53,324 nt of DNA from Alteromonadaceae bacterium (GTDB taxonomy: Bacteria > Pseudomonadota > Gammaproteobacteria > Enterobacterales > Alteromonadaceae). The notes beneath the pieces were generated by a model that did not search any database, had not been told where the DNA came from, and saw nothing but the letters and a program-made list of their open reading frames with translations. A program made the position numbers and the translations under genes. The DNA lies in assembly GCA_027013165.1 (NCBI GenBank), contig JALUXV010000200.1, forward strand, positions 1-53,324. Direction: 5' to 3'. This document shows, one piece after another, positions 1-53,324 of the stretch (position 1 is its first letter; every line of letters starts with the position of its first letter).

Positions 1-464
1 CCGCGACGATCCATGCCGAGTACGCGTTCTCCGCCGCCAATGAGTTTTTCGTTATCTTGTAGTTTGAATCGAAAACCCACGAGTGCTTGGTGACCAAAAT
101 AGCCGCTTTCTTCCTCAAGAATAAGAGTATCGTTCCTAAAATATTGAATATTCAACGATGCCTTATTGACCACTGCGACTAAATCACCATTGATCAACCT
201 TAGCTCTTGGTCACTCTCTATGAGTGTCATCTCCGCTCCGGGAGCATCTTTGGAAATGGCATAGGAGGGGAGTTGTTTAATGCCATTCATTTTGTAATGG
301 ACGTCGAAAACGTTTTCCGCCAGTGCCGTGAGTTGGAGATCTCCCGAATCTGTGACTATCGTAACTTGGTTGTCGCTGATGATGTGGCTTTTGTAATCAA
401 CCGCAAGTATTTCTAGACTTGCAAGAAGTGTAATTACGCCGAAAAGTATCGGTCTCAAATTCAT
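1..464 (-). CDS. Glycoside hydrolase family 31 protein, N-terminal part (runs off the window)
   Basis: The minus-strand frame opens at an ATG at 464 and stays open to the window edge, giving about 154 residues. It begins with a hydrophobic export signal (MNLRPILFGVITLLASLEIL), followed by a beta-rich domain that reaches GGGERVLGMDRRG. The GGGER-x-LG pattern resembles the end of the N-terminal beta-sandwich of GH31 enzymes (alpha-glucosidases and alpha-xylosidases), just before the catalytic TIM barrel. The catalytic aspartates lie outside the window, so the substrate cannot be inferred. It is divergent from the gene at 650. The family call rests on motif memory only. Confidence 0.6.
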   Translation of the reverse strand, partial: MNLRPILFGVITLLASLEILAVDYKSHIISDNQVTIVTDSGDLQLTALAENVFDVHYKMNGIKQLPSYAISKDAPGAEMTLIESDQELRLINGDLVAVVNKASLNIQYFRNDTLILEEESGYFGHQALVGFRFKLQDNEKLIGGGERVLGMDRR

Positions 465-649
465 AGTAGTATTGTTCTCGTTATTAGTGCTGAGTTAACC
501 CGAAAGTAGGCGAGTGTAGCGCAATTGTTACGAAGTATCATCCATCGAACAGAGAGGCTTAACAGACAGCGGTTGTGTTTTTTTGATACATTGCATTAGT
601 AGTGCTTTTGCGATTAGTTTCAAAGTAACGCTGAGGAATACATACCCCT

Positions 650-1150
650 ATGTTTAAACCTTCAATGTTTTGTTTTTCCATACTTGTAAACTTGGTGTTT
701 TTAGGTGTTGCTAGCTATTGCAACGCAGACACTGTTCCTATTGATTTCGACCAATGGGAGGTCAAGGTATCAAATGGGCGTATTCAGACAATACAATTTT
801 CATCGCACCCTATGGGCGAGGCATTGGAGAGCAGAGTTCAATCTGAACGAGGACAGTCCGTTAATTATGCGGGGCGCTATCATTTATTCGCTGTTGGATG
901 CGGTACTATGTGTCAGTCTTTTATCGCGGTGGATGTATACACAGGAAAAATCATTGATAGCGTAACCGCAAGCGCCGGAGCCTGCTATTTCCCTGACAGC
1001 AGTATGATTGTTGTCAATCCAGAAATTTATCAAATGTACGATGGGCAACTCCCAGACTGGGCATTTACTCGATACTATCGGATGACGCAAGACGGGTTCC
1101 TAGAATTTTATAAATCTAAAGAACCCTACCTTGGTCAATGTAATAATTAA
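650..1150 (+). CDS. Small exported protein of unknown function
   Basis: This 166-residue protein has an N-terminal signal peptide ending near SYCNA, so it is probably periplasmic. The mature part has a conserved-looking core, GRYHLFAVGCGTMCQSF, then a VDVYTGKI stretch and four to five cysteines (GCGTMC, GACYF, GQCNN) that could form disulfides. AGGAA lies about 14 bases before the ATG. It converges on the aldehyde dehydrogenase with only 12 bases between the stops. I recognise the style of a conserved hypothetical family found in gammaproteobacteria but know no function for it. Confidence 0.7.
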   Translation: MFKPSMFCFSILVNLVFLGVASYCNADTVPIDFDQWEVKVSNGRIQTIQFSSHPMGEALESRVQSERGQSVNYAGRYHLFAVGCGTMCQSFIAVDVYTGKIIDSVTASAGACYFPDSSMIVVNPEIYQMYDGQLPDWAFTRYYRMTQDGFLEFYKSKEPYLGQCNN

Positions 1151-1162
1151 ATTAGGTCAATA

Positions 1163-2683
1163 CTAAAAGAAGCCCTGTGGGTTGGTGTCGTAACTCACCA
1201 GCAGGTTCTTGGTTTGTTGATAGTGCTCAAGGGCCATTTTGTGAGTTTCTCTTCCCACACCAGACTTTTTGTAACCCCCGAAAGCGGCGTGTGCTGGATA
1301 CATGTGATAGCAGTTTGTCCAAACACGCCCTGCTTGAATACCGCGTCCCATGCGATACGCCAAATTCATGTCCCTTGTCCAAACCCCTGCGCCTAAACCA
1401 AACTCGGTACTGTTTGCCAAGGTGAGTGCCTCTTCTTCAGAACTAAATTTACCCACTGAGATAACAGGTCCAAAAATCTCTTCTTGAAACACACGCATAT
1501 TATTGTGGCCTTCAAGCAAGGTGGGTTTAATGAAGTAGCCTGTTGAAAAGCCTCCTTCCAATGCCTCAGCTTCACCACCAAGGAGAACTTTAGCACCTTC
1601 TTCTTTACCTACTGAAATATACCCCATGATGCGATCAAATTGCTCTTGAGATACTTGTGCACCCACCATGGTTTCTGTATCCAATGGGTTACCGCGGGTG
1701 ATTGCTTGGCTGCGTTCTATCACTTTTTCGATAAATTGATCGTAAATACTTTCGTGTACAAACAATCTTGATGGGCATGTACACACCTCGCCTTGGTTGA
1801 AGTAGGCCAGAACCGTACCTTCAATACATTTGCTTAGGTATTCATCCTCAAAATCCATCACATCGGCAAAATAGATATTCGGTGACTTACCACCCAGTTC
1901 AACGGTAGATGGAATGATATTCTCAGCAGCGCATTTCAGTATGTGTGACCCAACAGGTGTTGAGCCAGTAAATGCAATTTTAGCGATGCGTGTGCTGGTT
2001 GCCAAAGCATTACCTGCTTTTTCACCAACCCCGTTGACCACGTTAACCACACCCGGTGGCAATAGGTCGCCAATGAGCTCCATCAAAATCAATATTGAGG
2101 TTGGCGTTTGTTCTGCGGGCTTCAATACCACACAGTTGCCGGCTGCCAAGGCGGGTGCAAGCTTCCAAGCTGCCATCAAAATAGGGAAGTTCCACGGTAT
2201 TATTTGGCCAACAACGCCCAGAGGCTCGTGAAAGTGATAGCTCACCGTATGCTCGTCTAGTTCAGCGGCACTGCCTTCTTGGGCGCGAAGACAACCTGCA
2301 AAATACCTAAAATGATCGATGGCAAGAGGAATGTCTGCCGCTAGGGTTTCACGAATAGCCTTTCCGTTGTCCCAGGTTTCTGCCACGGCCAGTATTTCAA
2401 GGTTCTGTTCAATGGTATCGGCGATTTTTAAAAGGGTATTTGAACGTTCGGTTACGCTGGCTTTACCCCATGCATTTTTTGCATTATGGGCGGCGTCTAG
2501 TGCAAGGTTGATATCGCGCTCATCTGAATCAGGCACTTCACAATATATTTCTCCGGTTACTGGGGTTTTGTTGGGCATGTATTTACCTGAACTAGGTTCT
2601 ACCCATTGTCCACCTATGTAATTTTGGTAGCGTGACTTGAATGTAATAATGGCGTCATTTGTACCTGGGGCGGAATAGATCAT
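1163..2683 (-). CDS. Aldehyde dehydrogenase, AldB/ExaC type (acetaldehyde dehydrogenase)
   Basis: NAD(P)-dependent oxidation of an aldehyde, probably acetaldehyde, to the acid in the cytosol. The protein opens [19 protein letters not shown], as in AldB/ExaC enzymes. It has the cofactor motif FTGSTPVG, the catalytic glutamate in ELGGKSP, the nucleophile cysteine in [11 protein letters not shown], and the C-terminal [11 protein letters not shown] signature. Length (506 residues) is normal. The open frame extends to 2722, but the inner ATG at 2683 matches the family start and has TTTAGGAAA upstream, so I chose it. It stands alone between a convergent hypothetical gene and merR. Confidence 0.92.
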
Positions 2684-2728
2684 ATACAGGTTTTTCCTAA
2701 ACAAAACATCAAAATCACGCATAGCGAA

Positions 2729-2743
2729 TGATAATTATTAATA
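2729..2743. promoter_or_regulatory. Weak Fur-box-like sequence upstream of the aldehyde dehydrogenase
   Basis: TGATAATTATTAATA matches the Fur 7-1-7 consensus (TGATAAT-N-ATTATCA) at 12 of 14 positions. It lies about 45-60 bases upstream of the chosen ALDH start. The stretch is AT-rich and such matches arise by chance, and ALDH is not a typical iron-regulated gene. It is recorded as a possibility only. Confidence 0.2.
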
Positions 2744-2865
2744 TCCATGGTTTGTAGTCATTCATATCTAATCTGACTGGTTTAATCGGGAGTTTCGACT
2801 TCACCTGAAAGGCAGCAAGAATCAATAAGTTGCTCAGGGCGCATTGGGCTTACATTTGACTACCG

Positions 2866-3291
2866 CTAATTAAATGAATTCAGCGAGGCCAATATCGGAC
2901 AATCTGTGCCTGTTGTTTGCTCACATTCAGTCGAGAGTGATTTCAGAACCTTTGCCAATTTTTTCAAATCTATAATCTTTAGCTCTATGTCTAACAAATG
3001 TTTATCAGCGATATTTTTCGCAAATGAACAGTCGGCAGAATTGCCTGCAGAAAGCTCTAACAGTGTTCTGATTTCATCAAGACTGAACCCGAGCTGCCGC
3101 GCTCTTTTTACAAATCGCAGTTGTCGTATGTGCTCATCGAGATAAAGCCTATTTCCGCCCTCGCTTCTGGATGGTTTGTCGATCAGGTTTATTTTTTCGT
3201 AGTATCGAATGGTTTCGATATTGATATCAGTCAGCTTTGAAACTGAACCAATAGAGTTTGGGTCTTTAATCATGTAAATTTTTTCTTGCAT
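2866..3291 (-). CDS. merR: MerR-family regulator, mercury-responsive type
   Basis: Cytosolic metal sensor that activates the divergent merT promoter by untwisting its long spacer. The 141 residues hold an N-terminal winged helix (SIGSVSKLTDINIETIRYYE), a dimerisation helix, and three cysteines placed as in Hg(II)-MerR: one in ADCSF, a second 35 residues later in TECEQ, and a third eight residues on in TDCPIL (classic spacing nine). The next gene is merT, which supports mercury over zinc or copper. The first ATG (3291) touches the promoter dyad and has no clear ribosome site. The ATG at 3273 (MIKDPNSIG) is an equally good start. Confidence 0.88.
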   Translation of the reverse strand: MQEKIYMIKDPNSIGSVSKLTDINIETIRYYEKINLIDKPSRSEGGNRLYLDEHIRQLRFVKRARQLGFSLDEIRTLLELSAGNSADCSFAKNIADKHLLDIELKIIDLKKLAKVLKSLSTECEQTTGTDCPILASLNSFN

Positions 3292-3316
3292 CTGTAGTAA
3301 CTACAGATATTAGCAT
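3286..3316 (+). promoter_or_regulatory. MerR-type promoter/operator for merTP
   Basis: A -35 like TTGCAT (3286-3291) and a -10 like TAGCAT (3311-3316) are separated by 19 bases. The overlong spacer contains the dyad CTGTAG-TAA-CTACAG (3292-3306). A 19-base spacer with a central dyad is the signature of promoters activated by MerR-family proteins. The predicted transcript starts near 3323, leaving about 97 bases before the merT GTG. The dyad sequence differs from the classic Tn501 operator. Confidence 0.7.
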
Positions 3317-3419
3317 TACAATTAAGTTGGGCAAGGCATACAAGCTAAGGCTCAACAGGTATTAGGGGTAATAGATGTCAAAAATTATCGAGGCGTAAAA
3401 TAGATGAAGAGGTTTAACT

Positions 3420-3779
3420 GTGGCTTCTGACGCGAAAAAGTGGACGGCAGTCTCGGGCGCGATTGTTGGAGGCTTAGCTGCATCAGCATGTTGCGTACTC
3501 CCACTTGTTTTACTATGGGTGGGTATCTCAGGGGCTTGGATAGCAAACCTTACAGCCTTAGCTGAATACCATTTATGGATATTAAGCGGCGCATTACTAA
3601 TGTTGGGTTTGAGTTACCGTTTGATATTCAGCAATTCGAAGAATAAATGTGATGATGGAAAAATATGCACAAAACCGTTACCACAAAGGTTTGTGAAAAA
3701 TGCTTTCTGGATAGCCGCTGTATTGATAATTATTGCAGCGGCGTTCCCTTATGCAGTCAGTTTGTATTATGGAGTATAA
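3420..3779 (+). CDS. merT: Mercuric ion transporter MerT
   Basis: Inner-membrane carrier of Hg(II) from MerP to the cytosol. The 119 residues form three transmembrane segments. The first carries the adjacent pair Cys24-Cys25 (ASACCVLP). A cytosolic loop between segments two and three carries Cys77 and Cys83 (NKCDDGKIC), the usual second pair. The start is GTG at 3420, with AGAGG about 8 bases upstream. merP begins three bases after its stop. Uptake proteins normally serve a cytosolic MerA reductase, but no merA is present here. Confidence 0.92.
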   Translation: MASDAKKWTAVSGAIVGGLAASACCVLPLVLLWVGISGAWIANLTALAEYHLWILSGALLMLGLSYRLIFSNSKNKCDDGKICTKPLPQRFVKNAFWIAAVLIIIAAAFPYAVSLYYGV

Positions 3780-3782
3780 AAA

Positions 3783-4073
3783 ATGAAACGTAATTTAATG
3801 TATATATTGCTAGCAACGACTTTTTGGCTAATGCCATTTGTCAGCCATGCGGAAACGCAAAACGCTACGCTGACGGTAGAAAATATGAGCTGCGCGACCT
3901 GCCCAGTGGTAGTTCGAAGTGCATTGCTCAAGTTAGATGGGGTAAATGAGGTTTCAGTGTCTATGAAAGACAAAACGGTTGTCGTGATTTTTGATAATGA
4001 AGAAGTCTCAACACAGGACTTAATAGACGCTGTTTCAAATTCTGGCTTCCCAGCCAAACTTCTTAAGAGTTAA
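3783..4073 (+). CDS. merP: Periplasmic mercury-binding protein MerP
   Basis: A 96-residue precursor with a signal peptide cleaved near SHAETQ and one heavy-metal-associated ferredoxin-like fold. The metal site is ENMSCATCPVVV (a CxxC pair), and the fold ends in SGFPAKLL. MerP binds Hg(II) in the periplasm through the two cysteines and passes it to the MerT pair. It is tightly coupled to merT. The threonine in SCATC and the lack of other cysteines fit MerP better than a copper chaperone. Confidence 0.92.
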   Translation: MKRNLMYILLATTFWLMPFVSHAETQNATLTVENMSCATCPVVVRSALLKLDGVNEVSVSMKDKTVVVIFDNEEVSTQDLIDAVSNSGFPAKLLKS

Positions 4074-4096
4074 TTATTATCAAGGAGCGCTGCGCT

Positions 4097-4312
4097 GTGG
4101 CTGATGTTGAATTACTATCAACTTTAACTTGCCCTGAGTGTGGGCACGTTAGTCAAGAAACTATGCCGATCAATGCATGCCAATGGTTTTACGAATGCGT
4201 AGCTTGCAAAACGCTATTAAAGCCAAAAGCAGGCGACTGTTGTGTTTACTGTTCTTTTGGAACTGTAAAGTGCCCGCCGATCCAGGAGGGAAAGTCCTGT
4301 TGTGATTCCTGA
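4097..4312 (+). CDS. GDCCVxC-domain small cysteine-rich protein of the mer operon
   Basis: A 71-residue cytosolic protein with eleven cysteines. CPECG near residue 12 looks like half of a zinc ribbon, followed by CVACK, GDCCVYC and CPPIQ, ending in CC. The GDCCVYC block matches the family named GDCCVxC (seleno)proteins, often next to merT-merP. No TGA occurs inside the frame, so this is the all-cysteine form. The start is GTG with AAGGAG nine bases upstream. Its role is unknown; thiol-based mercury binding or delivery is plausible from content and context. Confidence 0.8.
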   Translation: MADVELLSTLTCPECGHVSQETMPINACQWFYECVACKTLLKPKAGDCCVYCSFGTVKCPPIQEGKSCCDS

Positions 4313-4446
4313 AAGTGACAGTCTACCATTTTTGTGAGTTCAATCGATGTTTGCATTCCATTGGTTGCATGTCTGTGCGGGTGTTTCAGGTTAAGTTTTT
4401 ACTAATCAAAATGATGTTACGCCTAGAGTAAGCTTTTTTCGACACG

Positions 4447-5016
4447 TCAAAATACATCTCTAATATCCACCAATGAAGGCTTTCCACTCTCAACTCTAAT
4501 CAAATCATAAGACTTATTTATTTCTGTAAAGGAGAGTAGTGGAAAAGAATATTCAAAAGCATTTTCAGGCTTACACCATTCGTTGGTTTCAGTTATTGTT
4601 ACGTGCATCCTACAAACAAACGGCCGCGCATCATAAATAGAGCAGGCACCATTTTTGAGAAACGGGCATGGTGTAAACTTCCCCCTTTCTTGTTTCACGA
4701 TTATTGCGTTTCTTTTCACGCCTGTACTGTTTTCAATATTCTGTATTTCAATCTCTGACACCGTAACAGGATAAGTACAACAGTGATTGCAGCCTTTGGA
4801 ACAGGGCGTAAATCTATCAACATGGGCCGATAGCTCATCCATCAACTCATATAACCTGTTGAGTTTTCTCAACACAGGCATTTTAGCTTTGGTTAATCGT
4901 TTTGCTATCTTGGCTTCTTTTTGGCTCAACTCAACCGGCATCGAGTTAGAGAGTTTCTTGAAGTTAGATTTTGCAACTTCGTTTGCCGATTCGTAAATTT
5001 GTTCTTGTTTTTGCAT
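4447..5016 (-). CDS. YkgJ-family cysteine-cluster protein
   Basis: A 189-residue cytosolic protein. After a helical N-terminal third comes the YkgJ/UPF0153 pattern: CSKGCNHCC near residues 72-80, then CPFLKNGACSIYDARPFVCR, the usual eight-cysteine zinc- or iron-chelating array. Family members are thought to bind Zn or Fe-S, but their chemistry is unknown. It stands alone on the minus strand between the mer genes and the transposase, with no obvious partner. A further cysteine (EWCKP) follows the cluster. Confidence 0.85.
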   Translation of the reverse strand: MQKQEQIYESANEVAKSNFKKLSNSMPVELSQKEAKIAKRLTKAKMPVLRKLNRLYELMDELSAHVDRFTPCSKGCNHCCTYPVTVSEIEIQNIENSTGVKRNAIIVKQERGKFTPCPFLKNGACSIYDARPFVCRMHVTITETNEWCKPENAFEYSFPLLSFTEINKSYDLIRVESGKPSLVDIRDVF

Positions 5017-5199
5017 TACTTAAGCCTTGTTCAAAAAGTATATTATTTTGGAATTTATTTTAGTAACAACTGACTGCCAAGCACTCTGGACAGGTAAATT
5101 AGTCGGTGCTACTTATGACAAATCCATCGAATTACAACGCATTTTGAAAACTATCTAATGAGTCAACGTTTGCCAATTCGTTGTGGCTATTTTCCTGTA

Positions 5200-8100
5200 T
5201 TACGAAGACAGTAAAATATCAATATCATGCATACGCTCAAACGCAAAATGCTGAGAGTCTTCCAATTGAGAATCTGAAAAGTCGATTTCACCATGGATAA
5301 CTATGTGGTCCCACGCATTGGCTGAAGACGCTTTGATCTTTTCGATTAACGCGCGTCGCTCGGCTGTATTTTCAGTATTAATGAGTCTCTGCGTCAGATA
5401 CATATAGTTCCAACAAATAATGGCGTTCTTGATCACTCGTTTACAGTTTTCAACGGCTGTTTGTTCTTCTTTTTCTACATAGTCTAATCCTGATGAGCCG
5501 ATGGCCAGCGCTCTGTCCAGTCGGTTGCCACTTTCGCCTTTATTGAGTTGTTTATGAATGACCTGTCGCAATTCCAGGTTGTCTATGTAGTCCAAAATAT
5601 ACTGCGTCTTCATGATTTGCCCGTATGCTGTTAATGCCTTTTTGAGCGGGTTTCTGTCGCTGGTATAGGAGTTCAACCGTTTAAAAAGCTGCGACGCGGT
5701 GGTGTAACCCAGCTTGATGGATACGACCATGCGAATAAGCTCATCCCAACCTGCGAGTATGTGTTCCGGAGTGATGTTTTTGTTTGGCAGAATGGGATAC
5801 TCTTTGTGGGCATATGACTTTTTCTTGCCCTTAGGGGCAAAGCGTTGCAGACGATGAATGTTTTTTATTCTGGGCGCAAAGGTAATACTGAGTAAATCGG
5901 TGGCACCAAATACCATTTCCGTGTAGCCATGCGTATCGGTAACGTGCATTTTCGACTTCACCACTTCTTGATTCTGAACACAATCAATCATGTAAGGGGC
6001 TTCCCTCTCTGCACCGCCTATCACGTTGGCATGGGTGAATAGGTTTCGACAATCATTAGCAAGGTACGCATTGACCACTTGTTCTTTGCCGCCGTAGCGA
6101 AACGAGTTTCGGGCGTTAAGCGATCCTTTCGAATTGGTATATTTTACGCCATCGCTTGAGGTGATCGGCTCTCCGTTGACTAAAAAAAGATCGGCCAATG
6201 GCATTTTGTCAATGAAATGCATAATAGCGTTGCAGGCCAATATACAGTTTTCATTGGAAAGAAAGCTCTTTTGTACAGTAGCCACAGTCGATGTATTGGT
6301 CTGACGCATGATTTTGGCAAACTTATGCTCAGTAAAATGCAACCCTTTACCAATGAGTCCCGCGACCAACTCGCGATTGTGTGGACGCTTTTTATTGTAG
6401 CGTTGGCTGTGAGGTTGAAGTTCATTTAAGAATCCCGTACAGGTATGCACGGTACTTAACAATTCCGGCAAGGTCACACGGAGTGCTTGTGGAAAGAGGT
6501 CAACATCGGCCTCCACCATTTCCTGTAGTTGAACCGCGTTCATTTTACTGTGTGCGAGGCGAAATCCCCCTAAGCCATCGCCTTTCACATAGTCATTGGC
6601 TTCTGCCATCACATGTTCATTTGTCTGTTGATAGCTAACATCCAGTTTTGCTAAGGCATCTTTCAGGACAGTTGCTTTATCTTTAAGGTGAAGCGCATCA
6701 GCCTGAATAAGAAAGGAGTCATAATTGTCATTAAGAACCTGTTGCGGGATAATGTAGTCATCGAGGGCGCGACATTCATAAGAGTAGGGGAGTGACAAAC
6801 CATCGCCAAAAATGGCATCCGATATATACTTGAATAGTACGACCTTGTAGAGCTGTGCTCTAAACGTCTCTTTCTTATCGATATGTTTGCGATCTTTTAC
6901 CGACAGAAAATCGACCGCAAATGAGGCATCGACTTTCCCTTCAGTTTCTTGGAAACGCTGGATAACACTTAACAGGGCTTTATCCACACTGTCATCACTG
7001 AACGTTAAGCAGCTAACCAACGCATTGCATCGCAGCTGAAGCTTTCGCGAGCCCTCTTCCAAAAAATGATAAAACAAAGCATCACCACTGAGCGAATCCA
7101 AATCGGTTTTAACATCTTCAATGGTCTTTGCCGTTTTATCGTGATTAGGCTTTGTCTTTTGCACTGCCTCACTCACTTTGGCTAGTTTTTGCTCAGCACT
7201 TAAAGTCGCATCATTGAGTATACTTTCGATTTGTTGCACGGCTGTGTATAGGTCAGTGGTACATGCCACTAAACTTTGTGCATGCGCGTGCTGCGTCTGT
7301 CTTGCTTTGTAAAAGTGTTCTCTGGCTTGTTTTTCAGCGGCATTATAGGCAGTGGTGACAGATTGCCTTAAGGTCTCCGCCAAGATGTCCTGCAGCGTAA
7401 AGAAACGATCTGCGATGAAGCTTACTAAATGCAAATAGCGATCAGCTTCAGTGCGTCGTTCAATCTGGAATACTTGCGTTTTTTGAACAGTTTTAGCGTA
7501 ATACTTGATAGCGGCCGTTGGTAAATGCAGTGCTTTCAAGGCAGGTTCAATCAAAGTAAAGAGTGCGTGGAGCTGTTTAAAACTCTCAATATTTCGTGCA
7601 ATTTCTCGTGGTCTGAGCTTTTGTGAAAAGGTCTTGAGTAACGTTAGTTGGTATTGTCCGTGCACACCACCGGGTGATTTATCGAAGAGTTTATCCAATT
7701 CGCGTTTGGTGTCCGCATCTAATGCACTCTCGACAGTCTTAATTCGCTTATCGACAACCTCTTGATAGGTCTTTTTGATCTTCGTCTCAAGGGTTCGAAA
7801 GTCTGGGATTTCGATGTGTTTTTCTCGCAAAAAAACAACCAAGGATTTAAATGCTTGTTTAAAGGGGAGCTGGCATTGTGCGAAGTGAATGAGTTTGTCT
7901 AAGATGAGTTGCTGGGCGTCATCATCAACAAAAGGTTTAACGCCCATGTATTCCAGAATAGTAAGCTTGTGACGTTTTTTCGTGTCGGCTTGATAGTCTT
8001 CCCAACTCGGCGGATTAGCGACGCCCAGCTGTTGCGCGATAAAACGAATATCGTCGTCAATAGCGATGTCAAAAAACTGATTCGACATACAGAAATAGCG

Positions 8101-8262
8101 ATACGCTAAGCACAAGAACACGCGGTTACTGTTCTTACGTACGTCTTTTAACGGGCCTTGTATAAAAGCTTCATCGAGCTGGAGATGGTATCGTCGATCG
8201 ACGGCATTAAACACCGGTGGGGTATCGTGATGCGCTTGTGTAAAGAGTGTTGGGTTTTGCAT
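5200..8262 (-). CDS. tnpA: Tn3-family transposase TnpA
   Basis: A DDE transposase that joins transposon ends to target DNA by replicative transposition. At 1020 residues it is full length for the family. The N-terminal DNA-binding half is followed by the catalytic half with Asp704 (TSSDGVKY), Asp776 (VTDTHGYTEMVFG) and Glu910 (LNKGESGNRLDRALA), with spacings close to Tn3 TnpA. No frameshift or stop is seen, so it could be active. It ends 183 bases from the neighbouring ykgJ gene, where a transposon terminus would be expected but is not recognisable. It lies 46 bases downstream of the SprT-like gene and is probably cotranscribed with it. Confidence 0.95.
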   Translation of the reverse strand: MQNPTLFTQAHHDTPPVFNAVDRRYHLQLDEAFIQGPLKDVRKNSNRVFLCLAYRYFCMSNQFFDIAIDDDIRFIAQQLGVANPPSWEDYQADTKKRHKLTILEYMGVKPFVDDDAQQLILDKLIHFAQCQLPFKQAFKSLVVFLREKHIEIPDFRTLETKIKKTYQEVVDKRIKTVESALDADTKRELDKLFDKSPGGVHGQYQLTLLKTFSQKLRPREIARNIESFKQLHALFTLIEPALKALHLPTAAIKYYAKTVQKTQVFQIERRTEADRYLHLVSFIADRFFTLQDILAETLRQSVTTAYNAAEKQAREHFYKARQTQHAHAQSLVACTTDLYTAVQQIESILNDATLSAEQKLAKVSEAVQKTKPNHDKTAKTIEDVKTDLDSLSGDALFYHFLEEGSRKLQLRCNALVSCLTFSDDSVDKALLSVIQRFQETEGKVDASFAVDFLSVKDRKHIDKKETFRAQLYKVVLFKYISDAIFGDGLSLPYSYECRALDDYIIPQQVLNDNYDSFLIQADALHLKDKATVLKDALAKLDVSYQQTNEHVMAEANDYVKGDGLGGFRLAHSKMNAVQLQEMVEADVDLFPQALRVTLPELLSTVHTCTGFLNELQPHSQRYNKKRPHNRELVAGLIGKGLHFTEHKFAKIMRQTNTSTVATVQKSFLSNENCILACNAIMHFIDKMPLADLFLVNGEPITSSDGVKYTNSKGSLNARNSFRYGGKEQVVNAYLANDCRNLFTHANVIGGAEREAPYMIDCVQNQEVVKSKMHVTDTHGYTEMVFGATDLLSITFAPRIKNIHRLQRFAPKGKKKSYAHKEYPILPNKNITPEHILAGWDELIRMVVSIKLGYTTASQLFKRLNSYTSDRNPLKKALTAYGQIMKTQYILDYIDNLELRQVIHKQLNKGESGNRLDRALAIGSSGLDYVEKEEQTAVENCKRVIKNAIICWNYMYLTQRLINTENTAERRALIEKIKASSANAWDHIVIHGEIDFSDSQLEDSQHFAFERMHDIDILLSS

Positions 8263-8308
8263 GGCAGGTTTTGATTTCTATTCCAAAACCCTAAGCGTAG
8301 ATAAGAAT

Positions 8309-9151
8309 TCAGTCCTCTTCCTGAAATTTTAAATTGCAATCTAAACAGCCAACATTTAATCCTGGTTTTGCCCAAAATAAACAAGAACATCCCTTACAGA
8401 TATACTTGACGCGACCTGAATGTCGTTTCGGGCGCGTGGTGGTCAGGATGTCAGGCGCGCCATTTGATATCTGCTCACTATTTATCGATGACACGTTTGC
8501 CTCATCAGCGTCATGAGGTTGGATGGCGACAACAGAAAGATCATCTTTGTAAGCTGACATGGGGGCTGATGGAGCGTCTTTTAATTGGTAGTGCTGGTCG
8601 AGAGTGACGGGATTGTCCTTATCATCATACACTGTGATTGGGGCATCCACTCTAAACACGGGGAAGCGGTCGAGCAAAGGAAATGAAAAGCCTTGCTTTA
8701 TTAGGGCTTTGCACGCGCGCATGAACGGCCCATCGAGCAAGACATAGTCCATCATTGCTTCGCCTGTTATTGCACCTCCTGGTTTTCCAGTTGCAGAAGG
8801 CATCAAACCGATTTCCTGCATCTTGTTTGCCCACTGTTGGTTATGGTATCCGCGTCGTCCAGGCTTACCAAAATGCCCCTGCCAAATGTGTGTCATCTCA
8901 TGCACAAGCGTTTGACATATTTCAATTAACGGGTATTTTGTAAAGTATTCAGGGTTGATGGCAATTTCATCAACATAGGTGTTGTTACCTTGCTCCCAGC
9001 GCTGAAATGAGGCATAACCCATGACGCGATTTTGTCTGTGGTAGGTGAAAACGACCTCTGGCAAACGGGCATTGAACAGTTTTTTATTGAAATAGTCATA
9101 GGCATACTGTAGCTGCCCATACGTTTTTTCAGTCGGCTTGTTTGACGCCAT
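8309..9151 (-). CDS. SprT-like zinc metalloprotease
   Basis: A 280-residue protein with an N-terminal SprT domain. The zinc-binding HEMTH sits in the segment TLVHEMTHIWQGHFG, and a conserved YHNQQW follows. After a variable linker, a C-terminal zinc ribbon has CKGC and CLDC. SprT/Spartan proteins cut proteins crosslinked to DNA in several organisms; the bacterial plasmid forms are uncharacterised. The frame extends to an ATG at 9175, but a -10-like TATGAT at 9186-9181 would start the transcript about there, so I prefer the ATG at 9151. It shares its transcript with tnpA, an unusual pairing. Confidence 0.8.
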   Translation of the reverse strand: MASNKPTEKTYGQLQYAYDYFNKKLFNARLPEVVFTYHRQNRVMGYASFQRWEQGNNTYVDEIAINPEYFTKYPLIEICQTLVHEMTHIWQGHFGKPGRRGYHNQQWANKMQEIGLMPSATGKPGGAITGEAMMDYVLLDGPFMRACKALIKQGFSFPLLDRFPVFRVDAPITVYDDKDNPVTLDQHYQLKDAPSAPMSAYKDDLSVVAIQPHDADEANVSSINSEQISNGAPDILTTTRPKRHSGRVKYICKGCSCLFWAKPGLNVGCLDCNLKFQEED

Positions 9152-9173
9152 CGTTATTAATTCCGTTCGCTTC

Positions 9174-9197
9174 ATTTTGGATCATACGATCCAAAAT
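9174..9197. promoter_or_regulatory. Perfect 10-base inverted repeat over the sprT-tnpA promoter
   Basis: Arms ATTTTGGATC and GATCCAAAAT flank ATAC. On the minus strand the centre reads TATGAT, a good -10 for the sprT-like/tnpA transcript. A perfect palindrome over a -10 is a typical repressor operator, so it probably limits transposase expression. The 296 bases up to the helicase stop at 9472 hold no supported gene, only this site and the hairpin at 9376-9392. Confidence 0.6.
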
Positions 9198-9375
9198 ATT
9201 CTTATCGAAAATTTATTTTATTTATATATTTCAAATGTTTACAGTAAATCAATCTGGTCTAACCTTTAAGGTTTCTGGAATGATCGCTTCTCTAACATTA
9301 TAGAATTAAATCATACGTTTATCCAAAAAATTACATACTAGATGCCAAAAAACTCAGAAATGAATTGCGATAGGG

Positions 9376-9392
9376 AAACCCATGCTGGGTTT
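9376..9392. terminator. Hairpin downstream of the helicase gene
   Basis: A perfect 7-base stem, AAACCCA/TGGGTTT, with a 3-base loop TGC lies 80 bases past the helicase stop. There is no U-run on either strand, so an intrinsic terminator is uncertain. It may instead be a structured 3' end or a protein-binding site. Confidence 0.3.
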
Positions 9393-9471
9393 GGGGACGT
9401 TGATGGGTACGTATAAACATGCAATGTCTACATGAGGAATTAAGAGCGGTCGATGCAGATGGGTCGATAAA

Positions 9472-10890
9472 CTAGATGTAACGCAAAACCTCTTCTTTGT
9501 ATTTTCCGTAGGCACTCACACTCACTTCGCTTGATGTCACTGTATTTGTGGAAGGGAGTAAGTGCGCGCGTATTATTGATGAAGTGACCACACTTGTATT
9601 GTCATCGACATTGTTCTCATCGGAAACCCTGTCGGGCGTGTGCTTAACAGGTGAAAGAGGGAATGTTGAGGACGGTGAAACGCCTATTGTTTGTGTCGAC
9701 GTCAATTTTGGGCGGTCAATCACAACGGCATCCGGCACTTCGCATTGCAGGCGATTGGCAAAGGTAATCAGATCAGGTTGAGCCGGAATGAATAGTACCG
9801 CTGTATTGGCATCGCGTTTCTCGCGACGTCGAAGCACCCGACCAAGCACTTGTCTAAAATGCAGCTCCGTACAGATTCGACTTAAATGACAACATACCTG
9901 CAAACGGGGGATATCGGTGCCTTCTGTGACCATACCGACCGTGACCAGCCATTTTTGGCGACTTTTTCGGTATCGGTTGAGTTTGTCTTGGCTATCGGGA
10001 TCTTCGCTGGTGATGATACAAATCGGTTCATGCGCCATGCTCTCTAGTTCAGCTTGAATGTATTTCGCGTGCGCAATGGAAGACGCAATAACCAAACCGC
10101 CCGCATCGGCATAACGCCTGCGTCTTTTTGTTAATTCTTGTACTGACAGGCTAAGCATATGACTAACAAATCGTGGATTTTCAAGCACCATCTCGTAACG
10201 CAGACCATCATGGGATAACAAGGATGCTAAAGAGGCATGATGAGTGGTGCCGTCTTGCTCAGTGGTGACTGTCCAGTGTTCGTTATCGATGACCGACACT
10301 ATCGGGGCGCGGCAAACGTCATCGGCTATGGCTTCTTTTAAGCCATAACAATAGTGCATCTGTGGAGACAATAATGCATTGTAGCGCAGCGTGGTGACCG
10401 GCAAACGGTCGGAACGCCAGGGCGTTCCGGATAACGACAAGGTATAAGCTTGTTCATTTTGATAAGTCAAGGCCAAAAGCGGATCGGCCCATGCTGTGGC
10501 TTCGGCTTTATCCTGGCCACCGCAATGATGGATTTCATCCAAAACGATAGCGAGTCGATAGCTACGCAGCCGATTGAGAAGCGCAGGGGGTAGACTCGCT
10601 AAACTTTGGTACGTCATACAAACACCCACTGCATTAAACTGCCCATCCATAGGAAGAGACAGGACGTGTTCAAACGTGCTTCTTAATCCCGCTTTGACGG
10701 TTAATGAAGGAGCCACACATATCACATAATCGATCATATCCAAATCGAATAGACGCTTTATTGTCGCCGCAGCAAAGATGGTTTTACCCGCCCCCGGCGT
10801 CGCTAAACAACCGAATTGGTGATAGCCATTCATAAAATGCGTAATGGCTTGGTCATGGCAAATCTGCTGCCAGAGTCGCAGATCCATCAT
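9472..10890 (-). CDS. DEAD/DEAH-box superfamily 2 helicase
   Basis: A 472-residue ATP-dependent helicase or translocase. The Walker A motif ATPGAGKT is at residues 30-37, the DEIH box at 118-121, SGTPWR is motif III, TEGTDIP is motif V and QVLGRVLRR is motif VI. The helicase core fills about residues 1-390; the last 80 residues are low-complexity Ser/Thr-rich and end in a short helical segment. Its ATG overlaps the stop of the gene at 10887-11393 (ATGA), so the two are translationally coupled. It resembles helicases on plasmids and islands; the substrate is unknown. No nuclease or methylase partner is present, so it is not a restriction subunit here. Confidence 0.85.
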   Translation of the reverse strand: MMDLRLWQQICHDQAITHFMNGYHQFGCLATPGAGKTIFAAATIKRLFDLDMIDYVICVAPSLTVKAGLRSTFEHVLSLPMDGQFNAVGVCMTYQSLASLPPALLNRLRSYRLAIVLDEIHHCGGQDKAEATAWADPLLALTYQNEQAYTLSLSGTPWRSDRLPVTTLRYNALLSPQMHYCYGLKEAIADDVCRAPIVSVIDNEHWTVTTEQDGTTHHASLASLLSHDGLRYEMVLENPRFVSHMLSLSVQELTKRRRRYADAGGLVIASSIAHAKYIQAELESMAHEPICIITSEDPDSQDKLNRYRKSRQKWLVTVGMVTEGTDIPRLQVCCHLSRICTELHFRQVLGRVLRRREKRDANTAVLFIPAQPDLITFANRLQCEVPDAVVIDRPKLTSTQTIGVSPSSTFPLSPVKHTPDRVSDENNVDDNTSVVTSSIIRAHLLPSTNTVTSSEVSVSAYGKYKEEVLRYI

Positions 10891-11393
10891 GGTTGTGCTA
10901 ATAATGCTTCAAGGGCTTTGATCTTGCCTAAGGTGCGTACATTTTGATCCTTAAACGTAACCAGTTGTTGGTCAATACGCGGTGCTAACTCTGGAAATTC
11001 ATTTCGCAAGCTTTCAAGTTCTTCAGTTGCGCCCAAACTGATCAAAATATCGTGCTGTCTTGCACTGAGACGTTTTTGGATTTCTGTATGATTTGAAACC
11101 TCATCGTTTTGGAAAGACGACATTGTCTCTGTATTAGGTTTGACAGTATAGTGCAATTTCTTCGTCGCCTGATAATGCGCAGCCTTGTCCTGCTTCTGTG
11201 TGACATCCAATAAAAACCCATGTTTAACAAAGGTACGCATAAAACTGTGTACCCAGCGTCTCACATCATTTTTATTCTGTGAGTCAGGGTACAATGCCAT
11301 GTAACGGTCGCGTAATTCGGTCACGCGAAATCGACTTGTATTCAATGATGTAATAGCCCGGATAAGGCCAGGGTGGGGCGTAAATTGACGCAT
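10887..11393 (-). CDS. Uncharacterised helicase-linked protein
   Basis: A 168-residue protein I do not recognise. Residues 1-75 look like a winged-helix fold (SRFRVTELRDRYMALYP, then RRWVHSFMRTFVKHGFLL), so it may bind DNA. A polar linker follows, and the last 60 residues are predicted helical or coiled coil (EIQKRLSARQHDILISLG to the end). AAAAAGG lies about 8 bases before the ATG. It overlaps the helicase start by 4 bases, so it is probably a loading or specificity partner. It is divergent from the C-protein-like regulator, with a C-box-like site between them. Confidence 0.6.
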   Translation of the reverse strand: MRQFTPHPGLIRAITSLNTSRFRVTELRDRYMALYPDSQNKNDVRRWVHSFMRTFVKHGFLLDVTQKQDKAAHYQATKKLHYTVKPNTETMSSFQNDEVSNHTEIQKRLSARQHDILISLGATEELESLRNEFPELAPRIDQQLVTFKDQNVRTLGKIKALEALLAQP

Positions 11394-11428
11394 AACTTAC
11401 CTTTTTACTGCAAAGGGAATTTTAAAAA

Positions 11429-11446
11429 TGCGGATTATAGTCCGTG
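11429..11446. promoter_or_regulatory. C-box-like operator between the helicase operon and the HTH regulator
   Basis: GCGGATTATAGTCCGTGG is an imperfect dyad (CGGA-TTATAG-TCCG). It contains the TATAGTCCGTG string I recall from operators of restriction-modification controller proteins. It lies midway in the 104-base divergent gap, 52 bases before the regulator ATG, where it could act on both promoters. Recognition is from memory. Confidence 0.5.
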
Positions 11447-11497
11447 GTTTATTAAGCAGCAAGTAGAGATATTACTGACTTTTAGAAAGGTCGGTTT

Positions 11498-11740
11498 ATG
11501 TCACACTTATCCCTTGCGCTGGGACGTAATATTCGCGCATCGCGTAAATCCGTCGGATTATCACAAGAGGCGTTTGCGTTAAAAGCAAAAATAGATAGAA
11601 GTTACATGGGACGTATTGAGCGTGGTGAAACAAATATCACTGTGGAGCTCTTGTTTCAACTGGCAGGCGTCATCGGCGTCACGCCAGAGACGCTATTACC
11701 CAACCCTAACGAATTTGATGAGTTGCCTCCAGAGCGTTAA
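11498..11740 (+). CDS. Controller-protein-like HTH (XRE family) regulator
   Basis: An 80-residue protein that is nearly all one lambda-repressor-like five-helix domain: LGRNIRASRKSVGLSQEAFA, then KIDRSYMGRIERGETNITVE and a final dimer helix. Size and the DRSYMGRIERGE recognition segment are very like C proteins that time restriction-modification expression. No restriction or methylase gene is nearby, so it is an orphan. It probably controls itself and the divergent helicase operon through the C-box-like site. Its 3' end overlaps the convergent recombinase gene by 35 bases. Confidence 0.75.
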   Translation: MSHLSLALGRNIRASRKSVGLSQEAFALKAKIDRSYMGRIERGETNITVELLFQLAGVIGVTPETLLPNPNEFDELPPER

Positions 11741-12668
11741 CTTGTTGGAAGGTAGGATGTAACGAATCTAGGTATGCCATGGCGGTTCGCGTGTCTTTCC
11801 AACCAACATACGTCATCAGATCGCTCAAGCTCCAATGTTGCTGTGCGGCCCAATGCGCAAAACCTCGGCGAAGCGAGTGACTGCTAAACATCTGTGCGTC
11901 TCTTATTCCAGCTTGTTGTAAGCGTTGTCTCAAGATCCGGCTAATACTTCGTGGATTGAGCGCATACTCGGCTACAGCACCCCAACGATCAATCTTTCTG
12001 AATACAGGGCCTTCTTGTTCATTTAGCATCTCTTGCCATGTCTTTAACGCGGACGTAGGACATAGCGCGTTTAATTCCGGTAACGAGACGTGCCTGCCGG
12101 TGTTGAGTCTGTCACCCTTGGATTGGGGGAGATACAAGGTCAACGCATTGTCAGACGATTTATTAATGTGCTGCAGTGTAAGACGCGTCAGTTCGTCACT
12201 TCGAAATCCACGCCAAAACCCAACCCATATTAATGCGCGATCTCGTGCAGCTCGCAAAGCGATAGGTCGTTTATCGCTCCGACATGCTTCGTTCAGATGG
12301 TTATCGATACGCTGTAACACGGACATCGCCAGCGGCTGTGCTTTTTTTACTGGGGCAGGGTGCAATGCGCGAATGCCTTTGAGCACCTTTTTGACCTGTG
12401 CGGCTTTGGTTGGATCGACAAACCCCTGGCTTTGATGCCACTGGGACAAAGCGGCCAGTCTGGTCTTTAAGGTATTAAAGGACAGTAAAGAAGCATAATG
12501 GGACAAATACCGACACAGGGTATCACTGGTTGTCGGTAACACACCGCCCCAATCCACTTCAAAATGCTCAACCGCGCCTTGGTATGTGCGCCGCGTGTTA
12601 TCGCGTGTGGCCGCATGAATATAGTCGTCGACGGAATGTACATGTACGTTTCGTTTTGAGCCAGGCAT
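11706..12668 (-). CDS. tnpS: Tyrosine recombinase, TnpS-like cointegrate resolvase
   Basis: A site-specific recombinase of 320 residues. The catalytic set is visible: Arg156 (FWRGFRSDELTRL), Lys184 (QSKGDR), His264 and Arg267 (SSHSLRRGFA), Trp290 (VGWKDTRTAMAYLD) and nucleophile Tyr299. The N-terminal SAM-like core-binding domain is intact. Size and divergent pairing with a coiled-coil DNA-binding gene match TnpS of Tn4651-type Tn3 transposons (about 320 residues), which resolves cointegrates at a site between tnpS and tnpT. It could instead be a phage-type integrase, but the partner and the nearby TnpA argue for TnpS. Confidence 0.8.
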   Translation of the reverse strand: MPGSKRNVHVHSVDDYIHAATRDNTRRTYQGAVEHFEVDWGGVLPTTSDTLCRYLSHYASLLSFNTLKTRLAALSQWHQSQGFVDPTKAAQVKKVLKGIRALHPAPVKKAQPLAMSVLQRIDNHLNEACRSDKRPIALRAARDRALIWVGFWRGFRSDELTRLTLQHINKSSDNALTLYLPQSKGDRLNTGRHVSLPELNALCPTSALKTWQEMLNEQEGPVFRKIDRWGAVAEYALNPRSISRILRQRLQQAGIRDAQMFSSHSLRRGFAHWAAQQHWSLSDLMTYVGWKDTRTAMAYLDSLHPTFQQVNALEATHQIR

Positions 12669-12854
12669 GTGCTGTATTTTTCACGACGTTTTACGGTTCG
12701 ATAACACAGTATGTATCACTTTGACAGTTTATCAAAGCTGTAGAGGTGTCAAGGTAACATAACCCAGAATTATCACATGTGTTAATTTTGAACAATTGCG
12801 CTAAATTAATCTCATTCATATACTGTATATACATATTACGTAATATGGTACGAA
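12669..12854. promoter_or_regulatory. Candidate resolution site (rst-like) and operator between tnpS and tnpT
   Basis: The 186-base divergent gap contains a possible recombinase core, CTTTGA-CAGTTTA-TCAAAG (12719-12737, six-base arms, seven-base spacer). It also has two perfect palindromes close to the tnpT start, TGTATATACA (12824-12833) and CATATTACGTAATATG (12832-12847). In Tn4651-type elements the resolution site lies in this gap. The palindromes beside tnpT suit KfrA-type autoregulation. The exact core is a guess. Confidence 0.5.
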
Positions 12855-13865
12855 ATGATGGCAAGAAGCGGGATCACCCTACACAACGTCGAACAAGCAA
12901 AACAAGCGCTTCTAGTACGCGGTGAGCGTGTTTCTATTGATTCAGTGCGTGCGGAGCTCGGGCATACGGGGTCAAAAAGCACCATTCATAAGCACTTGAA
13001 ACATTTGGAAGACGCGCAAGATGAATCACAAACGCAGGTACTGTTATCCGACGAATTGCAACAGCTTTTGCACCATGTGGCTGCCCGGTTAACCAAAGAG
13101 GCAAATGCAACACTTGACGAAAAGACGGTGTTGTTTGAGCAGGCCATAGAGGATAAAGACGAACAAATCACACAGCTCAACGAACAAGCCGACGCGTTAA
13201 CAGAACAGGGACAAGAACTGCGGGAGGCATGCGACGCCGTTCGTGAAGATAATATCGCTTTACGTGCGAAGAATGACGAGTCACAACAAGCGCACGCACT
13301 TTATCGTCAGCAAATCGTCGCGTTAGAGCAACAGCTTAGCACAGTGCAAGATCACAACCGCTCCTTGGAGGAAAAGCATCACGATGCGCGCCAAGCGCTG
13401 GCTCACTACCGAGAGGCCATGGCACAGCAGCGCGAGCGAGAAAGTGAGAAACATGAACAAGAGTGCGCGCAGCTACGCCAGGTGTCTCATAAAACCCAAC
13501 AAGCACTAACGGCAAAACAAACCGCGTTGGCAGACGCACACCACCACATTGACACCCTAAAAAGTGAATTGGCAGTTGTTCGCAGTGAACGTGATGCGAG
13601 CATCAAGTCAGAGAACACAACTAAAGCACAATGTCAGTTGCAGAGAAACACGCTTGAAGAGCTGAACAAAGCACATATTGTCTTGCAAGCAGAGTGCAGT
13701 CACCTCAAACAACAATGCGCTAAACTTGAGGCGACCAACAGCAACGTGAAGAAAGAAGTGGATGCGATACGCACCGAGAAGAGCCGTTTGGAAGGTAAGT
13801 GCCAGAGCCAACAAGACTTGATTGATAAATTAACACGCTCAACAAGCACTTCAGCATCGAAGTGA
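12855..13865 (+). CDS. tnpT: KfrA-like coiled-coil DNA-binding protein, TnpT-like
   Basis: A 336-residue protein with an N-terminal DNA-binding domain (residues 5-55: NVEQAKQALLVRGERVSIDS, then VRAELG and SKSTIHKHLKHL), like the KfrA N-terminal family. It is followed by a coiled coil of about 270 residues very rich in Gln, Glu and Ala. TnpT of Tn4651-type transposons is a similar-sized DNA-binding partner of TnpS that assists resolution. Two ATGs in tandem could start it; neither has a clear ribosome site. The palindromes just upstream suggest autorepression. It may alternatively be a plain KfrA-type nucleoid protein. Confidence 0.75.
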   Translation: MMARSGITLHNVEQAKQALLVRGERVSIDSVRAELGHTGSKSTIHKHLKHLEDAQDESQTQVLLSDELQQLLHHVAARLTKEANATLDEKTVLFEQAIEDKDEQITQLNEQADALTEQGQELREACDAVREDNIALRAKNDESQQAHALYRQQIVALEQQLSTVQDHNRSLEEKHHDARQALAHYREAMAQQRERESEKHEQECAQLRQVSHKTQQALTAKQTALADAHHHIDTLKSELAVVRSERDASIKSENTTKAQCQLQRNTLEELNKAHIVLQAECSHLKQQCAKLEATNSNVKKEVDAIRTEKSRLEGKCQSQQDLIDKLTRSTSTSASK

Positions 13866-13873
13866 GCGGTGAT

Positions 13874-13894
13874 TATTCATCAAAGCAATGAATA
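13874..13894 (+). terminator. Weak hairpin after tnpT
   Basis: A 7-base stem, TATTCAT/ATGAATA, with a 7-base loop starts 9 bases after the tnpT stop and is followed by TTTAT. It is AT-rich and has no strong U-run. It may separate tnpT from the CBASS operon, whose own promoter must lie in the remaining 120 bases; I see no clear consensus there. Confidence 0.25.
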
Positions 13895-14016
13895 TTTATC
13901 CATGCACGGAATCTCTGCTCATCAAAACACTGTAAATATATTCAGTTAATGGGTTGAAAAACATTCTATTGTCTCCATGCTTACAGTTGCGCTAAAAGAA
14001 ACTACAAGAAAAGACG

Positions 14017-15048
14017 ATGGAACAGCAATTCAACATATTGTCGCTCAGTGGCGGGGGCATTCGCGGGGTGTTTACCGCCTCTGTGCTCGCGCACTTTGAA
14101 AACTACATCACAGAGCAGAAAGGCCTGACAGGAGTAGCAGCCGAAACGTACTCCATTGCGAAACACTTTGACATGATCTGTGGCACGTCTATCGGTGGGA
14201 TCATTGCGTTAGGCTTGGCCAAAGGACTGACCGCACGTGAGATCTTGCAAACGATGTTGACCCACCGTCTCACCATTTTTCCAAAGAAAACAAGCTGGCT
14301 GACTAACATAGAGCGACTGTTTCATCCGCTCTATAAATCGCAACCCCTAGAAGACGTTTTGGAACTCCTGTTCCAGGCAGCGACAATAGGGGAGTTGGAT
14401 AAATACGTCCTCGTGCCTGCCATCAGCTTGACCAATGGGCAAATCAGAGCGTTTAAAACGCCGCACCATCCGCATTTGCGAACCGATCACAAACTGTCAC
14501 TTGTAGACGTTGCGCTCGCGACCAGTGCGGCGCCAACCTATTTTCCTGTGCATCAAATAGAGAATGAGCGATTTGTCGATGGCGGGCTTGCAGCCAACTC
14601 ACCGGTTCTAATGGGACTGGTAGAAGCGCAATACTATCTTGGCCGTTCTTTATCGGATCTGTATGTGATGCAAGTTGGCACCATGGGGAGTAGACATACG
14701 AGCGATCACTCTGAAAAACGAACCGGCGGTTACGGTAAGACTTGGGAGATGGGCAAGGGGATCATTGATCTTGCCATGTCAACGACAGAAACCTTACATA
14801 ACTTCTTGGCGGGCAAGATGTTAGAGCATAGCCATAGACTACTGAGTATCGATGAGATGCCGTTAGAGAAAAAAGCCAGTATTTTGGCGCTCGATAATGC
14901 CAGTGAGCAAGCCATGGAAATCCTTCAAGCCAGTGCACACAAGGTGGCAATGGAACAAATCAATGCACCGAATTTTGAACAGTTTATGAACCACACAGCA
15001 AAACGGCCAGCGTTTTATTATGGCCCCAAAAAGACAGAAGAGGCGTAA
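14017..15048 (+). CDS. capV: CBASS effector CapV, patatin-like phospholipase
   Basis: Cell-killing effector of 343 residues. The patatin fold shows the oxyanion-hole motif GGGIRG (12-17), the nucleophile elbow GTSIG with Ser58, and the catalytic Asp188 in DGGLAANSP. In type II CBASS the cyclic dinucleotide made by the next gene activates CapV, which breaks down membrane phospholipids and aborts phage growth. The gene starts the operon and ends two bases before the cyclase GTG. A purine-rich AAGAAAAG precedes the ATG. All catalytic residues are present, so it should be active. Confidence 0.93.
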   Translation: MEQQFNILSLSGGGIRGVFTASVLAHFENYITEQKGLTGVAAETYSIAKHFDMICGTSIGGIIALGLAKGLTAREILQTMLTHRLTIFPKKTSWLTNIERLFHPLYKSQPLEDVLELLFQAATIGELDKYVLVPAISLTNGQIRAFKTPHHPHLRTDHKLSLVDVALATSAAPTYFPVHQIENERFVDGGLAANSPVLMGLVEAQYYLGRSLSDLYVMQVGTMGSRHTSDHSEKRTGGYGKTWEMGKGIIDLAMSTTETLHNFLAGKMLEHSHRLLSIDEMPLEKKASILALDNASEQAMEILQASAHKVAMEQINAPNFEQFMNHTAKRPAFYYGPKKTEEA

Positions 15049-15050
15049 AC

Positions 15051-16223
15051 GTGAACCAAAAATACATCGTTAAAAAATTGCTCAAGAACAATCAAAGCGA
15101 ACCCGCTTACAAAGATAAACTCGATGTGCCAGATGAAACGGATAACTTCATGCTAGCGTGCAGAAAGACGATTCGAGACAAACTGCGAGATGACTTTGCC
15201 TTACACCGTAAAAATGCATCGGATAGTAGGAAATCTGAAGAGACGTTTGCTCAGAGCCTTAGCCCGAAGTTTTTCACTCAAGGCAGTCACGCGTATAAAA
15301 CCCAAAATCTTCCGTGTTATCCCAATCAACAAATTGATTTGGACGACGGGGTGTACTTTCCGATGACTTTTGTTGAAAGTAACCCTGCAGCCAACAAGTC
15401 GATACTCATAACACTGGTACGTCAATCATTGACGGCGTTATCACAACAACAGGGCTGGCCATTGTCCGAGAAAAAGATGTGTTTTCGGCTGCAAATAGCC
15501 AAGCAAATCCATATCGATGTCCCGGTGTATGCAATCCCGGATGATAAATATGCGCAACTGACCGAAGCTCGATCAGCAGCCCTCAATTTTGCCTATAAAG
15601 ATGAGCTTATTCCCTATCAAAGACTGGATCCCAATCAAGTGTATCTTGCGCTATTAGATGACAATGCCCCGTGGCAACAGTCAGATCCCAAACAGTTACA
15701 CGATTGGTTTGTCGCGCAGACGCGACGTTATCCGTTTTTACGCAATATCTGTCGCTACCTTAAAGCTTGGCGCGATTTTGAATGGTCAGAAGGTGGCCCC
15801 TCGTCAATTATGTTGATGGTTGCCGCCGTAAAAGCCTTAGATCAGTTTGCCAAAATACCCGACAGCGAATGTGAAGCGCTTTTAGTGGTGACCCAAGCAT
15901 TGCCGACAATTTTTGCCGGTGACATAAACAATCCCACCGACGAAAACGAGAATATGTTTCCATCGCGCTGCAAAGACGAGGGAGATGTAGAGGACATCAG
16001 AACACGAATTAATGTGCTGTCACATCGCTACGAGCAAGCTGTGTGCTCAACACCGACAAAACAATCAGCGGTGAATGCGCTAATCGCGTTGTTGGGGCAA
16101 CGTTTGCCCAACCGTGAAGACTGGGTACAGGAAAAAGCCACGCCGGCAGCCATTCGCAAAAAGCCGGTTGTCGCGGCGCCTGCCATCACTCCCTCTGCGG
16201 CGCGTTCTCACGTTTCCGGTTGA
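15051..16223 (+). CDS. dncV: DncV-like CD-NTase, cyclic GMP-AMP synthase of CBASS
   Basis: Makes a cyclic dinucleotide second messenger, probably 3'3'-cGAMP, on phage infection. The nucleotidyltransferase core has FFTQGSH (Gly78-Ser79), the metal-binding Asp96 and Asp98 in QIDLDDGVYFPM, and a third Asp156 in IHIDVPVYA. These closely resemble Vibrio cholerae DncV. The start is GTG. The flexible tail ends SHVSG, and its terminal glycine suits conjugation by Cap2. The stop overlaps the cap2 ATG by one base. The exact product cannot be fixed from sequence. Confidence 0.92.
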   Translation: MNQKYIVKKLLKNNQSEPAYKDKLDVPDETDNFMLACRKTIRDKLRDDFALHRKNASDSRKSEETFAQSLSPKFFTQGSHAYKTQNLPCYPNQQIDLDDGVYFPMTFVESNPAANKSILITLVRQSLTALSQQQGWPLSEKKMCFRLQIAKQIHIDVPVYAIPDDKYAQLTEARSAALNFAYKDELIPYQRLDPNQVYLALLDDNAPWQQSDPKQLHDWFVAQTRRYPFLRNICRYLKAWRDFEWSEGGPSSIMLMVAAVKALDQFAKIPDSECEALLVVTQALPTIFAGDINNPTDENENMFPSRCKDEGDVEDIRTRINVLSHRYEQAVCSTPTKQSAVNALIALLGQRLPNREDWVQEKATPAAIRKKPVVAAPAITPSAARSHVSG

Positions 16224-17977
16224 TGACAATTAATACGTTAGCCCGCTTCTGTCAAGCCATGAAAGATATCGGCGTGGAGCCCGTTTCCACGCCATTATTA
16301 GGCTATCGCTACGACGTGATTGAATCAGGTCATGCGTTTTCGCTTCTTATTCATGAACCTGATGAGGCCTTCTTACAAGCGCCAAAGGTCACTATCTTAA
16401 GTAAGCCAAAAATAGAGGGCGTAAAACAAACCCATGTCGTCGAGGGAAACACTTTATGTTACGTCGATGATAATGCCTACTATTTGGATGCCGAGCACCC
16501 AGAAAAAGCCGCGTCTGATATCGTGGGTTTTATTAACCTGACCATCAAACGTATGGTTTCGCCTGAGCTGTCACTGGAAGATTTCAACAATGAGTTTGAT
16601 GCCTATTGGCGACCCGACCGTTATGCGTATTTGATTGGCAATGAGCAAGCGCGATACATAGCGCAGTACAAAAGGAGGTCAGCAGTAACCCAGAGTGAAA
16701 CTTCAGAAACACTGCTGCATGAAGGGGAAGACAGTGTCACGTTTAAAGCCTGGTCACATAAACGCGGTTACACCCAAAACGACCAAGGCACCGCTGAGAA
16801 TGTTATTACGCTAACCTTAAAAGACGCGCCTATTCAAGCAAACGCTGACAAACCCTTGTCTTGGCCGATCCTATCATGGCAGGCGTTTCTTGTGTGGAGC
16901 CAATCACAAGGCAGCAGTTTTGTGGCTTTATTGTTAGAGAAAGTGGCGAAAGTGGCGCTTCGCACCCATGACATTACGATCTTGATGAATTACCACAACA
17001 ACAGCGGTTTAACACACCACTTTGCTGTCAGGGTGATTTTCAAGCGGGATATTCGCGCCATAGCAAAACGTGATCAACGCGCCCGTGAATTGACCAAAAA
17101 GTCACGACAACAAGGCAGAAAACTCAAAGATATCGTTGCGATGTTCTCGGCACAACAAGCCACGTCATTTGAACGAATAGGGATTTTGAATGCCTCACCT
17201 GGCTTTGTGATTGGCCGAAATACATTAAACAAAGACTTAGCAGGCTTAAAGATAGCCCTTGTGGGTTGCGGCACCTTGGGTGGGTATATCGCAAGCACAC
17301 TGACAAAACTGGGTGCGGGAACAGGCGAAGGCGGTGAGCTTATCTTAAGTGACGGGGATTGGTTAAAACCTGAAAATATCGGCCGTCACGTACTTGATGC
17401 ACAGTACTTAGGAGAGCCCAAATCGTCCGCGCTTAAACACTTCACACAGAACAGTGTCTATTGGCCGTTAAAATGTGAGCTGTGGCCTCCACTGGATGAA
17501 GCCTATTGCAGACGACTATTAGCCCATTGCGATATTATCATCGATGCGGTTGGCAATATTCCGTTGTCTAAAATGCTTTCTTCTGATTATCATCGATCAA
17601 CACTGTCACAGGGAACAATGCTTTTACACGGCTGGGTAGATGCTGATGGCGAGGCAGTGAGGTGTTTACTGGATGATAACACTGCAGGCTGCATACAATG
17701 TCTTCGCGTTGAAGGCAAAGAGCGGTTTCCGGTCTTCAAACATAACAACGACAACGTTACTCACAATCAACTAGCCATGAGTTGTGGTCAGTCTTTTACG
17801 CCCTACGCGACAAGTGTGTCGTTGGCCGGTGCGTCACTTATTGTCAATACGCTGCTGGACAACATGAATGATAAAAACGCGCCAAGGTTGCGTCAGTATA
17901 AAGTGGGAACAGGTGTGCAAAGTCTAAAGTGGCAAAACCCCAAGCCATTAAACAACTGCAGTGTGTGCCGGCGCTGA
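16223..17977 (+). CDS. cap2: CBASS Cap2, fused E2-E1 ubiquitin-transfer-like enzyme
   Basis: Primes the cyclase by attaching its C-terminus to a cellular target, as shown for type II CBASS. From the ATG at 16223 it is 584 residues (an in-frame TTG sits one codon earlier). The N-terminal E2-like domain has a candidate catalytic Cys79 (GNTLCYVDD). The ThiF/E1 adenylation domain has VGCGTLGG (348-354). Cys521 in MSCGQSFTPYA is the likely E1 cysteine. Zinc pairs CIQC (490-493) and CSVC (579-582) are present. It joins both neighbours by TGATG overlaps. Confidence 0.9.
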   Translation: MTINTLARFCQAMKDIGVEPVSTPLLGYRYDVIESGHAFSLLIHEPDEAFLQAPKVTILSKPKIEGVKQTHVVEGNTLCYVDDNAYYLDAEHPEKAASDIVGFINLTIKRMVSPELSLEDFNNEFDAYWRPDRYAYLIGNEQARYIAQYKRRSAVTQSETSETLLHEGEDSVTFKAWSHKRGYTQNDQGTAENVITLTLKDAPIQANADKPLSWPILSWQAFLVWSQSQGSSFVALLLEKVAKVALRTHDITILMNYHNNSGLTHHFAVRVIFKRDIRAIAKRDQRARELTKKSRQQGRKLKDIVAMFSAQQATSFERIGILNASPGFVIGRNTLNKDLAGLKIALVGCGTLGGYIASTLTKLGAGTGEGGELILSDGDWLKPENIGRHVLDAQYLGEPKSSALKHFTQNSVYWPLKCELWPPLDEAYCRRLLAHCDIIIDAVGNIPLSKMLSSDYHRSTLSQGTMLLHGWVDADGEAVRCLLDDNTAGCIQCLRVEGKERFPVFKHNNDNVTHNQLAMSCGQSFTPYATSVSLAGASLIVNTLLDNMNDKNAPRLRQYKVGTGVQSLKWQNPKPLNNCSVCRR

Positions 17978-18468
17978 TGCACGATCTGATGTTCTCCTTA
18001 CCCAATGGCCGCTATTTGTTAGTGCCATCTCATGTGATGACAACGCTGCAGCAGTATCGACAGCTAAAATCCACAAGTAAAGAGCAGGGCGGTATGCTAT
18101 TGGGGGTTATGCGGGCAGAACGCGATGAGCAAGTCAGTGTCGAAAACCCGCCTTGCATTGAAGTGCTGAGTGTTACAGAGCCCTGCCATCACGACTACGC
18201 AACAAACATACGATTTATGAGACGATGCGAGCATCATCTAACTGATATGAAAAACGCAGCCGAAAAACACAAAGAATTATTGTATCTTGGTGAGTGGCAT
18301 ACGCACCCAGAGGATAACCCGTTGCCGTCTGCTATGGATTTACGTAGTTGGCACAAGGCATTTATGAATAAAGTTGCCATTGTGGTGATCGTTGGACGGA
18401 AGACGAATTGGTGGGGGCTTTGGATTAATAAAAAAGTAATACCCATCGAAAGACTGCACACCAACTGA
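17977..18468 (+). CDS. cap3: CBASS Cap3, JAB/JAMM isopeptidase
   Basis: Zinc isopeptidase that removes the cyclase from its targets and so tempers Cap2. The 163-residue protein has the full JAMM set: Glu36 (KEQGGMLLG) and His108, His110, Ser118 and Asp121 in GEWHTHPEDNPLPSAMDL. The ATG at 17977 overlaps the cap2 stop. A GTG at 17929 would add 16 residues read from inside cap2 and is less likely. It is the last gene of the operon, and 128 bases without recognisable features follow before the convergent cusS stop. Confidence 0.9.
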   Translation: MHDLMFSLPNGRYLLVPSHVMTTLQQYRQLKSTSKEQGGMLLGVMRAERDEQVSVENPPCIEVLSVTEPCHHDYATNIRFMRRCEHHLTDMKNAAEKHKELLYLGEWHTHPEDNPLPSAMDLRSWHKAFMNKVAIVVIVGRKTNWWGLWINKKVIPIERLHTN

Positions 18469-18596
18469 TCCACTTTTTAGTTGAGAGTTAGCGACCAGGT
18501 CTTTTTGCTCTGTATCATTCACAGGAAATGCGTTGATATCTGCTTCGGCATATTGACTGTTGTCTCAGTGACGCTTCGTTAAACACTTTAGACTGA

Positions 18597-20003
18597 TTAT
18601 TTGTGAAATAAAACGGCAAATACGGTTAAGTTGTCATCTGAGCTAACCGTCAGTTTAGCACCGTTCATGTGAAGCAATGAACGCGCGATAGTCAATCCCA
18701 AACCAACGCCTTGACCATGATTTTTTCGTGAAGGATCTGCTCTAAAAAAGCGATCAAAAAGTCGCTGAAGATGGTCGTCAGAGATTTTAGGGCCTGGATT
18801 TGAAACGGTAATGATTGTATTTTTATCATGGGCAGATACCGCCACCTCAACAGTCGCGTTTTCGAAGGAATATCGAATTGCGTTTGATAATAGATTACTC
18901 ATAGCTTGTCGAAACATGGACCTATCGCAATCAATTTCAGCATCGGCCCCTCGGATGCGAATTTGAATTTTTCTTTCCTCTGCCAGTAGTTCAAAATACT
19001 CAACCAATTCTTGAAGCTCTGTACGGCAATTTAGGCGCTCTAACTGTGGCTTGACGAGTCCATGTTCCGTTTTGGCTAGAAGTAACATATCACTGACCAT
19101 CTTGGTCATACGTTCGTATTCTTCCAAATTAGAATACAAAATTTCAACATATTCGCTTTCAGTGCGCGGTTGATTCAGAATCACCTGCGTTTGAGTTGTC
19201 AGGTTTGTGACCGGTGTTCTCAATTCATGCGCAATGTCCGCAGAAAAATACGAAAGTTGTTCAAAGCCAGCTTCGAGTCGTTCAATCATAGCATTAAACG
19301 ATCCTACTAATCCTGCGAGCTCGACCGGCACCTCTAATGGATTTAGTCGGATATCAAGCTTGTCAGCAGTAATAGAACCTATTTTTCTACTCAGTTTTCG
19401 TAGCGGCGAGTGGCCTCGATACACAGCAAAACGTGCCACTATTATCGTGATCAAACCAGACACGAAAATAATGCCCCATAACGTCTTTTCAAAGTCTTCC
19501 ATGTAATTCATGTGAAATTCCATGTTGGAGGCTACCACAACACGGTATGTAGACTTATTCTGATCCGTGCTAACGGTCACGAGAACTTCAGTTGCTCGCA
19601 ACATATGGGATCCATCAAAAAAGAGGGTCAACATATCAGGCGTTATGCGATCGTTATCAAACAATTGACCGGGGTATTTGTGCAAGTCAACGCCTATACT
19701 CGAAAATACGGTTTCTCTATCTTCGTTTTGCACAAGGTAATAGACTCCATGATGACCAGACACTGCTTCAAAGAGGATACTCGAAGGTGTTACTTTTTCA
19801 GTGTATGCTTCGCCAAGCTTTCGTTTTACAGCATGGAATACCTCGTTTAACTCATCGGCATCCTGTTCAGCAAAATGCGTTGCAATTGATTGTTGAACGA
19901 TTAAGCTAATGATTGTAAGGCACAAAAATACAGTAATGCCGACAAGTATTGTGACTCTAAATGCAAGAGAGTTCGGTCGTTTTAGTTTATTCGTTACTAT
20001 CAT
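18597..20003 (-). CDS. cusS: Heavy-metal sensor histidine kinase, CusS-like
   Basis: Membrane sensor of 468 residues. It has an N-terminal transmembrane helix (about 15-38), a periplasmic sensor region of roughly 140 residues, a second helix near 175-195, HAMP, then the H-box [12 protein letters not shown], the N-box [10 protein letters not shown], the F-box [11 protein letters not shown] and the G2 box [11 protein letters not shown]. It is paired with an OmpR-type regulator whose stop it overlaps by 17 bases. The divergent neighbours are CusCBA copper-efflux genes, so periplasmic Cu(I)/Ag(I) is the likely signal. The architecture fits the heavy-metal sensor kinase family. Confidence 0.9.
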
Positions 20004-20670
20004 CTACACTCATTTTATAGCCCATCCCCCTGACAGTTTGAATTAGCTTTACAGAGAAGTCATCATCAATTTTTGCGCGCAATCTACGGATAGCGACATC
20101 AATGACATTGGTGTCACTGTCAAAATTCATGTCCCATACCTGAGAGGCGATCAAAGAACGGGGCAATACTTCACCTTGACGTCTAACCATAAGTTCAAGC
20201 AGTGTAAACTCTTTAGTTGTCAGATTGATTACTTTGCCACCTCGCTTCGCAACACGAGAAGGTATGTCAAGCTCCAAATCAGCAATGTGTAATGTATTGT
20301 TAGGGACAGATGTCCCTCTTCTGATCAAGGTGCGCACTCTTGCGAGGAGTTCCGCGAAAGCAAACGGTTTTACCAAATAATCGTCTGCGCCTAACTCAAG
20401 TCCTTTGACTCTGTCATTAACGTGATCGCGGGCGGTTAAAAAAAGTACGGGTGTATACTTACCAGACTCTCTTAATGAAGACAGGATTTTCCAACCTTCA
20501 ATGTCGGGTAGCATTACATCGAGTACAATTAATTCATAATCACCAATCATCGCTTTGTGGTGACCATCTAGGCCAGTACGCACTAATTCTACAACAAAGC
20601 CGGATTCAATGAGCCCTTGTTTGATGTAATCGCCGGTTTTTACTTCGTCTTCGACTACGAGTATTTTCAT
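19987..20670 (-). CDS. cusR: OmpR-family response regulator, CusR-like
   Basis: A 227-residue DNA-binding regulator. The receiver domain has the acidic pair in VVEDE, phospho-acceptor Asp51 ([11 protein letters not shown]), the switch Thr in FLTARD and Lys in DDYLVKPF. The C-terminal winged helix ends in [11 protein letters not shown]. It is phosphorylated by the adjacent kinase. It probably binds the palindromes at 20878-20895 and 37911-37932, which share their sequence and sit before the two metal operons. It is divergent from the cus operon, 316 bases away. Confidence 0.92.
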
Positions 20671-20877
20671 GGTATGTGATTAACCTGCTGCATAGTTTTA
20701 ATTCAATGGAGTGAGCCAGTTGAATACACCGCAATGGTAAAATGCTGTTAATATACCAATAATAAAACGCATGCGAGCAACCAACAGAGTATTCGATATA
20801 ATAATGGGCGCGCTACATCGTAGCCCGCAGTTGCGAATATTCAACTAAAAATACGCTTTCGCCATCAATATCGCCCA

Positions 20878-20933
20878 TGATTACAAAATTGTAATGTCAA
20901 GGTAATCTGTCTGTCAGGGCCATTTGCTATTCT
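20878..20933 (+). promoter_or_regulatory. Candidate CusR/CopR box and promoter of the cus operon
   Basis: TGATTACA-AAAT-TGTAAT (20878-20895) is a palindrome whose core ACAA-N2-TTGT matches the CusR-type copper box. An extended -10, TGCTATTCT, lies at 20925-20933, which places the box centre about 50 bases before the predicted start, where a response regulator would activate. The rest of the 316-base gap (20671-20986) contains only a small 5-base hairpin near 20812-20824 and no supported gene. Confidence 0.65.
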
Positions 20934-20986
20934 CTGTTGCGTTATTAAGGTGTGAAACCATGTTTTATTAAAAGGGCCAGGTTCAA

Positions 20987-21328
20987 GTGAAACTCACATT
21001 CGTCAAATACCTCGTTGTTATCGCTTTGTTGAGCGTGCAAGTAAGCGGGTCTTTCGCGAGTGTAGCTACGCCATGTGCAAGCGATATGGTGCATGAAATA
21101 GATAACAGAATCGGTCATCACATGGACCACTCAACATATGACGCATCAGAGAGTTGTTGCAATCAAGATTGCTGTTGTCCCATGGCTGTTTTTCAGCTCG
21201 GCATGTTGACTGGGGCGAATTTCGAAACATCAAAACTGTTGAACCCCCGAGCCCTAACCAGACAAACAAGGCTGCATAAAGTCTTTATCGCTATACATTT
21301 ACGCCCCCCAAAATACCCTCTCGTGTAA
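20987..21328 (+). CDS. Small exported His/Cys-rich protein, first gene of the cus operon
   Basis: A 113-residue protein with a signal peptide (cleavage near GSFASVA). The mature part carries a metal-ligand-rich stretch: GHHMDHS followed by SCCNQDCCCPM. The tail is basic and proline-containing. Small proteins of this kind (CopL or DUF2946-like) occur at the head of copper operons and are thought to bind or sense copper, but the similarity is only in pattern. The start is GTG at 20987; an ATG at 20960 runs straight into a stop. It is the first gene after the copper box. Confidence 0.65.
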   Translation: MKLTFVKYLVVIALLSVQVSGSFASVATPCASDMVHEIDNRIGHHMDHSTYDASESCCNQDCCCPMAVFQLGMLTGANFETSKLLNPRALTRQTRLHKVFIAIHLRPPKYPLV

Positions 21329-21417
21329 TCAGGTTAGTCGATGTAAAGACTAACAGATACTGCACGTGATGTTTCCATCGTGAAGCGTGCGAAATTCAAT
21401 ATATGTGAGAGTTGTTT

Positions 21418-21927
21418 ATGAAAAAAAATATTCCGTTTTGGGCTCTGGTTTCCGTAGTCCTCTTTTTAACGGCGTGCAGTGATGTCCAGCAGGCAAATAA
21501 TGATGCAAAGTCTGCAACACAGGCCCCGAAAATTCCATTAGACGTCTACAAAAGTAGAACATGTAGATGTTGTCAAAAATGGGTACGACATGTTGAAGAA
21601 CATGGTTTTGAGACAGATGTGACAAATGTCGCGCTAATGTCCAGAGTTAAAGATAAACATGGCATCGAACCCCAGTATCGCTCCTGCCATACTGCTCTTT
21701 CTCAGGACGGGTTTGTATTTGAGGGACACATACCCGCAAAATACATCCAACAATTTTTAGAAAACCCTCCTGAAGGGGCTTTAGGGTTGAGCGTTCCAGC
21801 CATGCCAATTGGATCGCCGGGTATGGAAGTTGACGAACGATTCCAACGTTATCTTGTATTGCAACTTAATGTAGATGGTTCAGTTACGACCTATGCTGAA
21901 GTCAACACCTATGAGGAGCAATTCTAA
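21418..21927 (+). CDS. DUF411 (CopG-like) metal-binding lipoprotein
   Basis: A 169-residue protein with a lipoprotein signal (FLTAC), so it is probably anchored in the envelope. The DUF411 domain has SRTCRCCQKWVRHV near residues 48-60, then RSCHTAL and GHIPAK, and ends in the typical SVPAMPIGSPGME. DUF411/CopG proteins accompany copper resistance genes and bind Cu through the CxCC cluster. The ATG at 21418 has TGAGAG upstream; the longer TTG start is unlikely. It overlaps the cusC start (TAATG). Confidence 0.85.
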   Translation: MKKNIPFWALVSVVLFLTACSDVQQANNDAKSATQAPKIPLDVYKSRTCRCCQKWVRHVEEHGFETDVTNVALMSRVKDKHGIEPQYRSCHTALSQDGFVFEGHIPAKYIQQFLENPPEGALGLSVPAMPIGSPGMEVDERFQRYLVLQLNVDGSVTTYAEVNTYEEQF

Positions 21928-23291
21928 TGAACCGGTTTTATCTTTTTGTTTTTATTTGGGGAGCGCTCTCGTTTTCGATGGTATCTCCCGCTATCGCGGA
22001 TGAAAAATTAACGCTCAAACGTGCAATAGAAATAGCGGTAGAAAATGATCCATGGCTCGTTGGCAGTGCACATCGTGAACGTGCCACATTGTCCAGTAGT
22101 GTCGTCGCCTCGAGCCTACCAGACCCCGTTGTCAACATCGGTTTAGCAAATGTACCCACTGATGGTTTTGCGTTTGATCAAGAACCCATGACTCAGCTAA
22201 AAGTAGGTGTGTCACAGATGTTTCCTCGTGGTGATTCGTTAGCCATAAGGTCTCGTCAATTGCGGGAGCAAGCAGCAGAGCATCCCCTGATGAGAGCCGA
22301 CCGAGTGGCCAAAGCACGCGTTCAAGTATCAAACTTATGGTTAGAAATATATCGGGCGCAGCAAAGTGTAAAGCTAATTGATGAAGATAAAGCGTTGTTT
22401 GAACAGCTCAGCGATATCGCAAAGGCAAATTATTCAACTACCTTTGGACGCGTAAATCAGCAAGATATCGTTCGTGCAAAGTTGGAATTAACAAGGTTGG
22501 AAGACCGACTTACTAAACTACGAGCATTAGAAGAAAGAGCCACAGGGAAGCTTCTAGAGTGGCTAGTTAGAGATCAAAATTATCCAAGTCAATCGGGATT
22601 TGATGCCTTTTCTCGATTAACGTTGCCGCATGCCCTACCTGAGATCGAAAACATGGGGCAGAATATGAGAACAATACTTGAGCGCAGAGATCAACAATCG
22701 CTTGCAATGGTTCTCAATCAACACCCTTTGATCCTCTCGATAGAGCAAAGAATTCGCGCCAGCCAAACCGGTATTGACCTTGCCAAAGAAAAATACAAGC
22801 CACAATGGGGGGTTAGCGCTAGTTACGCCTACAGAGACGACACGCCCGACGGTACAAGTCGAGCAGATTTTTTATCGATGGGTGTAAGTTTCGATGTACC
22901 TCTTTTTACAGAAAACCGCCAAGACCAAGAGGTTTCGGCTGCCGTAAGCCTATCTGAAGCCATTAAAACCGACAAGCGCTTAGTCCTCAGAGAAATGATG
23001 TCATACATCCAGTCTTTATATGCGGAAAATGAGCGATTAATGGAGCGACAAGCGCTGTACGAACTCGAATTATTAGAGCAAATGCAAGAGCAAGCTGAGG
23101 CATCGCTCAATGCTTATACCAACGACGAAGGAGACTTTGCTGAGGTAGTGCGCGCTCGTATTGCGGATCTTAATGCCAGAATTGACGCACTGGATATCAG
23201 TGTGGATTTGGTCAAAACAAAAATTCAACTCAACTATTACTTTGATACCAACGCAGGTATTCCTTTGTCTCAAATCGGAGAACAACAATGA
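21927..23291 (+). CDS. cusC: TolC-family outer-membrane efflux protein, CusC-like
   Basis: Outer-membrane channel of the tripartite metal exporter. It has 454 residues with a signal peptide ending at PAIA, then two repeated long-helix hairpins (AIEIAVENDPWLVG; later LNQHPLILSIEQRIRAS) and short beta segments (WGVSASYAYRDD), as expected for TolC-type barrels. No N-terminal lipid-anchor cysteine is seen, unlike E. coli CusC. It overlaps the adaptor gene by four bases (ATGA), in the order C-B-A. Copper specificity is inferred from the CusB and CusA partners. Confidence 0.9.
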   Translation: MNRFYLFVFIWGALSFSMVSPAIADEKLTLKRAIEIAVENDPWLVGSAHRERATLSSSVVASSLPDPVVNIGLANVPTDGFAFDQEPMTQLKVGVSQMFPRGDSLAIRSRQLREQAAEHPLMRADRVAKARVQVSNLWLEIYRAQQSVKLIDEDKALFEQLSDIAKANYSTTFGRVNQQDIVRAKLELTRLEDRLTKLRALEERATGKLLEWLVRDQNYPSQSGFDAFSRLTLPHALPEIENMGQNMRTILERRDQQSLAMVLNQHPLILSIEQRIRASQTGIDLAKEKYKPQWGVSASYAYRDDTPDGTSRADFLSMGVSFDVPLFTENRQDQEVSAAVSLSEAIKTDKRLVLREMMSYIQSLYAENERLMERQALYELELLEQMQEQAEASLNAYTNDEGDFAEVVRARIADLNARIDALDISVDLVKTKIQLNYYFDTNAGIPLSQIGEQQ

Positions 23292-25306
23292 GCACAATTA
23301 AAGCACTCGTCATAGGCGGGGTAGCAGGCGGTATTATGACTGCGTTGGCATTCACGTTTCTGACACCATCTTCATCATCCACCGCGAATAATGAGCAAAA
23401 CGAAGAGAAGCAACCGTTGTATTGGGTTGCGCCGATGGACCCAAATTACCGCAGAGACGAACCAGGAAAGTCTCCGATGGGCATGGATCTCATTCCTGTC
23501 TACGAAGAAAGTTCAAGTGGCGATGCGGGCCCAGGAACAATTACTATAGCGCCAAATGTGGAGAACAATCTTGGTGTTCGAACTGCGAAAGTGCAGCGCC
23601 GCGCGCTGCATGTCCCTATTAGAACTGTCGGGTACGTTCAATACAACGAAGAAACATTAATCCATGTGCATCCTCGCGTTGAAGGCTGGATAGAAACACT
23701 GCATGTAAAAGCATCTGGAGAATATGTTGAAAAAGGGGAACCACTTTACTCTCTATACTCGCCTGAGTTAGTGAATGCACAAGAAGAATTGCTGCTTGCT
23801 ATGCGCAGAAACAACAAAGATCTGATCGTAGCTGCTCGTTCTCGCTTAAATGCATTGCAAGTGCCTGAAGACGTCGTGGAGACGTTAACAAAAACAAAAA
23901 ATGTTCAGCAAACCGTTACCTTTTCCGCGCCCCAAACCGGATTCGTAGATAATTTAAACATTCGAGAAGGTTTCTTTATAAAACCTGGCGTTACAGTCAT
24001 GTCGATTGGTGCATTGGATGAGGTTTGGGTTGATGCAGAGGTATTTGAGCGACAAACCGCCCAAATAGTGGAAGGGCTGCCTGTTACTATGACATTAGAT
24101 TTCCTCCCCGGAAAGACGTGGCAAGGCGTTGTAGACTACGTCTACCCAACCCTTGAACAGAGTACCCGCACACTGCGTGTGCGTCTTCGCTTTGCTAATC
24201 AAGATTATACGTTAAAGCCGAACATGTTCGCTCAAGTGACTATCCACTCTGATATGGATTCGACCAACTTGATCGTGCCAACCGAAGCGGTTATTCGAAC
24301 AGGCAATCAAAATCGCGTTGTATTGGCATTGGGAGATGGAAAATTTAAATCAGTTGCAATCAAAATTGGGCGAGTGGTTGACGAGTTTACAGAAGTACTT
24401 GAAGGACTGATCGATGGTGACAGCATTGTCACCTCCGCTCAATTTATGCTTGATTCAGAGAGCAGTATTAGCTCTGACTTTAAGCGAATGGAACCCCCTG
24501 AAGAAAGTCCAACATCGGTCTTCACAGAGGTGATGATCACAGACGTGATGCCTTCTCACAACATGATAACTGCAAAACATGGTCCAATTCCAGAATGGGA
24601 TTGGCCGTCGATGACCATGGATTTTGTGGTAGCGGAGCATATCAATTTAGCAACGGTCAAAGGTGGTTCATCGGCACATATCGAGATCAGTAAGCAAACT
24701 GATGGTCAATATGTAGTGACAACCGTGCACATTATCGATTCAGCACAAAGTACACAGGCGACTATGTCTGAAAGCGTTTGGGCTGAAGTCAAGATTAATT
24801 CTGTAATGGATGGGCATCGAATGATAAATGTCGATCATCCCGCGATAAAAGAGTGGGATTGGCCCGCGATGACGATGGATTTTAATGTGGCAGATAACAT
24901 AACCTTGTCTGATTTGGCCTCTGGAACGCTTGCGCATATTGAAATTTCAAAATCCTCAAGTGGCGAATATCTTGTTTCTACCATTCATGTTGTTGAAGAG
25001 GCAAGTAGTGAAACAAGTACCGCTGTCGACGCTGTGTGGACTCAAGCAACGGTCAATGCAGTGATGAGTGCTAACAACCAGTTAAGCCTTGAACATGACC
25101 CTATTGAGGCGTGGGATTGGCCTGCAATGACAATGGATTTCAACGTCGCTAATGAGATTGATTTATCTGACATTACCGCTGGTATGCGACTGCACATCGA
25201 AATTACCAAAACCCAAGACGGTGCGTACGTTATTACCACATTACATATACAAGCATCTGATAAAGGAACGATGGATCACAGCCAACATGAAGGAGCGCAC
25301 GAATGA
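23288..25306 (+). CDS. cusB: RND periplasmic adaptor CusB with three C-terminal CusF-like domains
   Basis: Adaptor linking CusA to CusC and a copper-relay protein. At 672 residues it is about 260 longer than plain CusB. After a membrane anchor (5-27) comes the metal-binding segment with Met50, Met64 and Met66 (APMDP, SPMGMD), matching the copper site of E. coli CusB. The hairpin, lipoyl and barrel domains run to about residue 405. Three tandem CusF-like domains follow (411-483, 497-570, 583-655), each with a His and a WDWPxMTMDF motif. The end is His-rich. The triple fusion is unusual. Confidence 0.92.
   Translation: MSTIKALVIGGVAGGIMTALAFTFLTPSSSSTANNEQNEEKQPLYWVAPMDPNYRRDEPGKSPMGMDLIPVYEESSSGDAGPGTITIAPNVENNLGVRTAKVQRRALHVPIRTVGYVQYNEETLIHVHPRVEGWIETLHVKASGEYVEKGEPLYSLYSPELVNAQEELLLAMRRNNKDLIVAARSRLNALQVPEDVVETLTKTKNVQQTVTFSAPQTGFVDNLNIREGFFIKPGVTVMSIGALDEVWVDAEVFERQTAQIVEGLPVTMTLDFLPGKTWQGVVDYVYPTLEQSTRTLRVRLRFANQDYTLKPNMFAQVTIHSDMDSTNLIVPTEAVIRTGNQNRVVLALGDGKFKSVAIKIGRVVDEFTEVLEGLIDGDSIVTSAQFMLDSESSISSDFKRMEPPEESPTSVFTEVMITDVMPSHNMITAKHGPIPEWDWPSMTMDFVVAEHINLATVKGGSSAHIEISKQTDGQYVVTTVHIIDSAQSTQATMSESVWAEVKINSVMDGHRMINVDHPAIKEWDWPAMTMDFNVADNITLSDLASGTLAHIEISKSSSGEYLVSTIHVVEEASSETSTAVDAVWTQATVNAVMSANNQLSLEHDPIEAWDWPAMTMDFNVANEIDLSDITAGMRLHIEITKTQDGAYVITTLHIQASDKGTMDHSQHEGAHE
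24518..25256 (+). repeat. Three tandem CusF-type copper-binding domains within cusB
   Basis: Units of about 74 residues separated by Ser/Thr-rich linkers, with a period near 260 bases. Each keeps the CusF ligands: a His followed by WPSMTMDF or WPAMTMDF (KHGPIPEWDWPSMTM, DHPAIKEWDWPAMTM, EHDPIEAWDWPAMTM). The units have diverged at DNA level, so this is not a recent duplication. Confidence 0.88.
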
Positions 25307-28300
25307 TAGAAGCAATCATACGTTGGTCGGTCTCAAACCGCTTCTTTGTTTTACTCGCAACCATCATCATAGTCGGTGGCGGTTTAGTTACAATGAAAAA
25401 TACGCCAGTAGACGCGATCCCAGATTTATCCGATGTCCAAGTGATAATCAAAACGAGTTATCCTGGTCAAGCGCCACAAGTTGTAGAAGATCAGGTAACG
25501 TACCCGCTAACGACCGCCATGCTTTCCGTACCGGGTGCACAAACGGTTCGAGGTTATTCGTTTTTCGGTGACTCCTACGTTTATATCATTTTTGATGATG
25601 ATACCGACTTATATTGGGCAAGAAGCAGGGTGCTTGAATATTTATCGCAAGTTGCCCCCAATCTACCTGAAAACGCCAGGCCGCAATTAGGTCCAGATGC
25701 CACAGGCGTTGGTTGGGTTTATCTGTATGCATTGGTCGACAGAACCGGCCAACACGATATTTCTCAATTACGCAGTTTGCAAGACTGGTTCTTGAAATTT
25801 GAGCTCCAAACTGTGCCTGGCGTGTCCGAAGTCTCGGCGCTAGGGGGTATGGTGAAACAGTATCAAGTGAAAGTAGATCCTGAAAAACTCCGCGCTTACG
25901 GTATACCGCTTTCTCATATTCAGATGGCAATAAAGCGAGGAAATCAAGAAGTTGGGGCCTCTGTAGTGGAGCTTGCAGAAGCTGAGTACATGGTTCGTGC
26001 CACGGGGTATATTTCTGATAAGAAGGATATCGAAACCATTCCTCTTGGCGTCAATGACAATGGCACACCGCTTTTAATAAGGGATATTGCCACTGTAGAT
26101 ATCGGTCCACAAATGCGCCGCGGTATAGCAGAGCTAAACGGCGAAGGGGAAACAGTCGGCGGTATTGTCGTGATGCGTTTTGGTGAGAATGCTCAAAAAA
26201 CGATAGATGGCGTCAAAGCAAAACTAGAGGACTTAAAAAAAGGACTACCTGATGGCGTGGAGGTGGTCACTGTTTATGATCGTTCCGCATTAATTGAAAG
26301 AGCCGTTGATAACCTAGCTTCGAAACTAGTGGAAGAGTTTATCGTAGTCGCTTTGGTATGTGTCGCTTTTCTTTTTCATGTTCGGTCGTCACTCGTCGCA
26401 ATCATCAGTATTCCTGTCGGGATCATTACCGCGCTAATCGTTATGTATATGCAAGGGATCAATGCCAATATCATGTCGTTGGGCGGCATTGCTATTGCCA
26501 TTGGCGCCATGAGTGATGGTGCGATCGTTATGATTGAAAATATGCACAAACACATGGAAAAGACGCCTCTTACCAAGGAAAATCGCTGGCAGGTTGTTAT
26601 CGATTCTGCGGTCGAAGTTGGACCTGCGTTATTTTTCAGTTTGTTGATCATTACGGTTAGTTTTGTACCTGTTTTTACGCTTGAGGCCCAGGAAGGGAGG
26701 ATGTTTTCCCCTCTTGCTTATACGAAAACATATGCAATGGCTGCATCAGCGGCACTTGCGATTACACTGGTCCCAGTCTTAATGGGGTATTTTGTACGTG
26801 GAAAGGTGTTGCCTGAACACAAAAACCCAGTCAACAAGTTTTTAACGTTTTTATACATACCGACGCTCAAGACAGTTTTGCGCTTTCCAAAGTCAACGAT
26901 GGTCGCAGCATTGATTGTCTTGGCTATCGGGCTTTGGCCAATTGATAAAATTGGTAGTGAATTTATTCCCCCGCTTGACGAAGGCGATTTGATGTATATG
27001 CCAACCACCTATGCCGGCATATCAATCGGGAAGGCACGAGAGCTTCTTCAACAGACCAACAAATTAATAAAAACCGTGCCAGAAGTAGAAACGGTATTTG
27101 GCAAAGTAGGGCGGGCGGATACGGCGACGGACCCCGCGCCACTGACCATGATTGAGACATTCATTCAATTGAAACCCAAAGAACAATGGCGAGAAGGGAT
27201 GACCACGCAGGACCTTATTAAAGAGTTTGATGCAGTGGTCAATTTACCGGGCTTAACCAACGCATGGGTGATGCCAATAAAAACCCGAATTGACATGCTT
27301 GCCACAGGAATTAAAACTCCTGTTGGGATTAAAATTGGTGGTCCCGATCTAATGGAAATTCAAAAAATCGGCCAACAAATTGAGTCAATATTAACTGACG
27401 TCGATGGCACGGCATCAGTGTATTCTGAACGCGTCGCTGGCGGTCGCTACTTGAAAGTCGACATTGATCGCGAAAAAGCCGCCCGATATGGGCTCAATAT
27501 CGCTGATGTTCAGCAAATTGTCTCCGGTGCAATTGGCGGTGTTAACGTAACACAAAGTGTAGAAGGGCTGGAGCGCTATCCAGTAAATATTCGTTATCCG
27601 CAGTCATACCGAAGCTCTCCAGAGTCGCTTTCTTTGTTACCTGTAGTGACACCACAAGGAAAACGTATAGCCCTAGCTGATGTTGCTGACGTCTATATCG
27701 AAGACGGACCGCCGGGTATCAAGAGTGAAAACGCGCGGCTCAATGGATGGGTGTATGTTGACATCGATGGTGTAGACATAGGCACGTATGTGGCTAACGC
27801 GCAGCAAGTTGTTGCTGAACAACTCGTTTTACCCGCCGGCTATTCAATTAATTGGTCTGGCCAATACGAGTATATGTTAAGGGCAAAGGAGAAGCTCACA
27901 TACGTTGTGCCTTTGACGCTCGCTATCATCGTTATTCTATTGTACCTCAACTTCCGAAACTTCATTGAAGTAGCCATTATTATGGGAACGTTGCCATTGT
28001 CGATGGTTGGTAGCATATGGCTTATGTACATCGAAGGCTTTAATTTCTCCGTGGCCGTGGGCGTAGGTTTCATTGCTCTGGCCGGTGTCGCTGTAGAAAT
28101 CGGAGTCATTATGCTTGTATATCTTAATCATGAATATCAGGCACTGATGGATAAATGCAAAGAAGAGGGTACCTTACCGAGCGTCAACATGTTGACCGAG
28201 GCAGTACTGCACGGTGCAGGATTGCGTGTTCGTCCCGTCATGATGACAACGGCCACTATCATCTTTGGATTGCTGCCGGTGTTATATGGCTCTGGTACGG

Positions 28301-28440
28301 GGTCCGAAGTCATGAGTCGTATTGCGGCGCCGATGGTGGGGGGAATGGTTAGTGCGATTATTCTGACACTACTCATATTACCTGCCATTTATTTAATGTG
28401 GCGCAAACAACAGCTCAAGAACCTGGCTGTCGTTGCGTAA
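25303..28440 (+). CDS. cusA: Heavy-metal RND transporter CusA (Cu(I)/Ag(I) efflux)
   Basis: Proton-driven inner-membrane pump of 1045 residues, the standard size, with twelve expected membrane helices in two repeats. The proton-relay region reads GAMSDGAIVMIENMHKH. The three substrate-binding methionines of E. coli CusA (573, 623, 672) have equivalents at 566 (LMYMPTT), 616 (PLTMIET) and 665 (RIDMLATG) with identical spacing. This supports monovalent copper/silver rather than Zn/Co export. It overlaps cusB (ATGA) and the next gene (TAATG). Confidence 0.95.
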   Translation: MIEAIIRWSVSNRFFVLLATIIIVGGGLVTMKNTPVDAIPDLSDVQVIIKTSYPGQAPQVVEDQVTYPLTTAMLSVPGAQTVRGYSFFGDSYVYIIFDDDTDLYWARSRVLEYLSQVAPNLPENARPQLGPDATGVGWVYLYALVDRTGQHDISQLRSLQDWFLKFELQTVPGVSEVSALGGMVKQYQVKVDPEKLRAYGIPLSHIQMAIKRGNQEVGASVVELAEAEYMVRATGYISDKKDIETIPLGVNDNGTPLLIRDIATVDIGPQMRRGIAELNGEGETVGGIVVMRFGENAQKTIDGVKAKLEDLKKGLPDGVEVVTVYDRSALIERAVDNLASKLVEEFIVVALVCVAFLFHVRSSLVAIISIPVGIITALIVMYMQGINANIMSLGGIAIAIGAMSDGAIVMIENMHKHMEKTPLTKENRWQVVIDSAVEVGPALFFSLLIITVSFVPVFTLEAQEGRMFSPLAYTKTYAMAASAALAITLVPVLMGYFVRGKVLPEHKNPVNKFLTFLYIPTLKTVLRFPKSTMVAALIVLAIGLWPIDKIGSEFIPPLDEGDLMYMPTTYAGISIGKARELLQQTNKLIKTVPEVETVFGKVGRADTATDPAPLTMIETFIQLKPKEQWREGMTTQDLIKEFDAVVNLPGLTNAWVMPIKTRIDMLATGIKTPVGIKIGGPDLMEIQKIGQQIESILTDVDGTASVYSERVAGGRYLKVDIDREKAARYGLNIADVQQIVSGAIGGVNVTQSVEGLERYPVNIRYPQSYRSSPESLSLLPVVTPQGKRIALADVADVYIEDGPPGIKSENARLNGWVYVDIDGVDIGTYVANAQQVVAEQLVLPAGYSINWSGQYEYMLRAKEKLTYVVPLTLAIIVILLYLNFRNFIEVAIIMGTLPLSMVGSIWLMYIEGFNFSVAVGVGFIALAGVAVEIGVIMLVYLNHEYQALMDKCKEEGTLPSVNMLTEAVLHGAGLRVRPVMMTTATIIFGLLPVLYGSGTGSEVMSRIAAPMVGGMVSAIILTLLILPAIYLMWRKQQLKNLAVVA

Positions 28441-29132
28441 TGAAAGTACCTGTTCGCCGTTCACATCGTTGGCTTATGCTGCTTGTCGGCGGGCAGGTGT
28501 TGTTTTGGTCGTTAAGCGGCCTTTACATGGTCTGGTTTGATATCCACTACATTCACGGTGACCATTTTATTGAGTCGCCTGCGCCATTGGAAAGCAATGC
28601 GACGACGCGCGTTGAATTTAATGACATTATTAATATGTATCCGGGGGCGAGTTCCATTTTACTTAGCTCTGAGCGAGGTCGGCTCATTTATCAGGTTGTT
28701 GATAATGACCAAATAAAACGTGTTGACAGTATCACAGGTAATGAGCTAAAGCCCGTCAATCCTGTTCTCGCGGGTGCAATCGCTGCTTCTCAACTACGTA
28801 AAGGCTACCCGGTAGAAAGTGTAGAATTGTTGTCGTCAGAAAATCACGTAGTGGGAGGGCGCGGCCGACCACTATGGGAAGTTAAATTTGAGGGCATGCT
28901 CGCTCCAGTCGTTTATGTTAGCCGAGATACCGGAAACATAGAATATGTGCGACACCTTCCTTGGCATATTTTTGACGTGTTTTGGCGTATTCATATTATG
29001 GACTACCAAGACGGTGAAGACGTAGCCAATACCCTCCTTATTACCATCTCATCGTTAAGCTTGTTGGGTGTTTTTTTCGGCATTTATTTATTGCCAGGAT
29101 CAATAAAAAATCCTAAGAGGAAATGTCTTTAG
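28440..29132 (+). CDS. PepSY-domain membrane protein
   Basis: A 230-residue protein with an N-terminal helix (RSHRWLMLLVGGQVLFWSLS), a periplasmic PepSY-like region, and a C-terminal helix after WRIHIMDYQDGEDVANTL. The His-x-Met-Asp-Tyr-Gln block before the last helix recurs in the next gene, so the two are related. Conserved histidines at the membrane edges could hold haem or copper. The ATG at 28440 overlaps the cusA stop; the open frame extends to 28398 inside cusA. PepSY membrane proteins often serve in metal reduction or uptake; the role here is inferred. Confidence 0.75.
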   Translation: MKVPVRRSHRWLMLLVGGQVLFWSLSGLYMVWFDIHYIHGDHFIESPAPLESNATTRVEFNDIINMYPGASSILLSSERGRLIYQVVDNDQIKRVDSITGNELKPVNPVLAGAIAASQLRKGYPVESVELLSSENHVVGGRGRPLWEVKFEGMLAPVVYVSRDTGNIEYVRHLPWHIFDVFWRIHIMDYQDGEDVANTLLITISSLSLLGVFFGIYLLPGSIKNPKRKCL

Positions 29133-29133
29133 C

Positions 29134-30972
29134 ATGTTTAGTCGTTTCTTGCATAAATACCTCGCACTGATAGTGGCTGTACAATTACTGATTTGGTTGT
29201 CTACTGGATTGTTGTTAGGGCAAATGCACTCAGCCCCGACCATAGAAAAGCGCGTAGAGAACGGTGTGGATTTGTCAGAGAACGATGAAGAACTAATGAC
29301 GATCAAACAGCTTCTAGCGTTGTCACCAAATGCGATTTCAATAGAGCTTGTTAATCTCTTAGGGAAATCAGTCTATAGAGTCATGACAGAATATTCTAAG
29401 CATGAACAAGAGAAAACATATGAACTATACGATGCGGTAACAGGAGAGCAGTTTAACTTAAATGAAGTTGACATTCGCCGGCTTGTAACCAGTAAATTTC
29501 AATTCACTTCGCCAATCACGAACGTGTCTCTTGTGCAGCCTCCATTCTCTGAACTACCCAAAGAGAAATCACCGCTTTGGAAAGTAGCGGTGTTTGATGA
29601 GTTCAGCACTCATATATATTTACGTGCTTCATCGGGAGATATCGTAGCGGTGCTCAATGAAAATAGTGAATGGACTTCACTGTTAATGATGCTGCATTTC
29701 ATGGACTATCAAAATTCGGGGTCATTCAACCATTGGTGGATAAAGCTTTTTGCACTGCTTACTTTGGTGATGAGTATCACAGGTGTGACGTGGTTGTTGC
29801 AAATCATGATGACTAAACCTGCCGTACCAGGAACACAAAGAACGAAAAAGTGGCTCACTGTCATCGATGACAAAGAGGCTGAACATCGCATCGAAGGCAG
29901 AGTAACTGATAATCTGTTGTCAATTTTACAGCGAAATAAAATATCGATTGAATCGCAATGTGGTGGCAGCGGAACGTGTGGTCGTTGTCGTGTAGTGATC
30001 AAGCCAACGGACCCAGTCTTGACTGCAGATCGCTACCAATTATCAAAAGATCAGCTAAAAGCAGGCTATCGGCTAGCCTGTCAGCGCGTGGTTGGCCAAA
30101 CAAGCATAGTGCGTGTAGACACAAATACTTTACTTCAAACGATATCTGCAGAGTTGGTCAATAACGAGTTTTTGACACCTTTTATTAAAGAGTTGAAATT
30201 CAAATATCATTCCCCTGAGACATTCGTGTTTCGACCTGGTTGTTATTTCAAGTTTTCGATATCTAAAGGTAAAACTCGAGGATGCCCTCCTGACTTGCCT
30301 AGACGTTTCCGCCGATTTTGGCCTTGCAGCGAAAGATCAAGTTTTTTTCACCCGAGTGTCACCCGTTACTACTCAGTTGCAAACCGCTGTGAAGGGGCAG
30401 GCTACCTTACTTTTAATATCAAAATGCAACCAGCGCCTTCCTCCATGCTGAAACCAGGGAACGGCTCGCATGTATTGGGTAATCTCGGTATTGGCAGTGT
30501 GTTAGAGATTGAGGGGCCCTATGGCGGCTTTTCATTGCCACATGATTTTCATAAAAAAGAGTTTGTGTTAATCGGCGGCGGTTCAGGTATAGCACCACTT
30601 AAATCAATGATAGATGAGCTTCTGTTCGGATTGCAGGTAACACAATCAGTAGTGCTTTTTTATGGCGCTCGTCACCCAATAGATTTGGCCAATCACAACT
30701 GGTTTAAGGATATAGAAACCACACTCACAAACTTTAGCTATTGTCCCGTGGTGTCTAGGGCCTCGAATATATGGTTTGGAGCGACGGGACATGTCCAGTT
30801 ACCACTTCGCTCGTTTCTAGAAGCGCATCATGCAAAAGATCAATGTCTGTTTTTTTTATGTGGGCCCAGCGCGATGATGAAAGACGTTAAAGACATGTTG
30901 ATCGACTATTCCATTGACCCAAATGCCATCACTGTTGAAGCATTTGCGTCATCCACAACCCATCAAGTCTAA
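29134..30972 (+). CDS. PepSY membrane protein fused to a 2Fe-2S/FAD/NAD(P)H reductase
   Basis: A 612-residue chimera. Residues 1-235 repeat the PepSY layout of the previous gene (helix, PepSY region, HFMDYQNSGSFNHWW, helix). A ferredoxin domain follows with Cys276, Cys282, Cys285 (CGGSGTCGRC) and a fourth Cys in RLACQ. Then come an FAD-binding barrel (TRYYSVAN) and an NAD(P)-binding domain (IGGGSGIAPLKS, LCGPSAMM), as in NqrF. It would pass electrons from cytosolic NAD(P)H towards the periplasmic side. Its place between cusA and copC suggests copper or quinone reduction. Confidence 0.82.
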   Translation: MFSRFLHKYLALIVAVQLLIWLSTGLLLGQMHSAPTIEKRVENGVDLSENDEELMTIKQLLALSPNAISIELVNLLGKSVYRVMTEYSKHEQEKTYELYDAVTGEQFNLNEVDIRRLVTSKFQFTSPITNVSLVQPPFSELPKEKSPLWKVAVFDEFSTHIYLRASSGDIVAVLNENSEWTSLLMMLHFMDYQNSGSFNHWWIKLFALLTLVMSITGVTWLLQIMMTKPAVPGTQRTKKWLTVIDDKEAEHRIEGRVTDNLLSILQRNKISIESQCGGSGTCGRCRVVIKPTDPVLTADRYQLSKDQLKAGYRLACQRVVGQTSIVRVDTNTLLQTISAELVNNEFLTPFIKELKFKYHSPETFVFRPGCYFKFSISKGKTRGCPPDLPRRFRRFWPCSERSSFFHPSVTRYYSVANRCEGAGYLTFNIKMQPAPSSMLKPGNGSHVLGNLGIGSVLEIEGPYGGFSLPHDFHKKEFVLIGGGSGIAPLKSMIDELLFGLQVTQSVVLFYGARHPIDLANHNWFKDIETTLTNFSYCPVVSRASNIWFGATGHVQLPLRSFLEAHHAKDQCLFFLCGPSAMMKDVKDMLIDYSIDPNAITVEAFASSTTHQV

Positions 30973-30983
30973 GGAGACTCTGA

Positions 30984-31376
30984 ATGAAACTACTCTTTTC
31001 AATGCTCATGATAGCCTTAAGTTTTTCAACTTTTGCTCACACAACACTCAAGACATCTACGCCTAAGGATAATGCAATGTTGATGTCATCTCCACCTGAA
31101 CTATCATTGGTTTTTACCAAGCCTGTAAGGTTGGCTAGAGTCACATTGCAATCGAAAAGTGGGGAAACCATTCCGTTTGAGTTTAAGCCAAGTACGGAAC
31201 TCGCTAGTGCCTTTAGTTACGAATTACCCGGATTACCAGTAGATACATACACTGTCAATTGGATGTTGCTAGGTCAGGACGGTCACAAAATGGAAGGGGC
31301 TTTTAGTTTTATGGTGCATGCTTCAATGATGAAACATAACGATAAAAAGCACGACAGCACGCACGGCAACCATTAG
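30984..31376 (+). CDS. copC: Copper-binding protein CopC
   Basis: A 130-residue periplasmic copper carrier. The signal peptide ends at FA, leaving His as the mature N-terminus (HTTLKTSTPKDNAML). The Cu(II) site residues are that His and the Asp/His in GQDGHKMEG. The fold is a small beta barrel with the PPELSLVFTKPV strand typical of CopC. The tail is His/Lys-rich and may add metal sites. AAGGAG precedes the ATG. It is followed eight bases on by copD, its usual membrane partner. Confidence 0.92.
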   Translation: MKLLFSMLMIALSFSTFAHTTLKTSTPKDNAMLMSSPPELSLVFTKPVRLARVTLQSKSGETIPFEFKPSTELASAFSYELPGLPVDTYTVNWMLLGQDGHKMEGAFSFMVHASMMKHNDKKHDSTHGNH

Positions 31377-31384
31377 AGGACGCT

Positions 31385-32299
31385 ATGGACATTTGGCAGT
31401 TGGGGTTGTTGATTTCAAAGTTTGGTGTTTATCTCGGCGTATCAGCGCTGCTTGGTGGTGGTTGGATTTTGTGCATTACCAATACTGATATTGACACCAA
31501 ATTTACTTTACCCGCAAGCTTACAAACAACGGTAACAAGGCACATGTGTTTGTTTGCGGTCATTGGCATCATTTTTAGTGCTTTTGACTTTTTGTTTCAG
31601 GTTGGGCAGCTCGCTCAATCTGGATACGCTGGTATGTTTGACCCCATTATGCGAGAGATGGTCGCGCATTCAACGCTCGGAGATGTTGCAAAAAGTCGAC
31701 TAGTGCTGTTCGCAAGTGCGCTACTATATTTAACCTATTTAGGTCATTCAATTAGAAAAACCGCCCTTATTTCAAGTCTCTCTCTTGGAATTTTCATTGT
31801 TATTGCGTTGGCAGGATTTGGGTATACATTTACGTTAACTGGGCATACTCAACAGTTACAACCTAGTTTAAAATTTATCCTGGCTGCTCATGCCGTTATT
31901 GCGCTCGCGTGGGTGGGTTCACTCTGGCCTCTTTCAAGGACGTGCGTAGAGCTTTCTACCCCCAATTTGCACCATGTCATGACAAAATTTGGGAAATCGG
32001 CGATGTACCCCATTGGGGGGCTAATTATTGCTGGTTTACTACTGGCTTGGCAACTTGTGCGTTCTGTTAGCAGTTTGCTCGACACAAACTACGGCTTTGT
32101 ATTGCTTGTTAAGCTGTTGTTTGTTGGTGCTATCTTTCTAATCGCGTTGTTACACAAACTGCGATTGGTTCCTCAGCTTTTAACCGGCATAACCAGTCCT
32201 CGAACGCTTAAAAAATCAATCCAAATCGAACTTTGTATAGGGATATCTATTTTAATGGTGACGGTGGTGTTAAGTACCGCCGTAGGCCCCAATTATTGA
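31385..32299 (+). CDS. copD: Copper resistance membrane protein CopD
   Basis: A 304-residue polytopic inner-membrane protein with about eight helices. Features of the CopD family include LISKFGVYLGVSALLGGGW at the start, HAVIALAWVGSLWPL mid-protein, and KLLFVGAIFLIALLHKLRLVP near the end. CopD works with CopC in copper uptake into the cytosol or in copper handling; the direction is debated in the family. Its gene follows copC directly. Nothing looks truncated. Confidence 0.9.
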   Translation: MDIWQLGLLISKFGVYLGVSALLGGGWILCITNTDIDTKFTLPASLQTTVTRHMCLFAVIGIIFSAFDFLFQVGQLAQSGYAGMFDPIMREMVAHSTLGDVAKSRLVLFASALLYLTYLGHSIRKTALISSLSLGIFIVIALAGFGYTFTLTGHTQQLQPSLKFILAAHAVIALAWVGSLWPLSRTCVELSTPNLHHVMTKFGKSAMYPIGGLIIAGLLLAWQLVRSVSSLLDTNYGFVLLVKLLFVGAIFLIALLHKLRLVPQLLTGITSPRTLKKSIQIELCIGISILMVTVVLSTAVGPNY

Positions 32300-32310
32300 A
32301 GAAACACAAA

Positions 32311-32790
32311 ATGAAAAAGATCTACTTGTTGTCAATCATACTCTTTCCTTTGCTGTTAACTAACTGTGTTAATGCTCATGATAAAACGCATAACGACACC
32401 AGTAATAGTCCTATGTTCTCAGGGCTAGACTCCGACGCAGGAATAATAGCAAAACAATTCCACAAAGCACTCTCCGACGCTAATGCAGAGACAGTCATGA
32501 GCTTACTTGCCGATAATGTCCTTATTTTGGAAGGTGGCAGAATTGAGCGCAGTGCCGACGAATATCGTGCACATCATTTGCAAGCAGACATGCAATTTTC
32601 ATCTGCCGTAACCACGAAGACGATTGAGCATCATGTTCGTGTGCATGGTAATACAGCTGTCTCCATTTCAAGAAGTCACACTTCTGGAAACTATAAAGGT
32701 CGAGATATTGATAGGACAGGCAATGAAACGCTCTTTTTAACGCTGATCAATGGACAGTGGAAAATCAGTCATATTCATTGGTCTCACTAA
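32311..32790 (+). CDS. Exported NTF2/SnoaL-like protein
   Basis: A 159-residue protein with a lipoprotein-like signal (LLLTNC), followed by His-rich residues and a DUF4440/SnoaL-like cone fold: IAKQFHKALSDANAETVMSL, then a beta-rich half ending GQWKISHIHWSH. Such domains bind small ligands or act as enzymes, and no specific function can be assigned. The ATG at 32311 is chosen; the upstream GTG frame lies inside copD. It is paired with a second protein of the same fold. Confidence 0.7.
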   Translation: MKKIYLLSIILFPLLLTNCVNAHDKTHNDTSNSPMFSGLDSDAGIIAKQFHKALSDANAETVMSLLADNVLILEGGRIERSADEYRAHHLQADMQFSSAVTTKTIEHHVRVHGNTAVSISRSHTSGNYKGRDIDRTGNETLFLTLINGQWKISHIHWSH

Positions 32791-32824
32791 CTCCCCACCA
32801 AACTAAAATAAAAAGGTCAAAACG

Positions 32825-33307
32825 ATGAAACTTTTCTATGCAAGCTGCGTTGTTATTTTTTTAGCCACATCACCATACATTTATGCGTCTGAGCAAACGA
32901 ACGACGAAACCGAGATACTAGAAATGATCCAAGATATTGAAAAGGGGTGGGAGTCTGGTAACGGTATGCCGTTCTATCAACATTATCTTGGCCAGGTAGG
33001 TGCGCGTTACATTGAGTCAGGCGGTCAGAATAAAGGGTTAGAGGATTTGGTCAAAAATCATGTAGAGCCGGAAAAAGAGGTATTGAAACGATTGACCATT
33101 GATATTCTAGATATCGAAACAAACGTTGAAGGAGACTTCGCTTGGGCAGTTACGACAGTAAATGTTTCAGGAGAAGTACGCAAAACCGGCGCAGTTTTTG
33201 ATAAAAAAGGATTTCAAACCTATTTGTTTCGCCGAACTGATGAAGGATGGAAGGTCATTCATTCGCATTCATCTACCCGTGATAATAAGCCACATAAGCA
33301 CCGTTAA
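32825..33307 (+). CDS. Exported NTF2/SnoaL-like protein, second copy
   Basis: A 160-residue protein with a signal peptide ending near IYASE, then an NTF2-like domain (DIEKGWESGNGMPFYQHYLG; end DEGWKVIHSHSSTRD) and a short His/Lys tail. It shares fold and the ending pattern WK-x-I-x-H-x-H with the preceding gene but is quite diverged. It probably works in the periplasm. Function is unknown; metal binding by the terminal histidines is possible. Confidence 0.68.
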   Translation: MKLFYASCVVIFLATSPYIYASEQTNDETEILEMIQDIEKGWESGNGMPFYQHYLGQVGARYIESGGQNKGLEDLVKNHVEPEKEVLKRLTIDILDIETNVEGDFAWAVTTVNVSGEVRKTGAVFDKKGFQTYLFRRTDEGWKVIHSHSSTRDNKPHKHR

Positions 33308-33312
33308 CAACG

Positions 33313-34020
33313 TTGAATTCCGTGCAAAATCGCAATATCACATTGGATGCAATACGAACGTTAGCCATTGTGTTGATGGTTGTATTCCATTTTGCTTACG
33401 ACCTTCGTTTCTTTGGTTGGGTTGATTGGAATGTCCCCAATGGAAAAGGGTGGAGGGAGTTTCGGTATGTAATATTGACGCTCTTCTTCGTGAGTGTAGG
33501 CGCGTCGCTCGTGCTCGGGAATTATCGAAAATTTAGTCTAAAAATGTTTTTACTGCGGCTGTTTTCCATAGCGTTCTGGGCCGCGGTAATATCGCTTTTT
33601 ACGTATTATTTTTTTAATGCAAACTGGATATTCTTTGGCGTATTGCATTTTATTGCTGTAGCGAGTGTTTTGTGTGTTCCGTTGATTAGAAAACCCATAT
33701 TGTCGCTGTTGTTGGGTTTTGTTGCGGTCACGTTGTTTAACATTGGCCTAGTATCCAGTAAATGGCCATTTAATCTGATCAGTTTGTCACTACCTCATTC
33801 TCCAAACGATTACGTTGCAATTTTTCCATGGATAGGTGTTGTATTGTTTGGTATTGCGATAGGGCACGTTTTGAAAAGCGGATTTGATCCGTTTGCAAAA
33901 TGGAATATCCCGAATAACTTGACTCTTCTCGGACGGCATAGTTTAGCGGTTTACATATTGCATCAACCTATCTTTTTTGCGCTGTTTGGTACTATCTATT
34001 GGTTTAGCTCATCGGTGTAA
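33313..34020 (+). CDS. DUF1624 / heparan-alpha-glucosaminide acetyltransferase-like membrane protein
   Basis: A 235-residue inner-membrane protein with about seven helices. RNITLDAIRTLAIVLMVVFHFAYDL at the N-terminus, then WREFRYVILTLFFVSVG and a C-terminal HSLAVYILHQPIFF, are typical of the DUF1624 acyltransferase-like family. The conserved His in VFHF may be the acyl-transfer residue. Start choice is weak: TTG at 33313 or GTG at 33322, neither with a clear ribosome site. It is the last gene of the cus operon, and its link to copper is not evident. Confidence 0.75.
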   Translation: MNSVQNRNITLDAIRTLAIVLMVVFHFAYDLRFFGWVDWNVPNGKGWREFRYVILTLFFVSVGASLVLGNYRKFSLKMFLLRLFSIAFWAAVISLFTYYFFNANWIFFGVLHFIAVASVLCVPLIRKPILSLLLGFVAVTLFNIGLVSSKWPFNLISLSLPHSPNDYVAIFPWIGVVLFGIAIGHVLKSGFDPFAKWNIPNNLTLLGRHSLAVYILHQPIFFALFGTIYWFSSSV

Positions 34021-34155
34021 CTATGCACCTTTTACTTTGCCATAAATCACCTTCAGTAATTAATATCCGCTATGCTGCCGCAGACATAAAATTACGATGA
34101 GATATGCACATTATGAGGGAAGGTAGAGTCAAGGCAGCAGAGTAATGCTTGATAA

Positions 34156-34183
34156 ACGCATATGCGCTTGCGCGCAAATGCGT
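34156..34183. terminator. Strong GC-rich hairpin between convergent genes
   Basis: ACGCAT-A-TGCGC, loop TTGC, GCGCA-A-ATGCGT forms a 12-base stem with one A-A mismatch. It sits in the 263-base gap between the end of the cus operon and the convergent gene ending at 34284. There is no good U-run, so it may be a transcription barrier, an mRNA 3' stabiliser or a REP-like element. I see nothing else in the gap. Confidence 0.45.
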
Positions 34184-34283
34184 GTGTCGATACACTCTCG
34201 ATATCAACGCTAATGTGTTTACAGCAACGCAAGATTAATTCGGAGAAGATTGTGCTTTTAGTGCCAACAAACCCAGACTATCG

Positions 34284-35279
34284 TTAATACTCGAACAGTT
34301 TTGGCCGTTCTTCTTTGAAGTTGGTGTATTTTGACCACAATGAGCTACATTCTTTTGACTCTATTACGTCAGTTATTTGTCTTACAGTAGCCATATCGTT
34401 TTCTACCAGCAATGCAGACACTTGTGATAACATTTCGTCTTTAGCGGGTTTTTCTTCAGATATTTCGTGAAGTTTCAAACATCCCCTGATAAAAACCAAG
34501 CTGTCTACCATGCAGATTACGCGAAAAATGAAACGCGGTAACCGCTCTGGTGTTTTGTATTCGCTTCGTTCTTCGTTTAACCAAAAGAGTAAATTCTGCT
34601 CAAAAGCTACAAGGTTTTCATTGATCCGTTGTGTCGCATCGACATTCAATATACCAAACCGCGACATTTCAGCCTCATAAAATGCAAGATCTAGTAATGC
34701 TTCGTAATACAGCATTTTAGCATCTTCTAGCTTGTTTTTGACTTTTTCAAACCGTGAAATTGCGTGCTCTTGAATTGAAATCACTTCTCTTAATATGCTT
34801 GGATCACACCGAACCGTTGCTGTTTCATCAATTGAAGTAAGCGTTAAGTCGTTAAAAAACCGATCGTAACCATCTTCCACTAAGAACCGGCGAAGATATA
34901 TGGAGACCGCGAGGTTTTTAAATATCAGCCCATTTTGTGTTTCTGTTTCTCCCATTAGATTTTCAAATGCTGTCTCTGCATATTGAACCTTGTCTAAATT
35001 TAATTGCTCAAGACGCCTTACTTCTTCCTTATGGTCTTGAGTGAGGCGAACAATATCGTTTTCGTGCCTCTCAGTCAGTGAATTAATTTGCCGCTGCGTG
35101 TTCATTTGTAGTTCTATCAGTTCACGATCCGTTGCTTCTCTCAAGGCAACTAAGTCGCTTTCAGCTTCATCTTTAACTGCCTTCGTTCGCGAACTTTGAA
35201 CATGGTTCATCCAAGAAGCGAGTAGTGTTTCAGATTTAGTCGATTTATGCAGTTGATTTAAATGGGGTTGCAATTGCAT
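34284..35279 (-). CDS. Uncharacterised coiled-coil protein
   Basis: A 331-residue soluble protein I do not recognise. There is no signal peptide. Residues 35-105 form a strong coiled coil (DRELIELQMNTQRQINSLTE and on). The rest is helical with scattered aromatic residues (FWLNEERSEY; LPRFIFRVICMVDSL). It starts 9 bases after the stop of the small exported protein upstream, so they form a two-gene operon. It lies between two copper-related operons on the opposite strand, but nothing in the protein itself suggests metal binding. Confidence 0.55.
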   Translation of the reverse strand: MQLQPHLNQLHKSTKSETLLASWMNHVQSSRTKAVKDEAESDLVALREATDRELIELQMNTQRQINSLTERHENDIVRLTQDHKEEVRRLEQLNLDKVQYAETAFENLMGETETQNGLIFKNLAVSIYLRRFLVEDGYDRFFNDLTLTSIDETATVRCDPSILREVISIQEHAISRFEKVKNKLEDAKMLYYEALLDLAFYEAEMSRFGILNVDATQRINENLVAFEQNLLFWLNEERSEYKTPERLPRFIFRVICMVDSLVFIRGCLKLHEISEEKPAKDEMLSQVSALLVENDMATVRQITDVIESKECSSLWSKYTNFKEERPKLFEY

Positions 35280-35288
35280 TCGAATGTC

Positions 35289-35600
35289 TTACATGTTGAG
35301 AACCTGCAAAGACTGCTTTACCTGCTCTAACTCTTGAGCACTCAACTCACGTAACTCTGCGTCAGAAGCCTCTGAAATTTTCTTATTTGCGTCATCAATT
35401 TGTTGCTCAATCCGAGCCAGTCGCCTGTTGACTTCTGAACTCGAAAGGGTGGCATTTTCCAGCAAAATCAAGTCACGATTAATTTCATCAATTTGTGCTT
35501 TAAGACCAGTTAATCCTCTGTAAAAATCGCCATGCTCACGATCATTTGGATGTGCGAGCGATGATGACATCACAAGAAACAAACATATCCATCTTTTCAT
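35289..35600 (-). CDS. Small exported coiled-coil protein
   Basis: A 103-residue protein with a signal peptide (ICLFLVMSSSLA, cleaved before HPND). The mature part is a single long amphipathic helix or coiled coil (GLKAQIDEINRDLILLENAT, then RRLARIEQQIDDANKKI). It is probably periplasmic. GTTAC-AA-GTAAC at 35614-35625, just upstream of the ATG, could be a small operator. Function unknown; it is coupled to the larger coiled-coil gene that follows. Confidence 0.55.
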   Translation of the reverse strand: MKRWICLFLVMSSSLAHPNDREHGDFYRGLTGLKAQIDEINRDLILLENATLSSSEVNRRLARIEQQIDDANKKISEASDAELRELSAQELEQVKQSLQVLNM

Positions 35601-35699
35601 AAACTATTTCCTTGTTACAAGTAACCACAATGCCAATTCAATATGGGTAGAACATACGTTCACAATATCGAAATCGTCACAGCAATGACTAAAAAACTT

Positions 35700-37814
35700 T
35701 TAGTCAGGGCGCAGAAGAGAGCTCATAAACAGACCAGTAGGATCGTATTGTTGTTTTAATAATTTCAAACGAGCTGTGTGTTGGCCGTAGTAAAGAGCAA
35801 GTGGCGACCCATTCCCCATGTCATAATTTTGGTAAGAATGACCATTAAAAAACGGTAATAGCAAATCGAAAGATTTATTCACCCAATCGATAACTTCAGT
35901 ATCGTCACATTCAGCTTGAGTGATCCCTGTGATACTACAGACGAAAGAAGCGTTGCGGTGAATAAATGCCGAATCGTCAGCGTTTACATCCTGAATAGCG
36001 CCACAAAGCGGGTCTAGCATAAATCCACCTGAATTTCCCGGACAAGCTCGGTAACACGATAAAAGTGTTTCAATGAATTCGTCTGATAGCTCGCCTTCAA
36101 TTATGCCATTTCGCCAATACAAACTCAGATCACTATCGTAGTCATTGGATTGGCATTCAACGTATTGCGACCGCCTACTTAACAATTTGGCACCGTCTTG
36201 CCATTTGGCTACAGAATCCAAACCCTGCACCGAGTCCTCACTAAACCCCATTATCGAAATTCGTGCTTTATCGTGCATCGATCGCGAGAGATATGCATAT
36301 AGAAAAACCGATCTGTTATCACTGAGCACTGTTTTGCTATATTGCCTAAGAATAGATCGTGCGTGACATAATGGCCACTCGAGTATTCGGCCATCAATAT
36401 TTTGGGGGGCATCATGTAATTTAAACGTGACATCGGTCACAACGCCAAATTGACCATGGCCACACCCTTTTAATGCCCAAAACAAATCCGCATGTTGGGA
36501 TTCTGTCACTTGTCTTACTTTACCGTCAGCAGTTATCAATCCAAACGCGAGCACATTGTCGCAACTCAAACCAAGCTTTCTGGACAAAAAACCGATCCCC
36601 CCTCCCAATGTTGCGCCGACAACACCAACATCGGGGCAGGTTCCCAAAGGAACCACTTTATTGTGTTGCGCTAGAAAATGGTCCAATTCACTATTTTTTA
36701 CGCCTGCGCCGACGTTTACTGAGCTCTTATCAACATTCAGTACAGTTGTTTTAAACATCGACATATCAATTACAATTGCATTGTTAAGGACCGACATGCC
36801 ACTGACACCATGCCCTTGACCCTTAATTGTAATAGATAAGCGCAACTGCTTTGCACATCTGACAATGTGTATAATATCGGTCTTTGTTTTAGGTTGAATA
36901 ATTACTAACGGAAAACGCGAAACACCTTGATTGAATACTTTCCTGTTTTCTTCATATTCTGCACTACCCGGTGACCAGAATGCGCCGTCAACAAGACTTG
37001 CCAGTTCTACCAAACTTGTTTCAGTAGCACGCGTGATTGAATCTGTTTTTGTCTGTTTTGCAGGTGAAACTTCAACAATACTCTCAAGTAGATTCCAACT
37101 TCGACTACCAAAAGTGTTTGGCGTGATATCGCTCAGCAATTGTCGCAGATATTGTGCAACTAATCGGGGAGGTAAAAGCTTGTTTGCTGAATACATACTG
37201 CGCATTAACGCCGATGCAGGCAACGCGTGATTTGAAGCTTGCCTTATCGTTTCCTGCATTTTGGTGTCGACATTTCCAGGAGCCACAGTTGTAAAAACAG
37301 CAATATCGTTATCGACTTCACGTTGAAAACACTGGCACAGCATATTTAATGATGCTTTGCTCACACAATAAGCTGAGGCCCCAGCAACGGGTTGTACAGG
37401 CAAATCACTGGTTAAAAACATCACGCGGCTATGACTAAATTTTTTTAAGCATATCTGCGTTAAAAGGCGAGGTACTTCGACATTTATCCATTGGGTTGCC
37501 TCCCACTCATCAGGGGCGACGTTGCTAATATCTCCAAATGGCATGACAACACCTGCGCAATGGATCAGGTAGCTAAAGTGAGTATGCTGATTGACAACGT
37601 TTTGAAGGCTTTTAATACAATCCCTATTAGTGAAATCGATGCACTCGATTCTGATCCTATCCCCATAAGACCTTTTAAGCTCCTTTAAAGTGTCTGGATT
37701 CCTACACAGTGCAACGATCTGGATAAAAGGGTAGGAGAGTAGAAGCTCTTTTGTAAGCGCAAGTCCTATACCAGAGCTAGCGCCTGATATTAGTGCTGTC
37801 TGTTGATACAACAT
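35700..37814 (-). CDS. Fusion of a short-chain dehydrogenase and a berberine-bridge-type FAD oxidase
   Basis: A single uninterrupted 704-residue frame with two enzymes. Residues 1-245 are an SDR: cofactor loop SGASSGIG (10-17) and catalytic Tyr149-x3-Lys153 (SAYCVSK). Residues 270-704 are a FAD_binding_4 oxidase. His335 (GQGHGVSG) and Cys393 (GTCPDVGVVG) occupy the positions of the two covalent flavin attachments in berberine-bridge-like enzymes, followed by GGGIGFLSRKLGLSCDN. A C-terminal BBE-like end, QYDPTGLF, is present. No signal peptide is visible. Substrate unknown; a two-step alcohol/sugar oxidation is an inference. Confidence 0.85.
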   Translation of the reverse strand: MLYQQTALISGASSGIGLALTKELLLSYPFIQIVALCRNPDTLKELKRSYGDRIRIECIDFTNRDCIKSLQNVVNQHTHFSYLIHCAGVVMPFGDISNVAPDEWEATQWINVEVPRLLTQICLKKFSHSRVMFLTSDLPVQPVAGASAYCVSKASLNMLCQCFQREVDNDIAVFTTVAPGNVDTKMQETIRQASNHALPASALMRSMYSANKLLPPRLVAQYLRQLLSDITPNTFGSRSWNLLESIVEVSPAKQTKTDSITRATETSLVELASLVDGAFWSPGSAEYEENRKVFNQGVSRFPLVIIQPKTKTDIIHIVRCAKQLRLSITIKGQGHGVSGMSVLNNAIVIDMSMFKTTVLNVDKSSVNVGAGVKNSELDHFLAQHNKVVPLGTCPDVGVVGATLGGGIGFLSRKLGLSCDNVLAFGLITADGKVRQVTESQHADLFWALKGCGHGQFGVVTDVTFKLHDAPQNIDGRILEWPLCHARSILRQYSKTVLSDNRSVFLYAYLSRSMHDKARISIMGFSEDSVQGLDSVAKWQDGAKLLSRRSQYVECQSNDYDSDLSLYWRNGIIEGELSDEFIETLLSCYRACPGNSGGFMLDPLCGAIQDVNADDSAFIHRNASFVCSITGITQAECDDTEVIDWVNKSFDLLLPFFNGHSYQNYDMGNGSPLALYYGQHTARLKLLKQQYDPTGLFMSSLLRPD

Positions 37815-37910
37815 CTTAAAAGCCTATTTCGTAGAAGAGTGAAAGCTCACTTATATGTTTGATAGCTTCAGCATAAGTAAAGTCCTTGAATGGATAAATA
37901 AGTTAATGAT

Positions 37911-37932
37911 TTGATTACAGAAATGTAATCAA
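37911..37932. promoter_or_regulatory. Perfect palindrome, candidate CusR/CopR box
   Basis: Arms TTGATTACA and TGTAATCAA flank GAAA. The core TGATTACA-N4-TGTAAT is identical to the site before the cus operon. It sits in the 215-base divergent gap, 98 bases before the GTG at 38030 and 97 bases before the SDR-oxidase ATG, so it could serve either gene. No strong -10 is evident at the matching distance. Confidence 0.65.
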
Positions 37933-38029
37933 TCTGTAATCGATTCGTTGTGAAGCTTTGATCTGAATCAACTACATTTGAAATGAAATCACTACGATTA
38001 AATACATAAACATTTAAGGGTAAGGTTCA

Positions 38030-38386
38030 GTGACTCGGTTCTCGTTAGTAAACATTTGGATAGCACTACTGCTGGTCAACACGTTATCGGTGAGTGTCCA
38101 TGCTACACGTGACATCGGATTTCATGAACATGCATCGACGGTGTTTATCAATGGTGAACGTGCACACGATGATGAGCAAAAAGAGCCTTTCACATCTTGT
38201 TATTGCCCAGACTGTTTTTATACGGACAATTCGTCTTCCAACGCACCGCTTGCCATTCTTGAAGCACACTCCTGTTTTTTAATTGAGGCGCTAGCGGATA
38301 AAAATCACAGAGATCGTTATCAGGTGCTCAAAAGACCTGTTCCGCCAAATCACCCGCCTCCCATAGAGTTTTTTGTTACTTCGTAA
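38030..38386 (+). CDS. Small exported protein with a CxCPxC motif
   Basis: A 118-residue protein with a signal peptide (LLLVNTLSVSVHA). The mature part has several histidines near the N-terminus (FHEH) and the cluster SCYCPDCFY, a likely metal or disulfide site, then a Pro-rich end (RPVPPNHPPP). The GTG at 38030 has TAAGG upstream. It is the first gene after the palindrome, a position parallel to that of the small His/Cys protein at 20987 in the other operon. Not otherwise recognised. Confidence 0.6.
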   Translation: MTRFSLVNIWIALLLVNTLSVSVHATRDIGFHEHASTVFINGERAHDDEQKEPFTSCYCPDCFYTDNSSSNAPLAILEAHSCFLIEALADKNHRDRYQVLKRPVPPNHPPPIEFFVTS

Positions 38387-38466
38387 GCGCACTTAACAAC
38401 GCAGTGCCAAATAAGTAAATCAACCCAGTTAGTGGGTAAGAAAAACAATTTAAAAAGAGAAATATT

Positions 38467-39642
38467 ATGCGATTACATAAAGGAGTGTTGCATGCAATGA
38501 TTTTTGTGGCCGGTATGATCACATCGTCACCATTGCTTGCATCTGAGACCACCGACCGGTTTGTCTTTGTGGGATACGGTGACGTTAAATATGAAAGTGC
38601 AGATGTAGCCGACACCGATGCTTTTTCGGCCAGGTTTGTTCCCATTTTTTTATTCAGTTTAAATGACAAAATGCATGTCGAAGCAGAACTCGAGTTTGGA
38701 TTGGACGAAAACGGGGAGACCGAAACCGAGCTCGAATATGCTGACATCCATTATTTCCTGAACGACAACACAACATTAACTGCCGGAAAATTCCTTTTAC
38801 CATTTGGGCAGTTTAGTGCCAACTGGCACCCTAGTTGGATTAATAGAAGTATATGGACCCCCGGCGTCTATGGCGCTCATGGCTCGAGCCAAGCAATGGA
38901 TCCATTGTTACCTATTCTTAGTGACGTAGGCGTAGCTGCACAGCAAGTCTATCAAGTCGGCTCGGCCAAGGTGTTTGTGGATGTTTTCATGACAAACGGT
39001 CCGCGCTCTGAAGCTGCTCATGACGAAGAAGAGATTGAGGATGATCATGATGATCTAATAGCTCGCTTTTTCGCACCCTCTGCTGCAGCTGATCCTGATT
39101 CGGAAGAAGATGGTCATGGTGAGGCGTTCCCGGAAGTGGAATTTGAAGCGACGAGTTCTGACAACAATAGCAATAAAGCGTTTGGTGGCCGCCTGGCTAT
39201 TGCCTTACTACCTTCAATCGAGATTGGAACGTCATATTATCAAGGTGCCTACGACGAACAAGGACAACTAGATATCACAGCCAATGGGTTTGATATCAAC
39301 TTTATTAGTACTCACGCCATCATCAGAGGCGAGTATATTAAAACTGAAACGGACTCATTTGTTGAGCGAGATCATGAGCAAACTATTGACTCATTTTCAC
39401 GCAATGGATGGTTTTTACAAGGTACTTTCTTCGTTGGGCATGCTTTTCAATCCCTAGGTAGTACTGAATTGGTCCTTGAATATGCTGAAACCAATAAAAT
39501 TGAAGAAGCGGAGCGCTGGATGGTAGGTGTCAACTATTGGTTGGACCCTCGTTCAGTTATTAAGGTGGGCTATGAAGATACAGACGTAGTTGAAGGTCCT
39601 GATGATACACGGTTTGCTGTGCAATTCAGCTATGGATTCTAG
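38467..39642 (+). CDS. Outer-membrane beta-barrel protein (porin-like)
   Basis: A 391-residue protein with a signal peptide ending at LLASE, then alternating amphipathic strands (FVFVGYGDVKYE; TTLTAGKFLLPFGQFSANWH) and a C-terminal strand ending in Phe (FAVQFSYGF), as outer-membrane assembly needs. A long loop near residues 180-225 is extremely acidic and has His (DEEEIEDDHDD; DSEEDGHGEA), which suggests metal-ion binding at the surface. It resembles putative porins found beside metal or cytochrome genes; no substrate can be assigned. Confidence 0.75.
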   Translation: MRLHKGVLHAMIFVAGMITSSPLLASETTDRFVFVGYGDVKYESADVADTDAFSARFVPIFLFSLNDKMHVEAELEFGLDENGETETELEYADIHYFLNDNTTLTAGKFLLPFGQFSANWHPSWINRSIWTPGVYGAHGSSQAMDPLLPILSDVGVAAQQVYQVGSAKVFVDVFMTNGPRSEAAHDEEEIEDDHDDLIARFFAPSAAADPDSEEDGHGEAFPEVEFEATSSDNNSNKAFGGRLAIALLPSIEIGTSYYQGAYDEQGQLDITANGFDINFISTHAIIRGEYIKTETDSFVERDHEQTIDSFSRNGWFLQGTFFVGHAFQSLGSTELVLEYAETNKIEEAERWMVGVNYWLDPRSVIKVGYEDTDVVEGPDDTRFAVQFSYGF

Positions 39643-39650
39643 GGGATATC

Positions 39651-40175
39651 ATGAACAAGAAATTAATTATATGTGCACTAATCACATTTATTTCGTTACC
39701 GAACTTGGCAGACGATGAAACCACACTTTCTGGCGCAGAGTTAATTAATAACAACTGTGCGCGTTGTCATAACAGTAGGCCTGTGCGTGAGTTTTCTATC
39801 AGTGAGTGGAGAGTGATCATGCCACACATGCGCGAAAAAGCGCATTTAACCGGCAGCGAAGTAAAAGCCATTCTTGAATTCATGGAAATAGCTTCTAGTC
39901 CTGCTCAACCGGTAGAGGTGACTCTGGCTAAATCATTAACAGTCAATCCACGTGACGTACTCACTCGATATGGTTGTCAAGGCTGTCATCAGGTTCAAGG
40001 TGTCGGAGGCTCCTTAGGGCCTGCGCTTGACGATGTCATTGAGGGCAAAGGGGAAGCTTTTTTTATCAAAAAAGTAAAAGAGCCACAGTTTAATAACGCT
40101 GCGTCTGCTATGCCCCAAATGCCTATTACGGATGAAGAAATAGCGGCTTTAGTAGATTACTTAAATTCCCTATAA
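39651..40175 (+). CDS. Dihaem cytochrome c
   Basis: A 174-residue periplasmic protein with a signal peptide ending near NLADDE and two haem-binding motifs, CARCH (about 36-40) and CQGCH (about 108-112). Each domain has a following Met that may be the sixth ligand (MPHMREK; AMPQMPITDEEI). The second domain is a normal class I cytochrome c; the first is shorter. It follows the barrel protein by eight bases and probably carries electrons for the redox proteins downstream. Confidence 0.88.
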   Translation: MNKKLIICALITFISLPNLADDETTLSGAELINNNCARCHNSRPVREFSISEWRVIMPHMREKAHLTGSEVKAILEFMEIASSPAQPVEVTLAKSLTVNPRDVLTRYGCQGCHQVQGVGGSLGPALDDVIEGKGEAFFIKKVKEPQFNNAASAMPQMPITDEEIAALVDYLNSL

Positions 40176-40267
40176 CTATTGACCTGTGAGTGACACATAA
40201 GTCTATGGTGCCAGAGTACAACACTATCTTTAAACCGCTCAACTGAGCAAATTAATAGGAAAATACG

Positions 40268-40705
40268 ATGAAAAAAATGAAAACGTTGGTTTTGGTGAGT
40301 GCACTCGCAATAACCACCTTATCGGTAGTGCCGGTTCATGCCCATTCGGGTGAATCAGATATGCCAATGATGCAAGCCAGTATGATGGAAAAAATGCAAA
40401 CACACATGGCTGAGATGCGTGTCGTTTTGGATGCCGTGAAAGAGGAATCAGATCCACAAAAACGAGAAGCTATGCTGCAAGAACATGCTCAAAAAATGCA
40501 GGACATGATGGACATGATGCAAACGGAGCATGGTAAAGGAATGATCGCAGAAAAAGGCATGGGGCATGATCACGGGGCAATGTCGACGGACGATAAAATC
40601 TCAATGATGGAAATGCGTATATCCATGATGGAAGAAATGATGGCGCAGATGATGGGGCACACCGCACAAAAAGCGAAGCCTATTCATAAGCACAAAAAAA
40701 ATTAA
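40268..40705 (+). CDS. Met/His-rich periplasmic protein
   Basis: A 145-residue protein with a signal peptide ending VHAHSG. The mature part is helical and packed with Met: MPMMQASMMEKMQTHM, MQDMMDMMQTEHG, MMEMRISMMEEMMAQMMGH, plus GHDHG and a basic KPIHKHKKN end. Met clusters bind Cu(I)/Ag(I), as in PcoE, SilE and CusF-like proteins, so a periplasmic copper sponge is the best guess. GCAAATTAATAGGAAAA precedes the ATG. I know no exact family. Confidence 0.75.
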   Translation: MKKMKTLVLVSALAITTLSVVPVHAHSGESDMPMMQASMMEKMQTHMAEMRVVLDAVKEESDPQKREAMLQEHAQKMQDMMDMMQTEHGKGMIAEKGMGHDHGAMSTDDKISMMEMRISMMEEMMAQMMGHTAQKAKPIHKHKKN

Positions 40706-40773
40706 AGTTACAGGGCTAGGCCTCTATGAATGATAACGGGCCTAGCAATACAGTTTTATTGTTGGAGGATCAC

Positions 40774-41130
40774 ATGAGCAAAATTTTCAAATTACTAGCA
40801 GTAGCCTTTCTCTCTATCGGTTTTTTAGGCGGTTGTGCGAGTCAAATTTATCACGATTACATAATGAGCGGCCAAATTGTCACTGTGGATGATAAACAAG
40901 TTGTGGTGTGCGTTTCAGATACTGACAGTATCAAAGAGCATCAAGTCTTTAACGTATATCGTACGGTCTATGATCCACTCGCCATATCGGAAGGAGAAGA
41001 CGGATACTCAAGAGAATTTGTCGGAAAAATTCGATTAGGCAAAACTAAAGATAAACATTTCGCTGAGGCAACCGTTCTTGATGGCGATCTAGCGCGGTAT
41101 GACATGGTTGAATTTGACCGCGGATTCTAG
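40774..41130 (+). CDS. Small lipoprotein of unknown function
   Basis: A 118-residue protein with a clear lipobox (FLGGCAS) and a beta-rich mature domain (GQIVTVDDKQVVVCVSDTDS; FVGKIRLGKTKDKHFAEATV). The domain is reminiscent of small OB-like surface domains. The ATG at 40774 has a strong GGAGG seven bases upstream; the longer frame from 40726 lacks one. It lies between two Met-rich exported proteins. Function unknown. Confidence 0.65.
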   Translation: MSKIFKLLAVAFLSIGFLGGCASQIYHDYIMSGQIVTVDDKQVVVCVSDTDSIKEHQVFNVYRTVYDPLAISEGEDGYSREFVGKIRLGKTKDKHFAEATVLDGDLARYDMVEFDRGF

Positions 41131-41154
41131 CCTTGCAAGAGGGAGCATAAAATC

Positions 41155-41973
41155 GTGAATACTAGATTTATAAAAACAACTAACCGTTTGACACCAATAT
41201 TGGTACTGGTATTGAGTGTGGCGTTCGCGACTGCGTGTTCCGCTCTGGCGCAAAGTGAACAACAAAGTCACAGTGCTCCAACGTCAACAAAAGAACAGAT
41301 TGAAACGACATCGGCTGACTTTGAAAAAATACAATCGTCTTTACTGCGTTTGGACACTGTACTTGCTGCACAACCGAAAAGCCTTGTTCACACCTCACAG
41401 CAGTCAATGCAGCCAGGTCAAATCAATCCATCGATGGACCGTTCTACAGATTCCATGATGATGGGAAAAGGCAGAATGGTGAAAGACGATGGTAAATCCT
41501 GCATGGGTATGATGTGTAAAATGAAGATGCAAAACATGTCCATGATGGGTATGGTTCCCAAACAGAATGGCGAAACGCAAACGTCTGTAACAACAATCTT
41601 GCCAGGCGCTCAAGACATCATGCACTTGTACCACATTGGCGAGGCAGCATTTTTCCTTGACCAGTCAGAGTTACTTAATTTATCCCCTTCTCAGCAGTCT
41701 CAATTGTTGGGCATTCAATCGAAATGGCAAAATATCCAAGATACACAAACGAATCGACGTAACGATTTAGAGCAGCGCCTTTGGGTTTTGACATCCGAAG
41801 GTAAACCCGAATATGGCGTCATTAAAGACGTTATTAATCAAATAGAATCGGCGAATAGCGCCATGCGGTTGGAGTTCATTGTTTTAGTGGGCGAGGCCGT
41901 ATCAGTGTTAACTCCCATACAATTAGAAGCACTAAAAACCTTGGCGTTATCGGATACAGGTAGGGCGCAATGA
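41155..41973 (+). CDS. Exported Spy/CpxP-like Met-rich protein
   Basis: A 272-residue protein with a signal peptide or lipoprotein signal (AFATACSALA). A spacer contains a dense Met/Cys cluster (CMGMMCKMKMQNMSMMGM, near 118-135). A helical domain with LNLSPSQQSQLLGIQSKW and VLTPIQLEALKTLAL follows, the LTxxQ type of Spy/CpxP/ZraP chaperones. ZraP and related proteins bind metals and help envelope stress tolerance. The start is GTG with GAGGGAG upstream. It overlaps the following reductase by four bases (ATGA). Confidence 0.75.
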   Translation: MNTRFIKTTNRLTPILVLVLSVAFATACSALAQSEQQSHSAPTSTKEQIETTSADFEKIQSSLLRLDTVLAAQPKSLVHTSQQSMQPGQINPSMDRSTDSMMMGKGRMVKDDGKSCMGMMCKMKMQNMSMMGMVPKQNGETQTSVTTILPGAQDIMHLYHIGEAAFFLDQSELLNLSPSQQSQLLGIQSKWQNIQDTQTNRRNDLEQRLWVLTSEGKPEYGVIKDVINQIESANSAMRLEFIVLVGEAVSVLTPIQLEALKTLALSDTGRAQ

Positions 41974-43868
41974 AGCGACAAAGGATTTATTTTTTCTCTG
42001 TATCTTGTGCGTTGATTTTTAGCGCCATAGTAATAGTTTCGCCATCGGGTGTCCATGCGCTACAACAGTCTGATGCTGATGAGCATGCCAGCCATCATCC
42101 CGAGGCAAATAGTGACTTAACCTCGAAAACATCACAAGATCTCACAACTGCAAACGGTAGTTCCATGATGGGCCCCGCCATGGGAAAACAGATGGATAGA
42201 ATGATGGAAAAAATGGGGGCGCCCAAACCCAAAGATCTCTATCCGACTCTCATGCGGATGCATGATATGACGCCGGAACAACAAATGGAAGTGCTACAGA
42301 AAGCCACGTCGAGAATGGAACAAGGAACAGTGCAATTGACCGCTGGATTTGAAAGTCTTGCCAATGCGGCTGATAGGGATGACCTTACCAGTATGCAAGA
42401 TTCCCTTGGTGTCATTAAAGAAGGTATTGCTCACTTCGACAGTGGTCTTGCTGCGAAACGTGCCATTCAAGATGGGCAAGAACCCAGAAGAGTTGCACTT
42501 ACTTGGTTTAAATCTCAGATGAATATATTACCAAGCTCTCCCACTTCAAGCAGTAATACGTTATTTGGTATGACGCCATTACATTCGGCAATTATGTTTA
42601 TCTTGCTGGGTTTTGTAAGTCTTATGTTTTACATCTATGGGGTCAAGATGCGCCGCGCATCAGCGCTACTGGGTGAGCTGAAAAATGTTGAGACTTCAAA
42701 TACCACTGTGATTAAAGAAAATAGTCGACGTCCGACTGCTGTTACAGATATAGAACAGGTGTCAACAGACACCTCTTTGGCACGCCAAAGTATGCCATCA
42801 GATCGCAACTCAAGAAAAGCAGCATATGTTGGCGATGTGCTGGTCATCGGTATTTTTCGTGAAACACACGATGTGAAAACATTTCGGCTCGCACTTTCCG
42901 ATGGTCAAGAACTACCGTTTGACTATGAGCCTGGCCAATTTGTCACCTTTACGCTTGACATCAAAGGTTTCGATAAACCGGTAAAACGATCATATACCAT
43001 TGCGTCATCTCCAACTGAGCGCAATTACTTTGAAGTAACCATCAAGCGCGAAGAGCACGGAACTGTATCTCGTTACATGCATGACACAGTTAATATCGGG
43101 GACATGCTTACTATAAAAGCCCCCGGCGGTAAGTTTTATTTTAACGGTAAAGAAGCAACTAGCGTGGTGTTGATATCGGGAGGTGTAGGGATTACGCCAA
43201 TGATGAGTGCTGTACGTTATTTAACTTCTACATGTTGGTCAGGAGAAATTTACTTTCTGTTTTGTACGCGAACAACCAACGATTTCATTTTCGAACAAGA
43301 GCTCAGATACCTGCAGGCGCGCCACACTAATTTAAAAGTACTCGTGAGTATGACACAAGCGGACGGGACATCATGGATGGGCCCACAAGGCCGATTCTCA
43401 TCTAATCTAGTGAACGAATTTGTTCCAGAAATTGCTTCAAAAACTGCGCATATATGTGGGCCGCCCGCCATGATGGATGCAATGACCAGCATGTTATTAG
43501 AACTCGGTATGCCGAATAAAAATATCAAGAAAGAAGCGTTTGGTTCAGGGTCTTCAAAAAAGGCGCTATCACCTCCCACTCCAGCTTCGGAAAACAATGT
43601 CGCTGTTGGTAAAAATGTGGTGTTCAGCCTCTCAAACGTCAATAGCCAAGCCGGACATGATCAGACGGTGTTAGATGTGGCTGATGATGTTGACGTAGAG
43701 ATTGAAAATTCCTGTCGGGCAGGCTCCTGTGGTAGCTGTAAAGTGAAGCTGTTGCGTGGTGATGTTGATATGGACGTGGATGATGGCCTTGAACCTGAGG
43801 ATAAAGCCAGTGGCTACATTTTGGCGTGTCAAGCTATTCCAAAAACTGATGTCGAGGTAGAAGCGTAA
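41970..43868 (+). CDS. Membrane-anchored FAD/2Fe-2S reductase with a periplasmic Met/His domain
   Basis: A 632-residue fusion. Signal (1-30), a periplasmic helical region (30-200) with Met-rich and MTPEQQMEVLQ segments, a membrane helix (about 205-226), then cytosolic ferredoxin-reductase domains: FAD (KRSYTIASSP), NAD(P) (ISGGVGITPMMS, ICGPPAMM), and a C-terminal plant-type 2Fe-2S domain with Cys582, Cys587, Cys590 (CRAGSCGSC) and a last Cys in ILACQ. It would take electrons from NAD(P)H. The next genes are cytochrome b and multihaem cytochrome c, the likely acceptors. Confidence 0.85.
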   Translation: MKRQRIYFFSVSCALIFSAIVIVSPSGVHALQQSDADEHASHHPEANSDLTSKTSQDLTTANGSSMMGPAMGKQMDRMMEKMGAPKPKDLYPTLMRMHDMTPEQQMEVLQKATSRMEQGTVQLTAGFESLANAADRDDLTSMQDSLGVIKEGIAHFDSGLAAKRAIQDGQEPRRVALTWFKSQMNILPSSPTSSSNTLFGMTPLHSAIMFILLGFVSLMFYIYGVKMRRASALLGELKNVETSNTTVIKENSRRPTAVTDIEQVSTDTSLARQSMPSDRNSRKAAYVGDVLVIGIFRETHDVKTFRLALSDGQELPFDYEPGQFVTFTLDIKGFDKPVKRSYTIASSPTERNYFEVTIKREEHGTVSRYMHDTVNIGDMLTIKAPGGKFYFNGKEATSVVLISGGVGITPMMSAVRYLTSTCWSGEIYFLFCTRTTNDFIFEQELRYLQARHTNLKVLVSMTQADGTSWMGPQGRFSSNLVNEFVPEIASKTAHICGPPAMMDAMTSMLLELGMPNKNIKKEAFGSGSSKKALSPPTPASENNVAVGKNVVFSLSNVNSQAGHDQTVLDVADDVDVEIENSCRAGSCGSCKVKLLRGDVDMDVDDGLEPEDKASGYILACQAIPKTDVEVEA

Positions 43869-44627
43869 ATGAACACGCAAGAGCGCACTATAGTCAGTGG
43901 TCTGGTTGTATTGATGATTTTATTATGGCTAGGTTTTGCATGGCACAGAGCCCCTGAATTTCCTGGTAGCCAATTTGGTTTTTTAGTTGGTGTGTTTGCT
44001 GTTGTCTTTATGTTACTTCCCCTTGTTTACATGATGATAAAACGCATCAAACCTCTCAAAGTGGCGGTAACAAAATATATATCGATGCCGTCACTACTGC
44101 GTATCCATATATACGGCGGTGTGCTAGGTCCCATTCTGGCACTCGTTCACAGCGCCCACCGATTTGAAAGCCCGGTGGGTATCGCGTTAGTTGTTTTGAT
44201 GATGGTGGTTGTCCTCAGTGGATTCATTGGTCGATATGTCCTCAGTCTGATTTCATCCAACGTAAAAGAGAAAAAGCGACAAGTGAGTGAGCTTCAAGAG
44301 GCATTGTCTGAAGCGAAAATATCACTCAAGAGTGCGGTGTGCGATGTGCGATATTCAACCTTTGCTGAAACAGCATCGCGCCAACTTCCGTTCCTAGCGT
44401 TTCAAGTAACTACGGGTGCACACAACAAGCTCTTTCGTCAAGAGCAACGTGTGTTATCACTTATCGATGCCATTTCTGATACGGAATACAGTATTTTCAT
44501 TCATGACACTGCAAAAATCTGGTTCTCAAGATGGTTGAAGTTCCACATTGTAATCTCGTTGGTGCTTTATTTTATACTACTCCTTCACATCACCAGTGAG
44601 GTCTACTTTGGGTTACGCTGGTTATGA
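43869..44627 (+). CDS. Membrane cytochrome b-like protein
   Basis: A 252-residue protein with about five membrane helices and a central coiled-coil loop (KEKKRQVSELQEALSEAKIS). Two helices have His pairs spaced 13-14 residues, HIYGGVLGPILALVH(SAH) and HIVISLVLYFILLLH, the pattern of dihaem cytochrome b proteins that carry electrons across the membrane. It starts at the base after the reductase stop and overlaps the multihaem cytochrome gene (ATGA). Haem binding is inferred. It may be the membrane link between the cytosolic reductase and periplasmic cytochromes. Confidence 0.72.
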   Translation: MNTQERTIVSGLVVLMILLWLGFAWHRAPEFPGSQFGFLVGVFAVVFMLLPLVYMMIKRIKPLKVAVTKYISMPSLLRIHIYGGVLGPILALVHSAHRFESPVGIALVVLMMVVVLSGFIGRYVLSLISSNVKEKKRQVSELQEALSEAKISLKSAVCDVRYSTFAETASRQLPFLAFQVTTGAHNKLFRQEQRVLSLIDAISDTEYSIFIHDTAKIWFSRWLKFHIVISLVLYFILLLHITSEVYFGLRWL

Positions 44628-45418
44628 TCAAGTGGATCCTTAGTGCCATTATCCTAGTCGGGATCATTTTTAGCATCAGTCATTTGTGGCACTCACCCGA
44701 CGACATCTCGAGCATAAATTGGGAACAGGCCATTCAGCCCGGTCAGCTGAGTAAAGCCCATGCATTTTTAGAAAACGATTGTCTTAGTTGCCATACCCCT
44801 GTCACCGGAGTAGAACGGGATAAGTGCGTAGCGTGCCATGCAAATGATACCCATGTTGTTGCGAGGCAGCCAACAGTATTCCATGCCGACATACAAGAAT
44901 GCTCAACATGCCATGTAGAACATCGAGGCGAGAATGCAACGATTTCATCAATGAACCATGTGGCACTTGTCGATATTGGCTTTAGCATGCTTCCGAATAC
45001 AAATGTTCCGTTTGATGAAGGCGCTTCTACTCTGGCGTTTTTAGAGAATGTTTTACGCTCAAACCAGTTACCGGATCCCCTTTTTGTTCATCCTGAAGTT
45101 GAGCAGAAAGAGGCGCTGCTTAATTGCTCACAATGCCACAGCAATGACGATCGACATGTTGGATTATTTGGGAATGACTGTGTCCAGTGTCACAGCACGC
45201 AATCCTGGTCTTTACCTGCGTTTATTCACCCTTCTAGCCAATCACGTGATTGCAATCAATGTCATGAAGCACCACCCAGCCATTACATGCAACATTTCAA
45301 GATGATATCGGCCACGGTGGCAGGAGAGCCTAAGGCACCTGTAGAAGCGTGTTATGCGTGTCATCAATCCACATCCTGGAATGATATCAAGCGTGCAGGC
45401 TGGTACAAACATCACTGA
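44624..45418 (+). CDS. Seven-haem membrane-anchored cytochrome c
   Basis: A 264-residue protein with an N-terminal uncleaved anchor (ILSAIILVGIIFSISH) and seven CxxCH motifs: CLSCH (53), CVACH (68), CSTCH (93), CSQCH (168), CVQCH (186), CNQCH (210) and CYACH (243). Three motifs then four, separated by a haem-free linker, suggest two cytochrome c3/c7-like modules. Many extra His can serve as sixth ligands. It is periplasmic and lies between cytochrome b and the hydrogenase genes, so it is a strong candidate electron carrier between them. Confidence 0.9.
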   Translation: MIKWILSAIILVGIIFSISHLWHSPDDISSINWEQAIQPGQLSKAHAFLENDCLSCHTPVTGVERDKCVACHANDTHVVARQPTVFHADIQECSTCHVEHRGENATISSMNHVALVDIGFSMLPNTNVPFDEGASTLAFLENVLRSNQLPDPLFVHPEVEQKEALLNCSQCHSNDDRHVGLFGNDCVQCHSTQSWSLPAFIHPSSQSRDCNQCHEAPPSHYMQHFKMISATVAGEPKAPVEACYACHQSTSWNDIKRAGWYKHH

Positions 45419-45429
45419 ATGAGTCAAGC

Positions 45430-46653
45430 ATGATCACTAATTCCATTGCCATCGCTTTTTCAATTTTAGTCGGACTTATCCTGCTGTTACCTCGTACACG
45501 CCTATCGACTCAGTGGCGTGCGACTGTGACGCCACTGGCATCTATTATAGGCAGTGGATTTCTCATTGTTGCGCCACTTTTACACTCTGTAATGGGTAAG
45601 TGGGCATTATTGGGAATAGTCATGCTCTCATTCGTTGCCTATCTCATTGGAGCCATTATTCGTTTTAATATTATTCATGCTGAGCCTTTACTAGAGAACA
45701 AGACTAGCGACCATATCGTACAGCTCGAAAAAGCCAGTCAATGGACACTAGGCGCAGCCTTTGCGATATCTGTTGCATTTTATATAAGCCTCTTTACCGC
45801 GTTTGTATTTGACCGAGCGGGCATCTCCGATCCTATTCAAATCAAAGTGTTTACGACCATGCTATTGGGACTCATCATGCTGATTGCTTGGTTACGCGGG
45901 GCGAGAGGTTTAGAAACGATAGAGCTTTATGCCGTTTCCATCAAACTCGCCATCATTATTGGTGTTGTCGCGGCGCTGGCGACTTATGATTGGCAAGTTG
46001 GTAGTGCATGGTTTGAGCACAATGCGATTAAGCCTTTGAGTAAATTTGAGACCTTGAGCATGCTTGCGGGTATGTTGATGGTCACGCAGGGCTTTGAAAC
46101 AACCCGCTTTATGGGGGAGCGGTATAGTGCGCAACAGAGAGTGATGGCCGGTAAATACGCTCAATGGATAGCCATCGCACTTTATGTCGTTTTCATTGGT
46201 TTAACTTGTCCAATTTTTCTCGACTTTCCCATTACGACGCTGAACGAAACGACAATAAGCAAAACCTTAGGGCAGGCTATTTGGGTACTGCCAATATTGT
46301 TGTTAATCGCCGCTACCACTAGCCAACTTAGTGCCGCACTCGCAGACACGATTGGAGGTGGCGGTTTGCTAAAAGAGCTCATCAATCTGCCCGTCAGTGT
46401 CCGCGGCTACTACATGCTGATCGTAAGTATTGCCGGTGTTCTCGTTTGGACATCAAACGTGTTTGAAATCATCAACCTTGCATCCAAGGGATTCGCTCTT
46501 TATTACCTCATTCAAACCCTGATCGCCATTATCATAATGCGAAAATATGTCCAACATCAGCGATTTCACACCCTAAAAATAGTTGGACTTGCTGTGATGA
46601 TGCTTCTTCTCACCTTCGTCATTGGCTGGTCAGTGCCGGCGCCACACAGTTGA
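45430..46653 (+). CDS. Polytopic membrane protein, APC-permease-like
   Basis: A 407-residue protein with ten to eleven hydrophobic helices. The first has the IIGSGFLIVAPLLH stretch that recalls amino-acid/polyamine/cation permeases; later segments include QGFETTRFMGERYSAQQRVM and the Gly-rich ADTIGGGGLLKEL. It sits 16 bases before hynD in the hydrogenase run. Its substrate is unknown. A nickel or small-solute transporter for hydrogenase is a guess from context; the helices lack obvious haem His pairs. Confidence 0.6.
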   Translation: MITNSIAIAFSILVGLILLLPRTRLSTQWRATVTPLASIIGSGFLIVAPLLHSVMGKWALLGIVMLSFVAYLIGAIIRFNIIHAEPLLENKTSDHIVQLEKASQWTLGAAFAISVAFYISLFTAFVFDRAGISDPIQIKVFTTMLLGLIMLIAWLRGARGLETIELYAVSIKLAIIIGVVAALATYDWQVGSAWFEHNAIKPLSKFETLSMLAGMLMVTQGFETTRFMGERYSAQQRVMAGKYAQWIAIALYVVFIGLTCPIFLDFPITTLNETTISKTLGQAIWVLPILLLIAATTSQLSAALADTIGGGGLLKELINLPVSVRGYYMLIVSIAGVLVWTSNVFEIINLASKGFALYYLIQTLIAIIIMRKYVQHQRFHTLKIVGLAVMMLLLTFVIGWSVPAPHS

Positions 46654-46668
46654 TTAAGGGGATTTGAA

Positions 46669-47229
46669 ATGACGGTACTAAACAATATCAAGCAATCCAC
46701 ACCAGCAACGATGGACAGTAAACAAGGCATCGTCATTATCGGTGTGGGTAATATTTTGCAACAAGATGATGGTGTCGGAGTGCATGCCATTAAAGCCCTA
46801 CGCTCCTGCGTTTCACAGCCTGAGCAGATATCTATTATCGATGCTGGCACATTAAGCTACGAATTGCTTGAGTGGGTGTCCCAATCTGACTACGCAATCA
46901 TTATTGATGCTGCGCGCATGCAGTGTACGCCGGGGACCATCAAAGTATTTAACGATGAGGAAATTCAACAGCAATTCGAGATAACAAAAGCACACTCTGT
47001 CCATCAAATTTCGCTACAAGATACGCTTTTGACAAGCCAAGCTCTTTATTCAAAACCATTTCGCGTCACGCTCATTGGCGTTGAGCCTGAGACTATCCAA
47101 TGGGGAACCACGCTCAGCACCAGCGTTCAAGCTGCACTACCAGCGATCATTAAAACGATTATCAGCTGTATTCAAAAAGCATCTGTTCTGCAACTTAACG
47201 ATATTGGCCATACGGAGGAAGAAGAGTGA
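46669..47229 (+). CDS. hynD: Hydrogenase maturation endopeptidase HynD (HyaD/HybD family)
   Basis: Clips the C-terminal tail of the hydrogenase large subunit after nickel insertion. The 186 residues begin with a 20-residue extension, then IVIIGVGNILQQDDGVGVHA, where Asp replaces the Glu metal ligand usual in HybD. Next are IIDAGTLSYELLEW with the second Asp, and AHSVHQISLQD with the His ligand. These mark the nickel-probing site. AAGGGGA precedes the ATG. Its substrate is surely HynL, encoded three genes downstream, whose predicted tail is 15 residues. Confidence 0.9.
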   Translation: MTVLNNIKQSTPATMDSKQGIVIIGVGNILQQDDGVGVHAIKALRSCVSQPEQISIIDAGTLSYELLEWVSQSDYAIIIDAARMQCTPGTIKVFNDEEIQQQFEITKAHSVHQISLQDTLLTSQALYSKPFRVTLIGVEPETIQWGTTLSTSVQAALPAIIKTIISCIQKASVLQLNDIGHTEEEE

Positions 47230-47660
47230 ATGACGAAATTATTTTTATGACATCCGATGCCTCACATACGGGCAATCTTACGCCACTGGTACATGAAATT
47301 CGTCATGCACTATTTCAGCTTATTGAGTCCGGTAAGGAATCTTCAATCGACTTACGACGACTCCCCTTAAGTCCCCAAGAAGAGCACCAATTAGAGACCT
47401 TTCTTGGATATGGCGAGGTAAAAGCGGACATTCAAGCGCTGGGAGATACCGTGCTAATTGAATCCCGGTTTTCAGGTGTTTGGCTTGAAACGCACTATAA
47501 CCAAACGTCGGATATTTTGGGCAAATACGTGCATATCTGTATTTGCCCTCAATTGATAAAGGCACAGCATCAGGATATGTCTTTCTCGTTGTCGCAATTA
47601 GAGATTGCTGTAGATGCACTTTCAAAATCAAACGAAAGCCCTGATAACCAGGAGAGCTAA
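47226..47660 (+). CDS. hupH: Hydrogenase accessory protein HupH (HyaF-like)
   Basis: A 144-residue cytosolic protein corresponding to the C-terminal HupH domain: LVHEIRHALFQLIESGKESS, then LPLSPQEEHQLETFLGYGEV and a beta half with ESRFSGVWLETHYN. HupH/HyaF proteins help mature the small-subunit Fe-S clusters of uptake hydrogenases. It is about half the length of full HupH proteins, so only the core is present. The start is GTG overlapping the hynD stop; hynS follows after one base. Confidence 0.85.
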   Translation: MNDEIIFMTSDASHTGNLTPLVHEIRHALFQLIESGKESSIDLRRLPLSPQEEHQLETFLGYGEVKADIQALGDTVLIESRFSGVWLETHYNQTSDILGKYVHICICPQLIKAQHQDMSFSLSQLEIAVDALSKSNESPDNQES

Positions 47661-47661
47661 T

Positions 47662-48654
47662 ATGACTAAGACTACGCTGAATGAACAGTTACAGCGATCA
47701 GGGATTTCTCGACGAACATTTCTAAAGTTTTGCGCCACAACTGCATCGCTGCTTGCTCTGCCGCAATGCGCAGTCGCAGAGATAGCGCAAGCACTCGGCA
47801 GTGCTAGCCGACCAACCGTTATCTGGTTGCCATTTCAAGAATGTACCGGTTGCACGGAATCAATACTACGTTCACACGCGCCAACACTAGAAAGCTTAAT
47901 CTTCGACCATGTTTCACTTGATTATCAACACACAATTATGGCCGCTGCTGGTGATCAGGCCGAGGAAGCGCGACGCACAGCAATAAAGAATAATAAGGGC
48001 AAATATCTTCTCTTAGTTGATGGTTCAGTGCCAATGGGAAACCCAGGATATTCGACTATTAGTGGAATTAGCAATGTCGACATGCTGCGAGAATCCGCTG
48101 CTCATGCAGCGGGCGTTATCGCGATTGGTACATGCGCTTCATTTGGCGGGATCCCCAAGGCCAATCCTAATCCTACAGGGGCAGTGTCAGTCGCGGATAT
48201 TATCACGGATAAGCCCATTGTTAACATTTCTGGTTGCCCACCTTTGCCCATTGCTATCACTGCAGTACTTGCTTATTACCTGACTTTCAACCGATTTCCG
48301 GACCTCGATCATTTGAACAGGCCGCTGGCGTTTTTTGGCGAAACGATTCACGACCGTTGTTATAGACGGCCTTTTTATGAGAAACGCATGTTTGCCAAAT
48401 CTTTTGACGATGAGGGAGCGAAGAATGGATGGTGTTTATTTGAGCTTGGTTGCAAAGGGCCTGAAACATTTAATGCGTGTGCAACTGTTAAATGGAATCA
48501 GGGCACGAGTTTCCCCATCGAGTCAGGGCACCCTTGCCTAGGATGTTCTGAGCCTGATTTTTGGGATAAAGGTAGCTTTTATCAACCTTTGTTTCCGTGG
48601 CAAAAATACAAAGCTAAGCCTGGGAAAGGTCAACAAAAGCACAAAGGCTCATAG
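47662..48654 (+). CDS. hynS: [NiFe] hydrogenase small subunit HynS
   Basis: Fe-S electron-transfer subunit, exported folded by the Tat system (SRRTFLKF at 16-23). From the ATG at 47662 (GGAGAG upstream) it is 330 residues. The proximal cluster begins ECTGCTES (Cys61, Cys64). GTCASFGG, NISGCPPLP, the distal RCYRRPF and GWCLFELGC, and the medial HPCLGC are all present. The two extra cysteines of O2-tolerant group 1d enzymes are absent (ECTGC rather than ECTCC). There is no C-terminal membrane helix. This fits a group 1e/HynSL-like periplasmic enzyme. Confidence 0.94.
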   Translation: MTKTTLNEQLQRSGISRRTFLKFCATTASLLALPQCAVAEIAQALGSASRPTVIWLPFQECTGCTESILRSHAPTLESLIFDHVSLDYQHTIMAAAGDQAEEARRTAIKNNKGKYLLLVDGSVPMGNPGYSTISGISNVDMLRESAAHAAGVIAIGTCASFGGIPKANPNPTGAVSVADIITDKPIVNISGCPPLPIAITAVLAYYLTFNRFPDLDHLNRPLAFFGETIHDRCYRRPFYEKRMFAKSFDDEGAKNGWCLFELGCKGPETFNACATVKWNQGTSFPIESGHPCLGCSEPDFWDKGSFYQPLFPWQKYKAKPGKGQQKHKGS

Positions 48655-48669
48655 ATAGAGAAAATCATT

Positions 48670-50544
48670 ATGAAGAAAACAGAAAATGAGCGTTTAGTCG
48701 TTGATCCTATCACCCGTATTGAAGGCCATTTGCGAATTGAAGCAGAAATGGATGGCAATACGATAAAGCGCGCATACTCATCGGGAACGTCCGTAAGGGG
48801 TATAGAGCTGATATTGCAAGGGCGAGACCCGCGTGATGCATGGGCTTTTGCACAGCGTATATGCGGTGTCTGCACGTTAGTTCATGGTATGGCTTCGGTC
48901 AGATCCGTGGAAAATACCATAAAAAAAGCGTGGTTATCGAATGCAAAATTGGGAGTGAAGGCAGGCTCCCCCGCGATGACATCAATGCCTAAGGGTCCTA
49001 TGCGACATGGAATGAAAGGGCATAAGGGAAGAGCGAGTACTGCCAAAACACCGGATAAGATGGATATAGAGATACCTCAAAATGCACAGTTAATCCGTAA
49101 TATCATGATCGCTACACAATATGTTCATGACCATGTCATGCACTTTTATCATTTACACGCATTGGATTGGGTTGATGTGGTTTCAGCATTGGATGCTGAT
49201 CCGGTTAAAACCGCGAGACTTGCTGGAACATTGAGTGCTTATCCTCGTTCATCCCCCGGGTACTTCAAAGACATGAAGGCAAAGGTGAAACGGCTTGTAG
49301 AGTCCGGTCAGTTAGGTATTTTCAGTAACGCTTATTGGGGGCACCCCGGTTATAAATTGCCTGCGGAAGTCAACTTAATGGCGCTAGCGCATTATCTTGA
49401 TGCATTGGAGTGGCAACGTGACGTCGTGAAAGTTCATACGATTTTTGGGGGCAAAAATCCACATCCAAATTTTGTCGTTGGTGGTGTTCCATCCCCCATT
49501 AATCTTGATGCGTCTACGGGGATCAATACTCAGCGGTTAGTGCAGTTGCAAGATGCCATATCACAGATGAAAATGTTTGTGGATGAAGTGTACTTCCCAG
49601 ATATCTTAGCAATTGGGGGTTATTATAAAGATTGGAGCCTACGTGGCGAAGGATTAGGTAATTTTCTCACCTATGGTGATTTACCAATGACATCCATGGA
49701 TGAACCTGATTCGTTTTTGTTTCCGCGCGGTGCAATTCTAGGACGAGATCTAAAAACGATTTACGATGTAGATTTAGATGAACCCTCTGAAATTCAAGAG
49801 TTTGTTTCCTCCTCATGGTATCGATACAAAGACGGAAATAAAAACGGATTACACCCTTTCGAAGGTGAGACCAAACTCGAGTATACCGGTCCCACGCCCC
49901 CCTATAAACACTTGGATACACAAGCAGAGTATTCGTGGTTAAAAAGTCCTCGATGGAAAGGACATGCGATGGAAGTGGGACCGCTTGCACGTGTGCTAAT
50001 GATGTATGCTAAAAAAAATGCGATGGCAGAGGAAATTGTCGATAGTTCCCTATCACTTTTAAAACTAAAAGAAGGAGCCCTATTTTCGACGCTTGGGAGG
50101 ACCCTTGCCAGAGCTGTTGAAACAAAAATAGTCGTGAATCAATTACAAATTTGGTACGACGCTCTGTTGGATAATATTGCGAAAGGGAATACAACGACTT
50201 TTAATCCCTTGTACTTCGATCCACAAAACTGGCCCATTAACGGACAAGGGGTCGGCGTAATGGAGGCGCCACGTGGCGCATTGGGACACTGGATGGTCAT
50301 GCACAATGGTTCGATCAGCAACTATCAATGCGTCGTACCCACGACGTGGAATGCAGGACCAAGAGATCCTGATTTAAAGGCGGGGGCATACGAGTCTGCC
50401 TTACAAGACAAACACACCTTATATGATCCGGACCAACCCTTAGAAATCTTGCGTACCCTTCACAGCTTTGATCCCTGCCTTGCTTGTGCAGTGCATGTTT
50501 TGGATGCTCAAGGAGAGGAGCGCCTTCGAGTTAAAGTTCGCTAA
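48670..50544 (+). CDS. hynL: [NiFe] hydrogenase large subunit HynL
   Basis: Holds the NiFe(CN)2CO centre that splits or makes H2. The 624 residues have the L1 motif RICGVCTLVH (Cys65, Cys68) and the L2 motif DPCLACAVH (Cys603, Cys606), with His609 as the cleavage point and a 15-residue tail removed by HynD. It travels to the periplasm with HynS. Residues about 84-131 form an unusual Lys/Met/Gly/His-rich insertion (MPKGPMRHGMKGHKGRAS) before the conserved PQNAQLIRNIM. Otherwise it is a normal uptake-type subunit. Confidence 0.95.
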   Translation: MKKTENERLVVDPITRIEGHLRIEAEMDGNTIKRAYSSGTSVRGIELILQGRDPRDAWAFAQRICGVCTLVHGMASVRSVENTIKKAWLSNAKLGVKAGSPAMTSMPKGPMRHGMKGHKGRASTAKTPDKMDIEIPQNAQLIRNIMIATQYVHDHVMHFYHLHALDWVDVVSALDADPVKTARLAGTLSAYPRSSPGYFKDMKAKVKRLVESGQLGIFSNAYWGHPGYKLPAEVNLMALAHYLDALEWQRDVVKVHTIFGGKNPHPNFVVGGVPSPINLDASTGINTQRLVQLQDAISQMKMFVDEVYFPDILAIGGYYKDWSLRGEGLGNFLTYGDLPMTSMDEPDSFLFPRGAILGRDLKTIYDVDLDEPSEIQEFVSSSWYRYKDGNKNGLHPFEGETKLEYTGPTPPYKHLDTQAEYSWLKSPRWKGHAMEVGPLARVLMMYAKKNAMAEEIVDSSLSLLKLKEGALFSTLGRTLARAVETKIVVNQLQIWYDALLDNIAKGNTTTFNPLYFDPQNWPINGQGVGVMEAPRGALGHWMVMHNGSISNYQCVVPTTWNAGPRDPDLKAGAYESALQDKHTLYDPDQPLEILRTLHSFDPCLACAVHVLDAQGEERLRVKVR

Positions 50545-50563
50545 AGTCTATGGAGAAAAATCA

Positions 50564-50782
50564 ATGAAAAAGTATTTACTGAGAGAAAAAAACATCAGGA
50601 TGACATTGGCAGTTGCATCCCTTTTCATGATGTCAACTACTGCAATCGCGCACCCTGGACATGATGGCAATCATGGGGCGTTTTGGTTTGCGGTAATGTT
50701 TACGCTTATCACTAGTTCGAGTCTTTTTGTATTTTTCAAGAGAAAGAAACGTCGTCAATCGATGTCAAAAGGTTACGAGTGA
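50564..50782 (+). CDS. Small His-rich membrane protein of the hydrogenase operon
   Basis: A 72-residue protein with a signal-like helix ending AIAHPGHDGNHGAFW and a C-terminal membrane helix followed by a basic KRKKRRQS anchor. HPGHDGNHG is like the N-terminal nickel-binding motif of HupE/UreJ proteins, but the rest of HupE is missing. It may tether the hydrogenase or bind nickel. The ATG at 50564 has TGGAG upstream and overlaps hypC at its end (TGATG). Function unknown. Confidence 0.65.
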   Translation: MKKYLLREKNIRMTLAVASLFMMSTTAIAHPGHDGNHGAFWFAVMFTLITSSSLFVFFKRKKRRQSMSKGYE

Positions 50783-51009
50783 TGTGCCTCGCTGTCCCGA
50801 TGAAAGTCAAAGCCTTAAATAACTTTAACGCGGTCTGTGAAGCCAAAGGGGTGAGTCGTGACGTGAGCCTCCAATTAGTACAGCAAGAAGAGGTTCAGGT
50901 TGGTGATTATGTCATGGTTCATGTGGGTTATGCATTACAGGTCATCTCCTACGAAGAGGCCATGATCCGATGGAAATTGCTAGATCAGGTGATGTCTTAC
51001 AGTGCATGA
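50782..51009 (+). CDS. hypC: Hydrogenase maturation chaperone HypC
   Basis: A 75-residue OB-fold chaperone that with HypD carries the Fe(CN)2CO unit and hands it to the large subunit. The essential N-terminus MCLAVPMKV places Cys2 correctly, which fixes the start at 50782, not the GTG one codon earlier. VGDYVMVHVGYALQVISYEEA is the usual HypC C-terminal half. The stop overlaps hypA by eight bases. Confidence 0.93.
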   Translation: MCLAVPMKVKALNNFNAVCEAKGVSRDVSLQLVQQEEVQVGDYVMVHVGYALQVISYEEAMIRWKLLDQVMSYSA

Positions 51010-51352
51010 AATGAGTCTTTGTCAGAGTCTGTTTGACGTGATAGCTGACTATCAACTAGAGCGTGAAGAACAAATTGTCAAGGTTGTGACGATCCATGTT
51101 GGACCTCTGTCAGGCGTGGAGCCGACACTTTTTGTAAGAGCGTTTAACTTATTAAAAGGCCAAACAATAGGGGAGCAAGCAGTGTTACGCATTGATGTTT
51201 CACCCATCAAAGTAGTCTGTAAATTATGTGGTAGTGAGAGCGAAGTCTCTGCAAACAGGATTATTTGTTCACAATGTGGCTCATGGCAAACAACGCTTAT
51301 TGAGGGTGATCAGTTTGTTTTAAGCCGAATTGAATTTATGCAGTCTCGTTAA
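51002..51352 (+). CDS. hypA: Hydrogenase nickel-insertion protein HypA
   Basis: A 116-residue nickel metallochaperone. Its GTG start gives MHEMSLCQSL, so the nickel-binding His2 is in place. The zinc site has two pairs, CKLC and CSQC, in the order expected. It works with HypB to load nickel into HynL. It overlaps hypC, and hypB follows 26 bases on with AGGAAGG before its ATG. Length and motifs are normal for the family. Confidence 0.93.
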   Translation: MHEMSLCQSLFDVIADYQLEREEQIVKVVTIHVGPLSGVEPTLFVRAFNLLKGQTIGEQAVLRIDVSPIKVVCKLCGSESEVSANRIICSQCGSWQTTLIEGDQFVLSRIEFMQSR

Positions 51353-51378
51353 TTAAAAGATCAGGAAGGTAAAGAATT

Positions 51379-52122
51379 ATGTGCGGTGGTTGTGGCTGTG
51401 AAAGTAAAAAAGAATCGTCTCTCAATACAGACTTTAGGGTCGACGTAGTAAATATGGCTGAAGATATTAAAGGCAAAAATGCTGCAGTGGCAAAGACTAA
51501 CAAAGCCTTGTTTGACGCACACAATGTTTTAGTGATCAATTTAATGTCCTCACCAGGAAGCGGTAAAACCCGCCTGCTTGAAGAAACACTTAGGCGGCTA
51601 AAACACCGATACCAATTTGCTGTATTAGAGGGGGATTTAGAAACAGAGAATGATGCCAATCGCATTCGTCGGCACGGTATTCATGCAGAACAAATTGCTA
51701 CTGGACAAGGCTGTCATTTAGACGCAGATATGGTCTCGACGGCAATCGGGAATTTTGAGTTAGCTAGTCTGGATGTGCTGTTTATTGAAAATGTAGGCAA
51801 TTTAATTTGTCCTGCCTGCTTTGACCTTGGGCAACACAAAAACGTGATTTTGCTGTCTGTGCCGGAGGGCGATGACAAGCCAGAAAAATATCCCATTATG
51901 TTTCGTGCTGCGGACGTAATGCTTATCACTAAGACAGACTTCTTAGACTTTGTCATGGAGTTTGATGTCAGTCGAGCGATCAAGTCTTTCAACAGTGTAG
52001 GTGATAATGCGCCTGTATTGGAGGTGTCAGTAAAGGATGACGAACGCTTCAATGGATGGCTTGCCTACTTAACGCAAATAATTGACACGCACCTGTCAAA
52101 CCAAACCAGACAACACAGGTGA
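51379..52122 (+). CDS. hypB: Hydrogenase maturation GTPase HypB
   Basis: A 247-residue GTPase that drives nickel delivery with HypA. The N-terminus MCGGCGC gives the high-affinity nickel site (Cys2, Cys5, Cys7). The P-loop SPGSGKT is at residues 58-64. The G-domain metal site has GQGCHLDADM (Cys112, His113) and GNLICPACFDLG. There is no His-rich storage stretch as in some HypBs. hypD starts eight bases after its stop. Confidence 0.93.
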   Translation: MCGGCGCESKKESSLNTDFRVDVVNMAEDIKGKNAAVAKTNKALFDAHNVLVINLMSSPGSGKTRLLEETLRRLKHRYQFAVLEGDLETENDANRIRRHGIHAEQIATGQGCHLDADMVSTAIGNFELASLDVLFIENVGNLICPACFDLGQHKNVILLSVPEGDDKPEKYPIMFRAADVMLITKTDFLDFVMEFDVSRAIKSFNSVGDNAPVLEVSVKDDERFNGWLAYLTQIIDTHLSNQTRQHR

Positions 52123-52129
52123 GATAACC

Positions 52130-53263
52130 ATGCATAACGCAGAATCGTTGTTAAAGAGTGTAAAAATCGAAACGTTTCCAAAGCCACTTCGTATTCTCAA
52201 TGTGTGTGGCGGTCATGAGCGAGCGATCACAAAAGCGGGTCTGCGAACGCTTTTTGATCACAATATTCATTTAATACCGGGATCTGGATGCCCTGTTTGC
52301 ATATGCCCTGAAGAAGATATTGCATGTGCAATCACGCTAGCGTTTAAAGAGAAAGTTATTTTGGTTAGTTTCGGGGATATGGTGAGAGTACCTATCTCTG
52401 ATTCGATTAATGGATGCCATTCACTTGCTGACGCGAAAACGAAAGGCGCAAACATTCGCGCAATTGCCTCACCTAATGAAGCGCTTTTTATTGCTCAGTC
52501 AAATCCAAAATCAATGGTTATTTTCTTTGCTGTCGGATTTGAAACGACCATGGCCCCAATTGCTGCTGCGTTACAAACTCGACTTCCTACCAATTTAAAA
52601 GTGCTGTTATCAGGACGTCTAACCTGGCCCGCTGTTGAGCACCTTCTTAGACAACGAAGTGACGCGTTCGATGCGCTCGTCGCTCCAGGGCACGTAGCAA
52701 CTATTATGGGAGTGAACCAGTGGCGTTTTATCGTTGAACATTTTGATTTACCCGTGTGTGTTTCCGGCTTTCACTCAGAAAGTCTGATTCTTGCCATTTA
52801 TACGTTGATAGAAGACAGAAAAAAGGGACGACACACATTAACAAATGCCTACCCTGAAGTAGTAAGAGGTGAGGGGAATCTTACGGCACAATCAGTGCTG
52901 AAAAGCGCCTTTAATGTCGTTGATGCAAACTGGCGTGGCATTGGAGTAATACCCGCTTCAGGTTTTGTCTTATCAGAGAAACTGGCGGACCTCGATGTAT
53001 TCAGTGAATTTAAGCGAGATAAACTCTACAACAAGTGCACAGAACCGTTACTTGATGACGATTCACCTTGCACATCCGTCACGCTCGGCCAACTTCGTCC
53101 TGATCATTGCCCATACTTTGGTAAAAGCTGCAAACCAAACACACCAAAGGGCGCATGCATGGTGTCGGCTGAAGGAGCGTGTCGTATTTGGTATACAACT
53201 GCCGACCAGAACGCTTTTCATACTACCTCAGAGCGAATAGCACTGACTCGGGATGTGCCATGA
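52130..53263 (+). CDS. hypD: Hydrogenase maturation Fe-S protein HypD
   Basis: A 377-residue scaffold where CO and cyanide are joined to iron. From the ATG at 52130 (AGGTGAG upstream; the open frame reaches back into hypB) it has NVCGGHERAI with catalytic Cys26, then GSGCPVC (Cys54, Cys57), FAVGFETT and a C-terminal [4Fe-4S] set in HCPYFGKSC, GACMVSAEGAC. The usual GPGCPVC reads GSGCPVC here. It overlaps the next start by four bases (ATGA). Confidence 0.93.
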   Translation: MHNAESLLKSVKIETFPKPLRILNVCGGHERAITKAGLRTLFDHNIHLIPGSGCPVCICPEEDIACAITLAFKEKVILVSFGDMVRVPISDSINGCHSLADAKTKGANIRAIASPNEALFIAQSNPKSMVIFFAVGFETTMAPIAAALQTRLPTNLKVLLSGRLTWPAVEHLLRQRSDAFDALVAPGHVATIMGVNQWRFIVEHFDLPVCVSGFHSESLILAIYTLIEDRKKGRHTLTNAYPEVVRGEGNLTAQSVLKSAFNVVDANWRGIGVIPASGFVLSEKLADLDVFSEFKRDKLYNKCTEPLLDDDSPCTSVTLGQLRPDHCPYFGKSCKPNTPKGACMVSAEGACRIWYTTADQNAFHTTSERIALTRDVP

Positions 53264-53324
53264 GCTCGACATCATCTAGCCACGCACAAAATAACACAAT
53301 TCCTCAATCGGTAGCTTATGAGGT
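53260..53324 (+). CDS. Start of a further hyp gene (probably hypF or hypE), cut by the window end
   Basis: An ATG overlapping the hypD stop opens a frame that runs to the window edge: MSSTSSSHAQNNTIPQSVAY and on, 21 full codons. Only hypF and hypE of the maturation set are missing so far. SVAYEV could be the first strand of a HypF acylphosphatase domain, but too little is visible to be sure. Confidence 0.5.
   Translation, partial: MSSTSSSHAQNNTIPQSVAYE

What the first reader, a model, noticed from the sequence alone, without database searches (positions are those of the whole stretch)
37911..53324. [NiFe] hydrogenase apparently in one long transcription unit with metal-stress genes
From 38030 to the window end, all genes are on the plus strand and the largest gaps are about 80-92 bases, with overlaps through most of it. 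The run starts at a copper-box-like palindrome and ends in hynSL-hyp. Hydrogen metabolism controlled by copper stress, or used to power metal tolerance, would be a new link.
Basis: inference. Interest (0 to 1): 0.75.

Follow-up and report, generated by a model that had tools for sequence, protein, structure and literature searches.

The report
Copper-box promoter on hydrogenase operon
In marine Alteromonas-type bacteria, a set of electron-carrying genes that is often found near copper-resistance genes has been joined to a hydrogen-using enzyme, and the whole run sits behind one conserved control site that looks set to respond to both copper and low oxygen; this is predicted from sequence and has not been measured.

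Summary
In detail: from 38030 to the contig end the genes run on the plus strand with gaps of at most 92 nt. The palindrome is real. With its third half-site it occurs exactly twice in the 4.79-Mb genome, before cusCBA and before this run, and it matches the published AgrR/CopR-type box. Relatives add four things. (1) Box plus an FNR-type site 44 nt downstream are present in 18 of 18 promoters in view (11 with the exact palindrome, 7 with one change). (2) The upstream genes are mainly a transmembrane electron-transfer set with Met-rich proteins, not classical metal-stress genes. (3) Its reductase-Orf1-cytochrome core was found near copper genes in 10 of 13 other plasmids, hydrogenase in none. 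(4) Six of 19 loci lost the hydrogenase but kept promoter and module; others lost first genes but kept promoter and hydrogenase. So the hydrogenase looks like an add-on to a copper- and low-oxygen-controlled redox operon. The metal-resistance/hydrogenase island was already published; I found no published copper control in the open library. One transcript, copper response and any H2-copper function are untested.

The parts
18597..20670 (-). cusS-cusR, copper two-component system, the likely regulator
   Evidence: CusS sensor domain PF21085; TIGR01387 339.5 bits over cut-off 279.2 and TIGR01386 438.9 over 292.55
20880..20906 (+). copper-type box of the cus promoter (ATTACA-N4-TGTAAT plus GTAAT half-site)
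   Evidence: no FNR-type site within 150 nt in 9 of 9 cus-type loci checked
37911..37940 (+). copper-type box of the hydrogenase operon: palindrome plus a third half-site 11 bp on
   Evidence: present in 18 of 18 promoters in view, 7 of them with ATTACG in the first half-site
37958..37971 (+). FNR-type site TTGATCTGAATCAA, the only exact TTGAT-N4-ATCAA in the window
   Evidence: always 44 nt from the box start, 18 of 18
37993..37998 (+). putative -10 element TACGAT, 31 nt from the centre of the FNR-type site
   Evidence: TA.GAT in all 15 distinct promoters; role inferred
38030..38386 (+). 118-aa secreted-type protein with SCYCPDC motif
   Evidence: no family hit; no match in several relatives
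38467..39642 (+). porin (Porin_O_P, weak)
   Evidence: truncated or absent in several relatives
39651..40175 (+). cytochrome c with two CXXCH motifs
   Evidence: truncated in several relatives
40268..40705 (+). 145-aa Met/His-rich secreted-type protein (19.3% Met), likely Cu(I)-binding
   Evidence: function inferred from composition
40726..41130 (+). 134-aa lipoprotein-like protein; homologs near the cassette in three other plasmids
   Evidence: Methylophaga 37%, Sphingobium 32%, Caulobacter 34%
41155..41973 (+). 272-aa protein with a Met-rich stretch; homolog annotated 'periplasmic heavy metal sensor' in Variovorax
41970..43868 (+). 632-aa reductase: Met-rich N-terminus, membrane segment, FAD, NAD and 2Fe-2S domains
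43869..44627 (+). Orf1, membrane protein with His80/His94 and His226/His240, candidate di-heme cytochrome b
   Evidence: these His invariant in 16 of 16 family rows; heme binding inferred
44624..45418 (+). multiheme cytochrome c, seven CXXCH motifs, N-terminal hydrophobic segment
45430..46653 (+). Orf2, about 10 membrane segments; by gene order the counterpart of AltDE Orf2, reported among the proteins needed for maximal HynSL activity in E. coli
   Evidence: PMC3102683 passages
46669..47660 (+). hynD (maturation protease) and hupH
47662..50544 (+). hynS (Tat-type signal) and hynL (RICGVC, DPCLAC), [NiFe] hydrogenase
   Evidence: start of hynS placed by eye
50564..53263 (+). small ORF, hypC, hypA, hypB, hypD; contig ends before hypF-hypE
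   Evidence: relatives

Best explanation
A copper-island electron-transfer operon has acquired a [NiFe] hydrogenase as its distal part. One main promoter, with a start near 38005, reads two signals: periplasmic Cu(I)/Ag(I) through CusRS at the 6-4-6 box, and oxygen limitation through FNR at a class-II-spaced site. Transcription then runs through the Met-rich, presumably copper-binding proteins, the reductase, the membrane di-heme cytochrome, the seven-heme cytochrome and Orf2 into hynD-hupH-hynSL-hyp. Shown by sequence: both sites, their fixed spacing and conservation, the gene order, and loss of the hydrogenase or of first genes with the promoter kept. Inferred: binding by CusR and FNR, read-through, heme and copper binding, and function. 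Most likely function: the module moves electrons between cytoplasmic NAD(P)H and periplasmic copper-handling proteins when oxygen-dependent copper oxidation fails, and HynSL, for which no HupC- or Isp-type cytochrome subunit was matched in the run, uses the same periplasmic cytochrome as its electron partner, feeding in electrons from H2. I give about 0.75 to the dual control, 0.7 to read-through into hynSL, and 0.35 to the H2-to-copper function.
For: Box: two exact 26-bp matches in 4.79 Mb. Of 14 exact matches in 60 genomes, 7 are at cus, 5 at this operon, 1 between cusR and a multicopper oxidase, 1 unidentified. It matches the footprinted AgrR box ATKACANNNNTGTMAT with flanking half-site repeats (PMC7380067, passages). 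18 of 18 promoters in view have box and FNR-type site 44 nt apart; in the 15 distinct promoters, invariant positions are 67% in the box, 79% in the FNR-type site, 41% between them, 9% upstream and 16% downstream. A Fnr over its curated cut-off is in 5 of 5 genomes searched. First genes missing or truncated in AltDE, UBA3532, pAM1A3 and eight others, promoter kept (one locus). Hydrogenase deleted in 6 of 19 loci, by at least two different junctions, module kept. The reductase-Orf1-cytochrome cassette lies within 9 kb of copper genes in 10 of 13 other plasmid regions, with hydrogenase or Orf2 in 0 of 13. No terminator-like site in the two large gaps.
Against: No expression or binding data. The 18 promoters are perhaps five lineages, so less independent than the count suggests; 7 of 18 carry a changed half-site (ATTACG); and the conservation figures come from an ungapped alignment, so indels in the flanks lower the flank scores. 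The box centre lies about 83 nt above the putative start, further than the footprinted -74 to -40 of the AgrR target, so CusR might act weakly or not at all there. Control windows half a plasmid away also held copper genes in 3 of 7, so the cassette's copper association is suggestive only. Six loci keep the module without this hydrogenase, so the module does not need it. The divergent gene at 35700-37814 is also conserved and could be the box's target. The run has weak promoter-like sites inside it that I did not all test, and more terminator-like sites than shuffles, though inside genes. Orf1's structure model was poor (pLDDT 65) and Orf1 had no convincing match in the PDB (best E 0.14).
Confidence: 0.58

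Rival explanations
1. Ordinary island neighbours: the copper-type box drives only the first genes, and the hydrogenase has its own promoter inside the upstream genes.
For: A metal-resistance/hydrogenase island is already described, with metal and hydrogenase genes treated as separate cassettes (PMC4119200, passages). Five weak plus-strand promoter-like sites lie in the run, at 46511, 46712, 50105, 50400 and 51872; the first is just before hynD.
Against: The -10 of the site at 46511 is not at that place in any of the 12 relatives printed (the other four sites were not checked). Gaps before orf2 and hynD are 11 and 15 nt. Promoter-like sites on both strands are no more frequent than in shuffles, 23 against 29.7. 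No excess of RpoN-type sites, 38 against 35.1. The promoter stays where the first genes are missing.
Confidence: 0.2
2. FNR-only control: the operon is an anaerobic redox/hydrogenase operon, and the copper-type box is a relic of a copied cus-like promoter.
For: The FNR-type site is perfect, class-II spaced and falls where several cus promoters have a -10-like hexamer, so a CusR-proximal -10 seems gone. In 7 of 18 promoters one half-site has a change. Hydrogenases are commonly FNR-controlled (general knowledge).
Against: The box and its third half-site are kept in 18 of 18 while flanks diverge; a relic should decay.
Confidence: 0.15
3. The box serves the divergent SDR/FAD-oxidase gene (35700-37814) rather than the hydrogenase side.
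For: A gene of that kind lies next to the promoter in all 18 loci in view.
Against: The order palindrome, half-site, -10, gene is the same as towards the cus genes, that is, it points to the + strand; the FNR-type site and conserved -10 also lie on that side.
Confidence: 0.05

Closest known systems
Alteromonas macleodii Deep ecotype (AltDE) HynSL hydrogenase cluster and its metal-resistance/hydrogenase island
   Same: Same gene order orf1-cyt-orf2-hynD-hupH-hynSL-hyp (PMC3102683); G012, whose chromosome length of 4,480,937 matches AltDE, has the same promoter elements
   Different: From orf1 on, window proteins are 57-86% identical to those of G012; the passages seen do not mention a copper-type box, an FNR-type site or the upstream module as one operon
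AgrR/CopR/PcoR copper-silver response-regulator boxes
   [quoted passage not shown] cusRS in the window
   Different: Lies further upstream of the putative start, with an FNR-type site between; binding not shown
Reductase-Orf1-cytochrome c3 cassettes in copper islands (Variovorax, Sphingobium, Caulobacter, Acetobacter, Spirosoma and others)
   Same: Same three genes in the same order; the 134-aa relative in 3 of 13 regions
   Different: No hydrogenase and no Orf2 matched in any of the 13 regions
Thiocapsa roseopersicina HynSL with Isp1/Isp2 (partnership recalled; isp1/isp2 named in PMC3102683)
   Same: HynSL-type enzyme with a membrane cytochrome partner
   Different: No isp genes recognised in this run; Orf1 and the seven-heme cytochrome may stand in their place, homology not tested

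Membership tests
AgrR/CopR-type copper box | 6-4-6 inverted repeat ATKACANNNNTGTMAT | tested here: met
   Met in the window and in 11 of 18 promoters; 7 of 18 have ATTACG in the first half-site; consensus from PMC7380067
[quoted passage not shown]
   GTAAT at the same offset in both window boxes and in 18 of 18 operon promoters
AgrR/CopR-type copper box | Position about -74 to -40 from the start site | tested here: inconclusive
   At the hydrogenase operon the box centre is about -83 from the putative start; start sites not mapped
AgrR/CopR-type copper box | Bound by the response regulator | not testable with these tools
   needs EMSA or footprint
FNR class II promoter | TTGAT-N4-ATCAA about 31 nt above the -10 (spacing rule recalled) | tested here: met
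   the -10 (TA.GAT) is weak
FNR class II promoter | Fnr encoded in the genome | tested here: met
   G000 C493, 362.1 bits over cut-off 228
Group 1-type [NiFe] hydrogenase (AltDE HynSL type) | RxCGxC and DPCxxC nickel ligands, small subunit with Tat-type signal, maturation genes (motifs recalled) | tested here: met
   RICGVC, DPCLAC, SRRTFLKFC
Group 1-type [NiFe] hydrogenase (AltDE HynSL type) | Hydrogenase activity | not testable with these tools
   AltDE enzyme reported active (PMC3102683)
Classical copper-resistance operon (cus, pco/cop) | Contains efflux pump, P-type ATPase, multicopper oxidase, CopB, CopC or CopD | tested here: not met
   None matched in 38030-53263; such genes lie upstream (21.4-32.3 kb) and, in relatives, downstream (merR-copA)
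Reductase-Orf1-cytochrome copper-island cassette | Three genes in order, Orf1 with four spaced His | tested here: met
   (16 of 16 rows)
Reductase-Orf1-cytochrome copper-island cassette | Lies beside copper genes | tested here: inconclusive
   10 of 13 regions against 3 of 7 control windows, the controls all from plasmids already positive at the cassette

The most novel reading that the evidence does not exclude
Hydrogen oxidation is part of an anoxic copper-defence circuit: CusRS and FNR jointly switch on a transmembrane electron chain with Met-rich copper proteins, and HynSL feeds it with electrons from H2 to keep periplasmic copper, or the proteins it damages, in a harmless redox state.
Probability: 0.28. 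Interest if true: 0.82.

Novelty: new variant of a known kind. Interest (0 to 1): 0.62.

Why it matters
The physiological role and electron partner of the much-engineered AltDE HynSL hydrogenase are, as far as the passages I saw go, unassigned. A copper plus low-oxygen promoter and a copper-island electron cassette in the same run give a concrete hypothesis for both, testable in an existing laboratory strain. It would link H2 metabolism to metal stress in marine bacteria and help to explain why the hydrogenase travels with metal-resistance islands. It also points to a three-gene electron-transfer cassette, found here in plasmids of Proteobacteria and Bacteroidota often near copper genes, for which my searches brought up no study.

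Tried and rejected
CopY-type box (ATTACA-N2-TGTAAT): no exact match in the window, 5 matches with 2 mismatches against 3.7 expected; rejected. RpoN control of the hydrogenase: no excess of sites; rejected. Homology of the two small Cys-containing first genes behind the two boxes: no significant similarity (BLASTP E 4.6); dropped. Structure of Orf1: model with pLDDT 65, not used for any fold search. Orf2 against solved structures: no match up to E 1. Copper boxes near other hydrogenases: 0 of 17 short loci (six of the 53% type from the genus, eleven from the class) hold the palindrome, but these loci reach at most about 1.5 kb beyond the hynL match, so this is weak. Papers: eight searches listed no paper whose title or abstract start reports copper control of this hydrogenase. 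Of the listed papers I saw passages of seven (PMC4781885, PMC3102683, PMC8478169, PMC4223743, PMC7380067, PMC10141476, PMC4119200); the rest only as listings. The AEM 2011 paper on this enzyme (PMC3067314) is not held and the FEMS 2011 paper cited in PMC4119200 was not looked up, so prior mention cannot be excluded.

The copper association of the cassette was first counted without a control. Control windows then showed copper genes in 3 of 7, so I lowered it to suggestive. I took the seven controls only from plasmids that had copper genes at the cassette, and had planned but did not run an eighth. I opened 13 non-Alteromonadaceae regions of the 52 plasmid records found in each (Sphingobium alone makes up 17 of the 52). 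PLSDB gene tables are incomplete, so absence of hydrogenase and Orf2 was also tested by tblastn.
Full report
What was claimed.

The observation. It is correct. The genes from 38030 to hypD (53263) are on +, the two largest gaps are 80 and 92 nt, and the others, are 26 nt or less or overlaps. The window is contig C200 of a 586-contig Alteromonas-type assembly with 6.5% estimated contamination. The run does not end there; the contig does. Relatives continue with hypF, hypE, merR and copA.

The palindrome. ATTACA-N4-TGTAAT occurs exactly twice in the window, at 20880 and 37914; 300 Markov simulations gave 0.003 per window and none with two. Both copies carry a third half-site, GTAAT, 11 bp from the second. 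The 26-bp pattern TTACA-N4-TGTAAT-N6-GTAAT has two exact matches in the 4.79-Mb genome, both these, one match with one mismatch elsewhere, and none for the reversed control. The first copy is the promoter between cusRS (window 18597-20670) and a small Cys-containing gene, DUF411 and cusCBA. In 60 genomes (own and related) the pattern with up to one mismatch has 36 matches against 10 for the reversed control. Of the 14 exact matches, 7 are at cus, 5 at the hydrogenase operon, 1 between a cusR homolog and a multicopper oxidase, and 1 (L018) has no recognised copper gene nearby. Of the 22 one-mismatch matches, 8 lie at cus, at this operon or near a multicopper oxidase, 11 match none of the window's proteins in the 3 kb around them and may be chance, and 3 were not examined. 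The site matches the experimentally footprinted AgrR box of Cupriavidus metallidurans, ATKACANNNNTGTMAT with half-site repeats on one or both sides (PMC7380067, passages read). I therefore take it as the CusR operator, by inference.

A second input. Forty-four nt downstream of the box start lies TTGATCTGAATCAA, a perfect FNR-type site and the only exact one in the window. All 18 loci of this operon whose promoter is in view have both elements at exactly this spacing: 17 and pGLAAG01. In 7 of the 18 the first half-site reads ATTACG instead of ATTACA. Two further loci, an Oleiphilaceae MAG (L104) and contig C77 of the same genome, begin inside the operon. In the 15 distinct 240-nt promoters, 67% of box positions and 79% of FNR-site positions are invariant, against 41% between them, 9% in the 95 nt upstream and 16% in the 80 nt downstream. 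The alignment is ungapped, so indels in the flanks lower the flank figures. These loci group into a handful of lineages, so they are not 18 independent tests. A TA.GAT hexamer 31 nt beyond the centre of the FNR-type site is present in all 15, which fits a class II FNR promoter with a start near 38005. In nine cus-type promoters no FNR-type site lies within 150 nt, and several have a -10-like hexamer (TATTCT, TATACT) about where the operon has the FNR-type site. So the operon's promoter looks like a cus-type operator joined to an FNR-type promoter. Fnr is encoded in 5 of 5 genomes searched.

The genes. Between promoter and hydrogenase lie a 118-aa secreted-type protein, a porin, a cytochrome c, a 145-aa protein with 19.3% Met, a 134-aa lipoprotein-like protein, a 272-aa and a 632-aa protein with Met-rich stretches, the latter ending in FAD, NAD and 2Fe-2S domains, Orf1, a cytochrome with seven CXXCH motifs, and Orf2 with about ten membrane segments. 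In Orf1, His80, His94, His226 and His240 (and His26 and His97) are invariant in 16 of 16 family members from four classes of bacteria. Two His pairs each 14 apart are the usual pattern of membrane di-heme cytochromes b (general knowledge); heme binding is inferred. HynSL carries the nickel-ligand motifs and a Tat-type signal; the best solved match of HynL by sequence is chain 3myr_B. Orf2's counterpart in AltDE, by gene order, is reported among the proteins needed for full HynSL activity in E. coli, whereas Orf1 and Cyt were not (PMC3102683, passages). That fits Orf1 and Cyt being electron partners rather than maturation factors; it does not prove it.

What relatives show. In all eleven the promoter is kept and leads into the rest. 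In six of 19 loci (Alteromonas sp. IB21, Salinimonas profundi, S. iocasae, A. oceani, the Thalassotalea MAG and Aliiglaciecola lipolytica) hynS and hynL are gone from the locus while promoter and module through orf2 are intact. Five share one junction 41 nt after orf2 into the end of hypF, two of these with a further loss in hypE; A. lipolytica has a different junction between hynD and hypE. A. oceani (G074) holds a 53% HynL relative elsewhere, while IB21, S. profundi and S. iocasae have no HynL match at 1e-30. Thirteen of 19 keep the hydrogenase (in UBA3532 the contig ends in hynD), and C77 cannot tell. So what is constant is promoter plus redox module; the hydrogenase is optional.

The module elsewhere. 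Orf1 relatives occur in 52 plasmid records in each of two searches. I opened 13 non-Alteromonadaceae regions. In all 13 a reductase or 2Fe-2S gene lies directly before Orf1 (in Bradyrhizobium cut by an insertion sequence) and a relative of the cytochrome lies after it (annotation, tblastn). Copper genes (copA, multicopper oxidase or CopB) lie within 9 kb in 10 of 13; not in Bradyrhizobium or Methylocystis, and Pontibacter has only a CusA-like pump. HynL, HynS, HypD, HypF and Orf2 have no match in any of the 13. In an unnamed gammaproteobacterium (G188) the module is followed by a Met-rich protein, a multicopper oxidase and a CopB-like protein, again with no hydrogenase or Orf2 match. As a control, windows half a plasmid away held copper genes in 3 of 7. 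All seven controls came from plasmids that were positive at the cassette, so the fair comparison is 10 of 13 against 3 of 7. These are metal-rich plasmids, and the association is suggestive rather than proven.

Mosaic history. In 150-nt bins the window is 96-100% identical to pKD02 up to about 39,950, within the cytochrome c gene, and then 50-75% to 42,500. A diverged hydrogenase operon thus sits behind a near-identical promoter, a sign of recombination within this operon family.

Transcript. No plus-strand terminator-like site lies in the large gaps; the region as a whole has more such sites than shuffles (22 against 13.7 on both strands), those on the plus strand within genes. Of five weak plus-strand promoter-like sites only the one before hynD was checked, and it is not conserved. 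This makes read-through likely but does not show it.

Known and new. The island pairing of metal resistance with this hydrogenase is published (PMC4781885 and PMC4119200, passages). An RNA-seq study of AltDE used rich medium at two temperatures, minimal medium and starvation, with no copper condition in the passages seen (PMC4223743). I found no report of copper control of this hydrogenase in eight searches of the open library (listed under Tried and rejected); two key papers were not available or not looked up. What is new here, to my knowledge, is the shared copper operator, the paired FNR-type site, and the recognition that the upstream genes include a copper-island electron cassette. The rating is new variant of a known kind: each part is of a known type, the combination is not.

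Noticed in passing
window 14017-18468: Patatin-like phospholipase, DncV-like cyclase, E1-E2 and JAB genes: an ordinary CBASS-type anti-phage operon beside the copper island.
   Followed up: partly
window about 39,950: Sharp recombination break: 96-100% identity to pKD02 before, 50-75% after.
   Followed up: yes
G000 contig C77 (L008): A second copy of reductase-orf1-cyt-orf2 in the same assembly, 69-77% identical to the window's proteins; a second island or contamination.
   Followed up: partly
window 29134-30972: Another large flavin/2Fe-2S reductase, with a weak PepSY-type membrane match, downstream of cusA.
   Followed up: no
L018 (G029 C9:56610): An exact copper-type box before a 150-aa protein with a CCC motif and a permease-like protein, no known copper gene nearby.
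   Followed up: partly
L004 (pAM1A3): hynL has no listed CDS and hypF appears in pieces in the (incomplete) plasmid table, so the HOT1A3 hydrogenase may be broken or misread.
   Followed up: no
window 5200-8262 and 12855-13865: Tn3-family transposase and a KfrA-like gene; the contig may be plasmid-borne.
   Followed up: no
window 35700-37814: Conserved divergent gene, a fusion of a short-chain dehydrogenase and an FAD-linked oxidase, sharing the promoter region.
   Followed up: no
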